From: Streptomyces muensis
GTDB lineage: Bacteria > Actinomycetota > Actinomycetes > Streptomycetales > Streptomycetaceae
Direction of reading: 5' to 3'
DNA length: 64,000 nucleotides
Assembly: GCF_021474425.1 (NCBI RefSeq)
Contig: NZ_JAKEIP010000007.1
Span: 45,253 to 109,252 of the forward strand
Shown piece after piece: positions 1-64,000 of the stretch (the stretch's first letter is position 1; the number at the start of each line of letters is the position of its first letter). The position numbers were made by a program, and so were the translations under genes. The notes under the pieces are model-generated. The model made no database searches. It was given only the letters and a program-made list of their open reading frames with translations, and was not told the origin of the DNA.

Positions 1-425
1 TGGAGCACCACCAGGAAACCGATGGCCAGGATCAGGATCCGGGTGATGTTGACGAAGATCGTGGCCGACCCGGCGACACCGGGCCGGGACTGGGTGACCG
101 TCCGCATCAGCCCGGCGATCCCGCGGGCCACCGCCAGCGTCACGACGAAGATCAGCAGCACGGTCAGGATCTGGTTGACGTTGTGCTGGACCGTCCGGGT
201 CAGCGGCAGCGCGGCGCCCGCGGAGGCCGCGCCGCCGAGGAAGGCCGCCCACGGCACCACGGTCCGCAGGGTGTCCACGATCAGGTCGTCGCCGCTCCAG
301 CGGGTGCGGTCGGCGTGCTTGCCCAGCCAGCGCAGCAGCATCCGCAGCAGGAAGGCCGCGAGCAGCCCCGCGGCCACCGCGATTCCGGCGACGACCAGGT
401 CGTCCACGGTGAGCGCTCGGTTCAC
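1..425 (-). CDS. MscS-type mechanosensitive channel family protein, N-terminal part (cut by window edge)
   Basis: The reading frame runs off the left edge of the window, so only about 141 N-terminal residues are visible. It begins with GTG preceded at 5 nt by GGAGGT. The product has a hydrophobic first helix (residues ~8-30), a charged loop containing KHADRTRWSGDDL, and two further membrane segments, the last ending at the window edge. This layout resembles the N-terminal membrane region of small-conductance mechanosensitive channels of the MscS superfamily, which release solutes on hypo-osmotic shock. The beta domain that would confirm the family lies outside the window, so the assignment rests on the membrane region alone. 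Confidence 0.6.
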   Translation of the reverse strand, partial: MNRALTVDDLVVAGIAVAAGLLAAFLLRMLLRWLGKHADRTRWSGDDLIVDTLRTVVPWAAFLGGAASAGAALPLTRTVQHNVNQILTVLLIFVVTLAVARGIAGLMRTVTQSRPGVAGSATIFVNITRILILAIGFLVVL

Positions 426-883
426 CGGTCACCTCCGGGAAGAAGAACTGCGGCGAACCCCTTCGCCGACGGCCGGATGTGAAGTCTCGTCACGTTGTCA
501 CCTGCTCGATTCCGCGATGTGCCGTCGCGCCGGTCACCCCATCCCCCGAGACCGGCGCGAGGGCTCATCCTGCCGTATCGGGTACACGTGTTCGTGCCGG
601 GATCGTCGGCCGGACGGCCGCATCGACCGCTTTCGGGCATTCTCCCCCGGACAGCCGCTTCCCCGGAGGCGGAACGGCCGCACGCCGGGGCTCAGTCGGT
701 GCGCGCCCGCGGCACACGGGCGCACGCCGGACGACCACTTGACGCCGTACGTGACGGGAACGCCCCGTAGGGGCGCGAGGCTGCATCCATATGCGGCTCC
801 GCCGCGCGGGCGCGATCAGCCCCCACGAACTCGCACCCCCCGACGGAGCAGTCGTCCCGAGCCGGCCGGGCACCGCTCCCTCC
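426..883. other. 458-bp intergenic region with no credible gene
   Basis: Open frames occur on both strands, but none has a ribosome-binding site, a domain or protein-like composition. They are what high-GC DNA gives by chance. The left part must contain the promoter of the MscS-like gene, though no clear -35/-10 pair stands out. The right part holds a Streptomyces-type hairpin repeat, listed separately. Confidence 0.6.
761..840. repeat. Streptomyces intergenic hairpin repeat
   Basis: It opens with the hairpin CGCCCC-gta-GGGGCG and continues through a segment reading ATGCGGCTCCGCCGC and GGGCGCGATCAGCCCC. From memory this type of element recurs in Streptomyces intergenic DNA. It lies just downstream of the crotonase gene, where the hairpin could also act as a terminator. 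Confidence 0.5.
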
Positions 884-1648
884 TCACATGTCAGCAAAAG
901 ATCCATGCCGCCCGGCGCCGGAGGCGAATCGAGCCGCACCCTCCAGGCTCTCCGCCAGTACGCCCATCCCGTGCGCGAGTTCCCCTCGCATCGCCGCCGG
1001 CTCGTCCAACCCGTCCTGCTCCAGCACCGAGGCCCGGTCGGCGCGCAGACAGGCCTGCGGGAACCCCGCGATCACGGCGGCCAGCTGCTCCGCCTCGGCG
1101 CGGGCGCGCCCGGTCGGCACGACACGGTTGGCCAGCCCCATGTCGTAGGCCTCGCCCGCCGGAACCGCCCGTCCCGTCAGGATCATGTCCAGCGCGCGGC
1201 TCGTGCCGATCAGCCGGGGCAGCCGTACCGTGCCGCCGTCGATCAGCGGCACACCCCAGCGGCGGCAGAACACCCCGAAGACGGCGTCCTCCTCGGCCAC
1301 CCGCAGATCGCACCACAGGGCAAGCTCCAGCCCCCCGGCGACGGCGTGCCCGGCGACCGCGGCGATCACCGGCTTCGACAGCCGCAGCCGGGTCGGCCCC
1401 ATCGGCCCGTCGCCCACCTCGGTGACCCGGTTGCCGCGCTCGGTGCCGAGCGCCTTGAGGTCGGCTCCCGCGCAGAACGTGCCGCCCTCCCCCCACAGCA
1501 CCGCCACCCGCGCCTCGTCCTCGGCCTCGAACTCCCGGAAGGCGGCGACGAGTTCGGCGGCGGTGGGGCCGTCGACCGCGTTGCGGACCTCGGGCCTGGA
1601 GAGGACTACGGTGCTGACGTGTCCCTGGCGCTCGACACGGACCGGCAT
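884..1648 (-). CDS. enoyl-CoA hydratase/isomerase (crotonase) family protein
   Basis: This is a 254-residue crotonase-fold protein, acting on a CoA thioester by analogy. The start is the ATG at 1648 with GAAAGGGG upstream; an upstream in-frame ATG would add 11 unconserved residues. The oxyanion-hole segments are visible: CAGADLKAL near residue 59 and AGGLELALWCD near 104. Of the two catalytic glutamates of true hydratases, the first aligns with Glu108. The second falls at Cys128 in FGVFCRRWGVP, so classical syn-hydration is doubtful, and the protein may be an isomerase-, hydrolase- or lyase-type crotonase. It sits alone, convergent with nothing obvious, and no partner beta-oxidation genes are nearby. 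Confidence 0.85.
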   Translation of the reverse strand: MPVRVERQGHVSTVVLSRPEVRNAVDGPTAAELVAAFREFEAEDEARVAVLWGEGGTFCAGADLKALGTERGNRVTEVGDGPMGPTRLRLSKPVIAAVAGHAVAGGLELALWCDLRVAEEDAVFGVFCRRWGVPLIDGGTVRLPRLIGTSRALDMILTGRAVPAGEAYDMGLANRVVPTGRARAEAEQLAAVIAGFPQACLRADRASVLEQDGLDEPAAMRGELAHGMGVLAESLEGAARFASGAGRHGSFADM

Positions 1649-1716
1649 GGCGGGGCCCCTTTCGATGGTCGGACCTCGCACGTTACTGACCAGTCACATG
1701 GCCTTCCACCGGAACG

Positions 1717-1769
1717 GGCCGCTCAGATCACCGTCCATCCGGACCACCGGCCGCTCAGATCACCTTCCA
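1717..1769. repeat. short direct repeat spanning the 3' end of the flippase-like gene
   Basis: Two 21-bp copies with one mismatch (1717-1737 and 1749-1769) begin GGCCGCTCAGATCACC. The second copy includes the last codons and the stop of the membrane-protein gene; the first is a displaced copy just beyond the stop. It looks like a small local duplication. Confidence 0.7.
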
Positions 1770-2720
1770 CCGCACCAGCGCACCCAACGTCAACGCCCCC
1801 GGCAGCAGCGGCAGCCACACCGTGATGATCCGGTACGCCAGGACCACCGCCGTCGCCACCGCCACCGGGCCGCCCACCGCCACCAGCGCCACGATCAGCG
1901 CCGCCTCCACCGAGCCGATCCCGCCCGGCGTGGGCACGAGGGCGACGGCCACGGTCGCCGCGAGGTACGCCAGCGCCATGTGAGCCGGCGGCACGTCCAG
2001 CCCCAGCGCGAGGCCGACCAGGACCAGCCCGGACGCCTGGAGCGCCGGGAAGGCCAGGGAGCCGCCCCACAACGCCAGCGCCCTGGAGGGGCGGGTGTGC
2101 ACCGAGCGCGCCTCGCCCAGCGCGGTCCGCAGGAACGACAGCACGGCCGCGCGCAGGCGGCGTACGAGCGCGAAGACGGCGACGACCACGAGGGCCGCCG
2201 CACCGACGGCCAGCAGCAGCGGACCCCAGGCGCCGTCCGGAAGGAGCGGCCCGAGGCGCAGGGCGTGCGGGAAGGTGATGAGCAGCGCGGCCAGCAGCCC
2301 GACCCGGGCCACGCTCTCCGCGAGCAGATACAGCGCCAGCGCGGCCGAGGAACGCGCGAGCGGCAGCCCGCACACCGTCATGAAGCGCAGATTGACCGCG
2401 CTCGCGCCCAGCCCGGTGGGCAGCAGATGGTTGGCCGAGCCCGCCGCGAACTGCGTGACGAGCAGCCGCAGTCGGGGCAGCCGGTCGACCACTGCGCCCT
2501 GCCGCGTCACCGCCGCCGCCACCCAGGTCAGACAGGTCACACAGACCGCCGCGAGAAGCCAGGGCCACTTGGCCGTCGCCAGATGGCCGACGCCCTCGGC
2601 GAGCACGGCCCGGTGCCGCACCGCGACCACGACGACGAGGACGAGCGGAAGCAGGCACAGTATGTGGCGCAGCGGGAGCCGCCTGGCCAGGCGTCCCGCG
2701 GAGAGTCGTACGGCTGTCAC
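1755..2720 (-). CDS. flippase-like membrane protein, lysylphosphatidylglycerol synthase TM-region family (UPF0104)
   Basis: The product has 321 residues and about eight hydrophobic helices, no soluble domain, and the family hallmark VALVPTPGGIGSVEAALIVAL near its C-terminus. Proteins of this family (also seen as the membrane half of MprF) are thought to move lipids or glycolipids between membrane leaflets; the substrate here is unknown. The start is GTG with GGAGAGG about 9 nt upstream; the overlapping ATG is in a frame that stops at once. It is divergent from the ABC exporter, sharing about 110 bp of upstream DNA. Confidence 0.8.
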   Translation of the reverse strand: MTAVRLSAGRLARRLPLRHILCLLPLVLVVVVAVRHRAVLAEGVGHLATAKWPWLLAAVCVTCLTWVAAAVTRQGAVVDRLPRLRLLVTQFAAGSANHLLPTGLGASAVNLRFMTVCGLPLARSSAALALYLLAESVARVGLLAALLITFPHALRLGPLLPDGAWGPLLLAVGAAALVVVAVFALVRRLRAAVLSFLRTALGEARSVHTRPSRALALWGGSLAFPALQASGLVLVGLALGLDVPPAHMALAYLAATVAVALVPTPGGIGSVEAALIVALVAVGGPVAVATAVVLAYRIITVWLPLLPGALTLGALVRWKVI

Positions 2721-2793
2721 ATTCGGAGAGCCTCTCCAGGCAGCGCCAACGGCGGGTTGCGGCCGTGGGGACGGCGCCTTACGGAGAAAAGGA

Positions 2794-2831
2794 TTGACCT
2801 CAATGTCGCTTGAGGTTCTACGGTCGCCACC
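2794..2831 (+). promoter_or_regulatory. SoxR/MerR-type promoter of the ABC exporter
   Basis: A -35 box TTGACC (2794-2799) and a -10 box TACGGT (2819-2824) are separated by 19 bp, the overlong spacer typical of MerR-family activated promoters. The spacer carries a perfect inverted repeat ACCTCAA-N6-TTGAGGT (2797-2816). Its core CCTCAA-N6-TTGAGG matches the spacing of known SoxR boxes. The -10 box ends 7 nt before the ATG at 2832, so the mRNA is probably leaderless. Confidence 0.75.
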
Positions 2832-4748
2832 ATGAGCATGGAGACCACAGCCTGGACACAGCTGTACAGCGTCATGAACGCCCAGCGGGAGCGGCGTCCG
2901 TTCGCCCGCGCCACGCTGCGCCGGATCGGCGCGTTCGCCCGCCCGCACCGCCGCAGGATCGCGCTCTTCGTCGTGCTCGGGATGATGACCGCGCTGCTCG
3001 CCGTCGCGACCCCCGTGCTCGCCGGACATGTCGTCGACGCGATCGTGACGGGCGACGACGAGGGCACCGTCGTCCGGCTGGCCCTGCTGATCGCCCTGAT
3101 CGCGCTCGTAGAGGCAGCCCTCGGGATCCTCGCCCGGCGGCTCTCGGCCACCCTCGGCGAGGGTCTGATCCTCGATCTGCGGACGGCTGTGTTCGATCAT
3201 GTGCAGCGCATGCCGGTCGCGTTCTTCACACGTACTCGTACGGGAGCGCTCGTCTCCCGTCTCAACAACGACGTGATCGGCGCCCAGCGCGCCTTCAGCA
3301 ACACCCTGTCCGGCGTGGTCAGCAACCTCGTCACACTGCTGCTCACGGTCGCCGTCATGCTCACCCTGTCCTGGCAGATCACCCTTCTCGCCCTCGTCCT
3401 GCTGCCGGTGTTCGTCTTCCCGGCCCGGCGCATGGGGCACCGCATGGCGAGGATGCAGCGGGAGGCGGCCGGCCTCAACGCGGCGATGGGCACCCGTATG
3501 ACCGAGCGCTTCTCGGCCCCCGGAGCCACGCTGGTCAAGCTCTTCGGGCGCCCGCAGGAGGAGTCGGAGGAGTTCGCGAGCCGGGCCAGGAGGGTGGCCG
3601 AGATCGGCGTACGGACGGCCACCGCCCAGTCGGTGTTCATCACCGCGCTCACCCTGGTGTCCGCCCTGGCCCTCGCCCTGGTCTACGGCCTCGGCGGCTG
3701 GTTCGCCCTGCGCGGCACACTGGAGCCGGGCGCCGTCGTCTCGCTGGCCCTGCTGCTGACCCGTATGTACGCGCCGCTCACCGCACTGGCCGGCGCCCGC
3801 GTCGAGGTCATGAGCGCCCTCGTCAGCTTCGAGCGGGTCTTCGAGGTGCTCGACCTCAAGCCGCTGATCGAGGAGAAGCCGGCCGCGAAGAAGGTCCCGG
3901 ACGGCCCGGTGTCGGTGGAGTTCGACGACGTCCGCTTCGGATACCCGTCCGCCGACAAGGTCTCCCTCGCCTCCCTGGAGGAAGTGGCGACCCTCGACAC
4001 CCGCGGCGGCGCCGAGGTGCTGCACGGCATCTCCTTCCGCGCCGAACCCGGGCAGACCGTCGCCCTGGTCGGCTCGTCCGGCGCGGGCAAGTCGACCATC
4101 GCCCAGCTGCTGCCGCGTCTCTACGACGTCGACGAGGGCGCCGTGCGGGTGGGCGGCATGGACGTCCGTGACCTGAGCGCCGAGTCGCTGCGCGCCACCC
4201 TCGGCATGGTCACCCAGGACGGCCACCTCTTCCACGACACCGTCCGCGCCAACCTGCTCCTCGCCCGCCCGAGCGCCACCGACGCCGAACTCTGGGACGC
4301 CCTGCGCCGCTCCCGCCTCGACGATCTCGTACGGTCCCTGCCCGACGGCCTCGACACCGTGGTCGGCGAGCGCGGATACCGGCTCTCCGGCGGCGAACGG
4401 CAGCGCATGACCATCGCCCGCCTGCTGCTGGCCCGTCAACGCGTCGTCATCCTCGACGAGGCCACCGCCCACCTCGACAACACCTCCGAGGCCGCCGTCC
4501 AGGAGGCGCTGACCGAGGCCCTGGAGGGCAGGACCGCCGTGGTGATCGCCCACCGGCTCTCCACCGTGCGGGCGGCGGACCTGATCCTGGTCGTCGAGGC
4601 GGGCCGGATCGTCGAACGCGGCACGCACGAGGCGCTGTTGGCGGCCGGCGGACGTTATGCCGAGCTGTACCGGACGCAGTTCGAGCAGGGGGTCTCCGGG
4701 ATGGCGGAGATCGCGGCCGAGGTCGAGGCGGCGGGGGAGGCCGCGTAG
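2832..4748 (+). CDS. ABC exporter, fused permease and ATPase (MsbA/multidrug type)
   Basis: A 638-residue half-transporter. Residues ~35-335 hold six membrane helices of the type-I exporter domain. Residues ~365-620 form the ATPase with Walker A GSSGAGKS (~414), signature LSGGERQR (~518), Walker B VVILDEATAHLD (~538) and the H-loop histidine in IAHRLST. It should act as a homodimer exporting a hydrophobic or redox-active compound. The start at 2832 fits a leaderless message from the SoxR-like promoter; an in-frame ATG two codons later is possible. In S. coelicolor the SoxR regulon is reported to include an ABC transporter of this type. The substrate cannot be told from sequence. Confidence 0.9.
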   Translation: MSMETTAWTQLYSVMNAQRERRPFARATLRRIGAFARPHRRRIALFVVLGMMTALLAVATPVLAGHVVDAIVTGDDEGTVVRLALLIALIALVEAALGILARRLSATLGEGLILDLRTAVFDHVQRMPVAFFTRTRTGALVSRLNNDVIGAQRAFSNTLSGVVSNLVTLLLTVAVMLTLSWQITLLALVLLPVFVFPARRMGHRMARMQREAAGLNAAMGTRMTERFSAPGATLVKLFGRPQEESEEFASRARRVAEIGVRTATAQSVFITALTLVSALALALVYGLGGWFALRGTLEPGAVVSLALLLTRMYAPLTALAGARVEVMSALVSFERVFEVLDLKPLIEEKPAAKKVPDGPVSVEFDDVRFGYPSADKVSLASLEEVATLDTRGGAEVLHGISFRAEPGQTVALVGSSGAGKSTIAQLLPRLYDVDEGAVRVGGMDVRDLSAESLRATLGMVTQDGHLFHDTVRANLLLARPSATDAELWDALRRSRLDDLVRSLPDGLDTVVGERGYRLSGGERQRMTIARLLLARQRVVILDEATAHLDNTSEAAVQEALTEALEGRTAVVIAHRLSTVRAADLILVVEAGRIVERGTHEALLAAGGRYAELYRTQFEQGVSGMAEIAAEVEAAGEAA

Positions 4749-8876
<4,128 letters not shown>

Positions 8877-8885
8877 CGCACATGA

Positions 8886-8933
8886 CCGGCGGCGAGGTGG
8901 TCCCGGCCTTCGGGTACGCCACCTCGCCGCCGG
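8886..8933. terminator. bidirectional terminator hairpin
   Basis: A perfect 15-bp stem, CCGGCGGCGAGGTGG (8886-8900) with its complement (8919-8933), lies between the converging beta-galactosidase and secreted hydrolase genes. There is no U-tract, as is usual in Streptomyces. Confidence 0.8.
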
Positions 8934-8943
8934 CGGGATCACG

Positions 8944-11900
8944 TCACGGAGTCGCCCGTCGTACCTCCCGCGCGTACGGCGCCACGGTGACCCGGTCGAT
9001 CAGCGGGGCGTAGCGGGAGCGCAGCAGCACGCCGGGGAAGGTGTCCGAGGCGTAGGTGGTGCCGTCGAAGTTGGGCAGTTCCTCGGAGCGGAAGGTGATC
9101 GTGTTCTGTCCCTTCTTCAGCTGGACGGGGACGGTCAGCTCCCAGAAGTTGTTCTGGTGGAAGCTGTGCGGGAAGCCGACGCGGCGCTTCTCGCCGCCGT
9201 TGACGGTGATGTCGGCGTGGCGGGCGAGCGGGTCCGGGTTGTAGTGGGTGGCTTCGGACTGCTCGGGGTTGGAGTAGCGCACGCGCAGCGCGTACAGGCC
9301 GGCCCGGTCCGCGGCGACGGTGAAGGTCGCGGTGTTGCCGTTGCCCGGGTCGCCGCCGATCCCGGTGATCGCCGTGCCGCCGGTGGCCAGGGACAGCGAG
9401 GAGAGCGCGGCCGAACCCGCGAGCTCGGCGTCGCCCGCCTCGTACGTGCGCTCCGGCAGCGTGCCCTTGGTGGGCGTGACCGTGAGGCGGTCGACGAGGG
9501 TGGTGGACGAACCCCCGGTCAGCGTCACCTTGTTGACACCGCCCGAGAGGGAGACCGCGACGCTGCTCCCGCCCTTGGCCAGACGCAGGACGTCATGCCC
9601 GTTGACCGAGAGCCGGGCCCCCGTGCCGTCGAGGGTGTCCACCTTGAGGGTGGCCTCGCGGTCGGCGGGGGAGTAGACCCAGAACGTGGCGGTCTGGCCC
9701 CTGGAGAGCCGGGCCGCGCCTGATCCCGTGGCCGCCTGCTTCGGAAGGTCGTAGCGGGGCCGCGCGCCGCCGCCCAGCCAGGCCAGCTCACCCTCGTACA
9801 CCTGACTGCCGGCGGAAGCGTCCGGCAGGGACAGGGTGAGGCGGTCGACGATGGCATCCCCCTTGGTGGCGCGCTTGCCGTCGGCGCTCTTCGCGGCGAG
9901 CGTCAACGTGTGCCTGCCCTTGGTGAGCTTCACCTTGGTGTCGGTGTGGTCCCACACCACCCACTTGTAGCCGAGCGGCAGATGCAGTTCCTGCTCGCTG
10001 TCCGCCTTCCCGTCCACGCGCACGAAGACGTTGGTCGGACCCTGCTCCTTCACACTGGCGTAGGTGTTCAGGGAGTTGGCGAAGACGCCCAGGTCGTAGG
10101 TGCCGTCCTCGGGCACGTCCACAGTGAAGTCGAGCGTCATGTCCGAACCGGTGCGCAGACCGCCGACGTCGTAGCCGCCGGAGGTGTAGAACTTCGACAC
10201 GTCGCGCGGCGAGCCCTCCGGCCCGTTCTTCGTGTAGCCGGATCCGGTGTGGGCGGCGTCCTCCGCCTCGTACGAACCCTGCCAGCGCACCGGCGGAGCC
10301 TGCGTGCCCTTCGCCTTCCCGGCCGGGCTGAGGACGATCTCGTACGCCGAGGACTCCTTCAGCGTCGGCAGCGCGCCGTCGCCGAAGTCGACGACCACCG
10401 TGCCGTCGTCACCGACCTTCAGGTTCTTCTCCGTGAGCAGCTTCGGACCGGAGTTGTCGCCGACCTGCCCGCTCCACTCGATCTCGCGCACCCAGGCGTG
10501 GACCTGGCTGCCGAAGACCTTCTTCGGGACGCCCGCGAAGGTGATGTGGCCCTTGCCGGTGGACCCGCCGAAGATCAGCCGTGCCTGCTTCTTCTTCTCG
10601 TCCAGGGTGGCGACGCCCTGCATGGTGTAGTTCTGGCCGGGGAACGGCGGGGCCACGGACACGGTGTGGCCGCTCATCGAGGCGTACGAGTTCAGCAGCC
10701 ACCACTGGCCGTTGCCGCGGTTGGCCTGCACGGCCGAGTCGGAGAGGTTGCCGTCGATGTTCCAGTACGCGATGTCGGCGTCCACCTTGGACTCCTCGAT
10801 CGCGGACACCCACTGGATCATCTGGCCGGGTACCGAGGTGTGGTAGTTGAAGGCGTACTCGTTGATGTTGATGGGGAGTTGGGTGCCCTCACGGGTGGTG
10901 CCCTTGAACAGGTCCTTCTCCCACGCCCGGTACTTGGCGACGCTCTCGCGCACCGCCTCCGGGTGGCTCAGCTCGTGCCAGGTGATGACGTCCGGGAGGG
11001 TGCCGGCGGCGAGGGTGTGGGTGAGGAAGCCCTTGACCTGGTCGTAGAGGACGCTGGTGTTCGGTCCCGCGATGCGGGCGTCGGGCATCTTGCCCTTGAT
11101 CAGCTTGTAGAAGTCGTCCCAGGCGGCGAAGTAGTCGTCGGGGTCGTTCAGCCAGCTGACCTTGTCGTAGCTCCACTCGCCGGTGCCGAACATGTTGCCC
11201 TCGGGCTCGTTGAACGGCACGAAGACGACGTTGTCCCGGTACTGCTCGGGCAGCTTCAGGACCTGGTCGACCTGCGCGGCGACCTTCTCCTTGTAGAGCT
11301 TGAGCTTCTCCGCGGGGGTGGCGCCCGGCCACTGGTAGGGGAAGCCGCGGTGGATGTCCGTCATGTAGATGTAGACATCGCCGTTGGTGGAGTCGGCCAG
11401 CGGCTTCACCACCTCCAGGGCGTCGGCACCGGGGTGCTGCGGACCGTCCTGCGCCTTCGTGGAGACCGTGCGCAGGCCCATGCCCTCCATGAGGTTGTTG
11501 GTCGGCACGTCCGGGCCGTACACCCCGTAGAGGGTGCCGGAGGCGCCGCCGTGGAACGCGCCGGTGTTCGAGCCGAGATCGACGCTGAGCTGCCCCTCGC
11601 GGACCACGGTCACGGTCGCCCGCACGGCCCGCCCCGCCGCCGAACCCGCCACCGTGAAGGTGCCCGGCGCGTCGTACTTCTCCGGCGGCACGGCGTCCCA
11701 GGTGACCGGCACGTCCCGGTCGTAGCCGTCGGAGAAGGTCGAGCGGACCGCGGCCGGGAGGGACGGGGCGGTTCCGGTCGTGGTGCGGACGTCGAACGAC
11801 GTCTTCGAGAGTTCCTGGACCGTCGGCACAGCTGAGACCGTACCGGCCACCTGCTCGGCGCTGAGCGCCGTGTGCCACACGGTGAAGTCGTCGATCGCGC

Positions 11901-12609
11901 CCTTGAGCAGCGGGTCCGGCCAGAAGGACTTGCCGATGTATCCGGCCGCCGTGGCCGAACCGTCCAGCAGTTCCCTGGCCTTGATGGCGGTCGCGGCGGA
12001 GGAGACCGCCACACCGTCCAGGTAGGTGGTGAGCCGGCCGGCGGTGGAGTCGAGGGTCACGGTGACCGTCCGCCACTCCTCGGCGGGAAGCATCGCGTAA
12101 CCGCGCACCTGTGCCTCCGCGCCCCCGCCGCCGGTGGTCACGGACGTCTGGAACAGCCCGTTGCCGTTGTACGGGGTGCTGAAGAGGTACTTGGTGGTGT
12201 TGGTGCCCAGATCGAAGATCCGCTGCCAGGACGACTTGTCGCCGCTCCACTTCACTCGGGCGGAGACCGTCAGGTCGGTCGCGTCGCCGACCACTTCACG
12301 GGGCAGGCGGACATACGCGCCGTCGGAGGTGGGCGCCCCGCCGGGCAGGGCCAGCGCCCTGCCGCCGTCGGTGCCCTCGACGGACCGGGCGGTGGAGCCG
12401 TTCACCAGGGTCGCCGACAGGCCGTTGCCGGAGCTGTCGGTGATCCGGCCGGAGGCGAGATCGTCCTGGTCGAAGGTGTAGCGGGCGGTGGGCGCGGGCG
12501 CCTCGGCCGCCTGAGCGGCGGAGACGGGTGCGGCCAGCAGGCCCGCGCCGAGAGTCAGTGCCACGGCGGCCGGGGCGCGGCGCCGGGCGGATCTGTCAGC
12601 GGATGGCAT
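8944..12609 (-). CDS. large secreted modular glycoside hydrolase (clan-A-like catalytic domain, LamG and CBM modules)
   Basis: A 1221-residue exported protein. Start: ATG with GAGGA 8 nt upstream. Modules in order: Sec-type signal with RRR (1-35), LamG domain (~42-255), Ig-like domain (~260-338), a TIM-barrel-like catalytic domain (~340-690), then carbohydrate-binding-like modules starting YEAEDA (~780), YEGELA and YEAGDA (to the end). Candidate catalytic residues are Glu468 in FNEPEGN (acid/base pattern of clan GH-A) and Glu584 in NINEYAF (nucleophile). I cannot name the GH family with confidence; a GH39- or GH5-like galactan- or arabinan-active enzyme would fit the neighbours. It is divergent from lacI and lies under the same operator, so it is probably repressed by that LacI protein. 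Confidence 0.8.
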   Translation of the reverse strand: MPSADRSARRRAPAAVALTLGAGLLAAPVSAAQAAEAPAPTARYTFDQDDLASGRITDSSGNGLSATLVNGSTARSVEGTDGGRALALPGGAPTSDGAYVRLPREVVGDATDLTVSARVKWSGDKSSWQRIFDLGTNTTKYLFSTPYNGNGLFQTSVTTGGGGAEAQVRGYAMLPAEEWRTVTVTLDSTAGRLTTYLDGVAVSSAATAIKARELLDGSATAAGYIGKSFWPDPLLKGAIDDFTVWHTALSAEQVAGTVSAVPTVQELSKTSFDVRTTTGTAPSLPAAVRSTFSDGYDRDVPVTWDAVPPEKYDAPGTFTVAGSAAGRAVRATVTVVREGQLSVDLGSNTGAFHGGASGTLYGVYGPDVPTNNLMEGMGLRTVSTKAQDGPQHPGADALEVVKPLADSTNGDVYIYMTDIHRGFPYQWPGATPAEKLKLYKEKVAAQVDQVLKLPEQYRDNVVFVPFNEPEGNMFGTGEWSYDKVSWLNDPDDYFAAWDDFYKLIKGKMPDARIAGPNTSVLYDQVKGFLTHTLAAGTLPDVITWHELSHPEAVRESVAKYRAWEKDLFKGTTREGTQLPININEYAFNYHTSVPGQMIQWVSAIEESKVDADIAYWNIDGNLSDSAVQANRGNGQWWLLNSYASMSGHTVSVAPPFPGQNYTMQGVATLDEKKKQARLIFGGSTGKGHITFAGVPKKVFGSQVHAWVREIEWSGQVGDNSGPKLLTEKNLKVGDDGTVVVDFGDGALPTLKESSAYEIVLSPAGKAKGTQAPPVRWQGSYEAEDAAHTGSGYTKNGPEGSPRDVSKFYTSGGYDVGGLRTGSDMTLDFTVDVPEDGTYDLGVFANSLNTYASVKEQGPTNVFVRVDGKADSEQELHLPLGYKWVVWDHTDTKVKLTKGRHTLTLAAKSADGKRATKGDAIVDRLTLSLPDASAGSQVYEGELAWLGGGARPRYDLPKQAATGSGAARLSRGQTATFWVYSPADREATLKVDTLDGTGARLSVNGHDVLRLAKGGSSVAVSLSGGVNKVTLTGGSSTTLVDRLTVTPTKGTLPERTYEAGDAELAGSAALSSLSLATGGTAITGIGGDPGNGNTATFTVAADRAGLYALRVRYSNPEQSEATHYNPDPLARHADITVNGGEKRRVGFPHSFHQNNFWELTVPVQLKKGQNTITFRSEELPNFDGTTYASDTFPGVLLRSRYAPLIDRVTVAPYAREVRRATP

Positions 12610-12670
12610 GGATCGCGTCCTCAATCCTTGGGTGGGTGTCGAAGAGTGAGCGTCGAAGAGCGAGCAAGCG

Positions 12671-12684
12671 TCGAACCGGTTCGA
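12671..12684. promoter_or_regulatory. LacI operator O1
   Basis: A perfect 14-bp palindrome TCGAACCGGTTCGA, 61 bp upstream of the secreted hydrolase start and downstream of its promoter. The central CG step and AACCGGTT core are typical of LacI/GalR-family operators. Confidence 0.85.
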
Positions 12685-12792
12685 TCCCACTGCGTCGCGG
12701 CGGCAGGGTGGTCTTCGGATGGCGCGGTCGGCAGCCCTGCAGTTCCGGGCAGGCGCGGTAACGAGCCCTCAGTCGTCGGAAGGATCTCTTCA

Positions 12793-12806
12793 TCGAACCG
12801 GTTCGC
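12793..12806. promoter_or_regulatory. LacI operator O2
   Basis: TCGAACCGGTTCGC, one base from the perfect palindrome. It lies 1 bp beyond the -10 box of the predicted promoter of the secreted hydrolase, so a bound repressor would cover the transcription start. Confidence 0.85.
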
Positions 12807-12807
12807 G

Positions 12808-12836
12808 AAGCTAGCACCGGGACTCCCGGCCAGCAA
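12808..12836 (-). promoter_or_regulatory. predicted promoter of the secreted glycoside hydrolase
   Basis: Read on the minus strand, TTGCTG (12836-12831) and TAGCTT (12813-12808) are 17 bp apart. Operator O2 abuts the -10 box and O1 lies further down the leader. Confidence 0.6.
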
Positions 12837-12897
12837 TCCCCCCGGCGCAAGGTTTCTCGACTCCTGTCGCCCGTACCAGGAAGTGAGGCCATTGGTG

Positions 12898-12926
12898 TTG
12901 ACAGGCGCCCGAGGGGTTCCTACCTT
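12898..12926 (+). promoter_or_regulatory. predicted promoter of the lacI-sugar ABC unit
   Basis: A consensus TTGACA (12898-12903), a 17-bp spacer and TACCTT (12921-12926). Two LacI operators follow, so the regulator and probably the transporter genes are autoregulated. Confidence 0.75.
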
Positions 12927-12934
12927 CGCTTCAC

Positions 12935-12948
12935 GCGAACCGGTTCGA
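12935..12948. promoter_or_regulatory. LacI operator O3
   Basis: GCGAACCGGTTCGA, one base from the perfect palindrome, centred near the predicted transcription start of the lacI gene. Confidence 0.85.
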
Positions 12949-12962
12949 CAGCTGGTCCGCCA

Positions 12963-12976
12963 TCGAACCGGTTCGA
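12963..12976. promoter_or_regulatory. LacI operator O4
   Basis: Perfect TCGAACCGGTTCGA, 28 bp centre to centre from O3 and immediately before the ribosome-binding site GAAGGAG of the lacI gene. Confidence 0.85.
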
Positions 12977-12988
12977 CGAAGGAGTGCC

Positions 12989-14020
12989 GTGAACATCGGT
13001 GAGATCGCCCGGCGGGCCGGTGTCTCGCGCAGCACCGTGTCCTACGCGCTGAGCGGCAAGCGCCCCGTCTCGGAGGACACCCGCCGGAAGATCCAGCAGG
13101 TCGTCGACGAACTGGGGTACCGGCCCAGCGCCAGCGCCCGCGCCCTGGCCAACGGGCGGACCAGCACCATCGGCCTGGTCTTCCCGCCGGCCGGGAACCA
13201 CTACACGGGCATGCAGCTGGACTTCATCGGAAGCGTGGTGGAGGCCGCCGCGGCCTATGACTACGACGTGCTGCTGTCACCCAGCGGCATGGACAGCGAC
13301 CGTTCCTTCCAGCGGCTGCTGGGGGAGCGCAGGGTCGACGGCGCGATCCTGATGGAGATCAGACTGGAGGACGACCGGGCCGACCACCTGGCCGAGCTGG
13401 ACTTCCCCTCCGTCGCCATCGGCCGCACCGCCCACCCCGAGGGCAGCTGGTGGGTGGGCCTGGACCACACCGCCCTCGTCCAGGCGTGCGTCCACCACCT
13501 CGCGGACCTCGGCCACCGCCGGGTCGCCTTCGTCAACCGCCCCGAGCAACTGCTGCGGGCCGGCTACGAGTCCGCGCACCGCGGTCTCGACGGCTTCACG
13601 AAGGCCGCCGCCGAGCGCGGGCTGACGGTCCGGACGTACTGCTGCGGCGACGACGCCGCCTCCGGCCAGGGCTGCGTGGAGAGGATCCTGCACGACGACC
13701 CGGCCACCACGGCCCTGGTCACGCTGAACGAGGCCGCGCTCGGCGGCCTCTACCGGGGGCTCGCCCAGGCGGGCCGCCACGTCCCGCGCGACTTCTCCGT
13801 CACCGGAGTCGTCGCCAGCCGCTGGGCGGAGACGGTGACCCCGCAGCTCACCGCGGCGGACGTACCGGCGGCCGAGCTGGGCCGGCTCGCCGTCGACCTG
13901 CTGGTGGAGCGGCTCGACCACCCCGACGCGCCGCCCCGGCACCATCTGCTCACCCCGCCCATCTCGCTGCGGGCCAGCACCGGTCCCGCCGGAGCCACCC
14001 GGTCCGACGCGACGCCCTGA
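12989..14020 (+). CDS. LacI/GalR-family transcriptional repressor
   Basis: 343 residues. The N-terminal helix-turn-helix reads IGEIARRAGVSRSTVSYALSG, followed by the hinge helix (PSASARALANG) and a periplasmic-binding-protein-like effector domain to the C-terminus. The GTG start has GAAGGAG 6 nt upstream; translation must begin here because the HTH starts at residue 2. It controls the flanking carbohydrate genes: four copies of one palindrome surround its own promoter and that of the divergent secreted hydrolase. The inducer is presumably a sugar released by those enzymes; its identity is not readable from sequence. Confidence 0.95.
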   Translation: MNIGEIARRAGVSRSTVSYALSGKRPVSEDTRRKIQQVVDELGYRPSASARALANGRTSTIGLVFPPAGNHYTGMQLDFIGSVVEAAAAYDYDVLLSPSGMDSDRSFQRLLGERRVDGAILMEIRLEDDRADHLAELDFPSVAIGRTAHPEGSWWVGLDHTALVQACVHHLADLGHRRVAFVNRPEQLLRAGYESAHRGLDGFTKAAAERGLTVRTYCCGDDAASGQGCVERILHDDPATTALVTLNEAALGGLYRGLAQAGRHVPRDFSVTGVVASRWAETVTPQLTAADVPAAELGRLAVDLLVERLDHPDAPPRHHLLTPPISLRASTGPAGATRSDATP

Positions 14021-14079
14021 CCCCACGGCACGCCCGAACCGCTCGACCGCGCGGTCAGCCGTACCCGCTCTCCGCCCGC

Positions 14080-14170
14080 CACCCACTGCTTCGCCACCGG
14101 CACCCACCGCTTCGCCACTGGCACCTACTGCTTCGTCACCACTGCTTCGCCACCCACCGCCTCGGCACCC
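14080..14170. repeat. degenerate tandem repeat in the lacI-ABC intergenic gap
   Basis: About five imperfect copies of a 15-21 bp unit containing CACC(C/T)ACTGCTTCGCCA follow one another. They occupy most of the 176-bp gap between the lacI gene and the binding-protein gene. No promoter or strong hairpin is visible, so the ABC genes may be read from the lacI promoter. Confidence 0.65.
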
Positions 14171-14196
14171 GCATGCCGAAAACCGAAGGAACCGCG

Positions 14197-15444
14197 ATGA
14201 ACAGCTCCTCCAGACGACGCCGCCTGACCGCCGCGGCCCTGACCGCCCTGGCCGTCGCCACCACCGCCACCGCCTGTGGCTCCGGCTCGGGCGGCGGCGG
14301 GTCGAGCGCGGCCGACAGCGGCACCTACACCATCTGGGACCCGTATCCGCAGTTCGACAAGAGCTCGGCCTGGGCCAAGCTGCTGGACGGCTGCGGCACC
14401 CAGGCCGGCGTGAAGATCAAGCGGACCGCCTACGACACCAGCGACCTGTCGAACAAGGCGCTGCTGGCGGCCCAGCAGGACAACTCCGCGGACGTCCTCA
14501 TCGTCGACAACCCGGTGGTGTCGACCCTCGCCGAGGCCGGCGTGCTCACCACCACCGACGACAACAAGCTCGACACCTCCAAGGCGGAGGCCAACCTGGT
14601 CGCGGCCGGCCAGACGGGCGGCAAGACCTACGGCACTCCTATCGGCGCCAACACCCTCGCCCTCTACTACAACAAGGAGGTGCTGAAGGAAGCCGGCGTG
14701 GACACGGCCTCCATCAAGGACTGGAAGTCGCTGACAGCGGCCCTGGAGAAGGTGAAGAAGGCCGGCAAGAAGGGCATCACCTTCTCCGCGATCGGCACCG
14801 AGGAGGGCAGCTTCCAGTTCCTGCCCTGGTTCTGGGGCTCCGGCGCGAAGCTGACCGAACTCGACTCCGCCCAGGCCGTCTCCGCGCTGACCCTGTGGAA
14901 GGACTGGCTCGACAAGGGCTACGCGCCCAACTCGGTCATCAACAACACCCAGACCACCAGCTGGCAGGAGTTCGCCAGCGGCGACTACGCCTTCGCCGAG
15001 AACGGCACCTGGCAGCTTGCGGCCGCCGAGAAGGCCGGCTTCGACTACGGCGTGCTGCCCATACCCGGCGCCGCCGGAGGCAGCGCAGCGGCGCCGACCG
15101 GCGGCGAGTTCGTCACCGTCCCGGTCCAGGGCGACACCGACCGCTACGCCACCACCCGGAAGCTGGTCACCTGCCTGACCAGCACCGAGAACCTCTACGA
15201 CACCGACACCACCCTGTCCTACGTGGCCCCCACCACCGAGGTCCAGGACAAGCAGCTGGCCGCGAACCCCGCTCTGAAGCCGTGGATCGACGCGGTCAAG
15301 GCGGCCAAGGGCCGCACCAGCGACGACCTCGGCACCAAGTACCCGAAGATCTCCGAGCAGATGTGGAAGGCCGTCCAGTCCGCCCTCAGCGGCTCGCAGT
15401 CCCCGAAGGACGCGCTGGCCGCCGCCCAGTCCGCCGTCAAGTGA
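14197..15444 (+). CDS. sugar ABC transporter, extracellular solute-binding lipoprotein
   Basis: 415 residues. A signal with four arginines and a hydrophobic stretch ends at Cys27 (TATAC then a glycine/serine-rich linker), consistent with a lipoprotein. The rest matches the family-1 extracellular solute-binding fold used for oligosaccharides. The start has GAAGGA 6 nt upstream. It is the first of three transporter genes. No ATPase gene is present locally, so a shared MsiK-type ATPase elsewhere in the genome is likely, as is usual for Streptomyces sugar importers. Confidence 0.93.
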   Translation: MNSSSRRRRLTAAALTALAVATTATACGSGSGGGGSSAADSGTYTIWDPYPQFDKSSAWAKLLDGCGTQAGVKIKRTAYDTSDLSNKALLAAQQDNSADVLIVDNPVVSTLAEAGVLTTTDDNKLDTSKAEANLVAAGQTGGKTYGTPIGANTLALYYNKEVLKEAGVDTASIKDWKSLTAALEKVKKAGKKGITFSAIGTEEGSFQFLPWFWGSGAKLTELDSAQAVSALTLWKDWLDKGYAPNSVINNTQTTSWQEFASGDYAFAENGTWQLAAAEKAGFDYGVLPIPGAAGGSAAAPTGGEFVTVPVQGDTDRYATTRKLVTCLTSTENLYDTDTTLSYVAPTTEVQDKQLAANPALKPWIDAVKAAKGRTSDDLGTKYPKISEQMWKAVQSALSGSQSPKDALAAAQSAVK

Positions 15445-15464
15445 CCACGACCGAGGGCCACTTG

Positions 15465-16433
15465 ATGAGTTCCACGACCCAGAAGCCGTACCGCCGCCCG
15501 GCGTCCGGCCCCGGCGTGGCCGCCACCGCCCCGCGCCGGGACCGGCCCCGCCCCGGCTCCCAGCAGTGGGCTGCCTGGGCCTTCCTCACCCCGGTCACCC
15601 TCTACCTCGTCCTCTTCTACGCCTATCCGCTCTACCGCAACCTCGACCTGAGCCTGCGCAACTACACCGTCCGCTCCTTCGTCCAGGGCGACGCCCCGTT
15701 CACCGGACTGGACAACTACCAGAAGGTCTTCGACGACCCGACCTTCGGCCCCGCCCTGCTGCACACCGTGGTCTTCACGGCCGTGTGCCTGGTCTTCCAG
15801 TACGCCCTCGGCCTCGCCCTCGCGGTCTTCTTCAACCAGCACTTCCGGCTCTCCGCGACCCTGCGGGCCCTGTTCCTGGTGCCGTGGCTGCTGCCGCTGA
15901 TCGTGTCGGCGTCCACCTGGTCGTGGCTGCTCAACAGTGAATCGGGCCTCGTCAACGCCCTGTTGGGCGCCGTCGGCATCGATCCGGTCAACTGGCTGAC
16001 CGCGCCGTCCTGGTCACTGACCTCGGTGATCATCGCGAACATCTGGATCGGCGTCCCGTTCAACCTGGTCGTGCTGTACAGCGGCCTGCAGTCGATCCCG
16101 GTCTCGCTGTACGAGGCGGCGGCCCTCGACGGCGCGAACGCCTGGCAGCGGTTCTGGCGCATCACCTTCCCGCTGCTGCGCCCGGTCTCCGCGATCACCC
16201 TGCTGCTGGGGCTGGTCTACACACTCAAGGTCTTCGACATCATCTGGATCATGACCAAGGGCGGTCCCGCGGACTCGTCCACGACCTTCGCCACCTGGTC
16301 CTACCAGCTCGGCTTCGGCAACCTGGTGCCCGCCTTCGGCCCGGGCGCGGCCGTCGGCAACCTGCTCGTCGTCGCCGCCCTGGTCTTCGGCCTGGTCTAC
16401 GTCCGGGTGCAGAGAAAGCAGGCCCTGTCATGA
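15465..16433 (+). CDS. sugar ABC transporter permease, MalF type
   Basis: 322 residues, with a basic proline-rich N-terminus, six membrane helices and the EAA-type coupling loop YEAAALDGANAWQRFWRITFP (~residues 220-240). It starts 20 bp after the binding protein with GAGGG upstream. It pairs with the next permease, which overlaps it by 4 bp (ATGA), to form the channel heterodimer. Confidence 0.93.
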   Translation: MSSTTQKPYRRPASGPGVAATAPRRDRPRPGSQQWAAWAFLTPVTLYLVLFYAYPLYRNLDLSLRNYTVRSFVQGDAPFTGLDNYQKVFDDPTFGPALLHTVVFTAVCLVFQYALGLALAVFFNQHFRLSATLRALFLVPWLLPLIVSASTWSWLLNSESGLVNALLGAVGIDPVNWLTAPSWSLTSVIIANIWIGVPFNLVVLYSGLQSIPVSLYEAAALDGANAWQRFWRITFPLLRPVSAITLLLGLVYTLKVFDIIWIMTKGGPADSSTTFATWSYQLGFGNLVPAFGPGAAVGNLLVVAALVFGLVYVRVQRKQALS

Positions 16434-17254
16434 CCCGAAGCGGCACGCGCGGCCGGGTGAGGACGACGATCGGTCTCCTGCTGACCGGGATCATGCTCTT
16501 CCCGGTCTACTGGATGCTGAACGTGTCCCTCACCCGCGACCAGGACATGCGCAAGAGCCCACCGGACCTGTTCCCGGTGCACCCCACCCTGGCCGGCTAC
16601 CGCACCGTCCTGGACGAGCAGTTGCCCTACCTCGGCACGAGCCTCGTCATCGGCCTGGGCACCGTCGTCCTGACCGTGGCCCTCGCCGCGCCCGCCGGCT
16701 ACGCGCTGGCCAAGCTGCGCCCGCGCGGCGGCGGCATCCTCAGCTTCGTCCTGCTGGCCGCGCAGATGATCCCCGGCATCATCATGGCGATGGGCTTCTA
16801 CGCCATCTACCTCCAGCTCGGCCTGCTCCAGTCCGTCCCCGGCCTGATCGTCGCCGACTCCACCCTGGCCGTCCCGTTCGGCGTGCTCATCTTCACCGCG
16901 TTCGTGTCCGGCATCCCCGGCGAACTGCTCCAGGCGGCCCGGACCGACGGTGCCGGGGCGCTGCGCACCTTCTGGTCCATCGTCCTGCCGATGAGCCGCA
17001 ACGCCGTCGTCACGGTGTCCCTGTTCGCCTTCCTGTGGTCCTGGTCCGACTTCGTCCTCGCCGGCACGCTCGTCAACGGCGGCGCCCACGAGCCGATCAC
17101 CCTCGGCATCTACCACTACATCGGCAACAACAACCAGGAGTGGAACGCCATCATGGCCACCGCCGTCGTGGCCTCGCTGCCGGCCGCGGTCATCCTCGTC
17201 CTCGCCCAGCGCTACGTCGCCGCCGGTGTGACCGCCGGCGCCGTCAAGGACTGA
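16430..17254 (+). CDS. sugar ABC transporter permease, MalG type
   Basis: 274 residues with six membrane helices and the coupling-loop pattern LLQAARTDGAGALRTFWSIVLP. The start codon overlaps the stop of the first permease in an ATGA arrangement, so translation is probably coupled. It completes a binding-protein-dependent carbohydrate importer that lacks its own ATPase gene. Confidence 0.93.
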   Translation: MTRSGTRGRVRTTIGLLLTGIMLFPVYWMLNVSLTRDQDMRKSPPDLFPVHPTLAGYRTVLDEQLPYLGTSLVIGLGTVVLTVALAAPAGYALAKLRPRGGGILSFVLLAAQMIPGIIMAMGFYAIYLQLGLLQSVPGLIVADSTLAVPFGVLIFTAFVSGIPGELLQAARTDGAGALRTFWSIVLPMSRNAVVTVSLFAFLWSWSDFVLAGTLVNGGAHEPITLGIYHYIGNNNQEWNAIMATAVVASLPAAVILVLAQRYVAAGVTAGAVKD

Positions 17255-17304
17255 GTTCCCTTCCCTCTGTTCGAGTCCTGTGCTCGAGAAACGAGTCGCA
17301 CCTC

Positions 17305-19041
17305 ATGACCGCCGCCCTTCCCGGCCCGGCCTTCTCCGTCCACGACATCCCCTTCAGCACGCACGGCTCCTGGTTCGACATCTCGCCCGTGGTGGCGGAG
17401 AAGACGTACGCCGAGGACCTCCACCTCGTCTCGCACCAGAACGGCATGCACGCAGTCCTCGGACTCGTACCGCTGCACGCCACGACCGGCGAGCGGGCCG
17501 AGACCCGCGTGGCGGCCACCCCGAGCCTGCTGAGCTGGATCGGCGCGGGCGGCCGGGTCGACCTCGCCTACGAGTCGCCCGACACGGTCCGGCTGCGCGG
17601 CGCGGGTCTCGCGCTGCGGCTGCGCGCGGCGGCCCCGACCCTGACCCCGTTCAGCGGCACCTACTTCTTCCACGACGCCGCCGCCGACGCGTATGTGTTC
17701 ACCTCGTACGAGACCGGCCGCCGCTACCGCGTCACCGTGCTCTGCGGCTCGGTGGCCGAGGTGTTCGGCGACCAGTCACTCGGCGGCGCCGACCGCGGCC
17801 TCACGTTCGCCGCCGACGCGGACGGTGCCTGGGAGATCGCGGTCGAGGAGATCGACACCGCACGCCCTCCGTACGCGTCGACGGCCGCCTTCGACAAGAT
17901 CGTCGAGGCCGCGGGGAACGCCTTCGCCGAGTTCGTCGACACGGTGGCCCCCTGGCGTTCGCCGGCCACCCCCGCCGCCGAACTCGCCGCCTACGTCCTG
18001 TGGTCGGCGACGGTACGCCCGGCGGGACTGGTCACCCGGCCCGGCGTGCTGATGTCCAAGCACTGGATGGACAAGGTCTGGAGCTGGGACCACTGCTTCA
18101 ACGCCCTGGCGCTGGCGCCCGGCTGCCCCGGCCTGGCCTGGGACCAGTTCCACCTGCCGTTCGACCACCAGGACGAGACCGGCGCGCTGCCCGACTCGGT
18201 CACGCACTCCGAGGTCCTGCGCAACTTCGTCAAACCGCCCATCCACGGCTGGGCGTTCGGCCACCTGCGCCGCAGGCTCGGCACGCCCGCGAGCCCGGCG
18301 GAACTCGCCGAGACGTACGACAGGCTGGAACGCTGGACCGGCTTCTGGCTCACGGCCCGGCGTGCCCCCGGCGAGGATCTGCCCCACTACCAGCACGGCA
18401 ACGACAGCGGCTGGGACAACGCCACCACCTTCGACCCCGAGCGCGTGGTCGTCACCGCCGACCTGGCCGCCTTCCTCGCCCTCCAGCTCCGCGAACTCGC
18501 CGCGCTGGCGGAGCACCTGGACAGACCGGACGACGCCCGACGCTGGACGAGTGCCGCCGAGGAGACCCAGGCGGCGATGCTCGACCAGCTCTGGAGCGGG
18601 GAGCGGTTCCTCGCGCGGGGTGTCGCGAGCGGGGATACCTGGCACAGCGCCGGCCTGCTCGACCTGATGCCCATCGCGCTGGGGGAGTATCTGCCGGCCG
18701 AGATCAGCGCCGTACTGGCCGCCCGTATCGCGACCCATCTGACGCCGCACGGCCTGGCCACCGAGCTGCCGACCTCGCCGCACTACGTCGCCGACGGCTA
18801 CTGGCGCGGCCCGATCTGGGCCCCCGCGACGGTCCTCATCGAGGACGGCCTGCGGCGCGGCGGACATCTCCGGCTGGCGGACGAGATCAGTGCCCGCTTC
18901 CGCGCCCTGTGCGAGAGGCACGGCTTCGCCGAGAACTTCGACGCCCTGACCGGAACGGGCCTGCGCGACCGCGCCTACACCTGGACCGCCGCCGGCTATC
19001 TCCTGCTGGCCGAGGCACACGCGGCCCGCGAGGCCCACTGA
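17305..19041 (+). CDS. cytoplasmic GH63-like (alpha/alpha)6-barrel glycoside hydrolase
   Basis: 578 residues without a signal peptide. An N-terminal beta-sandwich (~1-200) is followed by an (alpha/alpha)6 barrel with family patterns KVWSWDHCFNALAL (~258), HGNDSGWDNAT (~364) and YWRGPIWAP (~498). These are typical of the MGH1/GH63 group, which includes alpha-glucosidases and glucosylglycerate-type hydrolases. The first and last segments supply the catalytic acid and base in characterised relatives. It lies 50 bp after the permeases and probably cleaves the imported oligosaccharide. The exact linkage cannot be told. No strong ribosome-binding site precedes the ATG, but the conserved region supports the start within a few codons. 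Confidence 0.85.
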   Translation: MTAALPGPAFSVHDIPFSTHGSWFDISPVVAEKTYAEDLHLVSHQNGMHAVLGLVPLHATTGERAETRVAATPSLLSWIGAGGRVDLAYESPDTVRLRGAGLALRLRAAAPTLTPFSGTYFFHDAAADAYVFTSYETGRRYRVTVLCGSVAEVFGDQSLGGADRGLTFAADADGAWEIAVEEIDTARPPYASTAAFDKIVEAAGNAFAEFVDTVAPWRSPATPAAELAAYVLWSATVRPAGLVTRPGVLMSKHWMDKVWSWDHCFNALALAPGCPGLAWDQFHLPFDHQDETGALPDSVTHSEVLRNFVKPPIHGWAFGHLRRRLGTPASPAELAETYDRLERWTGFWLTARRAPGEDLPHYQHGNDSGWDNATTFDPERVVVTADLAAFLALQLRELAALAEHLDRPDDARRWTSAAEETQAAMLDQLWSGERFLARGVASGDTWHSAGLLDLMPIALGEYLPAEISAVLAARIATHLTPHGLATELPTSPHYVADGYWRGPIWAPATVLIEDGLRRGGHLRLADEISARFRALCERHGFAENFDALTGTGLRDRAYTWTAAGYLLLAEAHAAREAH

Positions 19042-19065
19042 GGCCGTGAGGCCGGTTCGGAGGTC

Positions 19066-19135
19066 TTGACAGAGGGGCAGGTGTAGGGCTTCCTTGGGCT
19101 GTTGCGTATCGCACTACGGTTGTGTAGTACGCAAC
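19066..19135 (+). promoter_or_regulatory. island promoter P1 with operator doublet (formate dehydrogenase)
   Basis: TTGACA at 19066-19071, then a weak -10 region and two motif copies: 19101-19117 (GTTGCGTATCGC half-site) and 19119-19135 (GTTGT-N7-GCAAC within a 19-bp palindrome). The offset is 18 bp here instead of the usual 19. Confidence 0.65.
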
Positions 19136-19192
19136 CATGGCTCCGGTCATGGCACGGCTCTGGTTCCCCGACACCGCGGAGTAGCGCTACAG

Positions 19193-21487
19193 ATGACTCG
19201 CAAGCCACCTGCCGAGGACCCCGGCGACGCCCGTCTGAAGGTCGGCCCCCCGAAGGAGTACGCCGCCGGCATCCCCGCGGTCACCTCCTCGCTGCGGCAC
19301 GCCGGCGAGCAGATGGGGGCTCGTCGCAGCCTGCTCACTCTGCTCCGGGTCAATCAGAAGGAGGGGTTCGACTGTCCGGGCTGCGCCTGGCCCGAGCCGG
19401 AGCACCGGCACCGGGCGGAGTTCTGCGAGAACGGGGCGAAGGCGGTGGCCGAAGAGGCCACCGTGCGCCGGGTCACCCCCGACTTCTTCGCCGGGCACAC
19501 CCTGGAGGAGCTGCTCCCGCGCACCGACTACTGGCTCGGGCAGCAGGGACGGCTCACCCACCCCATGTACCGCCCGGCCGGCGGTGACCGCTACCGGCCG
19601 ATCTCCTGGAACGACGCGTTCGCGGTGATCGCCCGCGAACTCGCCGCGCTCGACCACCCGGACCAGGCCGCCTTCTACACCTCCGGGCGGGCCAGCAACG
19701 AGGCCGCGTTCCTCTACCAGCTGTTCGTCCGCATGCTCGGCACCAACAACCTGCCCGACTGCTCCAACATGTGCCACGAGTCAAGCGGTTCCGCCCTGAC
19801 GGAGACCATCGGCATCGGCAAGGGCAGCGTCAGCCTGGACGACCTCTACGAGGCCGACCTGATCCTCGTGGTCGGGCAGAACCCCGGCACCAACCACCCC
19901 CGTATGCTCTCCGCCCTGGAACAGGCCAAGCGGCAGGGCGCTCGCGTCATCTCGGTCAACCCCCTGCCCGAAGCCGGGCTGCTCCGGTTCAAGAACCCCC
20001 AGCGGCCCTCCGGCGTCCTCGGCGGCGGCACCCGGTTGTCGGACCAGTTCCTGCAGATCAGGCTGGGCGGGGACCAGGCGCTGTTCCAGGCGTTCAACCG
20101 CATGCTGCTGGAGGCGGAGGACGAGGCGCCCGGCACCTGCCTGGACACGGAGTTCATCGACCGGTACACCCACGGCTTCCAGGAGTTCGCCGAGCACGCC
20201 CGCAAGGTGGCGTGGGACGACGTCCTCGAGGCCACCGGTCTGACCGAGGAAGAGATCCGGACCGCGTTCGGGCAGGTGCTGGCCGCCGAGAAGATCGTCG
20301 TCTGCTGGGCGATGGGACTCACCCAGCACAAGCACTCCGTCCCCACCATCCGGGACGTCGTCAACTTCCTTCTGCTGCGCGGCAACATCGGCCGCCCGGG
20401 CGCCGGCCTCTGCCCGGTGCGCGGCCACTCCAACGTGCAGGGCGACCGCACGATGGGCATCTACGAGAAGCCGGACGACGCGTTCCTGGACGCGCTCGGC
20501 GCCGAGTTCGCCTTCACGCCGCCGCGCCACCACGGCCACGACGCGGTGGAGAGCATCCGTGCCATGCGCGACGGCGACGTACGGGTCTTCGTCGGGCTGG
20601 GCGGCAACTTCGTCGCCGCGGCCCCCGACACCGAGCTGACCGAGCAGGCGATGCGCCGCTGCCGCCTCACCGTCCAGATCTCGACCAAGCTCAACCGGTC
20701 GCATGTCGTCGCCGGGGAGCAGGCGCTCATCCTGCCCTGCCTCGGCCGCACCGAGGCCGACCTGAGGCCGACCGGTCCCCAACTGGTCACGGTCGAGGAC
20801 TCCATGGGCATGGTGCACCTCTCACGGGGGAGACTCGCCCCCGCGTCCGAGCACCTGCTGAGCGAGGTCGCGATCATCTGCCGCATGGCCCGGGCCGCCC
20901 TCGCAGAGACCGGCTCCCAGGTGCCGTGGGAGGACTTCGAGTCGGACTACGACCGCATCCGCGACCGCATCGAGCGGGTGATCCCCGGCTTCGAGGACTT
21001 CAACGCCCGGGTACGGCGGCCGGGCGGCTTCGCGCTGCCGCACCCGCCCCGCGACGAGCGCCGTTTCACCACCGCGACCGGCCTGGCCAACTTCACCGCG
21101 AACCCGCTGGAGCGGCCCCATGTCCCGCCGGGCCGGCTGCTGTTGCAGACCCTGCGCTCCCACGACCAGTACAACACCACCATCTACGGCCTGGACGACC
21201 GCTACCGAGGTGTTCACCAGGGGCGCCGGGTCCTCTTCCTGCACCCGGACGACCTCACCGAGCGAGGGCTGGCCGAAGGGGACCTCGTCGACATCGTCAG
21301 CGAGTACGAGGACGGCGTGGAACGCCGGGCGCCGGCCTTCCGGGTGGTGTCGTACCCGACGCCCCGCGGGTGCTGCGCCGCCTACTTCCCGGAGACCAAC
21401 GTGCTCGTACCGCTGGACTCCACGGCGGCCGTCAGCAACACCCCCACGTCGAAGTCCATCGTCGTCCGGTTGGAACCGACCTCTTGA
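19193..21487 (+). CDS. molybdopterin oxidoreductase, FdhF-like formate dehydrogenase alpha subunit
   Basis: 764 residues, no Tat signal, hence cytoplasmic. Belongs to the FdhF/YdeP-like molybdopterin group by its overall pattern: an N-terminal cysteine cluster (Cys61, Cys64, Cys78) for an Fe-S centre, molybdopterin-binding motifs (VVGQNPGTNHPRML, LLRGNIGRPGAGLCPVRGHSN) and a C-terminal dinucleotide-binding region. Cys190 and Cys194 in DCSNMCHESSG are candidates for the Mo ligand; no in-frame UGA is used. It should oxidise formate to CO2, ending the C1 branch fed by PurU and the mycothiol pathway; FdhD, needed to sulfurate such enzymes, is encoded in the same island. No partner subunit gene is next to it, so the electron acceptor is unknown. 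The start follows a weak GGAG. Confidence 0.85.
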   Translation: MTRKPPAEDPGDARLKVGPPKEYAAGIPAVTSSLRHAGEQMGARRSLLTLLRVNQKEGFDCPGCAWPEPEHRHRAEFCENGAKAVAEEATVRRVTPDFFAGHTLEELLPRTDYWLGQQGRLTHPMYRPAGGDRYRPISWNDAFAVIARELAALDHPDQAAFYTSGRASNEAAFLYQLFVRMLGTNNLPDCSNMCHESSGSALTETIGIGKGSVSLDDLYEADLILVVGQNPGTNHPRMLSALEQAKRQGARVISVNPLPEAGLLRFKNPQRPSGVLGGGTRLSDQFLQIRLGGDQALFQAFNRMLLEAEDEAPGTCLDTEFIDRYTHGFQEFAEHARKVAWDDVLEATGLTEEEIRTAFGQVLAAEKIVVCWAMGLTQHKHSVPTIRDVVNFLLLRGNIGRPGAGLCPVRGHSNVQGDRTMGIYEKPDDAFLDALGAEFAFTPPRHHGHDAVESIRAMRDGDVRVFVGLGGNFVAAAPDTELTEQAMRRCRLTVQISTKLNRSHVVAGEQALILPCLGRTEADLRPTGPQLVTVEDSMGMVHLSRGRLAPASEHLLSEVAIICRMARAALAETGSQVPWEDFESDYDRIRDRIERVIPGFEDFNARVRRPGGFALPHPPRDERRFTTATGLANFTANPLERPHVPPGRLLLQTLRSHDQYNTTIYGLDDRYRGVHQGRRVLFLHPDDLTERGLAEGDLVDIVSEYEDGVERRAPAFRVVSYPTPRGCCAAYFPETNVLVPLDSTAAVSNTPTSKSIVVRLEPTS

Positions 21488-21549
21488 CACCCTTACTGAG
21501 GCGTCAGAGTGTTGTTGCCCATAGCGAATCACTATGCATTATCCGCAAC
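21484..21549 (+). promoter_or_regulatory. island promoter P2 with operator doublet (BCCT carrier)
   Basis: TTGACA (21484-21489) overlaps the stop codon of the formate dehydrogenase gene; GAGTGT follows after 17 bp. Motif copies: 21514-21530 (GTTGC-N7-GAATC) and 21533-21549 (TATGC-N7-GCAAC), 19 bp apart. Confidence 0.75.
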
Positions 21550-21655
21550 GGTGCCCCAGGTGGCACGGCGGAATCAACGATGTTCCCTCTTGCTCGGTCG
21601 CGCATCCGTCGTCCGCGACAGAGAGTGCACTGCCGTCAGCGGAAAGGACGAGCTG

Positions 21656-23449
21656 ATGAATGAAACTCGTGAAAGGAACGGGAGCCGAAGCCATCCCGTC
21701 GAGGCAGAGCCGCCGGGAGGACCGGCGGCAGCCGCCCGGCCCCGGACCGACCTGGCGGTCTTCGGTGTCGCCGCTGTCCTCACCCTGGCCTTCGTCGTGT
21801 GGGGCGCCACGGCGACCGACACGCTGGAGAGCGTGTCCGGAAAACTGCTGGACGGAACGATCCGGAACGGCGGCTGGGCCTTCGTCCTCGCCGCCTCGGG
21901 CTTCGTCGTCTTCGCCCTCTGGCTGGCGATGAGCCGCTACGGGCGGATCACCCTCGGCGAGGAGGGTGAGCAGCCCGAGTTCCGGACCATCTCATGGATC
22001 GCCATGATGTTCAGCGCCGGCATGGGCATCGGCCTGATGTTCTACGGCGTCAGCGAACCGCTCTCCCACTTCACCACGCCACCGCCGGGCACCGACCCGG
22101 CCGATGCCAACGAGGCCATGGAGACCGCCATGGCCACCACCCTCTTCCACTGGACGCTCCACCCGTGGGCGATGTACGCGGTCGTGGGTCTCGCCATCGC
22201 CTACAGCACCTTCCGGCGCGGCCGCCGGCAGCTGATCAGCGCCGTCTTCACCCCACTGATCGGCGAGCGGCGGGCGAACGGCTGGGGTGGCAGAGTCATC
22301 GACATCCTCGCCATCTTCGCCACCCTCTTCGGCTCCGCGGCCTCCCTGGGGCTCGGCGCCCTGCAGATCGGCAGCGGTTTCACCGGCCTCGGCTGGATGG
22401 GATCCGTCGGCACGGGCCTGCTGGTCGCCGTGATCGCGGTGCTGACCGTGGCGTTCGTCGCCTCGGCGGTCTCCGGGATCGCCAAGGGCATCCAGTGGCT
22501 GTCCAACATCAACATGGTGCTGGCCGTGAGCCTCGCGGTCTTCGTGTTCCTCGTCGGGCCGAGCATCTTCATCCTCGACCTGCTCCCCACCTCCATCGGC
22601 GCCTTCGTCGGCGACCTGCCCCAGATGGTGGGGCGCACCGAGGCGTCGAGCGGTGAGGGAGTCGCCGACTGGCTGGCCGGCTGGACGGTCTTCTACTGGG
22701 CCTGGTGGATCTCCTGGACGCCGTTCGTCGGCATGTTCATCGCGCGGATCAGCCGCGGCCGTACCATCCGGCAGTTCGTCGGCGGGGTCATCCTGGTGCC
22801 CAGCACCGTCAGCCTGGTGTGGTTCGCGATCTTCGGCGGCTCGGCGATGCACCTTCAGGACGGGGACCGCCTCAGCGGTGCCGGGACCGCCCAGGGCCAG
22901 CTCTTCGACGTGCTCCAGCAGTATCCGGTCGCCACGGTGACGAGTGTGGTGGTGATGATCCTCGTCGGCATCTTCTTCGTGTCCGGCGCCGACGCCGCCT
23001 CGATCGTGATGGGGACCCTCTCGCAGCGCGGATCCCTGGAACCGACCCGGACCGTCGTGGTGTTCTGGGGAGTCCTGACCGGCGCCGTCGCCGCGATCAT
23101 GCTGCTCATCGGCGGCGGCAAGGGCGACGCGCTCACCGGACTGCAGAACCTCACCATTCTCGCGGCGGCCCCGTTCACCGTGGTGATGGTCGGCTTGTGT
23201 GTCGCGCTCAACCGCGATCTGCGCCAGGACCCGCTCATCATCCGTGGGCGCAAGGGCAAGGAAGCCATCGAAACGGCCGTCATGGTCGGCCATGAGAAGT
23301 ACGACGGCGACTTCGAACTCCGCATCGGTCCCACCGCGTGCAACGACGGTACGGAGGCTCCACCGTCCGAGGAGTCCGCGCTGCCCGAGGATTCCACGCT
23401 GCCCGAGGAGTCCACAGAACCCGCCCCGTCCTCCACCTCCGCCCGCTGA
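21656..23449 (+). CDS. BCCT-family choline/glycine betaine transporter
   Basis: 597 residues with twelve hydrophobic helices. The family signature is clear: the tryptophan-rich segment FYWAWWISWTPFVGMFIARIS (~residue 343) forms the trimethylammonium-binding box. N- and C-terminal tails are acidic and soluble. It takes up choline or betaine coupled to Na+ or H+; which one is not decided by sequence. The ATG has AAAGGA 6-8 nt upstream; conserved sequence starts only after residue ~25. It is a monocistronic unit under P2, ended by a strong hairpin. Confidence 0.92.
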   Translation: MNETRERNGSRSHPVEAEPPGGPAAAARPRTDLAVFGVAAVLTLAFVVWGATATDTLESVSGKLLDGTIRNGGWAFVLAASGFVVFALWLAMSRYGRITLGEEGEQPEFRTISWIAMMFSAGMGIGLMFYGVSEPLSHFTTPPPGTDPADANEAMETAMATTLFHWTLHPWAMYAVVGLAIAYSTFRRGRRQLISAVFTPLIGERRANGWGGRVIDILAIFATLFGSAASLGLGALQIGSGFTGLGWMGSVGTGLLVAVIAVLTVAFVASAVSGIAKGIQWLSNINMVLAVSLAVFVFLVGPSIFILDLLPTSIGAFVGDLPQMVGRTEASSGEGVADWLAGWTVFYWAWWISWTPFVGMFIARISRGRTIRQFVGGVILVPSTVSLVWFAIFGGSAMHLQDGDRLSGAGTAQGQLFDVLQQYPVATVTSVVVMILVGIFFVSGADAASIVMGTLSQRGSLEPTRTVVVFWGVLTGAVAAIMLLIGGGKGDALTGLQNLTILAAAPFTVVMVGLCVALNRDLRQDPLIIRGRKGKEAIETAVMVGHEKYDGDFELRIGPTACNDGTEAPPSEESALPEDSTLPEESTEPAPSSTSAR

Positions 23450-23464
23450 CACCGGCGCAACCCG

Positions 23465-23516
23465 CACCCGGCGGGGTCGTGGAACCGGCATGTCCGGCCC
23501 ACGGCCCCGCCGGGTG
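23465..23516 (+). terminator. terminator after the BCCT gene
   Basis: An 18-bp stem with one mismatch, starting CACCCGGCGGGG (23465-23482) and closing at 23499-23516, just after the BCCT stop codon. Confidence 0.75.
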
Positions 23517-23570
23517 TTCGTGCTGCCACGGCGCGATTCCGCCCGGCATGAGGAACCCCCGTCGGGCTCC

Positions 23571-23637
23571 TTGACCACCGGTCGGCCCTCCAGGATGCTG
23601 TGTTGCGACACACGAGATGTGTGCCGTAATGAGCAAC
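23571..23637 (+). promoter_or_regulatory. island promoter P3 with operator doublet (formaldehyde oxidation genes)
   Basis: TTGACC (23571-23576), 17 bp, GATGCT (23594-23599). Motif copies: 23602-23618 (GTTGC-N7-GAGAT) and 23621-23637 (GTGCC-N7-GCAAC), 19 bp apart. Confidence 0.75.
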
Positions 23638-23670
23638 ATCGATTCAAGCTCGATCAGCCGAGGAGTGGCC

Positions 23671-24756
23671 ATGACGCACCAGGTCCGTGCCGTCGTCGCG
23701 CGGGGCAAGGGCGCCCCCGTCAGCCTGGAGACGATCATCGTGCCCGACCCGGGCCCGGGTGAGGCGCTGGTGAAGATCGAGGCCTGCGGGGTCTGCCACA
23801 CCGATCTGCACTACCGCGAGGGCGGCATCAACGACGACTTCCCCTTCCTACTGGGCCACGAGGCCGCGGGCGTCGTGGAGTCGGTGGGGGAGGGCGTCAC
23901 CGACGTGGCCCCGGGTGACTTCGTCATCCTCAACTGGCGTGCGGTGTGCGGTCAGTGCCGGGCCTGTCAGCGCGGGCGGCCGTGGTACTGCTTCAGCACC
24001 CACAACGCCAAGCAGAAGATGACCCTGCTGGACGGCACCGAGCTGGCGCCGGCCCTTGGCATCGGCGCGTTCGCGGAGAAGACGCTGGTCGCGGCCGGCC
24101 AGTGCACGAAGGTCGACCGGGCCGCCTCGGCGGCCGCCGCCGGACTCCTGGGGTGCGGGGTGATGGCGGGCATCGGCGCGGCCATCAACACCGGCAACGT
24201 CGGCCGGGGCGACTCGGTCGCCGTCATCGGCTGCGGCGGCGTCGGCGCGGCGGCGATCACCGGAGCGAGCCTGGCCGGGGCCGCGAAGGTCATCGCGGTG
24301 GACATCGACGACCGCAAGCTGGACAACGCCAGGAAGCTGGGCGCGACCCACACCGTCAATTCCAAGGAAGCCGACGCCGTCGAGGCGATCCGCGAGCTGA
24401 CCGGGGGCCACGGCGCCGATGTCGTCATCGAGGCGGTCGGCCGCCCGGAGACGTACAAGCAGGCGTTCTACGCCCGTGACCTCGCCGGCACGGTCGTCCT
24501 GGTCGGCGTACCGACCCCCGAGATGAAGCTGGAGCTGCCGCTGCTGGACGTCTTCGGCCGGGGCGGCGCGCTGAAGTCCTCCTGGTACGGCGACTGCCTG
24601 CCGAGCAGGGACTTCCCGATGCTCATCGACCTGTACCTCCAGGGCAGGCTGGATCTGGACGCCTTCGTCACCGAGACCATCGCGCTGGACGAGGTCGAGA
24701 AGGCCTTCGAGCGGATGCACCACGGCGACGTGCTGCGTTCGGTGGTGGTCCTCTGA
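23671..24756 (+). CDS. S-(hydroxymethyl)mycothiol dehydrogenase (NAD/mycothiol-dependent formaldehyde dehydrogenase)
   Basis: 361 residues, zinc-dependent medium-chain alcohol dehydrogenase fold. Catalytic-zinc region [15 protein letters not shown] (Cys39/Cys42-His43) and GHEAAGVVE (His63); structural-zinc cysteines at ~93, 96, 99 and 107; NAD-binding [10 protein letters not shown]. The sequence pattern is that of actinobacterial mycothiol-dependent formaldehyde dehydrogenases. It oxidises the spontaneous formaldehyde-mycothiol adduct to S-formylmycothiol. The ATG has GAGGAG 6 nt upstream. The next gene overlaps by one base and encodes a likely hydrolase for the product. Formaldehyde comes from the betaine and sarcosine demethylations encoded downstream. 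Confidence 0.9.
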
Positions 24757-25385
24757 TGGCCGCCCGCATCGAACATCTGGTCACCTCGGGGACGTTCTCG
24801 CTGGACGGCGGCACCTGGGACGTCGACAACAACGTGTGGATCGTCGGCGACGACACCGAGGCGATCGTCATCGACGCAGCGCACGACGCCGACGCCATCG
24901 CCGCGGCCGTCGCGGGGCGTGCCCTGCGGGCCATCGTGTGCACCCACGCGCACAACGACCACATCGACGCCGCGCCGGAACTGGCGGCGCGCACGGGTGC
25001 CCCGGTGCTCCTGCACCCGGACGACCTGCCGCTGTGGAAGCAGACCCACCCCGACCGGGCGCCGGACGCCGAACTGACCCACGGACAGGGCCTCACGGTG
25101 GCCGGAATCGAGCTGACCGTGCTGCACACGCCCGGTCACGCGCCCGGCGCGGTCTGTCTGTACGCCCCGGCGCTGTCGGCCCTGTTCAGCGGCGACACCC
25201 TGTTCGCCGGTGGCCCTGGGGCGACAGGACGGTCGTACAGCCACTTCCCGACCATCATCGAGTCGATCAGGGACCGGCTGCTGGCGCTGCCCGGCGACAC
25301 CGTCGTGCACACCGGACACGGCGATCGGACCACCGTCGCCGCCGAGTCCCCGCACCTCCAGGAGTGGATCGACCGCGGCTTCTGA
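24756..25385 (+). CDS. metallo-beta-lactamase-fold hydrolase, probable S-formylmycothiol hydrolase
   Basis: 209 residues with the intact metal motif THAHNDHID (His64, His66, Asp68, His69), the third-ligand region HTPGHAPG and GDTLFAGG. The ATG shares a base with the dehydrogenase stop (TGATG), so the two proteins are co-translated. In actinobacteria a glyoxalase-II-like protein next to mycothiol formaldehyde dehydrogenase is thought to release formate and regenerate mycothiol; that role is inferred from context. Confidence 0.85.
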   Translation: MAARIEHLVTSGTFSLDGGTWDVDNNVWIVGDDTEAIVIDAAHDADAIAAAVAGRALRAIVCTHAHNDHIDAAPELAARTGAPVLLHPDDLPLWKQTHPDRAPDAELTHGQGLTVAGIELTVLHTPGHAPGAVCLYAPALSALFSGDTLFAGGPGATGRSYSHFPTIIESIRDRLLALPGDTVVHTGHGDRTTVAAESPHLQEWIDRGF

Positions 25386-25504
25386 TGCCCTCCGGGGAGG
25401 CTGCCGGTGGCGCCCGTTCCGCCTGTTCGCGCAGGTGGTTCGGGCGCTTCGGGCTGCCCGGGGACCGGGGCGCGAAGTGTGTCCGAACGAGGCCTTTTGA
25501 CGGC

Positions 25505-25573
25505 TTGACAACGCTTCTGAGCGGCCCCCAAACTGGCGTTGCGCTTACCGCAATCCGTTTCGCTATACGCACC
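25505..25573 (+). promoter_or_regulatory. island promoter P4 with operator doublet (Rieske ferredoxin and reductase)
   Basis: TTGACA (25505-25510), 18 bp, CAAACT (25529-25534). Motif copies: 25538-25554 (GTTGC-N7-GCAAT) and 25557-25573 (GTTTC-N7-GCACC), 19 bp apart. The second copy ends next to the ribosome-binding site. Confidence 0.75.
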
Positions 25574-25581
25574 GAGGTGTC

Positions 25582-25944
25582 ATGATGATTCCCGCGTGCC
25601 GGCTCGTGGACCTTCCGCGAGGCGAGGCCCACCGGCTCGACGTCCACCCGCCGGTCTCGGTGTTCCACACCGACGACGGCGAGCTCTTCGCCATCGACGA
25701 CACATGCACCCACCAGGACGCGTCGCTCGCCGACGGCTGGCTGGAGGGGCGTGAGGTCGAATGCCCGCTGCATGCTTCCAAGTTCGACCTGAAGACCGGC
25801 GCGGTCGACGCCCCGCCGGCCAAGCTCCCGGTCCGGACGCACGAGGTCCTGGTCGAGGACGGCATGATCTACGTCCGGCTGTCCACGGACGCGCCCAACC
25901 TGCCGCCCTGCATCGCAGCCCGGCTCGCCGGAGGTCCCGCGTGA
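25582..25944 (+). CDS. Rieske [2Fe-2S] ferredoxin, oxygenase electron carrier
   Basis: 120 residues, almost all one Rieske domain with Cys42-x-His44 (CTHQDAS) and Cys61-x2-His64 (CPLHAS) as cluster ligands. It should pass electrons from the adjacent FAD reductase to the GbcA-like terminal oxygenases. Two adjacent ATG codons follow GAGGTG at 25574-25579; either may be used. It overlaps the reductase gene by 4 bp (GTGA). This is the only separate ferredoxin gene in the island. Confidence 0.92.
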   Translation: MMIPACRLVDLPRGEAHRLDVHPPVSVFHTDDGELFAIDDTCTHQDASLADGWLEGREVECPLHASKFDLKTGAVDAPPAKLPVRTHEVLVEDGMIYVRLSTDAPNLPPCIAARLAGGPA

Positions 25945-27143
25945 GGACGGTCGCCGTCGTCGGCGCCTCGCTGGCCGGACTCTCGGCGGCGCGCTCGCTG
26001 CGCAAGCAGGGCTACGACGGCCGGCTGGTCCTCATCGGGGACGAGCTCCACCGCCCGTACGACCGGCCCCCGCTGTCCAAGGAGTTCCTGTCCGGCACCC
26101 TCGGCGAGGCCGAACTCGCCCTGGAGACGGACGGCGAGGACCTGGCGGCCGAATGGCTGCTCGGCGTCCGGGCCGCCGGACTCGACCACACCGGCCGTGC
26201 CGTGCGGCTCGCGGACGGCAGGGAGGTGCACGCCGACGGCTTCGTCATCGCGACCGGCGCCGCGGCCCGCACCCTCCCCGGCTCCGAGGGCCTGGCCGGG
26301 GTGCACACCCTGCGCACCCTGGACGACGCGCGCGCCCTGCGGGACGAACTGGGCCGCGGCGGACGACTGGTGGTGATCGGCGGCGGCTTCATCGGCGCCG
26401 AGATCGCCTCCACGGCGTACGCCCTCGGGCTCGACGTGACCGTCGTGGAGGCGGCCCCGACGCCGCTCGCCGGACCGCTCGGCGAGACCATGGGCGCCAT
26501 CGTCTCCGGCCTGCACACCGACCACGGTGTACGGCTGTTGTGCGGCGTGGGGGTCAAGGGGCTGAGCGGGGACGAGCGAAGCGAGATGGGGGTCCCCCCG
26601 GACGGAGTCTGGGGGAGGGTGGACGCCGTCCTGCTCGAGGACGGCCGCAGCATCCCGGCCGACATCGTCGTGGTCGGTGTGGGCGCCCGCCCGAACGTCG
26701 AGTGGCTGGAGGGTTCCGGCGTCGCGCTCGACAACGGCGTCAAGTGCGGCGCGGACGGCCGCACCAGCCTGGCCGGCGTGGTCGCGGTCGGTGACTGCGC
26801 CAACTGGTACGAGCCGCGCCTCGGCCTGCACCGCCGCGTCGAGCACTGGACCGGCGCGCGCGAGCGGCCCGACGCCGCGGTCGCCACGCTGCTGGCCGGG
26901 GGCGCGGTGGAACCGGGCGTCCCCCGGCCGCCGTACTTCTGGTCCGACCAGTACGGCGTGAAGATCCAGTTCGCCGGTCACGCGGCGGCCGCCGACAGTG
27001 TGACCGTCGAGGACGGCACCGCGGACGGGCGTGACGTCCTGGCCGTCTACCGGCGGGCCGGAAACCCGGTCGCCGTGCTCGGGATGAACCAGCCGCGGTC
27101 GTTCATGCGCTGGCGCAAGCAGCTCGCCGCCGCCACCTCTTGA
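25941..27143 (+). CDS. FAD/NAD-dependent ferredoxin reductase for the betaine demethylase
   Basis: 400 residues, putidaredoxin/biphenyl-dioxygenase reductase type. FAD-binding VVGASLAGLSAARSL at the N-terminus, second Rossmann motif VVIGGGFIGAEIAS (~residue 145), the FAD-contact segment VVAVGDCANW (~285), and the C-terminal reductase domain with FWSDQYGVKIQFAGH. GTG start in a GTGA overlap with the ferredoxin gene. Compared with its paralogue starting at 53524, it is about 13 residues longer around residue 210, where a GC-rich hairpin repeat has been read in frame. The insertion is in a surface loop before a conserved strand, so the enzyme is probably active. Confidence 0.9.
   Translation: MRTVAVVGASLAGLSAARSLRKQGYDGRLVLIGDELHRPYDRPPLSKEFLSGTLGEAELALETDGEDLAAEWLLGVRAAGLDHTGRAVRLADGREVHADGFVIATGAAARTLPGSEGLAGVHTLRTLDDARALRDELGRGGRLVVIGGGFIGAEIASTAYALGLDVTVVEAAPTPLAGPLGETMGAIVSGLHTDHGVRLLCGVGVKGLSGDERSEMGVPPDGVWGRVDAVLLEDGRSIPADIVVVGVGARPNVEWLEGSGVALDNGVKCGADGRTSLAGVVAVGDCANWYEPRLGLHRRVEHWTGARERPDAAVATLLAGGAVEPGVPRPPYFWSDQYGVKIQFAGHAAAADSVTVEDGTADGRDVLAVYRRAGNPVAVLGMNQPRSFMRWRKQLAAATS
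26560..26616. repeat. Streptomyces-type hairpin repeat read in frame inside the reductase gene
   Basis: The segment runs GACGAGCGAAGCGAGATGGG and then a hairpin CCCCCGGAC-gga-GTCTGGGGG (26595-26615). It resembles small repeats frequent between Streptomyces genes. It coincides with the extra residues seen only in this copy of the reductase. Confidence 0.6.
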
Positions 27144-27207
27144 CACCGCCCCCGTCGCATCCCATGCTGCGGTTGCGCATAGCACGCAGTGTTGCTCCAT
27201 ACACAAC
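27140..27207 (+). promoter_or_regulatory. island promoter P5 with operator doublet (first GbcA)
   Basis: TTGACA (27140-27145) overlaps the stop codon of the reductase gene; 17 bp; CATGCT (27163-27168). Motif copies: 27172-27188 (GTTGCGCATAGC half) and 27191-27207 (GTTGC-N7-ACAAC), 19 bp apart. Confidence 0.8.
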
Positions 27208-27274
27208 GCCGTCCGGAGTCGCTCTTCCCGGCGCGTGAATGACCCCTCCACGACGTTCTCCCGAGGAGTGCACC

Positions 27275-28405
27275 GTGACCTCGACCAGCCTGCCGGACAG
27301 CCTGATCGCCACCCTCCCCGGCTCCTCCTACACGGATCCGGGCATCTTCGCCCAGGAGCAGGAGCGCATATTCGAGACCATGTGGTTCTGCGTCGCGCGC
27401 GCCGCAGAACTGGCGAAGCCCGGCGCGTTCCGGACCGTCGACGTGGGCCGCGAGAGCATCCTCGTCACCCGGGCGCGGGACAACTCGATCCGCGCGTACT
27501 TCAATGTCTGCCGGCACCGTGGCGCCAAGCTGTGCACGGAGGAGTCCGGCGAGGTCAAGCGGGCCTTCCAGTGCCCGTACCACGCCTGGACCTACGGCCT
27601 GGACGGCAAGCTCGTCGCGGCCCCCAACCTCACCAAGATGCCCGACATCGGCCGCACCGAGTACGGCCTGGTGAGCGTGGCCGTGCGCGAGTGGCTCGGC
27701 TACGTCTGGGTCTGCCTGGCGGAGAACCCGCCGGACTTCGACGAGGACGTCATCGGTGACGTCGTCGCCCGCCTCGGCGACGTCGAGTCGATCGAGCGCT
27801 ACGGCATCGAGGACCTCTCCGTCGGCAAGCGCATCGTCTACGACGTCAGGTCGAACTGGAAGCTCATCATCGAGAACTTCATGGAGTGCTACCACTGCGC
27901 GACCATCCACCCCGAACTGACCGAGGTGCTCCCGGAGTTCGCGGACGGGTACGCCGCCCAGTACTACGTGGGTCACGGGGCGGAGTTCGGCGAGGACGTC
28001 CAGGGCTTCACCGTGGACGGCTCCGAGGGTCTGGACCGCATCCCCGGCGTCGCCGACGACCAGGACCGCCGCTACTACGCGATCACCGTCCGGCCGCAGG
28101 TCTTCATCAACCTCGTCCCCGACCATGTGATCTTCCACCGGATGTTCCCGGTGTCCGTGGACCGCACGATCGTGGAGTGCGACTGGCTGTACCTTCCGCA
28201 CGTCGTCGAGAGCGGCAAGGACGTCAGCCGGTCCGTGGAACTCTTCGACCGGGTCAACCGCCAGGACTTCGAGGCCTGCGAGCGGACCCAGCCCGGTATG
28301 GGTTCCCGTATGTACGCCAAGGGCGGGGTGCTGGTGCCCAGCGAGCACCACATCGGCGCGTTCCACGACTGGGTGAACGAACGCCTCGGCGCCCCCCTGC
28401 CGTAG
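27275..28405 (+). CDS. gbcA: GbcA-like Rieske oxygenase, glycine betaine demethylase (copy 1)
   Basis: 376 residues. An N-terminal Rieske domain (Cys79-x-His81, Cys100-x2-His103) and a catalytic domain with mononuclear-iron ligands His207 and His212 in ECYHCATIHPEL. The sequence pattern is that of choline-monooxygenase/GbcA-type oxygenases acting on trimethylammonium substrates. It should convert glycine betaine to dimethylglycine and formaldehyde. Start: GTG with GAGGAG 6 nt upstream; an earlier ATG lacks one. Electrons probably come from the ferredoxin and reductase encoded just upstream. It lies in its own transcription unit under P5. A second copy is at 52161 and shares near-identical nucleotide tracts. 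Confidence 0.88.
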   Translation: MTSTSLPDSLIATLPGSSYTDPGIFAQEQERIFETMWFCVARAAELAKPGAFRTVDVGRESILVTRARDNSIRAYFNVCRHRGAKLCTEESGEVKRAFQCPYHAWTYGLDGKLVAAPNLTKMPDIGRTEYGLVSVAVREWLGYVWVCLAENPPDFDEDVIGDVVARLGDVESIERYGIEDLSVGKRIVYDVRSNWKLIIENFMECYHCATIHPELTEVLPEFADGYAAQYYVGHGAEFGEDVQGFTVDGSEGLDRIPGVADDQDRRYYAITVRPQVFINLVPDHVIFHRMFPVSVDRTIVECDWLYLPHVVESGKDVSRSVELFDRVNRQDFEACERTQPGMGSRMYAKGGVLVPSEHHIGAFHDWVNERLGAPLP

Positions 28406-28450
28406 CCGCGCGGGGCGGGCGGTGGGGCGGACAGCGGATCGGGCGGCGGG

Positions 28451-29248
28451 TCAGCCCAGGAAGCCCATCCGGTGGCTGATCTCCTCTGCGCCCTTCAGCA
28501 GCACCGGCGAGAGCTCGTGCATGCGCTCCTCGGTCAGCCGGTACCCGGGACCGGAGGCGCTCAGCGCGGCGATGACGTCGCCGTCCCGGTTGCGGACCGG
28601 GGCGGCCATGGCGTGCAGGCCGATCTCCAGCTCCTCCAGGGTGATGGAGTAGTTCCGCTCCCGCGTCTCGGCGAGGTTCTTCTCCAGCTTCGTCTTCGCG
28701 GTGATGGTGCGCGGCGTGACCTTCTTCATGCCGGCCTCGGCCAGCAGCGCCGCGCGCTCCTTGGTGGGCATGTACGCCAGCAGGACCTTGCCGCTCGACG
28801 TGGCGTGCAGGGGGGTGAGCTGGCCCACCCAGTTGTGCGCGGTGATGGCTCCCGGACCGCGCACCTGGTACAGGTTGATCGCGTAGTGCTCCTGCATGAC
28901 CGCGATGTTCACGGTCTCGCCGAGCTCCTCGGCGAGCCGTTCACAGATCGGGCGCCCCTGCTGGGTGATGTCGATACGGCCGGTGACCGCGCCGGCCAGA
29001 CGCACGATGCCGAAGCCGAGGCGGTACTTGCCGCGCTCGCCGGCCTGCTCCACCAGTCCGCGCGCCTCCAGGGCGCCGAGCAGGCGGAACGCGGTGGACT
29101 TGTGCACGTCGATCTCGGCCGCGACCTCGCTGACGCCCGCTTCGCCACGCTGGGCGAGGATCTCCATGACGCTGATGGCGCGGTCCACCGACTGGACGCC
29201 CCCGGCCTGCGAATTCGACGTTTCCGTGTCATGACTGTAGTTGCTCAC
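28451..29248 (-). CDS. IclR-family regulator of the betaine island (copy 1)
   Basis: 265 residues: winged helix (VQSVDRAISVMEIL..., recognition region VHKSTAFRLLGALEARGLVEQ, ~residues 20-80) and an effector-binding domain (~95-260). The GTG start is set by a TATAG(T) -10 box 6 nt upstream on a probably leaderless mRNA; an upstream in-frame ATG has no support. It is nearly the same as the protein starting at 48289, differing mainly in the N-terminal tail. Two motif copies overlap its start. It is the best candidate to bind the GTTGC-N7-GCAAC doublets. Confidence 0.93.
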   Translation of the reverse strand: MSNYSHDTETSNSQAGGVQSVDRAISVMEILAQRGEAGVSEVAAEIDVHKSTAFRLLGALEARGLVEQAGERGKYRLGFGIVRLAGAVTGRIDITQQGRPICERLAEELGETVNIAVMQEHYAINLYQVRGPGAITAHNWVGQLTPLHATSSGKVLLAYMPTKERAALLAEAGMKKVTPRTITAKTKLEKNLAETRERNYSITLEELEIGLHAMAAPVRNRDGDVIAALSASGPGYRLTEERMHELSPVLLKGAEEISHRMGFLG

Positions 29249-29275
29249 AGTGAAACTATACGCGTAGTAAACAAC
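29240..29275. promoter_or_regulatory. operator doublet over the IclR copy 1 start, leaderless promoter
   Basis: Motif copies 29240-29256 (GTTGC-N7-GAAAC) and 29259-29275 (TACGC-N7-ACAAC) are 19 bp apart. On the minus strand, -10 TATAGT (29260-29255) is followed after 6 nt by the GTG start, so the regulator would block its own transcription start. Confidence 0.75.
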
Positions 29276-29314
29276 GTCCTTGCAAGTAACCGGACCGCAA
29301 CAAAGACCTCGCAA

Positions 29315-29362
29315 GTTGCGTTGTTCGCAACCTGGTGCGTATCACGGGACCGGGTCTAGCAT
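29315..29362 (+). promoter_or_regulatory. operator doublet upstream of betA
   Basis: A full palindrome GTTGC-N7-GCAAC (29315-29331) and a half copy GGTGC-N7-GGGAC (29334-29350), 19 bp apart. The likely -10 box TAGCAT (29357-29362) lies downstream and no TTGACA is present, so here the operator covers the -35 area, unlike the other units. Confidence 0.65.
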
Positions 29363-29399
29363 GCCTCGCGTATCGACGGCGCGAGCGAGACGAGGCACC

Positions 29400-31070
29400 A
29401 TGGCTCCCCTGCAGTACGACTTCGTCATCGTCGGTGGAGGTTCGGCCGGCAGTGCACTGGCGAACAGACTCTCGGCGGATCCCGCGAACCGGGTGCTGGT
29501 CCTGGAAGCGGGCCGGTCGGACTATCCGTGGGACGTCTTCATCCATATGCCCGCGGCGCTGACCTACCCGATCGGCAGCCGGTTCTACGACTGGAAGTAC
29601 GAGTCCGAGCCCGAGCCCCACATGGGCGGCCGGCGCGTCTACCACGCGCGCGGCAAGGTGCTCGGCGGCTCCAGCAGCATCAACGGCATGATCTTCCAGC
29701 GCGGCAATCCCATGGACTACGAGCGCTGGGCGGCCGACCCGGGCATGGAGACCTGGGACTACGCCCACTGTCTGCCGTACTTCCGGCGCATGGAGAACTG
29801 TCTGGCGGCCGACCCGGACGACGAGTTCCGCGGCCACGACGGCCCGCTCGTCCTGGAGCGCGGCCCGGCCACCAACCCCCTGTTCGGGGCCTTCCTCAAG
29901 GCCACCCAGGAGGCGGGCTACGCGCCCACCGACGACGTCAACGGCTATCGGCAGGAAGGTTTCGCCAAGTTCGACCGCAACGTCCATCGCGGACGCCGGC
30001 TCTCGGCCTCCAAGGCCTATCTCAAGCCCGCGATGAAGCGGCCGAACCTCACCGTCAGGACCCGCTCCCTCGTCACCCGCGTCCTCTTCGAGGGCAAGCG
30101 CGCCGTCGGCGTCGAGTTCCAGCGCGGCCGCGGCGCCCTCCAGCAGGTCCGCGCCGGGGAGGTCATCCTCTGCGGCGGGGCGATCAACTCCCCGCAACTG
30201 CTCCAGCTCTCCGGTGTCGGCAACGCCGAGGAGCTGCGGGCGCTCGGCATCGAGGTCGTACACGATCTTCCGGGCGTCGGCGAGAACATGCAGGACCATC
30301 TGGAGGTCTACGTCCAGTACGCCTGCAAGCAGCCCGTCTCCATGCAGCCGTACATGGCGAAGTGGCGCGCTCCCTTCATCGGGCTGCAGTGGCTGTTCCG
30401 GAAGGGCCCGGCGGCCACCAACCACTTCGAGGCGGGGGGCTTCGCCCGCAGCAACGAGGACGTCGACTATCCCAACCTGATGTTCCACTTCCTGCCGGTC
30501 GCGGTCCGTTACGACGGCTCCTCGCCGGCCGGCGGCCACGGCTACCAGGTGCACGTGGGGCCGATGTACTCCGACGCGATCGGCTCGGTGAAGATCAAGA
30601 GCAAGGACCCGCGCGAGCACCCGGCGCTGCGGTTCAACTACCTCTCCACCGAGCAGGACCGCCGCGAATGGGTCGAGGCGATCCGCGTGGCCCGCCGGCT
30701 CCTCGACCAGCCCGCGCTCGCCCCCTACAACGGCGGGGAGGTCTCGCCCGGCCCGCAGGTGGAGACGGACGAGGAGATCCTCGCCTGGGTCGCCAAGGAG
30801 GGGGAGACCGCGCTGCACCCGTCCTGCACCTGCAAGATGGGCACCGACGAGATGGCCGTCGTCGACCCCGCCAGCATGCGGGTGCACGGCCTGGAGGGCC
30901 TGCGGGTCGTGGACGCCTCCGTCATGCCCTACGTCACCAACGGCAACATCTACGCGCCCGTGATGATGATCGCGGAGAAGGCGGCCGACCTGATCCTGGG
31001 CAAGGAGCCGCAGGCGCCGTCGAAGGCCGCGTACTACCGCCACCGCGACGTCCAGAGGCAGGCGGAGTAG
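29400..31070 (+). CDS. betA: choline dehydrogenase (GMC oxidoreductase)
   Basis: 556 residues, usual length for BetA. FAD-binding [16 protein letters not shown] at the N-terminus, GMC signatures [13 protein letters not shown] (~83) and [14 protein letters not shown] (~260), catalytic histidine region HPSCTCKMG (~471) and the C-terminal [19 protein letters not shown]. Converts choline to betaine aldehyde and probably on to betaine. Start: ATG with GAGG 4-5 nt upstream; an in-frame ATG 13 codons earlier sits inside the promoter. Divergent from the IclR gene and convergent with purU, with a hairpin between. Confidence 0.93.
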
Positions 31071-31086
31071 GCGCCGGGACGCGAGA

Positions 31087-31115
31087 AGGCGGGACCGGAA
31101 TGCCCGGTCCCGCCT
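31087..31115. terminator. bidirectional terminator between betA and purU
   Basis: A perfect 12-bp stem AGGCGGGACCGG (31087-31098) and its complement (31104-31115) with a 5-nt loop, in the 60-bp gap between converging genes. Confidence 0.85.
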
Positions 31116-31130
31116 CGTTGCCGCTCTGGC

Positions 31131-32003
31131 TCAGCGGAAGACCACCGTGCGGTTGCCGTCCACCATCACCCGGCTCTCGCTGTGCCACTTCACGGCGTGC
31201 GCGAGCACCTGTGCCTCCACGTCCCTGCCGACCGTGACCAGCTCTCCGGGGTCGAGCGAGTGGTCGACCCTGACCACGTCCTGCTCGATGATCTGCCCTT
31301 CGTCCAGGTCCGGCGTCACATAGTGGGCCGTCGCCCCGACGAGCTTCACCCCGCGCTGGTAGGCCTGCTCGTAGGGGCGTGCCCCCTTGAAGCTGGGCAG
31401 GAAGGAGTGGTGGATGTTGATCGCGCGGCCCTCCAACTGCTTGCACAGGTCGTCGGAGAGGATCTGCATGTAGCGGGCGAGCACCACGAGGTCGACGTCC
31501 AGCTCCTGCACCAGCTCCAGCAACCGCGCCTCGGCCTCGGGCTTGGTGTCCTTGGTCACCGGGACGTGGTGGAAGGGAATGCCGTAGGTGTCCGCCAGCT
31601 TCTCGAAGTCCCGGTGATTGGAGACGATCGCGGGGATCTCGATGTTCAGGGCGCCGGTACGCCGGCGGAAGAGCAGGTCGTTGAGGCAGTGGCCGAACTT
31701 GGACACCATGATCAGCGTCCGGGTCGGCGTGGCCGCCTCGCTCAGGGCCCAGGAGATGCCGTAGGCCTGGGCCACCGGGGCGAACCGGTAACGCAGCTTT
31801 TCCAGATCGGTGTTGGGGTCCGAAACGTCGAAGTGGACCCTCATGAAGAAGCGGCCCTGCAGTCGGTCGTCGAACTGCTGGCTTTCCAGGATGTTGCCGG
31901 AGTTCCTGACGAGGAAGCCGCTCACGGCATGGACCAGTCCGGCGCTGTCCGGACAGGAGAGGGTGAGGACGAACTCACGGCCAGGTTGCGGGCGAGGGGA
32001 CAT
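31131..32003 (-). CDS. purU: formyltetrahydrofolate deformylase
   Basis: 290 residues: an N-terminal ACT domain (~10-90) and a formyltransferase-type domain with INIHHSFLPSFKGARPYEQAY and GATAHYVTPDLDEGQII, the conserved His/Asp segments of PurU. It hydrolyses 10-formyl-THF to formate and free THF. Start: ATG with GGAGG 7 nt upstream. In this island it recycles THF loaded by dimethylglycine and sarcosine oxidation and passes formate to the formate dehydrogenase. It has its own doublet promoter, divergent from betB. Confidence 0.95.
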   Translation of the reverse strand: MSPRPQPGREFVLTLSCPDSAGLVHAVSGFLVRNSGNILESQQFDDRLQGRFFMRVHFDVSDPNTDLEKLRYRFAPVAQAYGISWALSEAATPTRTLIMVSKFGHCLNDLLFRRRTGALNIEIPAIVSNHRDFEKLADTYGIPFHHVPVTKDTKPEAEARLLELVQELDVDLVVLARYMQILSDDLCKQLEGRAINIHHSFLPSFKGARPYEQAYQRGVKLVGATAHYVTPDLDEGQIIEQDVVRVDHSLDPGELVTVGRDVEAQVLAHAVKWHSESRVMVDGNRTVVFR

Positions 32004-32018
32004 GTGCGGGCCTCCGCT

Positions 32019-32083
32019 GGTGCGTATTGCACAACAAGGTGAGCGATACGCAACATGGTCGGCGCGGTGCCGTCTGCGGTCAA
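32019..32083 (-). promoter_or_regulatory. island promoter P7 with operator doublet (purU)
   Basis: On the minus strand: TTGACC (32083-32078), 17 bp, GACCAT (32060-32055). Motif copies: 32054-32038 (GTTGC-N7-TCACC) and 32035-32019 (GTTGT-N7-GCACC), 19 bp apart. The geometry equals that of the plus-strand units. Confidence 0.8.
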
Positions 32084-32132
32084 GGGTGGGCGGGAAAAGC
32101 GTCACATGGTGAAATCGTCATCGGCGGTCCTC

Positions 32133-32197
32133 TTGACGTCTGTCTGGACATTCGCCAGGGTGTTCCACCACAAGCAATCGGGTGCACGATGCGCAAC
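32133..32197 (+). promoter_or_regulatory. island promoter P8 with operator doublet (betB)
   Basis: TTGACG (32133-32138), 17 bp, CAGGGT (32156-32161). Motif copies: 32162-32178 (GTTCC-N7-GCAAT) and 32181-32197 (GGTGC-N7-GCAAC), 19 bp apart. Confidence 0.75.
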
Positions 32198-32222
32198 GAA
32201 TTTCTGTGGAAAGGCTCGGCGC

Positions 32223-34797
<2,575 letters not shown>

Positions 34798-34798
<1 letters not shown>

Positions 34799-36807
34799 TG
34801 ACCGTCGCCGTGGAGAAGACGGAGAGACCGGAGAAGACCGGGCCGGTGGAGCCGCCGGCTCCCGCCAGGAGCGTGCGCAAGGTCAGCCGGTCCATGGTCG
34901 TGGCCGCGATCCTCGTCGTCTGGCTGGTGCTCTTCCTCGTACTGCGGGGAAAGCAGACCCTCACGCTGGCGGCGGCCGACCTGACCGACCTGCACCGGTG
35001 GTTCAACGACGTCAACGACTCGATCGGCGCCAACCGCAACTCCAACCCGCTCTTCCTCTACTTCTTCAACGAGATCCGCCTGGTCATCGACTCCCTGGTG
35101 ACCTTCGTGCAGGAGCTGATCTCGCAGCCGTCCGTCGACCGGCCCGTCCCGCAGATCGGCTGGCTCGGTGTCGTCGGCATCGTCGGCTACGTCTCCTGGG
35201 CCGTGGGCAACTGGCGGGTCGCGCTCCTCACGGTGGCCGGCTTCACCTTCCTGGGCCTCCAGGGCCTGTGGCAGGAGAGCATGGACACCCTGGCGCTCAC
35301 CGTCTCCGCGGTGTTCGTGGCGCTGCTGTTCGCGATCCCGCTGGGCGTGTGGGCGGGGCTGTCGGACCGGTTCAACCGGGTCGTCACGCCCTTCCTGGAC
35401 CTCATGCAGACGATGCCGACCATGGTCTATCTGGCCCCGTTGACCCTGTTCTTCCAGATCGGCCCGTCCTCCGCCACGATCGCCACGCTGATCTACGCGG
35501 CGCCGCCGACGATCCGCATCACCGCGCACGCCATCCGCTCCGTCCCGGAGACCACGGTGGAGGCGGCCGACTCACTGGGTGCCACGCGACGGCAGTCCCT
35601 CATGAAGGTCCTGCTGCCGATGTCCAAGCGGACCGTGGTGATGGGCGTCAACCAGACCATCATGGCCGCCCTGGCCATGGTGACCATCGCCGCCCTGATC
35701 GACGCGCCCGGCCTCGGCAAGACCGTCGTCCAGGCGCTCCAGACGCTCGACGTCGGCACGGCCTTCAACGCGGGTCTGGCCATCGTCGTCATGGCCATCG
35801 TGCTGGACCGGGTCACCACCGCGGCGAGCGCACGCGAGGAGGCCGCCCGCCTTTCGAAGAACCGCTTCATCACCTGGCGACGCCCGCTGCTGGCGGCCGG
35901 TGCGGCGGTCACGGCGGTCCTGGCCTATCTGTCCCACACCTATCTGTGGGCCGCGGAGTTCCCGGGCGAGGGGAGCACCGGCAGCACCATCAGGAGCACG
36001 GCGGACAGCGTGGCCACCTGGGTGCAGGACAACCTCTCGGGGGTCACCAACGCTTTCCGGGACGTCCTCACCAACAGTCTGCTCAACCCGTTCCAGGCGC
36101 TGCTCACCGACTCCCCGTGGTGGCTCGTCGGCGCGGCACTGATCGGGCTCGCCGTCGTCCTCGGCGGCTGGCGCGCCGGTATCACCACGGCCGTCTGCGT
36201 GGGCCTGCTGGTCGCCACCGGGGTGTGGTCGGACGGCATGACGACGCTGGCGTCGACCCTCGTCGCCACGGTGCTCGTGATGTTGCTCGGCATCGTCTTC
36301 GGCGTCTGGATGGGGCGCAGCGCGCTGGTGGACCGGCTGATCCGGCCCACCCTGGACGCGGCGCAGGTCATGCCGCCGTTCGTCTATCTCGTGCCGTTCC
36401 TCGCGCTGTTCGGCGCGACCCGCTTCACGGCGATCGTCGCGGCCATCGTCTACGCGGCCCCCGTCGCCATGAAGATCATCGCGGACGGGGTACGGAACGT
36501 GCCCGCCACCACCGTGGAGGCGGCCACCTCGGCCGGGTGCAACACCTGGCAGATCATCACCAAGGTTCAACTGCCGATGGCACGCGGCGCCCTGACTCTC
36601 GCCACCAACCAGGGCCTGATCTACGTGCTGTCGATGGTTGTGGTGGGCGGCCTGGTGGGGGCGGGCGCCCTCGGCTACGACGTCGTGGCCGGTTTCTCGC
36701 AGGGACAGCTGTACGGGAAGGGGCTCGCCGCGGGGCTGGCCATCGTCCTTCTCGGAGTCATGTTCGACCGGATCACTCAGGCAGCGGCGCGGCGTACCAG
36801 CGCGTAA
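34798..36807 (+). CDS. proW: glycine betaine ABC transporter permease, two permease domains in tandem
   Basis: 669 residues, about twice the length of ProW, with two complete MetI-like domains. The first (~130-350) carries PETTVEAADSLGATRRQSLMKV and the second (~435-665) PATTVEAATSAGCNTWQIITKV, the EAA coupling loops. Such fused permeases make a pseudo-heterodimeric channel from one chain. The ATG shares a base with the ATPase stop. Confidence 0.92.
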
Positions 36808-36820
36808 GGAGCAACTGACC

Positions 36821-37798
36821 ATGGCAGGGCAAGCAAGACAGTGGAGAGTCGGCGCGGCCGGCATAGCGGTCCTCGGCCTCACCCTCACCGCCTGCGGCGG
36901 CGCGAAGGTCGGTGACAGCTCCTCGGACGCCGGCGGCTCGGGCAGCTCCGGCAAGTGCGGCACCTTCAACCTCGCGGTGAACCCGTGGGTGGGCTACGAG
37001 GCCAACGCGGCGGTCATCGCCTACGTCGCGGAGAACGACCTCGGCTGCAAGGTCACCAAGAAGGACCTGAAGGAGGAGATCGCCTGGCAGGGCTTCGGTA
37101 CGGGCGAGGTCGACGCCGTCGTCGAGAACTGGGGTCACGACGACCTGAAGAAGAAGTACATCACCGGCCAGAAGACGGCCGTCGACGCCGGTCCGACCGG
37201 CAACGAAGGCCTCATCGGCTGGTACGTGCCGCCGTGGCTGGCCGAGGAGCACCCGGACATCCTCGACTGGAACAACCTCAACAAGTACGCGGCCGAGTTC
37301 AAGACCTCCGAGTCCGGCGGCAAGGGCCAACTCCTCGACGGCGACCCGTCGTTCGTCACCAACGACGAGGCGCTGGTGAAGAATCTGAAGCTGAACTACA
37401 AGGTGGTGTACGCGGGCAGCGAGACCGCCCTCATCCAGGCCTTCCGCAAGGCGGAGAAGGACAAGGAATGGGTGATCGGCTACTTCTACGAGCCGCAGTG
37501 GTTCATGTCCGAGGTGCCGCTGAAGAAGGTCAAGCTGCCCGAGTACAAGACGGGCTGCGACGCCGACGCCGAGAAGGTGAACTGCGACTACCCGGTGTAC
37601 AAGCTGGACAAGATCGTCAGCGCGAAGTTCGCCAAGTCCGGCAGCCCGGCCTATGACCTGGTCAAGAACTTCACCTGGTCCAACGACGACCAGAACGTCG
37701 TGGCCAAGTACATCGCGGTGGACAAGATGACCCCCGAGGCGGCGGCGAAGAAGTGGGTCGACGCCAACCGCGACAAGGTGGAGGCCTGGATCAAGTAG
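36821..37798 (+). CDS. proX: glycine betaine-binding lipoprotein of the ABC importer
   Basis: 325 residues with lipobox LTAC (Cys25) after an 18-residue hydrophobic signal. The OpuAC/ProX-type fold follows, with NPWVGYEAN near residue 55 and aromatic residues available for a cage around the trimethylammonium group. Start: ATG with AAGGAG 9 nt upstream. It is the last gene of the betB-proV-proW-proX operon, which ends in a very strong hairpin. Confidence 0.92.
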   Translation: MAGQARQWRVGAAGIAVLGLTLTACGGAKVGDSSSDAGGSGSSGKCGTFNLAVNPWVGYEANAAVIAYVAENDLGCKVTKKDLKEEIAWQGFGTGEVDAVVENWGHDDLKKKYITGQKTAVDAGPTGNEGLIGWYVPPWLAEEHPDILDWNNLNKYAAEFKTSESGGKGQLLDGDPSFVTNDEALVKNLKLNYKVVYAGSETALIQAFRKAEKDKEWVIGYFYEPQWFMSEVPLKKVKLPEYKTGCDADAEKVNCDYPVYKLDKIVSAKFAKSGSPAYDLVKNFTWSNDDQNVVAKYIAVDKMTPEAAAKKWVDANRDKVEAWIK

Positions 37799-37809
37799 CC
37801 CCTTCCCGG

Positions 37810-37855
37810 ATGCCCGGCGGGCGGTGCGCACGGACGCGCACCGCCCGCCGGGCAT
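37810..37855 (+). terminator. strong terminator after the betaine ABC operon
   Basis: A perfect 20-bp stem ATGCCCGGCGGGCGGTGCGC (37810-37829) with its complement (37836-37855) and a 6-nt loop. Confidence 0.9.
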
Positions 37856-37918
37856 TCCCGTTTTCCAGGCCGTTCTCCACGCCGCTTTCCCGTGCCTTCC
37901 CCTACGTCACCGGACCTC

Positions 37919-40442
<2,524 letters not shown>

Positions 40443-40483
40443 GTGGTTCGTAGTGCCGCGATTGGTTGTCGATCGGCTGCTGG

Positions 40484-40530
40484 TTCGTTGTGGCTGGTCG
40501 CGCAGTTCCCCGCGCCCCTTTGGGGCGATG
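40484..40530. repeat. Streptomyces intergenic hairpin repeat between dimethylglycine oxidase and folD
   Basis: Contains GGTCGCGCAGTTCCCCGC and the hairpin CGCCCC-ttt-GGGGCG (40513-40527). This sequence type is familiar from many Streptomyces intergenic regions. The hairpin could reduce read-through into folD. Confidence 0.65.
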
Positions 40531-40561
40531 CCGCTGAGCCCTGTTGAAAGGAGTGCCGTCG

Positions 40562-41422
40562 GTGACTGCCCAAGTGCTTGACGGGAAGGCGACCGCCGCC
40601 GCGATTCGACGTGAACTTGCCGAGCGCGTTGCCAAGTTGACCGCCACCGGTGGCCGCCCGCCGGGCCTCGGCACCGTCCTGGTCGGCGACGACCCCGGCA
40701 GCCGTGCCTACGTCGGCGGCAAGCACCGTGACTGTGCCCAGGTCGGTATCGCCTCCATCCGTCGGGACCTGCCGGCCGACGCCTCGCAGCAGCAGGTCGA
40801 GGAGACGATCGACGAGCTCAACGCCGACCCGGACTGCACCGGCTACATCGTCCAGCTCCCGCTGCCGCGCCACCTGGACGCCAACGCCGTACTGGAACGC
40901 ATGGACCCGGCCAAGGACGCCGACGGACTGCACCCCGTCAACCTCGGCCGGCTCACCCTGGGTGTCGAGGCGCCGCTGCCGTGCACCCCGCGCGGCATCG
41001 TCGAACTGCTGCGGCGTTACGACGTCCCGCTGGCCGGGGCACGGGTGTGCGTGATCGGCCGGGGCATCACCGTGGGCCGCCCGATCGGCCTCCTGCTCAC
41101 CCGCCGCTCCGAGAACTCCACCGTCACCCTCTGCCACACCGGCACCAAGGGCCTGGCCTGGCATGTACGCGAGGCGGACATCGTCGTCGCGGCCGCCGGC
41201 TCGCCCGGACTGATCACCAAGGACATGCTGCGCCCCGGCGCTGCCGTCCTGGACGTCGGCATCACCCGCACCGACGAGGGCCTGGTCGGCGACGTGCACC
41301 CGGAGGCCGCGACGGTCGCCGGATGGCTCGCGCCGATGCCCGGCGGCGTCGGCCCCATGACCCGGGCGATGTTGCTGGCCAACGTCGTCGAGGCCGCCGA
41401 GAGGAACGCGAACACCGTATGA
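40562..41422 (+). CDS. folD: bifunctional methylenetetrahydrofolate dehydrogenase/cyclohydrolase
   Basis: 286 residues with the conserved YVGGKHRDC (catalytic lysine), [13 protein letters not shown] and [18 protein letters not shown]-binding motifs of FolD. It oxidises 5,10-methylene-THF to methenyl-THF and hydrolyses it to 10-formyl-THF, the PurU substrate. Start: GTG with AAAGGAG 8 nt upstream. Streptomyces usually has a housekeeping folD elsewhere, so this one is probably a pathway-dedicated copy. Confidence 0.93.
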
Positions 41423-41459
41423 ACCTGTCCCTGCCGCGCCAAGAGGACGGAGCCGTCCG

Positions 41460-42692
41460 ATGAGCCCCCGCACCCCCGGCGCCGACCTCCCGGACCACCC
41501 GGACTGGCTGTGGCGCAATCCCGAGCCGAAGCGGTCGTACGACGTGGTGATCGTCGGCGGCGGCGGACACGGCCTGGCCACCGCCCACTACCTGGCCAAG
41601 AACCACGGCATCACCAACGTCGCCGTGCTGGAGAAGGGCTGGCTGGCCGGCGGCAACATGGCCCGCAACACCACGATCATCCGCTCCAACTACCTCTGGG
41701 ACGAGAGCGCCGGCATCTACGAGCACGCGCTCAAGCTCTGGGAGGGCCTGGCCGAGGAGCTGGACTACCCGATCCTGTTCTCCCAGCGCGGTGTGCTGAA
41801 CCTGGCGCACAGCCTCCAGGACGTCCGCGACAGCGTGCGCCGAGTGGAGGCGAACCGGCTCAACGGCGTGGACGCGGAGTGGCTCGACGCGGACGGGGTC
41901 AAGGAAGTCTGCCCGATCGTCAACATCTCCGAGGACGTGCGGTACCCGGTCCTGGGCGCCACCTACCAGCCGCGCGCCGGCATCGCCAAGCACGACTACG
42001 TCGCCTGGGGCCTGGCCCGCTCGGCCGACGCGGCAGGCATCGACATCATCCAGAACTGCGAGGTCACGGGCCTGGACGTGGTCGGCAACCGCGTGGTGGG
42101 CGTCCGGACGAACCGCGGCCCCATCGCGGCCGGCAAGGTGGCGCTCTGCTCGGCGGGCCACACCTCGGTCCTCGCCGCCATGGCGGGCATCGAACTCCCC
42201 CTCCAGAGCCACCCGTTGCAGGCACTGGTCTCGGAGCTCCTGGAGCCGATCCACCCCACGGTCGTCATGTCCAACGCCGTCCACGTGTACGTCAGCCAGG
42301 CCCACAAGGGCGAACTGGTCATGGGCGCGGGCATCGACGCGTACAACTCGTACACCCAGCGCGGCGCGTTCCACATCATCGAGGAGCAGATGGCGGCGGC
42401 CCTGGAGCTCTTCCCGGTCTTCGCTCGCGCCCATGTGCTGCGCACCTGGGGCGGCATCGTCGACGTCAGCCCCGACGCCTCACCGATCATCGGGCTCAGC
42501 CCCGTCGACAACCTCTACCTCAACTGCGGCTGGGGCACGGGCGGCTTCAAGGCCACGCCGGGCGTCGGCTCCGTCTACGCCCACACGATCGCCCACGACG
42601 AGCCACACCCCCTGAACGCCCCCTTCTCGCTCGACCGTTTCACCACCGGCGCGCTCGTCGACGAGCACGGCGCTGCCGCGGTGGCCCACTAG
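41460..42692 (+). CDS. soxB: sarcosine oxidase subunit beta (heterotetrameric)
   Basis: 410 residues. FAD-binding [19 protein letters not shown] near the N-terminus, then [21 protein letters not shown] and the C-terminal [15 protein letters not shown]. This subunit carries non-covalent FAD, covalent FMN and the sarcosine site in characterised tetrameric enzymes. Start: ATG after a GGACGGAG stretch. It heads the soxBDAG order, here with D and A joined. Confidence 0.93.
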
Positions 42693-42703
42693 GGAGCCGA
42701 ACC

Positions 42704-45700
42704 ATGCTGCTCATCCCCTGCCCGTGGTGCGGGCCCCGCGACGAGGCCGAGTTCCACTACGGCGGCCAGGCCCACGTGCCCTACCCGCAGGACCCGGCGT
42801 CCCTCTCCGACCAGGAGTGGGCCCGCTACCTCTTCTTCCGCGACAACACCAAGGGCCCCTTCGCCGAACGCTGGACCCACTCCGCGGGCTGCCGCCGCTG
42901 GTTCAACGCGGTGCGGGACACGTCGACGAACGAGATCCTGACGGTGTACAGGACGGGAGAGGAACGCCCAGCACCTGTCGAGCCGAGGCCGGCCCTCTCA
43001 GCCCGTCCGGCGCTTGAGGACGAGGCCGTTCAGGCCGAAGCGGGGTCTGGGGGCGCAGCCCCCAGCGGGGTCGAAGGGGCGGAGCCCCTTCAGGATGGGA
43101 AGGGTAGGGGCGGCGGGGGCGAGACCAATCCGTTCCGCCACCCCACCCGCGGCCGAATCGACCGCGACACCCCCCTCACCTTCACCTTCGACGGCACCGA
43201 ATACCGCGGCTACCGAGGCGACACCCTCGCCTCCGCCCTCCTCGCCAACGGCGTCGTCCAGGCCGGCACCAGCATCAAGCTCGGCCGCCCCCGAGGCATC
43301 TTCTCGGCCGGCGTCGAAGAGCCCAACGCGGTCGTGCAGATCGAGGAACCCTTCCCGGAGCCCATGCTCCCGGCGACGACCGTCGAGCTCTACGACGGCC
43401 TGGTCGCCACCAGCCTCCCCGGCCAGGGCCGCCTCGCCACAGCCCCGGACGCCGCCCGCTACGACGCCGTACACACCCACTGCGACCTGCTGATCGTCGG
43501 CGCCGGCCCGGCCGGCCTCGCGGCAGCGGCCGCAGCAGCGAACAGCGGCGCCCGCGTCATCCTCGCCGACGACCAGCCGGAACCCGGCGGCAGCCTCCTC
43601 GGCACCGCCGAACACCTCGACTGGGTACGGGAGGTGACCGAGCAGCTCGACGCCGCCCCCGAGGTCCGCGTCCTGCCCCGCACCACCGTCTTCGGCTACT
43701 ACGACGACAACCACCTCCTCGCCGTGGAGCGCCGCACCAACCACCTCGGCACCGACGCCCCCGAGAACGTCTCCCGCGAACGTGTCCACCGCATCCGCGC
43801 CCGCCGCGTCGTCCTCGCCACCGGCGCCCACGAACGCTCGCTGGCCTTCCCGGACAACGACCGCCCGGGCGTGATGCTGGCCTCCTCGGCCCGCACGCAC
43901 GTCAACCGCCACGGCGCCCTGCCCGGCCGTCACGCGGTCGTCTTCACCACCAACGACAGCGCCTACGCCGCAGCGCTGGACCTCACGGCAGCAGGCCTCG
44001 CCGTCACCGCGATCGTCGACACCCGCCCCGAACCGGGGGAGTGGGCCGAGCGCGCCAGGGCGGCCGGCATCGAAGTCCTGCCCGGCCACGCCGTCACCGG
44101 CACGGAGGGCGAGGACCGCCTCACCGCCGTGACCGTCGCGCCGTACGGAGAGTCCGCGGGGCAGCGGCAGTTCGCCGCCGACCTGCTGCTGGTCTCCGGC
44201 GGCTGGAACCCGGTGGCGCACCTGTTCAGCCAGTCCGGCGGCAAGCTGCGCCACGACGAGACGCTGGGCTCCTTCGTCCCCGACACCACCCGCCAGGCGG
44301 TCGAGGTCGCCGGCAGCGCGAGCGGCGCCCTCGACCCGGCCACCGTCCTGGCGCAGGGCGCGGCCGCCGGCGCCCGGGCCGTGGCGGCCGAGGGCTACCG
44401 GCCCGAGACGCCCCGCCTCCCGCAGGTACCCGCACAGCCGCGGCAGACGCCGCCGATGCACGTGTACGTCGTCCCGGGCGGCACGGACGACGCGCCCCGT
44501 TTCGTAGACCTCCAACGCGACGTCACCGTCGACGACCTGGCCCGCGCGACCGGCGCAGGACTGCGCTCGGTCGAGCACACCAAGCGCTACACCACGGCCG
44601 GCACCGCCAACGACCAGGGCAAGACCTCCGGCGTCCTGGCCAGCGGCGTCGTCGCCGAACTGCTCGGCGTGGACATCTCGGAACTCGGCACGACCACGTT
44701 CCGCCCGCCGTACACGCCGGTCTCCTTCGCCGCCCTCGCGGGCCGCGACCGGGGCGCGCTGAGCGACCCGGTCCGTACGACGGCCATCCACGAGTGGCAC
44801 GTCGCGCACGGCGCCCTCTTCGAGAACGTCGGCCAGTGGAAGCGCCCCTGGTACTACCCGCAGGACGGCGAGGACATGGAGGCCGCCGTGCTCCGCGAGT
44901 GCGCCGCCACCCGCGAGAGCGTCGGCTTCATGGACGCCTCCACCCTCGGCAAGATCGACGTCCAGGGCCCGGACGCGGGCGTCTTCCTCGACCGGCTCTA
45001 CACCAACATGATGAGCACGCTGAAGGTCGGCATGATCCGCTACGGCGTCATGTGCCGTCCGGACGGCATGGTCTTCGACGACGGCACGGTCATCCGCGTC
45101 GCCCAGGACCGCTTCCTGGCCACCACGACGACCGGCAACGCCGCCGCCGTACTGGACTGGATGGAGGAGTGGCTCCAGACCGAGTGGCCCGAGCTCGAGG
45201 TCCACTGCACGTCCGTGACCGAGCAGTGGGCCACGGTCGCCCTCGTCGGCCCGAAGTCCCGCGAGGTCCTCGGCTCGCTCGCACCCCAACTCGCCGTCGC
45301 CAACGACGACTTCCCGTTCATGGCCTGGCGCGAGACGACCGTCGCGGGCATCGAGGCGCGGGTCTGCCGGATCAGCTTCTCCGGCGAACTCGCCTACGAG
45401 ATCAACGTGTCACCGTGGCAGGGCCTCGCCCTGTGGGAGGCCGTGTACGAGGCCGGCGCCCCGTACGGCATCACCCCGTACGGCACGGAGACCATGCACG
45501 TCCTGCGGGCCGAGAAGGGCTACCCGATCATCGGCCAGGACACCGACGGCACCGTCACACCCCAGGACCTCGGCATGAGCTGGGTGGTGTCGAAGAAGAA
45601 GCCGGACTTCATCGGCAAGCGCTCCTACTCCCGCGCCGACACCGTCCGCCCCGACCGCAAGCACCTGGTCGGCCTCCTCCCCGAGGACCCGGGCACCTTC

Positions 45701-45946
45701 CTCCCGGAGGGCACCCATCTGATCGCCGACGGTGTGCTGCCGGCCCCGCCGGTCCCCATGCTCGGCCACGTCACCTCCAGCTATCGCAGCGCCGCTCTGG
45801 GCCGGACGTTCGCGCTCGCCCTGATCAAGGGCGGCCGGGACCGCATCGGCGAGCTGCTGTACGCCCCTGTCGGCGACCAGTTGGTGCCGGTGACCGTCAC
45901 CGGCCCTGTCCTCTACGACCCCGAGGGAGCCCGCCGCGATGGCTGA
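42704..45946 (+). CDS. soxDA: sarcosine oxidase delta-alpha fusion (SoxD-SoxA in one frame)
   Basis: One uninterrupted frame of 1080 codons. Residues 1-~88 are a complete SoxD with canonical zinc ligands Cys6, Cys9, His59 and Cys63. Residues ~95-140 are a linker encoded by an intergenic-type repeat. From ~141 (NPFRHPTRGRIDRD) SoxA follows: an N-terminal ferredoxin-like/NAD-binding region, VGAGPAGLAAAAAAANSG (~265), and a C-terminal GcvT-like THF domain ending in RPDRKHLVGLLPED and the FALALIKGG strand. There is no stop codon between the parts and no in-frame ATG or ribosome-binding site near the SoxA start. In other bacteria the two are separate subunits. Fusion by the repeat is the simplest reading; a sequencing frameshift is the alternative. 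It overlaps soxG by 8 bp. Confidence 0.85.
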   Translation: MLLIPCPWCGPRDEAEFHYGGQAHVPYPQDPASLSDQEWARYLFFRDNTKGPFAERWTHSAGCRRWFNAVRDTSTNEILTVYRTGEERPAPVEPRPALSARPALEDEAVQAEAGSGGAAPSGVEGAEPLQDGKGRGGGGETNPFRHPTRGRIDRDTPLTFTFDGTEYRGYRGDTLASALLANGVVQAGTSIKLGRPRGIFSAGVEEPNAVVQIEEPFPEPMLPATTVELYDGLVATSLPGQGRLATAPDAARYDAVHTHCDLLIVGAGPAGLAAAAAAANSGARVILADDQPEPGGSLLGTAEHLDWVREVTEQLDAAPEVRVLPRTTVFGYYDDNHLLAVERRTNHLGTDAPENVSRERVHRIRARRVVLATGAHERSLAFPDNDRPGVMLASSARTHVNRHGALPGRHAVVFTTNDSAYAAALDLTAAGLAVTAIVDTRPEPGEWAERARAAGIEVLPGHAVTGTEGEDRLTAVTVAPYGESAGQRQFAADLLLVSGGWNPVAHLFSQSGGKLRHDETLGSFVPDTTRQAVEVAGSASGALDPATVLAQGAAAGARAVAAEGYRPETPRLPQVPAQPRQTPPMHVYVVPGGTDDAPRFVDLQRDVTVDDLARATGAGLRSVEHTKRYTTAGTANDQGKTSGVLASGVVAELLGVDISELGTTTFRPPYTPVSFAALAGRDRGALSDPVRTTAIHEWHVAHGALFENVGQWKRPWYYPQDGEDMEAAVLRECAATRESVGFMDASTLGKIDVQGPDAGVFLDRLYTNMMSTLKVGMIRYGVMCRPDGMVFDDGTVIRVAQDRFLATTTTGNAAAVLDWMEEWLQTEWPELEVHCTSVTEQWATVALVGPKSREVLGSLAPQLAVANDDFPFMAWRETTVAGIEARVCRISFSGELAYEINVSPWQGLALWEAVYEAGAPYGITPYGTETMHVLRAEKGYPIIGQDTDGTVTPQDLGMSWVVSKKKPDFIGKRSYSRADTVRPDRKHLVGLLPEDPGTFLPEGTHLIADGVLPAPPVPMLGHVTSSYRSAALGRTFALALIKGGRDRIGELLYAPVGDQLVPVTVTGPVLYDPEGARRDG
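42995..43125. repeat. Streptomyces intergenic repeat forming the SoxD-SoxA linker
   Basis: The element starts CTCTCAGCCCGTCCGGCGCT and holds two hairpins: CTGGGGGC-gca-GCCCCCAG (43047-43065) and AAGGGGC-gga-GCCCCTT (43074-43090). It matches my recollection of a repeat very common between Streptomyces genes. Here it lies inside a continuous coding frame. Confidence 0.75.
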
Positions 45947-46541
45947 GACCGCCCCCAACGCCCCGCTCCGCAGCCCCCTGTCGCACGTCGCGGATCGCCT
46001 GGCCGCCGCGACGCGCGCCTCCGGGGGTGCGATCCGGCTGGCTGAACTGCCCTTCCTGGCCCAGATCGACCTGCGCCTCGACGCCAAGGGGCCTGCGGCC
46101 GAAGCCGTCGGCCTGGCACTCGACCTCCAACTGCCCCTCCAGCCGAACACCGCCGTGCGCGCGGGGGAGTCGACCGCGCTGTGGCTCGGTCCCGACGAGT
46201 GGCTCCTGGTCGGACCGCCGGGGACCGAGCGGGACCTGGAGAGCCGGATCCGGGAGGCGGCGGGAGACGAGCCGGTCTCGGTCACCGACGTCTCCGCGCA
46301 GCGCACCACGCTCCTCGTCACCGGCCCGCACGCCCGTGACCTGCTGGCCCACGGCTGTTCGCTGGACCTGCACCCGCGGGTCTTCGGCCCCGGACGCTGC
46401 GCCCAGACGACACTGGGCCGCACCCAGGTCGTCCTGGCCGCCCGGGAGGAACCCAGAGCCGGGTTCTGGGTCCTGGTCCGTTCGTCGTTCGCCGGGTATC
46501 TGGCGGACTGGCTGCTCGACGCGGCGACAGAGTACGTCTGA
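45939..46541 (+). CDS. soxG: sarcosine oxidase subunit gamma
   Basis: 200 residues with the small GcvT-like/SoxG fold: LWLGPDEWLLVGP, SVTDVSAQRTTLLVTGPHARDLL and a WVLVRSSFAGYLADWL C-terminus. It completes the tetrameric oxidase that converts sarcosine to glycine and puts the methyl carbon on THF. Its ATG lies upstream of the alpha stop, so the two are translationally coupled. Confidence 0.9.
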   Translation: MAETAPNAPLRSPLSHVADRLAAATRASGGAIRLAELPFLAQIDLRLDAKGPAAEAVGLALDLQLPLQPNTAVRAGESTALWLGPDEWLLVGPPGTERDLESRIREAAGDEPVSVTDVSAQRTTLLVTGPHARDLLAHGCSLDLHPRVFGPGRCAQTTLGRTQVVLAAREEPRAGFWVLVRSSFAGYLADWLLDAATEYV

Positions 46542-46554
46542 GGGCGGATACCCC

Positions 46555-47475
46555 GTGACCACCACCGCTGACACGACCGCGCCTGCGCATCCGGGAACGC
46601 CCGGGCTCCATCCGCGTGGGCTGCCACGACCCGGCCGGACCATGGTCATGGGTGTGGTGAACGTGACGCCGGACTCGTTCTCCGACGGCGGCCTGTCGTT
46701 CGCCCCGGAATCGGCCGTCGCCCATGGACTCGCGCTGCTCGAACAGGGCGCGGACATCGTGGACGTGGGCGGCGAGTCGACCCGCCCCGGCGCCGTACGC
46801 CCGCCGGTCGATGAGGAACTGCGACGGGTGCTGCCCGTCGTCCGGGAACTCGCGGCGGCGGGCGCCGTCGTGAGTGTCGACACGATGCGGGCCGAGGTCG
46901 CCGCCCGCGCGCTGGACGCGGGTGCGCGGCTGGTCAACGACGTCTCAGGGGGCCTCGCCGACCCCGCCATGCTGCCGCTGATGGCGCGGGCGGGGACGCC
47001 GTACGTCCTGATGCACTGGCGGGGGCACTCGGCCGGCATGCAGGCGAACGCCCTCTACGGCGACGTCGTCACCGATGTGCTCGACGAGCTGCGGCTGCGG
47101 ATCGAGGCCGCCCTTGAGGCGGGGATCACGCCCGGCCGCCTGGTCGTCGACCCCGGGCTGGGCTTCGCCAAGACGGCCGAGCACAACTGGGAGCTGCTGG
47201 GCCGTCTGGGGGAGGTCGTGGCCCTCGGCCATCCCGTCCTCGTGGGCGCGTCCCGCAAGGCGTTCCTGGGCAGCCTGCTGGCGGACCGCGCGACGGGACA
47301 GCCCCGCCCGGCGCGGCTGCGCGATGCCGCGACCACCGCCGTGTCCGTGCTCGCCGCCGCACAGGGCGTGTGGTGCCTGCGCGTGCACGATGTCGCCTCG
47401 ACGGCCGACGCGGTACGGGTGACGGCCCGTTGGGGAGCCGAGGCGGGAGAGTCGGTGCGGTCGCCGCTGGGCTGA
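46555..47475 (+). CDS. folP: dihydropteroate synthase
   Basis: 306 residues with VNVTPDSFSDGG, DVGGESTRPGA and SVDTMRAEVA, and GASRKAFLG, the pterin and pABA loops of FolP. It condenses pABA with the pterin pyrophosphate on the way to folate. Start: GTG with a GAGGGCGGA stretch upstream; the first ~20 residues are unconserved, so an internal ATG at 46643 is possible. It sits 13 bp behind soxG, not in a folate operon, and probably raises THF supply for the C1-accepting oxidases. Confidence 0.92.
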   Translation: MTTTADTTAPAHPGTPGLHPRGLPRPGRTMVMGVVNVTPDSFSDGGLSFAPESAVAHGLALLEQGADIVDVGGESTRPGAVRPPVDEELRRVLPVVRELAAAGAVVSVDTMRAEVAARALDAGARLVNDVSGGLADPAMLPLMARAGTPYVLMHWRGHSAGMQANALYGDVVTDVLDELRLRIEAALEAGITPGRLVVDPGLGFAKTAEHNWELLGRLGEVVALGHPVLVGASRKAFLGSLLADRATGQPRPARLRDAATTAVSVLAAAQGVWCLRVHDVASTADAVRVTARWGAEAGESVRSPLG

Positions 47476-47491
47476 GCGCCGCCCCGGGGCG

Positions 47492-48289
47492 TCAGCCCAG
47501 CCAGCCCATGCGGCGGCTGATCTCGTCGGCGCCGCCGATCAGCACGGGCGCGACCTCGTGGATGTGGTCCTCGGTGAAGCGGTAGGTGGGGCCGGAGGCG
47601 CTGAGCGCGGCGATGACCTCGCCTTCGCGGGACCGGATCGGCGCCGCGACGGCGTGCAGTCCGATCTCCAGTTCCTCCAGCGCCACCGCATAGCCGCGCT
47701 CGCGGGACTCGGCCAGGTTCTTCTCCAGCTTCGTCCTGGCCGTCAGCGTGTGCGGCGTCAGCTTGTGGATCCCCGACTCCGCGAGCACCCGCGTGCGGTC
47801 CTGCTCCGTCAGATGAGCGAGCAGGATCTTGCCGCTCGACGTGGCGTACACCGGAGTGAGCTGGCCGACCCAGTTGTGCGTGCCGACCGCGCCCGGTCCG
47901 CGCACCTGATAGAGGTTGACGGCGAAGTGCTCCTGGAGGACCGCGATGTTGACGGTCTCGCCGAGCTCGTCGCTGAGCCGCTCGCACACCGGCCGGCCCT
48001 GCTGGGTGATGTCCAGCCGACCCGTGACCGCGCCGGCCAGCCGGACCAGCCCGAAGCCGAGCCGGTACTTCCCCCGCTCCGCCGTCTGCTCGACCAGCCC
48101 CCGCGCCTCCAGCGCCCCGAGCAGACGGAACGCGGTCGACTTGTGGACGTCGATCTCGGCCGCGACCTCGCTGACCCCCGCCTCGCCGCGCTGGGCGAGG
48201 ATCTCCAGGACACTGACGGCACGGTCGACGGACTGAACTCCGCTCGCCGCGGGACCTGTTGTTGCGCCCTCTGCAGTGTGGTTGCTCAT
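47492..48289 (-). CDS. IclR-family regulator of the betaine island (copy 2)
   Basis: 265 residues, same architecture as the regulator at 28451 with the identical recognition region VHKSTAFRLLGALEARGLVEQ and a closely similar effector domain. Start: ATG placed 6 nt after a TATAGT -10 box, giving a leaderless mRNA. A perfect GTTGC-N7-GCAAC palindrome covers -10 to start codon, which predicts autorepression. It is convergent with folP (16-bp gap containing a CGCCCCGGGGCG palindrome) and divergent from the second dimethylglycine oxidase operon. Confidence 0.93.
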   Translation of the reverse strand: MSNHTAEGATTGPAASGVQSVDRAVSVLEILAQRGEAGVSEVAAEIDVHKSTAFRLLGALEARGLVEQTAERGKYRLGFGLVRLAGAVTGRLDITQQGRPVCERLSDELGETVNIAVLQEHFAVNLYQVRGPGAVGTHNWVGQLTPVYATSSGKILLAHLTEQDRTRVLAESGIHKLTPHTLTARTKLEKNLAESRERGYAVALEELEIGLHAVAAPIRSREGEVIAALSASGPTYRFTEDHIHEVAPVLIGGADEISRRMGWLG

Positions 48290-48301
48290 ACCGCAACTAT
48301 A
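48281..48301 (-). promoter_or_regulatory. leaderless promoter and operator of IclR copy 2
   Basis: The palindrome GTTGC-TCATACC-GCAAC (48281-48297) overlaps -10 TATAGT (48301-48296) and the ATG (48289-48287). The -10 to ATG distance is 6 nt, exactly as for IclR copy 1. Confidence 0.8.
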
Positions 48302-48377
48302 ACCATGCGTCCACGGCGTCCGCCCGCATCCTCGCACGACCCGTCCCGTCAGGGAACGAGTTCGCCCGACCAACCCC

Positions 48378-50932
<2,555 letters not shown>

Positions 50933-50991
50933 ACCGGCGCCGGGCGCCGACAGCACCACACCCTCATCGCCAACTTCCCCAGGAGATGGAC

Positions 50992-52140
50992 ATGGCCACT
51001 TCGTACGACGTGATCGTCGTCGGCCTGGGCGGGATGGGCAGCGCCGCCGCCTGTCACCTCGCCGCTCGCGGGCAGCGCGTGCTCGGCCTGGAGCGCTTCG
51101 GCCCGGCCCACAACCTCGGGTCCAGCCACGGCGGATCCCGGATCTACCGGCAGGCCTACTTCGAGGACCCGGCCTACGTACCGCTGCTTCTGCGCTCCCA
51201 CGAACTGTGGGAGAAGCTCGCCGCCGACTCCGGCCGCGAGGTCTTCAGGGAGACCGGCGGTCTCATGATCGGCCGTGAGAACAGCGAGGCCTTCGCCGGC
51301 ACGCTGCGCAGCGCCCACGAGTGGGGCCTGGACCACGAGGTCCTGGGCGCCGCCGAGATCCGGCGCCGCTTCCCCACCTTCCACCCGGCGGCCGAGGACG
51401 TCGCCTTCTACGAGCGCAAGGCCGGCATCGCCCGGCCCGAGGCCACCGTCACGGCCCACCTGGAGCTGGCGAAGGCCCACGGCGCCGATCTGCACTTCGC
51501 CGAAATGGTGCTCGGCTGGGAGGCGGAGGGCGCGGGCGGCAAGGCCTGGGTGGTCACCGACCGGGGCGCCTACACCGCCGAACGGCTGGTCATCGCCCCC
51601 GGCGCCTGGGCCCCGAAGCTCCTGGCCGACCTCGGCGTGCGCGTGACGGTGGAGCGCCAGGTCATGTACTGGTTCCAACCCGAGGGCGGGGTCCGTCCGT
51701 TCAGCGCCGAACGGCACCCGGTCTACATCTGGGAGGACCCGGACGGTACCCAGATCTACGGCTTCCCCGCGCTCGACGGCCCCGACGGCGGCGCCAAGGT
51801 CGCCTTCTTCCGCAAGGGCGCCCCCAGCGACCCCGACACCCTGGACCGCGAGATCCACCCGGACGAGATCGCGGCCATGGCCGAGTACCTGCGCCCGCGC
51901 ATCCCCACCCTGCCCGGCCGCTTCCTCAAGGGCGCGGCCTGCATGTACGCCAACACCCCGGACGAGCACTTCGTCCTCGCCCCGCACCCCGATCATCCGC
52001 AGGTGACGGTGGCCTGCGGATTCTCCGGCCACGGGTTCAAGTTCGTCCCCGTCATCGGCGAGATCATCGCCGACCTGGCAACGGAAGGCAGCACCGACCA
52101 CCCCATCGCCCTGTTCGACCCCCGCCGCGTGCGCGTCTGA
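50992..52140 (+). CDS. monomeric sarcosine oxidase / N-methyl amino-acid oxidase (MTOX type)
   Basis: 382 residues with N-terminal FAD motif [18 protein letters not shown], the [11 protein letters not shown] segment, and Cys317 in [14 protein letters not shown], the position of covalent FAD in monomeric sarcosine oxidases. The C-terminus has [14 protein letters not shown]. It oxidises sarcosine to glycine with release of free formaldehyde and H2O2, in contrast to the THF-linked tetrameric enzyme. The second of two close ATGs is preferred because it lies 6 nt from AGGAG. N-methyltryptophan oxidase activity cannot be excluded. Confidence 0.87.
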
Positions 52141-52160
52141 CATTCTCCGAAGGTGACGAG

Positions 52161-53294
52161 ATGACCATCACGAACCTGCCGCCCAGCCTGATCCCCACGC
52201 TGTCCGGCGAGTACTACACCGACCCCGCGGTCTTCGCCCAGGAGCAGGAGCGGGTCTTCGAGACCATGTGGTTCTGCGCGGCCCGCGCCGCCGACCTGGC
52301 CAAGCCCGGCGCCTTCCGCACCTACCAGGTGGGCCGCGAGAGCGTGCTGATCTCCCGCTCGCGGGACGGCTCGGTCAAGGCGTTCCTGAACATCTGCCGG
52401 CACCGCGGGGCCAAGCTGTGCACCGAGGAGTCCGGCGAGGTCAAGCGGGCCTTCCAGTGCCCGTACCACGCCTGGACCTACGGCCTGGACGGCAAGCTCG
52501 TCGCCGCGCCCAACCTGACCTCGATGCCGGACATCGACCGCACCGCGTACGGCCTGGTCAACGTCCATGTGCGGGAGTGGCTCGGGTACGTATGGGTGTG
52601 CCTGGCCGACAACCCGCCCTCCTTCGAGGCCGACGTGCAGGGCGCGGTAGTGGAGCGGCTCGGCGACCTCGAGTCGATCGAGCGCTACGACATGGACAAC
52701 CTGCGGCTGGGCCGCCGTATCACCTACGACGTCCAGGCCAACTGGAAGCTCATCATCGAGAACTTCATGGAGTGCTACCACTGCGCGACCATCCACCCCG
52801 AACTGACCGAGGTCCTGCCGGAGTTCGCGGACGGATACGCCGCCCAGTACTACGTGGGTCACGGAGCGGAGTTCGGCGAGGACGTCCAGGGCTTCACCGT
52901 GGACGGTTCCGAGGGTCTTGACCGCATCCCCGGTGTCGCCGAGGAGCAGGACCGCCGCTACTACGCGATCACCGTCCGGCCGCAGGTCTTCATCAACCTC
53001 GTCCCCGACCATGTGATCTTCCACCGGATGTACCCCATGGCGGCCGACCGCACGGTCGTCGAGTGCGACTGGCTGTACCTGCCGCACGTCGTCGAGAGCG
53101 GCAAGGACGTGGACCGCTCGGTGGAGCTGTTCCACCGGGTCAACCAGCAGGACTTCGACGCCTGTGAGCGCACCCAGCCGGCGATGAGCTCGAAGGCGTA
53201 CGCCAAGGGCGGCGTCCTGGTGCCCAGTGAGCACCACATCGGCGAGTTCCACACCTGGCTCCAGAACAAGCTGGACGTACGGCCCGCGCACTGA
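52161..53294 (+). CDS. gbcA: GbcA-like Rieske oxygenase, glycine betaine demethylase (copy 2)
   Basis: 377 residues, collinear with copy 1. Rieske ligands in CRHRGAKL and CPYHAW and iron ligands in ECYHCATIHPEL are all intact. Start: ATG after an AAGG(T) at 8 nt. It is the last gene of the operon under P10 and has no ferredoxin gene next to it; the reductase just downstream (53524) may serve it. Two nucleotide tracts are almost identical to copy 1, suggesting gene conversion. Confidence 0.87.
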   Translation: MTITNLPPSLIPTLSGEYYTDPAVFAQEQERVFETMWFCAARAADLAKPGAFRTYQVGRESVLISRSRDGSVKAFLNICRHRGAKLCTEESGEVKRAFQCPYHAWTYGLDGKLVAAPNLTSMPDIDRTAYGLVNVHVREWLGYVWVCLADNPPSFEADVQGAVVERLGDLESIERYDMDNLRLGRRITYDVQANWKLIIENFMECYHCATIHPELTEVLPEFADGYAAQYYVGHGAEFGEDVQGFTVDGSEGLDRIPGVAEEQDRRYYAITVRPQVFINLVPDHVIFHRMYPMAADRTVVECDWLYLPHVVESGKDVDRSVELFHRVNQQDFDACERTQPAMSSKAYAKGGVLVPSEHHIGEFHTWLQNKLDVRPAH

Positions 53295-53313
53295 TCGCCG
53301 CCACCCCGGAACC

Positions 53314-53357
53314 GCCCGTCCACCTGCTGTTGCGGCCCCTCCGGCAGGTGGACGGGC
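53314..53357 (+). terminator. terminator after gbcA copy 2
   Basis: A perfect 14-bp stem GCCCGTCCACCTGC (53314-53327) and complement (53344-53357), 20 bp after the stop codon. Confidence 0.8.
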
Positions 53358-53381
53358 CAGGGGGCCATCCGCCCCACCGAC

Positions 53382-53398
53382 GTTGCGAGTCGCGCAAC
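53382..53398. promoter_or_regulatory. isolated full operator palindrome
   Basis: GTTGC-GAGTCGC-GCAAC with perfect ends, 38 bp upstream of the P11 -35 box and without a good second copy at 19 bp. It may be an auxiliary site. Confidence 0.6.
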
Positions 53399-53435
53399 CG
53401 TGAGCATCATCAGAAATCGATGTACGACACCTCCC

Positions 53436-53501
53436 TTGACAACGCCCGCGCCACGCGGAAAGCATGTTGCGTATAGCGAGTGTCGTTGTGTCATATGAGA
53501 C
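53436..53501 (+). promoter_or_regulatory. island promoter P11 with operator doublet (reductase-GcvH-GlyA operon)
   Basis: TTGACA (53436-53441), 18 bp, AAGCAT (53460-53465). Motif copies: 53466-53482 (GTTGCGTATAGC half) and 53485-53501 (GTTGT-N7-GAGAC), 19 bp apart. Confidence 0.75.
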
Positions 53502-53523
53502 ATCCCCTCTCTTTGGAGCCGGC

Positions 53524-54705
53524 ATGAGGAGCATCACCGTCGTCGGAGCGTCGCTGGCAGGGCTGAGCACGGTCCGTGCGCTGCGCGCCGAGGGCTATGA
53601 CGGCGAGATCGTCGTCGTGGGGGAGGAGCGCCACGATCCCTACGACCGCCCCCCGCTGTCCAAGGACTTCCTCAAGGGGGACGTCGACGCCGCCGCGCTC
53701 GCGCTGAGCGACGCGGACGAGTACGAGATCCTGGACGCGCAGTGGCTGCTCGGTGAGCGCGCCGTGCGGCTCGACCCCGTGGCCCGCACCGTCACCCTGG
53801 GCGGCGGCCGGCATGTGCGCACCGACGGAGTCGTCGTCGCCACCGGCGCCAGCCCCCGCACGCTCCCCGGCACCGACGGACTCGCCGGCGTCCACACCCT
53901 GCGCACCCTGGACGACGCCCAGGCCCTGCGTGCGGAACTGCTCGACGGCAGGCCCCGGGTCGTCGTCATCGGCGCCGGGTTCATCGGTGCCGAGGTGGCG
54001 TCCACCGCCCGGGGACTCGGACTCCACGTCACCGTCGTCGAGGCCCTCGAGGTACCGCTGGAGCGCCAACTCGGCCGCGAGATGGGGCTGGTGTGCTCCT
54101 CGCTCCACAGCGATCACGGGGTGCGCCTGCTGCGCGGGACCGGAGTGGCGGAACTCGTCGGCGAGGGCCGGGTGACGGGCGTACGCCTCGCGGACGGACG
54201 TCTGCTGCCCGCCGACATCGTCGTGGCCGGGGTGGGCGTGCGGCCCAACACCGACTGGCTCGCCGGTTCCGGTGTGCAGATCGACGACGGTGTGGTGTGC
54301 GACGCCGGCTGCTCGACCGGTGTCCCGGGCGTGGTCGCCGTCGGCGACGTCGCCCGCTGCCCCAACCCCTTCACCGGACGGCACGCCCGCATCGAGCACT
54401 GGAGCAACGCCACCGAGCAGGCGAAGACGGCCGCCCGCACCCTGCTGACCGGTGTGTCGGCCCCTGCCCCGCTCACCGCGCCGTACTTCTGGTCCGACCA
54501 GTACGGCGTGCGCATCCAGGTCGCCGGACACGTCGCCCCCGGCGCCGAGCCCGAGGTCGTCGAGGGCGACGTCGACAGCCGGGCCTTCACCGCCGTCTAC
54601 CGACGTGAGGGCACCCCGGTCGCCGTGCTCTCCCTCAACCAGCCGAAGTTCTTCAACCGGCTCCGCCGCACCCTCGTCCCCGCCGCAGCGGCCGCCGTCT
54701 CATGA
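53524..54705 (+). CDS. FAD/NAD-dependent ferredoxin reductase (copy 2)
   Basis: 393 residues, paralogue of the enzyme at 25941: TVVGASLAGLSTVRAL, VVIGAGFIGAEVAS, VVAVGDVARC and FWSDQYGVRIQVAGH are all in register. It lacks the 13-residue repeat-derived insert of copy 1. Start: ATG with GGAG 5 nt upstream. It probably reduces the Rieske ferredoxin, or another carrier, for the second GbcA. It overlaps the GcvH-like gene by 4 bp (ATGA). Confidence 0.9.
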   Translation: MRSITVVGASLAGLSTVRALRAEGYDGEIVVVGEERHDPYDRPPLSKDFLKGDVDAAALALSDADEYEILDAQWLLGERAVRLDPVARTVTLGGGRHVRTDGVVVATGASPRTLPGTDGLAGVHTLRTLDDAQALRAELLDGRPRVVVIGAGFIGAEVASTARGLGLHVTVVEALEVPLERQLGREMGLVCSSLHSDHGVRLLRGTGVAELVGEGRVTGVRLADGRLLPADIVVAGVGVRPNTDWLAGSGVQIDDGVVCDAGCSTGVPGVVAVGDVARCPNPFTGRHARIEHWSNATEQAKTAARTLLTGVSAPAPLTAPYFWSDQYGVRIQVAGHVAPGAEPEVVEGDVDSRAFTAVYRREGTPVAVLSLNQPKFFNRLRRTLVPAAAAAVS

Positions 54706-55139
54706 GCGCCTCGCCTCGGCTCTCCCCGCATGCCACGCGGGAGACCGCCCCGAGCATCCCGCGGCATCTGCGGTACACCTGGGACCACGAGTGGCTGATC
54801 GTCGACGAGGGCAACGCGACCGTCGGCATCACCGCCTTCGCGGCGCAGGCCCTCGGCGACGTCGTCCACCTCCGGCTGCCCGCGGTCGGCGCCTGGGTCG
54901 AGGCGGGGGAGAGCTGTGGCGAGATCGAGTCCCGCACGGCCGTCAGCGGCTTGTACGCCCCCGCCTCGGGCTGGGTCCTTGAAGTCAACACGGCACTGAC
55001 CGACGACCCCGGCGTCGTCAACGCCGCCCCCTACACCGGCGGCTGGCTGTTCCGGCTACGGGTCGAGAACATCGCCGGCGCGCTGAACGCCGATGCCTAC
55101 GCCGCCCACTGTGCGCACACCCGAGGAGACCGCCGATGA
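54702..55139 (+). CDS. GcvH-like protein lacking the lipoyl-lysine
   Basis: 145 residues with the full glycine-cleavage H fold: [51 protein letters not shown] and an [13 protein letters not shown] segment. In true GcvH the lipoate-bearing lysine sits in ESVKAVSDLY; here the same position is Thr79 (codon ACG, 54936-54938). The whole protein contains no lysine, so lipoylation is impossible. Cysteines occur at 72 and in the C-terminal tail. No gcvT or gcvP is nearby. ATGA overlaps join it to the reductase upstream and to glyA downstream. It may be a scaffold or carrier with a new role, or a decayed H protein that kept its fold. Confidence 0.85.
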
Positions 55140-56395
55140 CCCTGTTCAACCAGCCCCTGCACGAGCTCGATCCGGCCGTCGCCGCCGCTGTCGACGCCGA
55201 GCTGGAGCGTCAGCAGTCGACCCTGGAGATGATCGCCTCCGAGAACTTCGCCCCGGTCGCCGTGCTTGAGGCGCAGGGTTCGGTCCTGACCAACAAGTAC
55301 GCCGAGGGCTACCCGGGCCGCCGCTACTACGGTGGCTGTGAGCACGTCGACGTCGCCGAGCAGATCGCCATCGACCGGGTCAAGGAGCTGTTCGGCGCCG
55401 AGTACGCCAACGTCCAGCCCCACTCCGGCGCCTCCGCCAACCAGGCGGCCCTGTTCGCGCTGGCCCAGCCCGGCGACACCATCCTGGGCCTGGACCTGGC
55501 CCACGGCGGCCACCTCACCCACGGGATGAAGATCAATTTCTCGGGCAAGCAGTTCAAGGTGGTCCCGTACCACGTGGACTCCGAGAGCGGGCTCGTCGAC
55601 ATGGCGGAGCTGGAGCGGCTGGCGAAGGAGCACCGGCCGAAGGTGATCATCGCGGGCTGGTCGGCGTACCCGCGGCAGCTGGACTTCGCCGAGTTCCGCC
55701 GGATCGCCGACGAGGCCGGGGCGTACCTGTGGGTCGACATGGCGCACTTCGCGGGCCTGGTGGCGGCCGGGCTGCACCCCAACCCGGTCCAGTACGCGGA
55801 CGTGGTCACCTCCACCACCCACAAGACGCTGGGCGGCCCGCGCGGCGGCATCATCCTGGCGAAGAAGGACTTCGCCAAGAAGCTGAACTCCTCGGTCTTC
55901 CCGGGCTTCCAGGGCGGCCCCCTGGAGCATGTGATCGCGGCCAAGGCGGTCTCCTTCAAGGTCGCCGCGAGCGAGGAGTTCAAGGAGCGCCAGCGCCGCA
56001 CGGTCGAGGGCGCCCGCATCCTGGCGGAGCGGCTGACGGCCGCCGACGCCCGTGAGGCCGGTGTGAACGTGCTCTCCGGTGGTACGGACGTGCACCTGAT
56101 CCTGGTCGACCTGCGCGCCTCCGAGCTGGACGGGCAGCAGGCCGAGGACCGCCTCCACGAGGTCGGCATCACGGTCAACCGCAACGCCGTCCCCAACGAC
56201 CCGCGCCCGCCGATGGTGACCTCGGGCCTGCGCATCGGCACCCCGGCGCTGGCCACCCGCGGCTTCACCGCCGAGGACTTTGCCGAGGTCGCGGACGTCA
56301 TCGCCGAGATGCTCAAGGCTTCGTACGACGCCGAGGCGCTGAAGGCCCGGGTCAAGGCCCTGGCCGACAAGCACCCGCTCTACCCCGGTCTGTAA
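55136..56395 (+). CDS. glyA: serine hydroxymethyltransferase
   Basis: 419 residues. The PLP lysine is Lys230 in [42 protein letters not shown] and [13 protein letters not shown] are intact. It joins glycine from the sarcosine oxidases with methylene-THF to give serine, consuming both products of the pathway. ATGA overlap with the GcvH-like gene. A hairpin follows before sdaA. Confidence 0.95.
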
Positions 56396-56413
56396 ACCGA
56401 CAACCTCCCGCAG

Positions 56414-56444
56414 GGGGCGTGCCCGTGACCGCTCGGCACGCCCC
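56414..56444 (+). terminator. hairpin between glyA and sdaA
   Basis: A 10-bp perfect stem GGGGCGTGCC (56414-56423) and complement (56435-56444), loop 11 nt, in the 70-bp gap. It may be a partial terminator that lowers sdaA expression relative to glyA. Confidence 0.6.
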
Positions 56445-56465
56445 TCCCATCCCCCGGAGTATGGC

Positions 56466-57848
<1,383 letters not shown>

Positions 57849-57860
57849 GGAACCAGGGCC

Positions 57861-58721
57861 ATGGGACGGGTCACCGAGCGACGGCGGGTACTGCGGATCC
57901 GCGAGGGCGCGGCGAGCAGCCGCCCGGACACCCTGGTCGCCGAGGAGCCGCTGGAGATCCGGCTGAACGGCAGGCCGCTCGCGATCACCATGCGCACGCC
58001 CGGCGACGACTTCGCGCTGGCCGTCGGATTCCTGGTGAGCGAAGGCGTCATAGGCCGGGCCGAGGAGGTGGCCAGCGTCGTGTACTGCGCGGGCGCCACG
58101 GCCGACGGCTCCAACACGTACAACGTCGTCGACGTGCGGCTCGCCCCGGGTGTGCCGGTGCCCGACATCACCCTTGAGCGCAATGTGTACACCACGTCGT
58201 CGTGTGGTCTGTGCGGAAAGGCCTCCCTGGACGCCGTACGGACCACCGCGCGGTGGACGATCGCCGACACGCCGCCGGTCCGTGTCACACCCGCGTTGCT
58301 CGCGGCCCTGCCCGACCAACTTCGGGCCGCCCAGCGGGTGTTCGACCGCACCGGTGGTCTGCACGCCGCCGGGCTGTTCTCCCCGGAGGGCGAACTACTC
58401 GACCTCCGTGAGGACGTGGGCCGGCACAACGCCGTCGACAAGCTGATCGGCCGTGCGCTCCGGTCCGGGCACCTGCCGCTGTCCCGGAGCATCCTGCTCG
58501 TGTCCGGCCGGGCGTCCTTCGAACTGGCGCAGAAGGCGGTGATGGCCGGCATCCCCCTGCTGGCGGCGGTCTCGGCACCGTCCTCCCTCGCCGTGGACCT
58601 CGCGACCGAGACCGGCCTCACGCTCGTCGGCTTCCTGCGCGGCGGCTCCATGAACGTGTACGCCGGTGAGCAGCGCCTCGACCTGCGAGCCGAGGCCATG
58701 GCCGGGGGGCCGACGAGGTGA
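57861..58721 (+). CDS. fdhD: formate dehydrogenase accessory sulfurtransferase
   Basis: 286 residues with the essential CxxC pair Cys115/Cys118 in [25 protein letters not shown] and [10 protein letters not shown]. FdhD passes sulfur from the cysteine desulfurase to the molybdenum cofactor of formate dehydrogenases. The likely client is the FdhF-like enzyme 36 kb away at 19193. It starts 12 bp after sdaA, so it shares that transcript, and overlaps the next gene by 4 bp (GTGA). Confidence 0.94.
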
Positions 58722-60088
58722 GCCGGCCCATGACCGGGCTCGAAGAGCGACGGCACGCCACCGCACTCACCGGCCCGCCGCCCCGACTTCGGACACGTGG
58801 CGCACCCCGCCGCCCCCGCCGCGTCGCGATGCTCAGCGTGCACACCTCACCGCTGCACCAGCCCGGCACGGGCGACGCCGGCGGCATGAACGTGTACATC
58901 GTCGAGCTCGCCAAGCGCCTCGCCACCCTCGACATCGAGGTGGAGATCTTCACCCGGGCCACGTCCGCCGCCCTCCCGCCCAGTGTCGAACTCGCGCCCG
59001 GCGTCCTGGTGCGGCACGTGGCCGCCGGACCCTACGAGGGACTGGCCAAGGAGGACCTGCCCGCCCAACTGTGCGCCTTCACCCACGGCCTGACGCGGGT
59101 CTGGGCCGGTCACCACCCCGGCCACTACGACCTGGTCCACTCCCACTACTGGCTCTCGGGCCATGTCGGCCGGCTCGCCGCCGAGCGCTGGGGCGTCCCT
59201 CTCGTCCACGCCATGCACACCATGGCCAAGGTCAAGAACGCCTCCCTCGCCCAGGGCGACACCCCCGAGCCGGCGGCCCGGGTGATCGGCGAGACCCAGG
59301 TCGTCAGGGCCGCCGACCGGTTGATAGCGAACACCGAGAAGGAAGCCGGCGAACTGCTCCGTCACTACGACGCCGAGACCGGCCGGGTCGCCGTCGTCCA
59401 CCCCGGCGTAGACCTGCAACGCTTCCGCCCCGACGCCCGCGGTGTCGAGGCCGGCCGGTCGGCGGCCCGCTCCCGGCTCGGCCTGCCGCAGGACGCCCTG
59501 ATCCCGCTCTTCGTGGGCCGCGTACAGCCGCTGAAGGCACCCGATGTCCTGCTGCGCGCGGTCGCCCGGCTGCTCCAGGAACGACCGTGGCTGCGTGAGC
59601 GGCTCGTGGTGCCGGTGGTGGGAGGGCCGAGCGGCAGCGGCCTGGCCAGGCCGGAAGGACTGCAGAAGCTGGCGGCCCGGCTCGGCATCTCGGATGTGGT
59701 GCTGTTCCGGCCACCGGTCGGCCAGGACCGCCTCGCCGACTGGTACCGGGCGGCGTCCGTCCTGGTCATGCCGTCCCACAGCGAGTCCTTCGGACTGGTG
59801 GCCGTCGAGGCACAGGCCTGCGGCACCCCGGTGATCGCCGCCGAGGTCGGCGGTCTTCCGGTGGCGGTACGGGACGGAGTGAGCGGCATCCTCGTACGCG
59901 GGCACGATCCCGCGGACTACGCGCGGGCGATGTACGGCTTCGCCGACGACCCGGCCCGCCGCACCCGCATGAGCGAGGCCGCGCTCCGGCACGCCCGGTC
60001 CTTCGGCTGGGCCACGGCCGCCGCGGCGACGGCGGACGTCTACAAGGCCGCCCTGCACGACCACCGGCTTGCCCGACGCATCTCGTGA
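58718..60088 (+). CDS. mshA: MshA-like D-inositol-3-phosphate glycosyltransferase (GT4), mycothiol synthesis
   Basis: 456 residues, GT-B fold. N-terminal acceptor domain with the MshA hallmark [21 protein letters not shown] (~45-65), [11 protein letters not shown] and [12 protein letters not shown]-terminal donor domain with [15 protein letters not shown] and [19 protein letters not shown]. MshA makes the first intermediate of mycothiol from UDP-GlcNAc and inositol phosphate. The usual Streptomyces mshA lies in another context, so this is probably a second copy tied to mycothiol-dependent formaldehyde removal. The GTG start overlaps fdhD; an in-frame ATG four codons later is possible. Confidence 0.85.
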
Positions 60089-60093
60089 TCGAA

Positions 60094-60129
60094 CGTGGGG
60101 GCGGCGCTCCCTACACCGCCACCCCCACG
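60094..60129. terminator. bidirectional terminator after the island
   Basis: A 13-bp stem with one mismatch, CGTGGGGGCGGCG (60094-60106) pairing with 60117-60129, in the 53-bp gap between converging genes. Confidence 0.7.
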
Positions 60130-60141
60130 CTCGCGAAAGCC

Positions 60142-60564
60142 TCAGCCGGTCATGGCGTCGCGGACGAGCGCGGTGTCGACGAACTGCTCGAAGCGGACGA
60201 TCAACCCGCCGCGTACCACGAAGTGGTGGACCACCCGGACGTCGATCGGCTTGCCCGTGGCCTTGTTGACCGCGGTGTAGCGGGCCAGGACGACGACGTT
60301 CTCGCCGTCGACGACATAGGTGTCGTCGTGGGCGGTCCAGTCGTCCCAGTCCTGGCCCAGCTTCTCCATCACGTTGGAGGTGACCCCGTCGGGCGTGCGG
60401 TAGGTACCGGCGAGCGGGAAGCCGGCCATCTCCGTCCACTCCACGTCGGGGGCGAGGGTCGCGCGCAGGGCTGCCAGGTCCCGGTTCGCGGACGCCAGGT
60501 ACTGGCGGCGTACGACGTCGGCGGGGGCGGTGGACGTGGCGAAGTCGGTGGCGGTGTCGGTCAT
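60142..60564 (-). CDS. SnoaL/NTF2-like protein
   Basis: 140 residues, a single NTF2-like alpha+beta-barrel domain: VVRRQYLASANRDLAALRATLAPDVEW, DTYVVDGENVVVLARYT and VVHHFVVRGGLIVRFEQFVDT. This fold serves small-molecule isomerases, hydrolases and binding proteins; nothing fixes the substrate. It starts 5 bp after the MBL-fold gene and is the last gene of a three-gene operon. Confidence 0.8.
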   Translation of the reverse strand: MTDTATDFATSTAPADVVRRQYLASANRDLAALRATLAPDVEWTEMAGFPLAGTYRTPDGVTSNVMEKLGQDWDDWTAHDDTYVVDGENVVVLARYTAVNKATGKPIDVRVVHHFVVRGGLIVRFEQFVDTALVRDAMTG

Positions 60565-60569
60565 CGCGG

Positions 60570-61376
60570 TCAGCCCCACTTCATCTCGCCCTTGGCGACC
60601 TTGGCGCCGATCTGGGCGGCGATCAGCATGCCGTGGTCCGGGTGGCGGGCGACGAGGGCCTCGGTCAGCGCGGCGCCATCGGCGGCCTTGCCGAGCTCCT
60701 CCTCGAAGGCCACCAGGTAGTCGCGGGTGGCGATGATGGCGGAGACGTCGGCGGCGGTGTCGGGCAGACGGTGACCGGGGACGACCAGTTGGGGGTCGAG
60801 CGCGGCCATCTCGTCGAGCAGTTCGACCCAGGCGGCGCGCTGTTCGGGGGTCCGGGTGTCGGCGACCCAGACGTGCTCCTGCTGGAAGAGCAGGACACCG
60901 CCGAGGATCGCGCGCTGCTCGGCCTGCCACAGGTAGTGCCGGTCGGACAGCTCGGCCGGGCCGCCCTTGAGTTCGAAGCGGTGGCCCTCCAGGGAGAGGT
61001 CGCCGGTGAGCGGTTCGATGTCGACGAGGCGGGTCGGCAGATTCGCGCCGAGCGCCGCCCACGCCTTGAGCTTGCCCTCGTAGGAGTGCCGGATGTGTGC
61101 GATGACGTGCTCGGTGGCGACGAACCTCGCCTCGGGGAAGGCGTCGGCGATGACTTCGGCGCCGAAGTAGAAGTCGGGGTCGCCGTGGCTGATGAAGACG
61201 GTGGTGAGCTTCTTGCCGGAGTCGAGGATCTCGGCGGCGAGGCGGTGGCCGTCGGCGCGGGTGAAGGCGGCGTCCACCAGCAGGGCCTCGTTCTCCCCGG
61301 TGACGAGTGTGGCTGTCTTGTTCTTGCTGCCGGCGGGGAAGTCCAGGTCCAGGACCTTGAAGGACAGAGTGCTCAT
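60570..61376 (-). CDS. divergent metallo-beta-lactamase-fold protein
   Basis: 268 residues. The fold is recognisable (LVTGENEALLVDAAF, TVFISHGDPDFYFGAEVI, LVVPGHRLPD). However, the HxHxDH metal motif reads HGDPDF, keeping only the first histidine and the aspartate. Metal binding may be altered, as in other divergent members of the superfamily. Start: ATG with AAGGAG 5 nt upstream. It lies between a DsbA-like and an NTF2-like gene under a MarR regulator, suggesting a stress or xenobiotic role. Confidence 0.8.
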   Translation of the reverse strand: MSTLSFKVLDLDFPAGSKNKTATLVTGENEALLVDAAFTRADGHRLAAEILDSGKKLTTVFISHGDPDFYFGAEVIADAFPEARFVATEHVIAHIRHSYEGKLKAWAALGANLPTRLVDIEPLTGDLSLEGHRFELKGGPAELSDRHYLWQAEQRAILGGVLLFQQEHVWVADTRTPEQRAAWVELLDEMAALDPQLVVPGHRLPDTAADVSAIIATRDYLVAFEEELGKAADGAALTEALVARHPDHGMLIAAQIGAKVAKGEMKWG

Positions 61377-61416
61377 CGTGACTCCTTGAACGGGAGGTGA
61401 AGGGTGGGGAGGAGCT

Positions 61417-62034
61417 TCAGGAGGTGGCGAGGTCCGCGAGCCGTGCGTCGACCTCGTCGGCCGTGGCGTGGCCGTGGGCAAGGGGAGTGACCCGGTCGCC
61501 GTCGACGGCGAGGAGGGTGGGGAAGCCGGTGACGCCCAGCTCGGCACCGAGGTGGAAGTCGGCCTGGGCCGCCTCCAGCGCCTCGGGGGCCGCGAAGGCG
61601 GCGGCCACGGCGTCCGCGTCCAGCCCGGCCCGCTCGGCGATCTCCCGGTAGGTCGCGGGCTCGGAGAGGCTCAGACCGTCGACGTAGAAGGCCCGCTGCA
61701 GGGCCATGGCCAGCTCCGCGGCGCGCTCGGGGGCGATCCGCCGCAGAGCCGCGACGCCTCGCGCGGCGGCTTCGGAGTCCATCACGAACGACCCGTCGGC
61801 GATCAGCCGTTCGTACGCGTCGCCGAACTCGGCGCCGGTCAGCTCGGCGATCTTGGCGTTCGCTCCCTGGACGTATCCGAACTCACGGATCGGCACCCGA
61901 CGCGGCCCGGTGAACAGGCCCCCGGAGACCACCACCACCGGCAGCTCCGGGTGACGGGAGGAGACCTCGCGCAGGGCGCCGGAGAACCCGTGCGACCAGC
62001 CGCAGTAGGCATCGAAGACGTAGACGAGCTGCAT
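61417..62034 (-). CDS. DsbA-family thioredoxin-fold protein with a single active-site cysteine
   Basis: 205 residues. The active-site segment reads YCGWSHGFS, so the second cysteine of CxxC is a serine; the helical insert and the cis-proline loop GVTGFPTLLAVDGD are intact. A CxxS motif favours glutathione-S-transferase-kappa-like, isomerase or reduced-thiol chemistry over disulfide formation. Start: ATG with GAGGA 6 nt upstream; two upstream in-frame ATGs lack conserved sequence. First gene of the operon. Confidence 0.83.
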   Translation of the reverse strand: MQLVYVFDAYCGWSHGFSGALREVSSRHPELPVVVVSGGLFTGPRRVPIREFGYVQGANAKIAELTGAEFGDAYERLIADGSFVMDSEAAARGVAALRRIAPERAAELAMALQRAFYVDGLSLSEPATYREIAERAGLDADAVAAAFAAPEALEAAQADFHLGAELGVTGFPTLLAVDGDRVTPLAHGHATADEVDARLADLATS

Positions 62035-62091
62035 GGCGATCCTCGGCAGGGCGCCCGCCGGATGCGAGCGATTCATCTGACAGAACAGTAG

Positions 62092-62103
62092 CTGACGCGT
62101 CAG
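62092..62103. promoter_or_regulatory. palindrome, probable MarR operator
   Basis: A perfect CTGACGCGTCAG, 58 bp upstream of the DsbA-like start and between it and the marR gene; outer bases TA-N and N-TA extend the symmetry. A likely site for the neighbouring MarR protein. Confidence 0.6.
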
Positions 62104-62151
62104 ATATTTCCTCGCTCCTGTGACGGCGGCCACATCTGTGCCCTCTTCCCT

Positions 62152-62175
62152 CAGTGCACCTCAGTGCACCTCAGG
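62152..62175. repeat. short tandem repeat at the 3' end of the marR gene
   Basis: Two copies of CCTCAGTGCA plus a partial third lie across the marR stop codon. Confidence 0.6.
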
Positions 62176-62704
62176 GCAGACGAGGCAGCTCGTCGCGCGC
62201 CGAGTGGCTCAGAACGCGCAGGTTCTCGGCGAACCGCTCCCGGTCCTCGGGCGGCAACGGCGCCAGGAAGTAGCGCCGGATGTTCTCCACATGGAGCAGG
62301 GAGGCGCGCACGGTGGTCTCCTCTCCCAACGGCGTCAGTCGCACCAGGCGCCCACGACGGTCGCCGGGGTCCTCGGTGCGCTCGACCAGCCCCGCCGCCT
62401 CCATCCGGTCCACCAGCCGGGTCACCCCACCCGTGGTCAGCACCTGCTCCTGGGCGAGGGACCGCATCGACAGTCCGGCCCCCTCCGCCCGCCCCAGGAT
62501 GAGCAGCACCTCGTACATCAGATGGCTGATGCCGCACTCACGCTCCAGGGCCCGCCCCAGGATGTACTCCAGCCGGTTCGCGGCCCCCTGCAGCCGCCCG
62601 AACGCCAGCACCAGCGCGTTGTTCGCGGCCTCCTTCGGCGACGAGATCTCCGCCCGCTCACCCATGTCCCCACCACCGCCTGTCCGGTCCTCGGCTGCCT
62701 CCAT
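62171..62704 (-). CDS. MarR-family transcriptional regulator
   Basis: Up to 177 residues with a winged helix: LSMRSLAQEQVLTTGGVTRLVDRMEAAGLVER (~80-110) and the wing DPGDRRGRLVRLT. The start is uncertain: the first ATG has no ribosome-binding site, while an in-frame ATG at 62665 follows a G-rich stretch and precedes the conserved region. It lies upstream of, and on the same strand as, the DsbA/MBL/NTF2 operon and probably represses it. Confidence 0.88.
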   Translation of the reverse strand: MEAAEDRTGGGGDMGERAEISSPKEAANNALVLAFGRLQGAANRLEYILGRALERECGISHLMYEVLLILGRAEGAGLSMRSLAQEQVLTTGGVTRLVDRMEAAGLVERTEDPGDRRGRLVRLTPLGEETTVRASLLHVENIRRYFLAPLPPEDRERFAENLRVLSHSARDELPRLP

Positions 62705-62948
62705 TCACTGATCATGCCGTGTCCCGGCCGGAGAGGCTTCGGAGCGGCCACGGCGAGGGCGGGCGGGACGGTGCGCGTGCCCTGTGGCGATGGTCACGAA
62801 CGTCTTCGGAGTCCGTTGCGTAGGCTGGCGTCTGCCGTTCGTCGTGGGGTGGCGCGGGAACGGGCGACGACTCCGGGCACCCCGCGACGAAAACCAGCCC
62901 TTGACCTGCAAAAGCGCAGGCAGGGAGCCTATGTGCGGGAGTTCACCG
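62705..62948. other. 244-bp divergent gap between marR and panD
   Basis: It must contain both promoters. TTGACC at about 62901-62906 is a possible -35 box for panD, but no good -10 follows at 16-18 bp. A small CCTGC/GCAGG hairpin lies next to it. No gene is visible. Confidence 0.45.
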
Positions 62949-63371
62949 ATGCTTCGTACGCTGTTCAAGTCCAAGATCCACCGCGCCACCGTCACCCAGG
63001 CCGACCTGCACTACGTGGGATCGGTGACCATCGACGCGGACCTCCTCGACGCCGCCGACCTGCTCCCCGGTGAGCTCGTCCACATCGTCGACATCACCAA
63101 CGGCGCCCGGCTGGAGACGTACGTCATCAAGGGCGAGCGCGGCTCGGGGGTCGTCGGGATCAACGGTGCCGCCGCCCATCTCGTGCACCCCGGTGACCTG
63201 GTGATCATCATCAGCTACGCTCAGCTGACCGACGCCGAGGCGCGGGAGTTCGAGCCGCGAGTGGTGCACGTGGACGGCGCCAACCGGATCGTGGCCCTGG
63301 GCGCCGACCCGTCCGAGCCGGTGCCGGGCTCCGACCAGGAGCGCAGTCCGCAGGCCGTGCCGGCCCTCTGA
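62949..63371 (+). CDS. panD: aspartate 1-decarboxylase (pyruvoyl enzyme)
   Basis: 140 residues, of which ~1-115 match Pan[21 protein letters not shown] with the self-cleavage site Gly24-Ser25 in YVGSVTID, and [20 protein letters not shown]. Ser25 becomes the pyruvoyl group. It makes beta-alanine for pantothenate. Start: ATG with GGGAG 7 nt upstream. The short acidic C-terminal tail is usual in actinobacteria. Confidence 0.95.
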
Positions 63372-63412
63372 GCGCACTCGACGTCCCACCCGAGCCGGAC
63401 CAGGAGCGTGCC

Positions 63413-63757
63413 ATGAGCGACATCGAGATCCGCGACGACCGGGCGGCGGGCCGCCTGGAGGCCCTGCTGGGCGACGAAGTCACCGGCCGTATCGAGTACT
63501 TCGTCCTCGAAGGCCCGGCCCGTGCCCTCGTCCCCGTCCACACCATCGTGGAACCGGCCCACGAGGGGCAGGGCATCGCGGGCTCCCTGGCACGTGAGCT
63601 GTACGGCATGGCGGCGCGCGAGGGAGTCGTCGTCGCGCCGCTGTGCCCGTACGTCGTGAAGTGGGCCGAACGCCACCCCGACGAGGCCCCGGCGGCTGAC
63701 CCCGGGCTGCTGGAGGCGGCGAAGGACTGGCTGCGGGAGCACCCGGGGCGGTTCTGA
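63413..63757 (+). CDS. GNAT-type N-acetyltransferase domain protein (YjdJ-like)
   Basis: 114 residues. The acetyl-CoA-binding pattern is VPVHTIVEPAHEGQGIAGSLARELYG and the pyrophosphate-loop histidine/glycine run EGQGIAG is present; CPYVVKWAERHPD follows. Small YjdJ-like GNAT proteins are common and their substrates unknown. Start: ATG with CAGGAG 5-6 nt upstream; 41 bp after panD, perhaps co-transcribed. Confidence 0.87.
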   Translation: MSDIEIRDDRAAGRLEALLGDEVTGRIEYFVLEGPARALVPVHTIVEPAHEGQGIAGSLARELYGMAAREGVVVAPLCPYVVKWAERHPDEAPAADPGLLEAAKDWLREHPGRF

Positions 63758-63912
63758 CGAACGGCGGTTCCCGCCGAGGGGCGGTTCGCGGGGCCGCCCC
63801 CGACGGGCCACTCGGGCGCCCGCGGTGACGCGGCTGAGTGACTGCTGGAGCGGCCATCGGGTACGCGGGGGAGTAGTCCAGAGCCGATGTCACGGACTGG
63901 CTGGAGAACGCC

Positions 63913-64000
63913 ATGACCAACCCGTATACGGACCCGGTCCATCCGGGACCGCCACCGGGCCCGGAGCCACAGCACCCGGAGCCACACCCGGTCCCACCCC
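63913..64000 (+). CDS. proline-rich protein, N-terminal fragment (cut by window edge)
   Basis: Only about 29 codons are inside the window: MTNPYTDPVHPGPPPGPEPQ and more proline. The ATG has GGAG 6 nt upstream. Many Streptomyces membrane proteins start with such a proline-rich cytoplasmic tail, but nothing else can be said. Confidence 0.5.
   Translation, partial: MTNPYTDPVHPGPPPGPEPQHPEPHPVPP

Follow-up and report, generated by a model that had tools for sequence, protein, structure and literature searches.

Paired 17-bp elements as candidate operators of twin IclR-family regulators at choline, betaine and one-carbon genes of Streptomyces muensis

A paired element of about 36 bp, made of two imperfect 17-bp units GTTGC-N7-GCAAC, occurs in 12 copies in a 64-kb stretch of the Streptomyces muensis genome (GCF_021474425.1, contig NZ_JAKEIP010000007.1, positions 45,253-109,252 of the forward strand; this whole stretch is called the window here). 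We consider it probable (roughly 0.78) that these doublets are operators on which two dimers of the IclR-type regulators IclR-A and IclR-B repress transcription, and that choline, betaine or a product derived from them relieves the whole route together. The two dimers would sit side by side on each doublet, cover the predicted transcription start and keep the gene off. Loosening of the IclR proteins from their operators would then turn on, as one block, the route that converts choline into glycine, serine and one-carbon units. It is likely that the doublets make up a single repressor regulon of the IclR family that has two sensors.

The doublets and the genes behind them

A sequence-only reading of this DNA had listed 12 doublets, all of which were found in place, and had assigned the units behind them to choline, betaine and C1 metabolism, with which the family models agree. 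It had, however, overlooked two perfect single 17-bp sites, and the eleven promoter regions that it counted are in fact 10 intergenic regions. The two units are offset by 19 bp in 11 of the 12 doublets and by 18 bp in the remaining one. Related loci are the best 80 of 337, and the counts of relatives given below leave out gene starts less than 400 bp from a locus end as well as unaligned N-termini.

The doublet with the offset of 18 (19101-19135, plus strand, like all those that follow unless stated otherwise) precedes an fdhF-like formate dehydrogenase gene (about 19193-21487, TIGR01701) and is present in 2 of 9 relatives. The next one, at 21514-21549, belongs to a gene for a BCCT-type transporter (ORF 21509-23449, with the real start further inside; 9/10 relatives). 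Behind 23602-23637, a doublet shared by 58 of 59 relatives, lie mscR (about 23680-24756), encoding S-(hydroxymethyl)mycothiol dehydrogenase, and the gene of an MBL hydrolase (24756-25385). Genes for a Rieske ferredoxin (25582-25944) and a ferredoxin reductase (about 25941-27143) follow the doublet at 25538-25573 (69/69), and gbcA1, which encodes a GbcA-like Rieske oxygenase (27239-28405), follows that at 27172-27207 (40/70). The minus-strand doublet at 29240-29275 overlaps the GTG at 29246-29248 with which iclR-A starts and lies on the aligned start codon in all 80 relatives. On the other side, 29315-29350 precedes betA for choline dehydrogenase (29400-31070; 64/64).

Further along, purU for formyltetrahydrofolate deformylase (31131 to about 31979) has its doublet on the minus strand at 32019-32054 (58/58 relatives), and a betB-like aldehyde dehydrogenase gene (about 32210-33692), together with proVWX-type transporter genes reaching to 37798, has one at 32162-32197 (61/61). 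The doublet at 37950-37985 (17/17) stands before the gene of a FAD/GcvT-type demethylating dehydrogenase 1 (38004-40442), followed by folD, soxB, soxD/soxA, soxG and folP to 47475. A second FAD/GcvT-type dehydrogenase gene (48485-50932), an MTOX-like oxidase gene (50986-52140) and gbcA2 (52161-53294) come after 48417-48452. Ferredoxin reductase 2 (53524-54705), gcvH, glyA, sdaA, fdhD and mshA, to 60088, come after 53466-53501; this mshA is a copy of the mycothiol gene that lies within the cluster. One of the two perfect single sites (48281-48297, minus strand) lies over the ATG of iclR-B (48287-48289), where the second half of a doublet is degenerate, and is also found in the relative L191. 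The other (53382-53398, plus strand) precedes the 53466 doublet by 84 bp, a distance kept in L191 (17292 and 17376).

Distribution in the genome and in related bacteria

If no more than 5 of the 20 positions may mismatch, GTTGC-N7-GCAAC is paired at offset 19 in 11 places within the window, as compared to a mean of 0.35 and a maximum of 2 in 100 third-order Markov sequences; ten of the 11 are doublets of the sequence-only reading and one is a single-site match at 53382. Once 6 or more mismatches are allowed in this 10-base consensus, its counts in the window approach or equal the background: with 6, offset 19 gives 11 pairs, while offsets 20 and 45 give 9. For this reason our doublet counts rest on a matrix, on a model or on at most 5 mismatches, and it is the full matrix that supports the doublet at 53466 (7 mismatches), since offset 19 is hardly distinct at 6-7 mismatches. 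When each of the 11 offset-19 doublets was left out of the matrix in turn, all 11 outscored every non-doublet position of the 64 kb.

Random matrix matches across the genome would have spoken against a regulon, by the sequence-only reading's own account, but the matches are confined to the cluster as far as they were scored. With at most 3 mismatches, the pattern occurs at 5 distinct places in the whole 9.9-Mb genome, all inside the cluster, and the reversed-pattern control gave 0. The doublet model returned 21 matches at 11 places, again all inside the cluster (150 of 1340 candidates scored), and these 11 places are the model's own training sites. The doublet at 19101, which is outside the training set, scores E 0.018 in a search of the window and is absent from the genome-wide model matches among the 150 of 1340 candidates scored.

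Placement is strongly conserved. The best 80 of 337 related loci yielded 594 doublet matches, including weaker ones displaced by one site on strong doublets. Of these, 583 lie within -500 to +120 of the start of a cluster gene, gene matches below 55% identity being left out of this placement. At scores of at least 20 the figure for the same 80 of 337 loci is 535 of 539, and three of the four strong exceptions are at the extreme end of their locus. For one strong doublet (L166, 8184), no adjoining gene was found. The offset in these best 80 of 337 loci is 19 in 282 cases, 18 in 9 and 20 in 1. One doublet set was freed of duplicates and of doublets scoring below 20.

The doublets also travel with the regulators. 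Among 150 genomes of the genus, a doublet match is present in 34 of the 35 that have a close IclR and in 22 of the 115 that do not; among 296 genomes of the class, the corresponding numbers are 32 of 41 and 7 of 255 (strict filters, with 46 and 23 candidates scored per genome, respectively). Both comparisons were run through Fisher tests, whose p-values are too small because the genomes share kinship. With an E limit of 0.1 and strict filtering, no doublet was matched in nine of the 41 class genomes that encode the IclR. The relevant region was inspected in 6 of the 22 genus genomes that have doublets and no close IclR, and in 17 of the 20 non-Streptomyces genomes with matches outside one group (f25), six genomes of that group with weak, partial matches being left aside. 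The tie between IclR proteins and doublets that had been proposed from the window is supported as a predicted pairing.

The regulators and the choice between readings

The genes iclR-A (28451-29248) and iclR-B (47492-48289), both on the minus strand, encode paralogues that are 74% identical overall and are the predicted binders of the doublets. IclR-B carries HTH_IclR (PF09339) and IclR_C (PF01614) above the cut-off, and IclR-A is placed in the family by an IclR_C region above the cut-off and by its identity to IclR-B. Both fall below every curated cut-off of the KdgR, AllR, IclR and PcaR/PcaU/PobR models. The best-scoring named model is BhcR (NF045644), with 196.0 bits for IclR-A and 190.1 bits for IclR-B, and since these are far under its 350-bit cut-off neither protein is BhcR. 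Identity between the two is 94% in the DNA-binding part (residues 17-80), with no difference over the helix region compared, as against 72% in the sensing part. This near-identity favours the two paralogues as candidate binders, as the sequence-only reading had supposed, and the divergence of the sensing parts would fit two sensors reading one operator. Every row of a 37-row clade has a tryptophan in what is predicted to be the sensing domain (NW-V/L/I/A-G and similar forms), but so do other IclRs, including three paralogues of the same genome, and this residue was therefore dropped as an argument about the ligand.

This clade, with support of 99/96, unites the IclRs that are 47-100% identical to IclR-A or IclR-B. 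Of the 80 IclR-A loci, 5 entered the tree, and the genome's 21 other IclR_C regions contributed 16 rows that were distinct and usable. The genome's own paralogue on contig C78 (46% identical, and among those with the tryptophan) falls inside the clade and could act on the doublets as well. Outside it lie five IclRs (34-37% identical) from doublet-bearing loci of a different family (4 changes), so that IclRs near doublets do not form one clade.

With respect to the mode of action, a TTGAC -35 box precedes 10 of the 12 doublets. The sequence-only reading had nine; ours includes the purU doublet at 32019, because a box (TTGACC) lies on the minus strand 29 bp upstream of it. The box is 29-33 bp ahead of the doublet in 8 of these 10 promoters and farther off at fdhF and dmgdh2 (35 and 39 bp); a TTGAC box is missing ahead of the betA and iclR-A doublets. 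We agree that the -10 hexamers are poor, and the start points that we infer consequently rest on the -35 boxes. In most promoters with a -35 box the doublet starts at the -10 hexamer or directly behind it, and this position suggests that the doublets act by repression at the transcription start.

IclR proteins might instead bind the doublets and activate transcription when substrate is present. Both activators and repressors are known in the IclR family, and poor -10 boxes would suit activation. However, a protein bound at or just past the -10 hexamer is expected to block the polymerase, not to recruit it, and we regard this alternative as unlikely. It is also rather doubtful, though worth keeping in mind, that just one paralogue, or the third one on contig C78, works the doublets while the other has a different target. 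In fifteen of the 35 genus genomes the IclR search at E 1e-95 gave a single match, yet doublets are present (14 by model scan, G061 by direct inspection), and only one good site lies over the start of iclR-B itself; this must be set against DNA-binding parts that are near-identical. The C78 gene, moreover, adjoins a transporter operon of its own, where the pair is a different and weaker one with an offset of 18.

That another regulator binds the doublets and is conserved with the cluster by accident seems very improbable. The motif and spacing match those published for the IclR family (PMC8222616), a doublet lies at iclR-A in 80 of 80 loci (best 80 of 337), and the regulators among the scanned cluster proteins are of the IclR type only, with no AraC or TetR regulator gene among those scanned between 19 and 60 kb, small and unscanned ORFs aside. 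Chance pairs, or a repeat element without regulatory role, are practically negligible as an explanation: 11 pairs stand against 0.35 expected, and conservation of place and offset over the best 80 of 337 loci refutes it. For the reading that we prefer, we infer from sequence that IclR-A and IclR-B bind the doublets, repress and act as tetramers, and also which compounds may induce.

Relation to known systems

The architecture itself is known, since tandem palindromes with centres 18-22 nt apart are predicted for 94 IclR-family orthologous groups by Suvorova and Gelfand 2021 (PMC8222616). The window doublets, with centres 19 nt apart in 11 cases and 18 in one, fall within this range, and their 17-bp units fit the GTT-N11-AAC frame of the consensus GTTYCRYW3RYGRAAC given there for the GTT-11-AAC subgroup of operators. 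Site centres are also reported there to peak between -3 and +1 relative to the gene start, which corresponds to the single sites of iclR-A and iclR-B. A dimer pair on each doublet, as proposed in the sequence-only reading, is hence in line with the family, though the idea is not new. TtgV (structures 2xrn and 2xro), a member of the family, is mentioned in PMC8222616 as a tetramer on its operator and offers a model for the two dimers predicted per doublet. The main text of PMC8222616 names no betaine, choline or sarcosine regulon, and we found no description of an IclR-controlled choline/betaine regulon in actinobacteria in the open-access literature. For two marine Streptomyces, PMC6676996 mentions one IclR gene that lies upstream of proP.

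GbdR of Pseudomonas likewise controls choline/betaine genes but belongs to another protein family. As a natural set of matched operators, the doublets would allow the sharing of one site by two paralogues to be studied. TtgV is an efflux regulator of Pseudomonas. In enterobacteria choline and betaine genes are controlled by BetI; GbdR is of the AraC family and BetI of the TetR family.

If our main reading holds, the doublet would serve in actinobacteria as an address tag by which genes for breaking down quaternary amines and one-carbon compounds could be located genome-wide, a role would be predicted for many IclR genes, and demethylation would be tied to formaldehyde clearance by the mycothiol route under one switch. 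We put forward more tentatively that the 36-bp two-dimer operator commands choline-to-one-carbon breakdown throughout the class, including folate genes outside the cluster and the cluster copy of mshA, and that in many Streptomyces the twin IclRs, alike in their DNA-binding head and different in their sensing domains, read the same operators and combine two metabolites at every promoter. MTHFR-like and formate-THF ligase genes were encountered as candidate members outside the cluster. In other actinobacterial families, the doublet recurs before choline/betaine-type genes, together with related IclR genes.

The doublet element and its confinement to the cluster

All 12 of the doublets claimed for the window, i.e., pairs of imperfect 17-bp GTTGC-N7-GCAAC sites, are present in the sequence just as the sequence-only reading placed them. 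An ungapped alignment of the 11 doublets with an offset of 19, taken in both orientations, yields the majority sequence GTTGCGTATnGCGCAAC-nn-GTTGCGCnATACGCAAC. Offset-19 pairs with no more than 5 mismatches in 20 bases occur 11 times in the window, against an expectation of 0.35. With a leave-one-out matrix, each of the 11 aligned doublets scores above all non-doublet positions in the 64 kb. The scores of these doublets range from 27 to 39, while the maximum in the window outside 19-54 kb is 5.04. Across 327 different doublets taken from related loci, the outer half-sites are more constant (mean match to GTTGC/GCAAC 4.42 and 4.69 of 5) than the inner ones (3.64 and 3.25), though the matrix that chose these doublets already favours the outer half-sites.

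The same reading had proposed scanning whole Streptomyces genomes. The window belongs to contig C7 of a 9.89-Mb assembly, in which a degenerate pattern, allowed up to 3 mismatches, matched five distinct places, all in the cluster, and the reversed-pattern control gave no matches. The doublet model R1, built from sequence only, matched 21 times; these matches fall at 11 places within the cluster, which are its own training sites (150 of 1340 first-look candidates scored). Among the candidates so scored, nothing beyond these places was found up to an E value of 10, and the held-out doublet at 19101, which has an offset of 18, was absent from the match list. At a further 101,048 genomic positions, taken from 21 other IclR loci, four glycosyltransferase loci and part of contig C78, no matrix score exceeded 7.2.

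Genes of the cluster

The choline, betaine and C1 gene content ascribed to the doublet units is supported by NCBIfam and Pfam, with which the gene families were assigned. The cluster encodes an FdhF-like formate dehydrogenase, a BCCT transporter, S-(hydroxymethyl)mycothiol dehydrogenase, a metallo-hydrolase, a Rieske ferredoxin with ferredoxin reductases, PurU, a choline/betaine-type ABC transporter, FolD, sarcosine oxidase subunits B, D, A and G, DHPS, an N-methyl-amino-acid-oxidase-like protein, as well as GcvH, GlyA, SdaA, FdhD and MshA. The choline dehydrogenase is above its cut-off, a betaine-aldehyde-dehydrogenase-like enzyme reaches 602 bits (cut-off 669), and two FAD/GcvT-type dehydrogenases remain below the cut-offs of the named models. 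Two GbcA-like Rieske oxygenases score 222.7 and 227.6 bits, below the cut-off of 670, such that we infer betaine as their substrate from genomic context. Judged by these families, the products together would take choline through to glycine, serine, pyruvate and one-carbon units and would also clear formaldehyde and formate.

The sarcosine oxidase run is closed by folP (dihydropteroate synthase, 46588-47475), which perhaps supplies the folate pool for the demethylating enzymes. The last gene of the gcvH-glyA-sdaA-fdhD run is mshA (58718-60088). MshA is the first enzyme of mycothiol making, and the window gene is the sole one above the cut-off among 21 matches in this assembly. All ten relatives checked have mshA and five of them a second one, which in three lies approximately 8-21 kb from doublet sites. 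From these counts and this nearness, the window mshA appears to be a cluster-borne copy that supports the clearance of formaldehyde through mycothiol.

Conservation, promoter geometry and co-occurrence

The near relatives come from one IclR-A scan of public genomes, from which the best 80 of 337 loci (79 of the 80 from Streptomyces records; 1.5 Mb) were used. In these, 583 of 594 matrix matches fall between -500 and +120 relative to the start of a cluster gene. The doublet is found upstream of iclR-A in 80/80 cases, of the FdR1 unit (Rieske ferredoxin and ferredoxin reductase 1) in 69/69, betA in 64/64, betB in 61/61, purU in 58/58, mscR in 58/59, dmgdh1 (FAD/GcvT-type dehydrogenase 1) in 17/17, BCCT in 9/10, gbcA1 in 40/70 and fdhF in 2/9. 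Counted without a matrix (at most 2 mismatches per site), 282 site pairs in the 80 loci have an offset of 19, nine of 18 and one of 20, with none at 14-17 or 21-25. Smaller peaks follow at 33 (13 pairs) and 52 (11 pairs) and would be the expected product of two neighbouring doublets.

A TTGAC box starts 29-33 bp before 263 of the 276 doublets of mscR, purU, BCCT, betB, dmgdh1 and gbcA1, and before 71 of the 114 of the FdR1 unit. Given a 17-bp spacer, this position puts the doublet right behind the -10 hexamer and over the probable transcription start. The betA and iclR-A doublets of the relatives have no TTGAC box within 60 bp; that of iclR-A spans the aligned start codon in all of the best 80 of 337 loci (GTG in 72, ATG in 8).

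In the genus set, R1 at E 0.05 matched 56 of 150 genomes, and a close IclR is present in 35, 34 of which have a doublet match. Direct inspection of the 35th (G061) revealed a doublet at the iclR start. Matches also occur in 22 of the 115 genomes without a close IclR; the six inspected contain a different betaine cluster, which encodes an IclR of 53-57% identity and has doublets flanking that iclR gene on both sides, and the same arrangement is seen in genomes G274 and G304 (58 and 56%). Of the 296 genomes of the class set, 39 have doublet matches, 41 an IclR at E 1e-65 and 32 both (Fisher p 5e-28, in a test that ignores the relatedness of genomes). In loci from outside Streptomyces, doublets stand in front of betB-betA-proVWX, the same type of dehydrogenase, purU, mscR, a unit headed by glyA and iclR itself, and the offset again peaks at 19 (53 pairs), followed by 18 pairs at 26.

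Some doublets stand at one-carbon genes beyond the cluster. Three genomes, all from one other family, have them at MTHFR-like genes (L175, 3236; L178, 1769; L164, 9999), in two genomes approximately 8-11 kb from the iclR gene and in one on a different contig. These genes are unusual and short (PF02219, 28-33 bits), and their probable start codons are overlapped by the doublet. Genome G432 has doublets at formate-THF ligase and phosphoglycerate-dehydrogenase-like genes, on contigs differing from that of its IclR. A strong doublet at locus L166 (8184, score 37.3) showed no adjoining gene with the ORF filter used. In G280, a genome where no close IclR turned up at E 1e-65, a doublet precedes a sarcosine oxidase and dehydrogenase run (L202, 10001), and G013 has doublets in two widely separated parts of the chromosome, one being the betaine locus L182 and the other C1 8.66-8.69 Mb.

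The IclR proteins and their presumed action

Both IclR paralogues that had been claimed are present, and they are the regulators found in the cluster: IclR-A (28451..29248, minus strand) and IclR-B (47492..48289, minus strand) are 74% identical overall, 94% over residues 17-80 and 72% over residues 81-265. In a 57-protein tree, the proteins 47-100% identical to either form one clade (support 99/96, 37 rows). Fifteen other IclR paralogues of this genome that are in the tree fall outside it. Five IclRs of 34-37% identity, encoded in loci of another family that bear doublets, are outside it as well.

Suvorova and Gelfand (PMC8222616) described the GTT-11-AAC motif for the IclR family and predicted tandem sites, 18-22 nt apart from centre to centre, for 94 orthologous groups, an arrangement that they tied to tetramers. 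The doublet mode is thus already known; betaine, choline and sarcosine are not mentioned in the main text of that study. The sequence-only reading knew of no published account of the regulon, and the open-access literature searched yielded none. What makes the regulon notable is its size and reach.

What we establish here is the element, its geometry and its partner genes; binding, direction of control and inducer we infer, and a repressor is the best-supported reading of the IclR role. Two dimers would sit on the 36 bp across the start point and block expression, a compound of the pathway would release them, and both iclR genes would be autoregulated.

One more paralogue of this genome (46% identical), encoded on contig C78, lies inside the clade, at an unsure position. 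In the region L218 8673-16000, its gene is divergent from a betaine/choline-type ABC transporter and stands beside enolase-superfamily genes and a gene whose product resembles hydroxyproline dehydratase (below cut-off). The promoter carries a TTGAC box followed by a degenerate, weak pair of sites with an offset of 18, and the locus may be a sister regulon for a different betaine.
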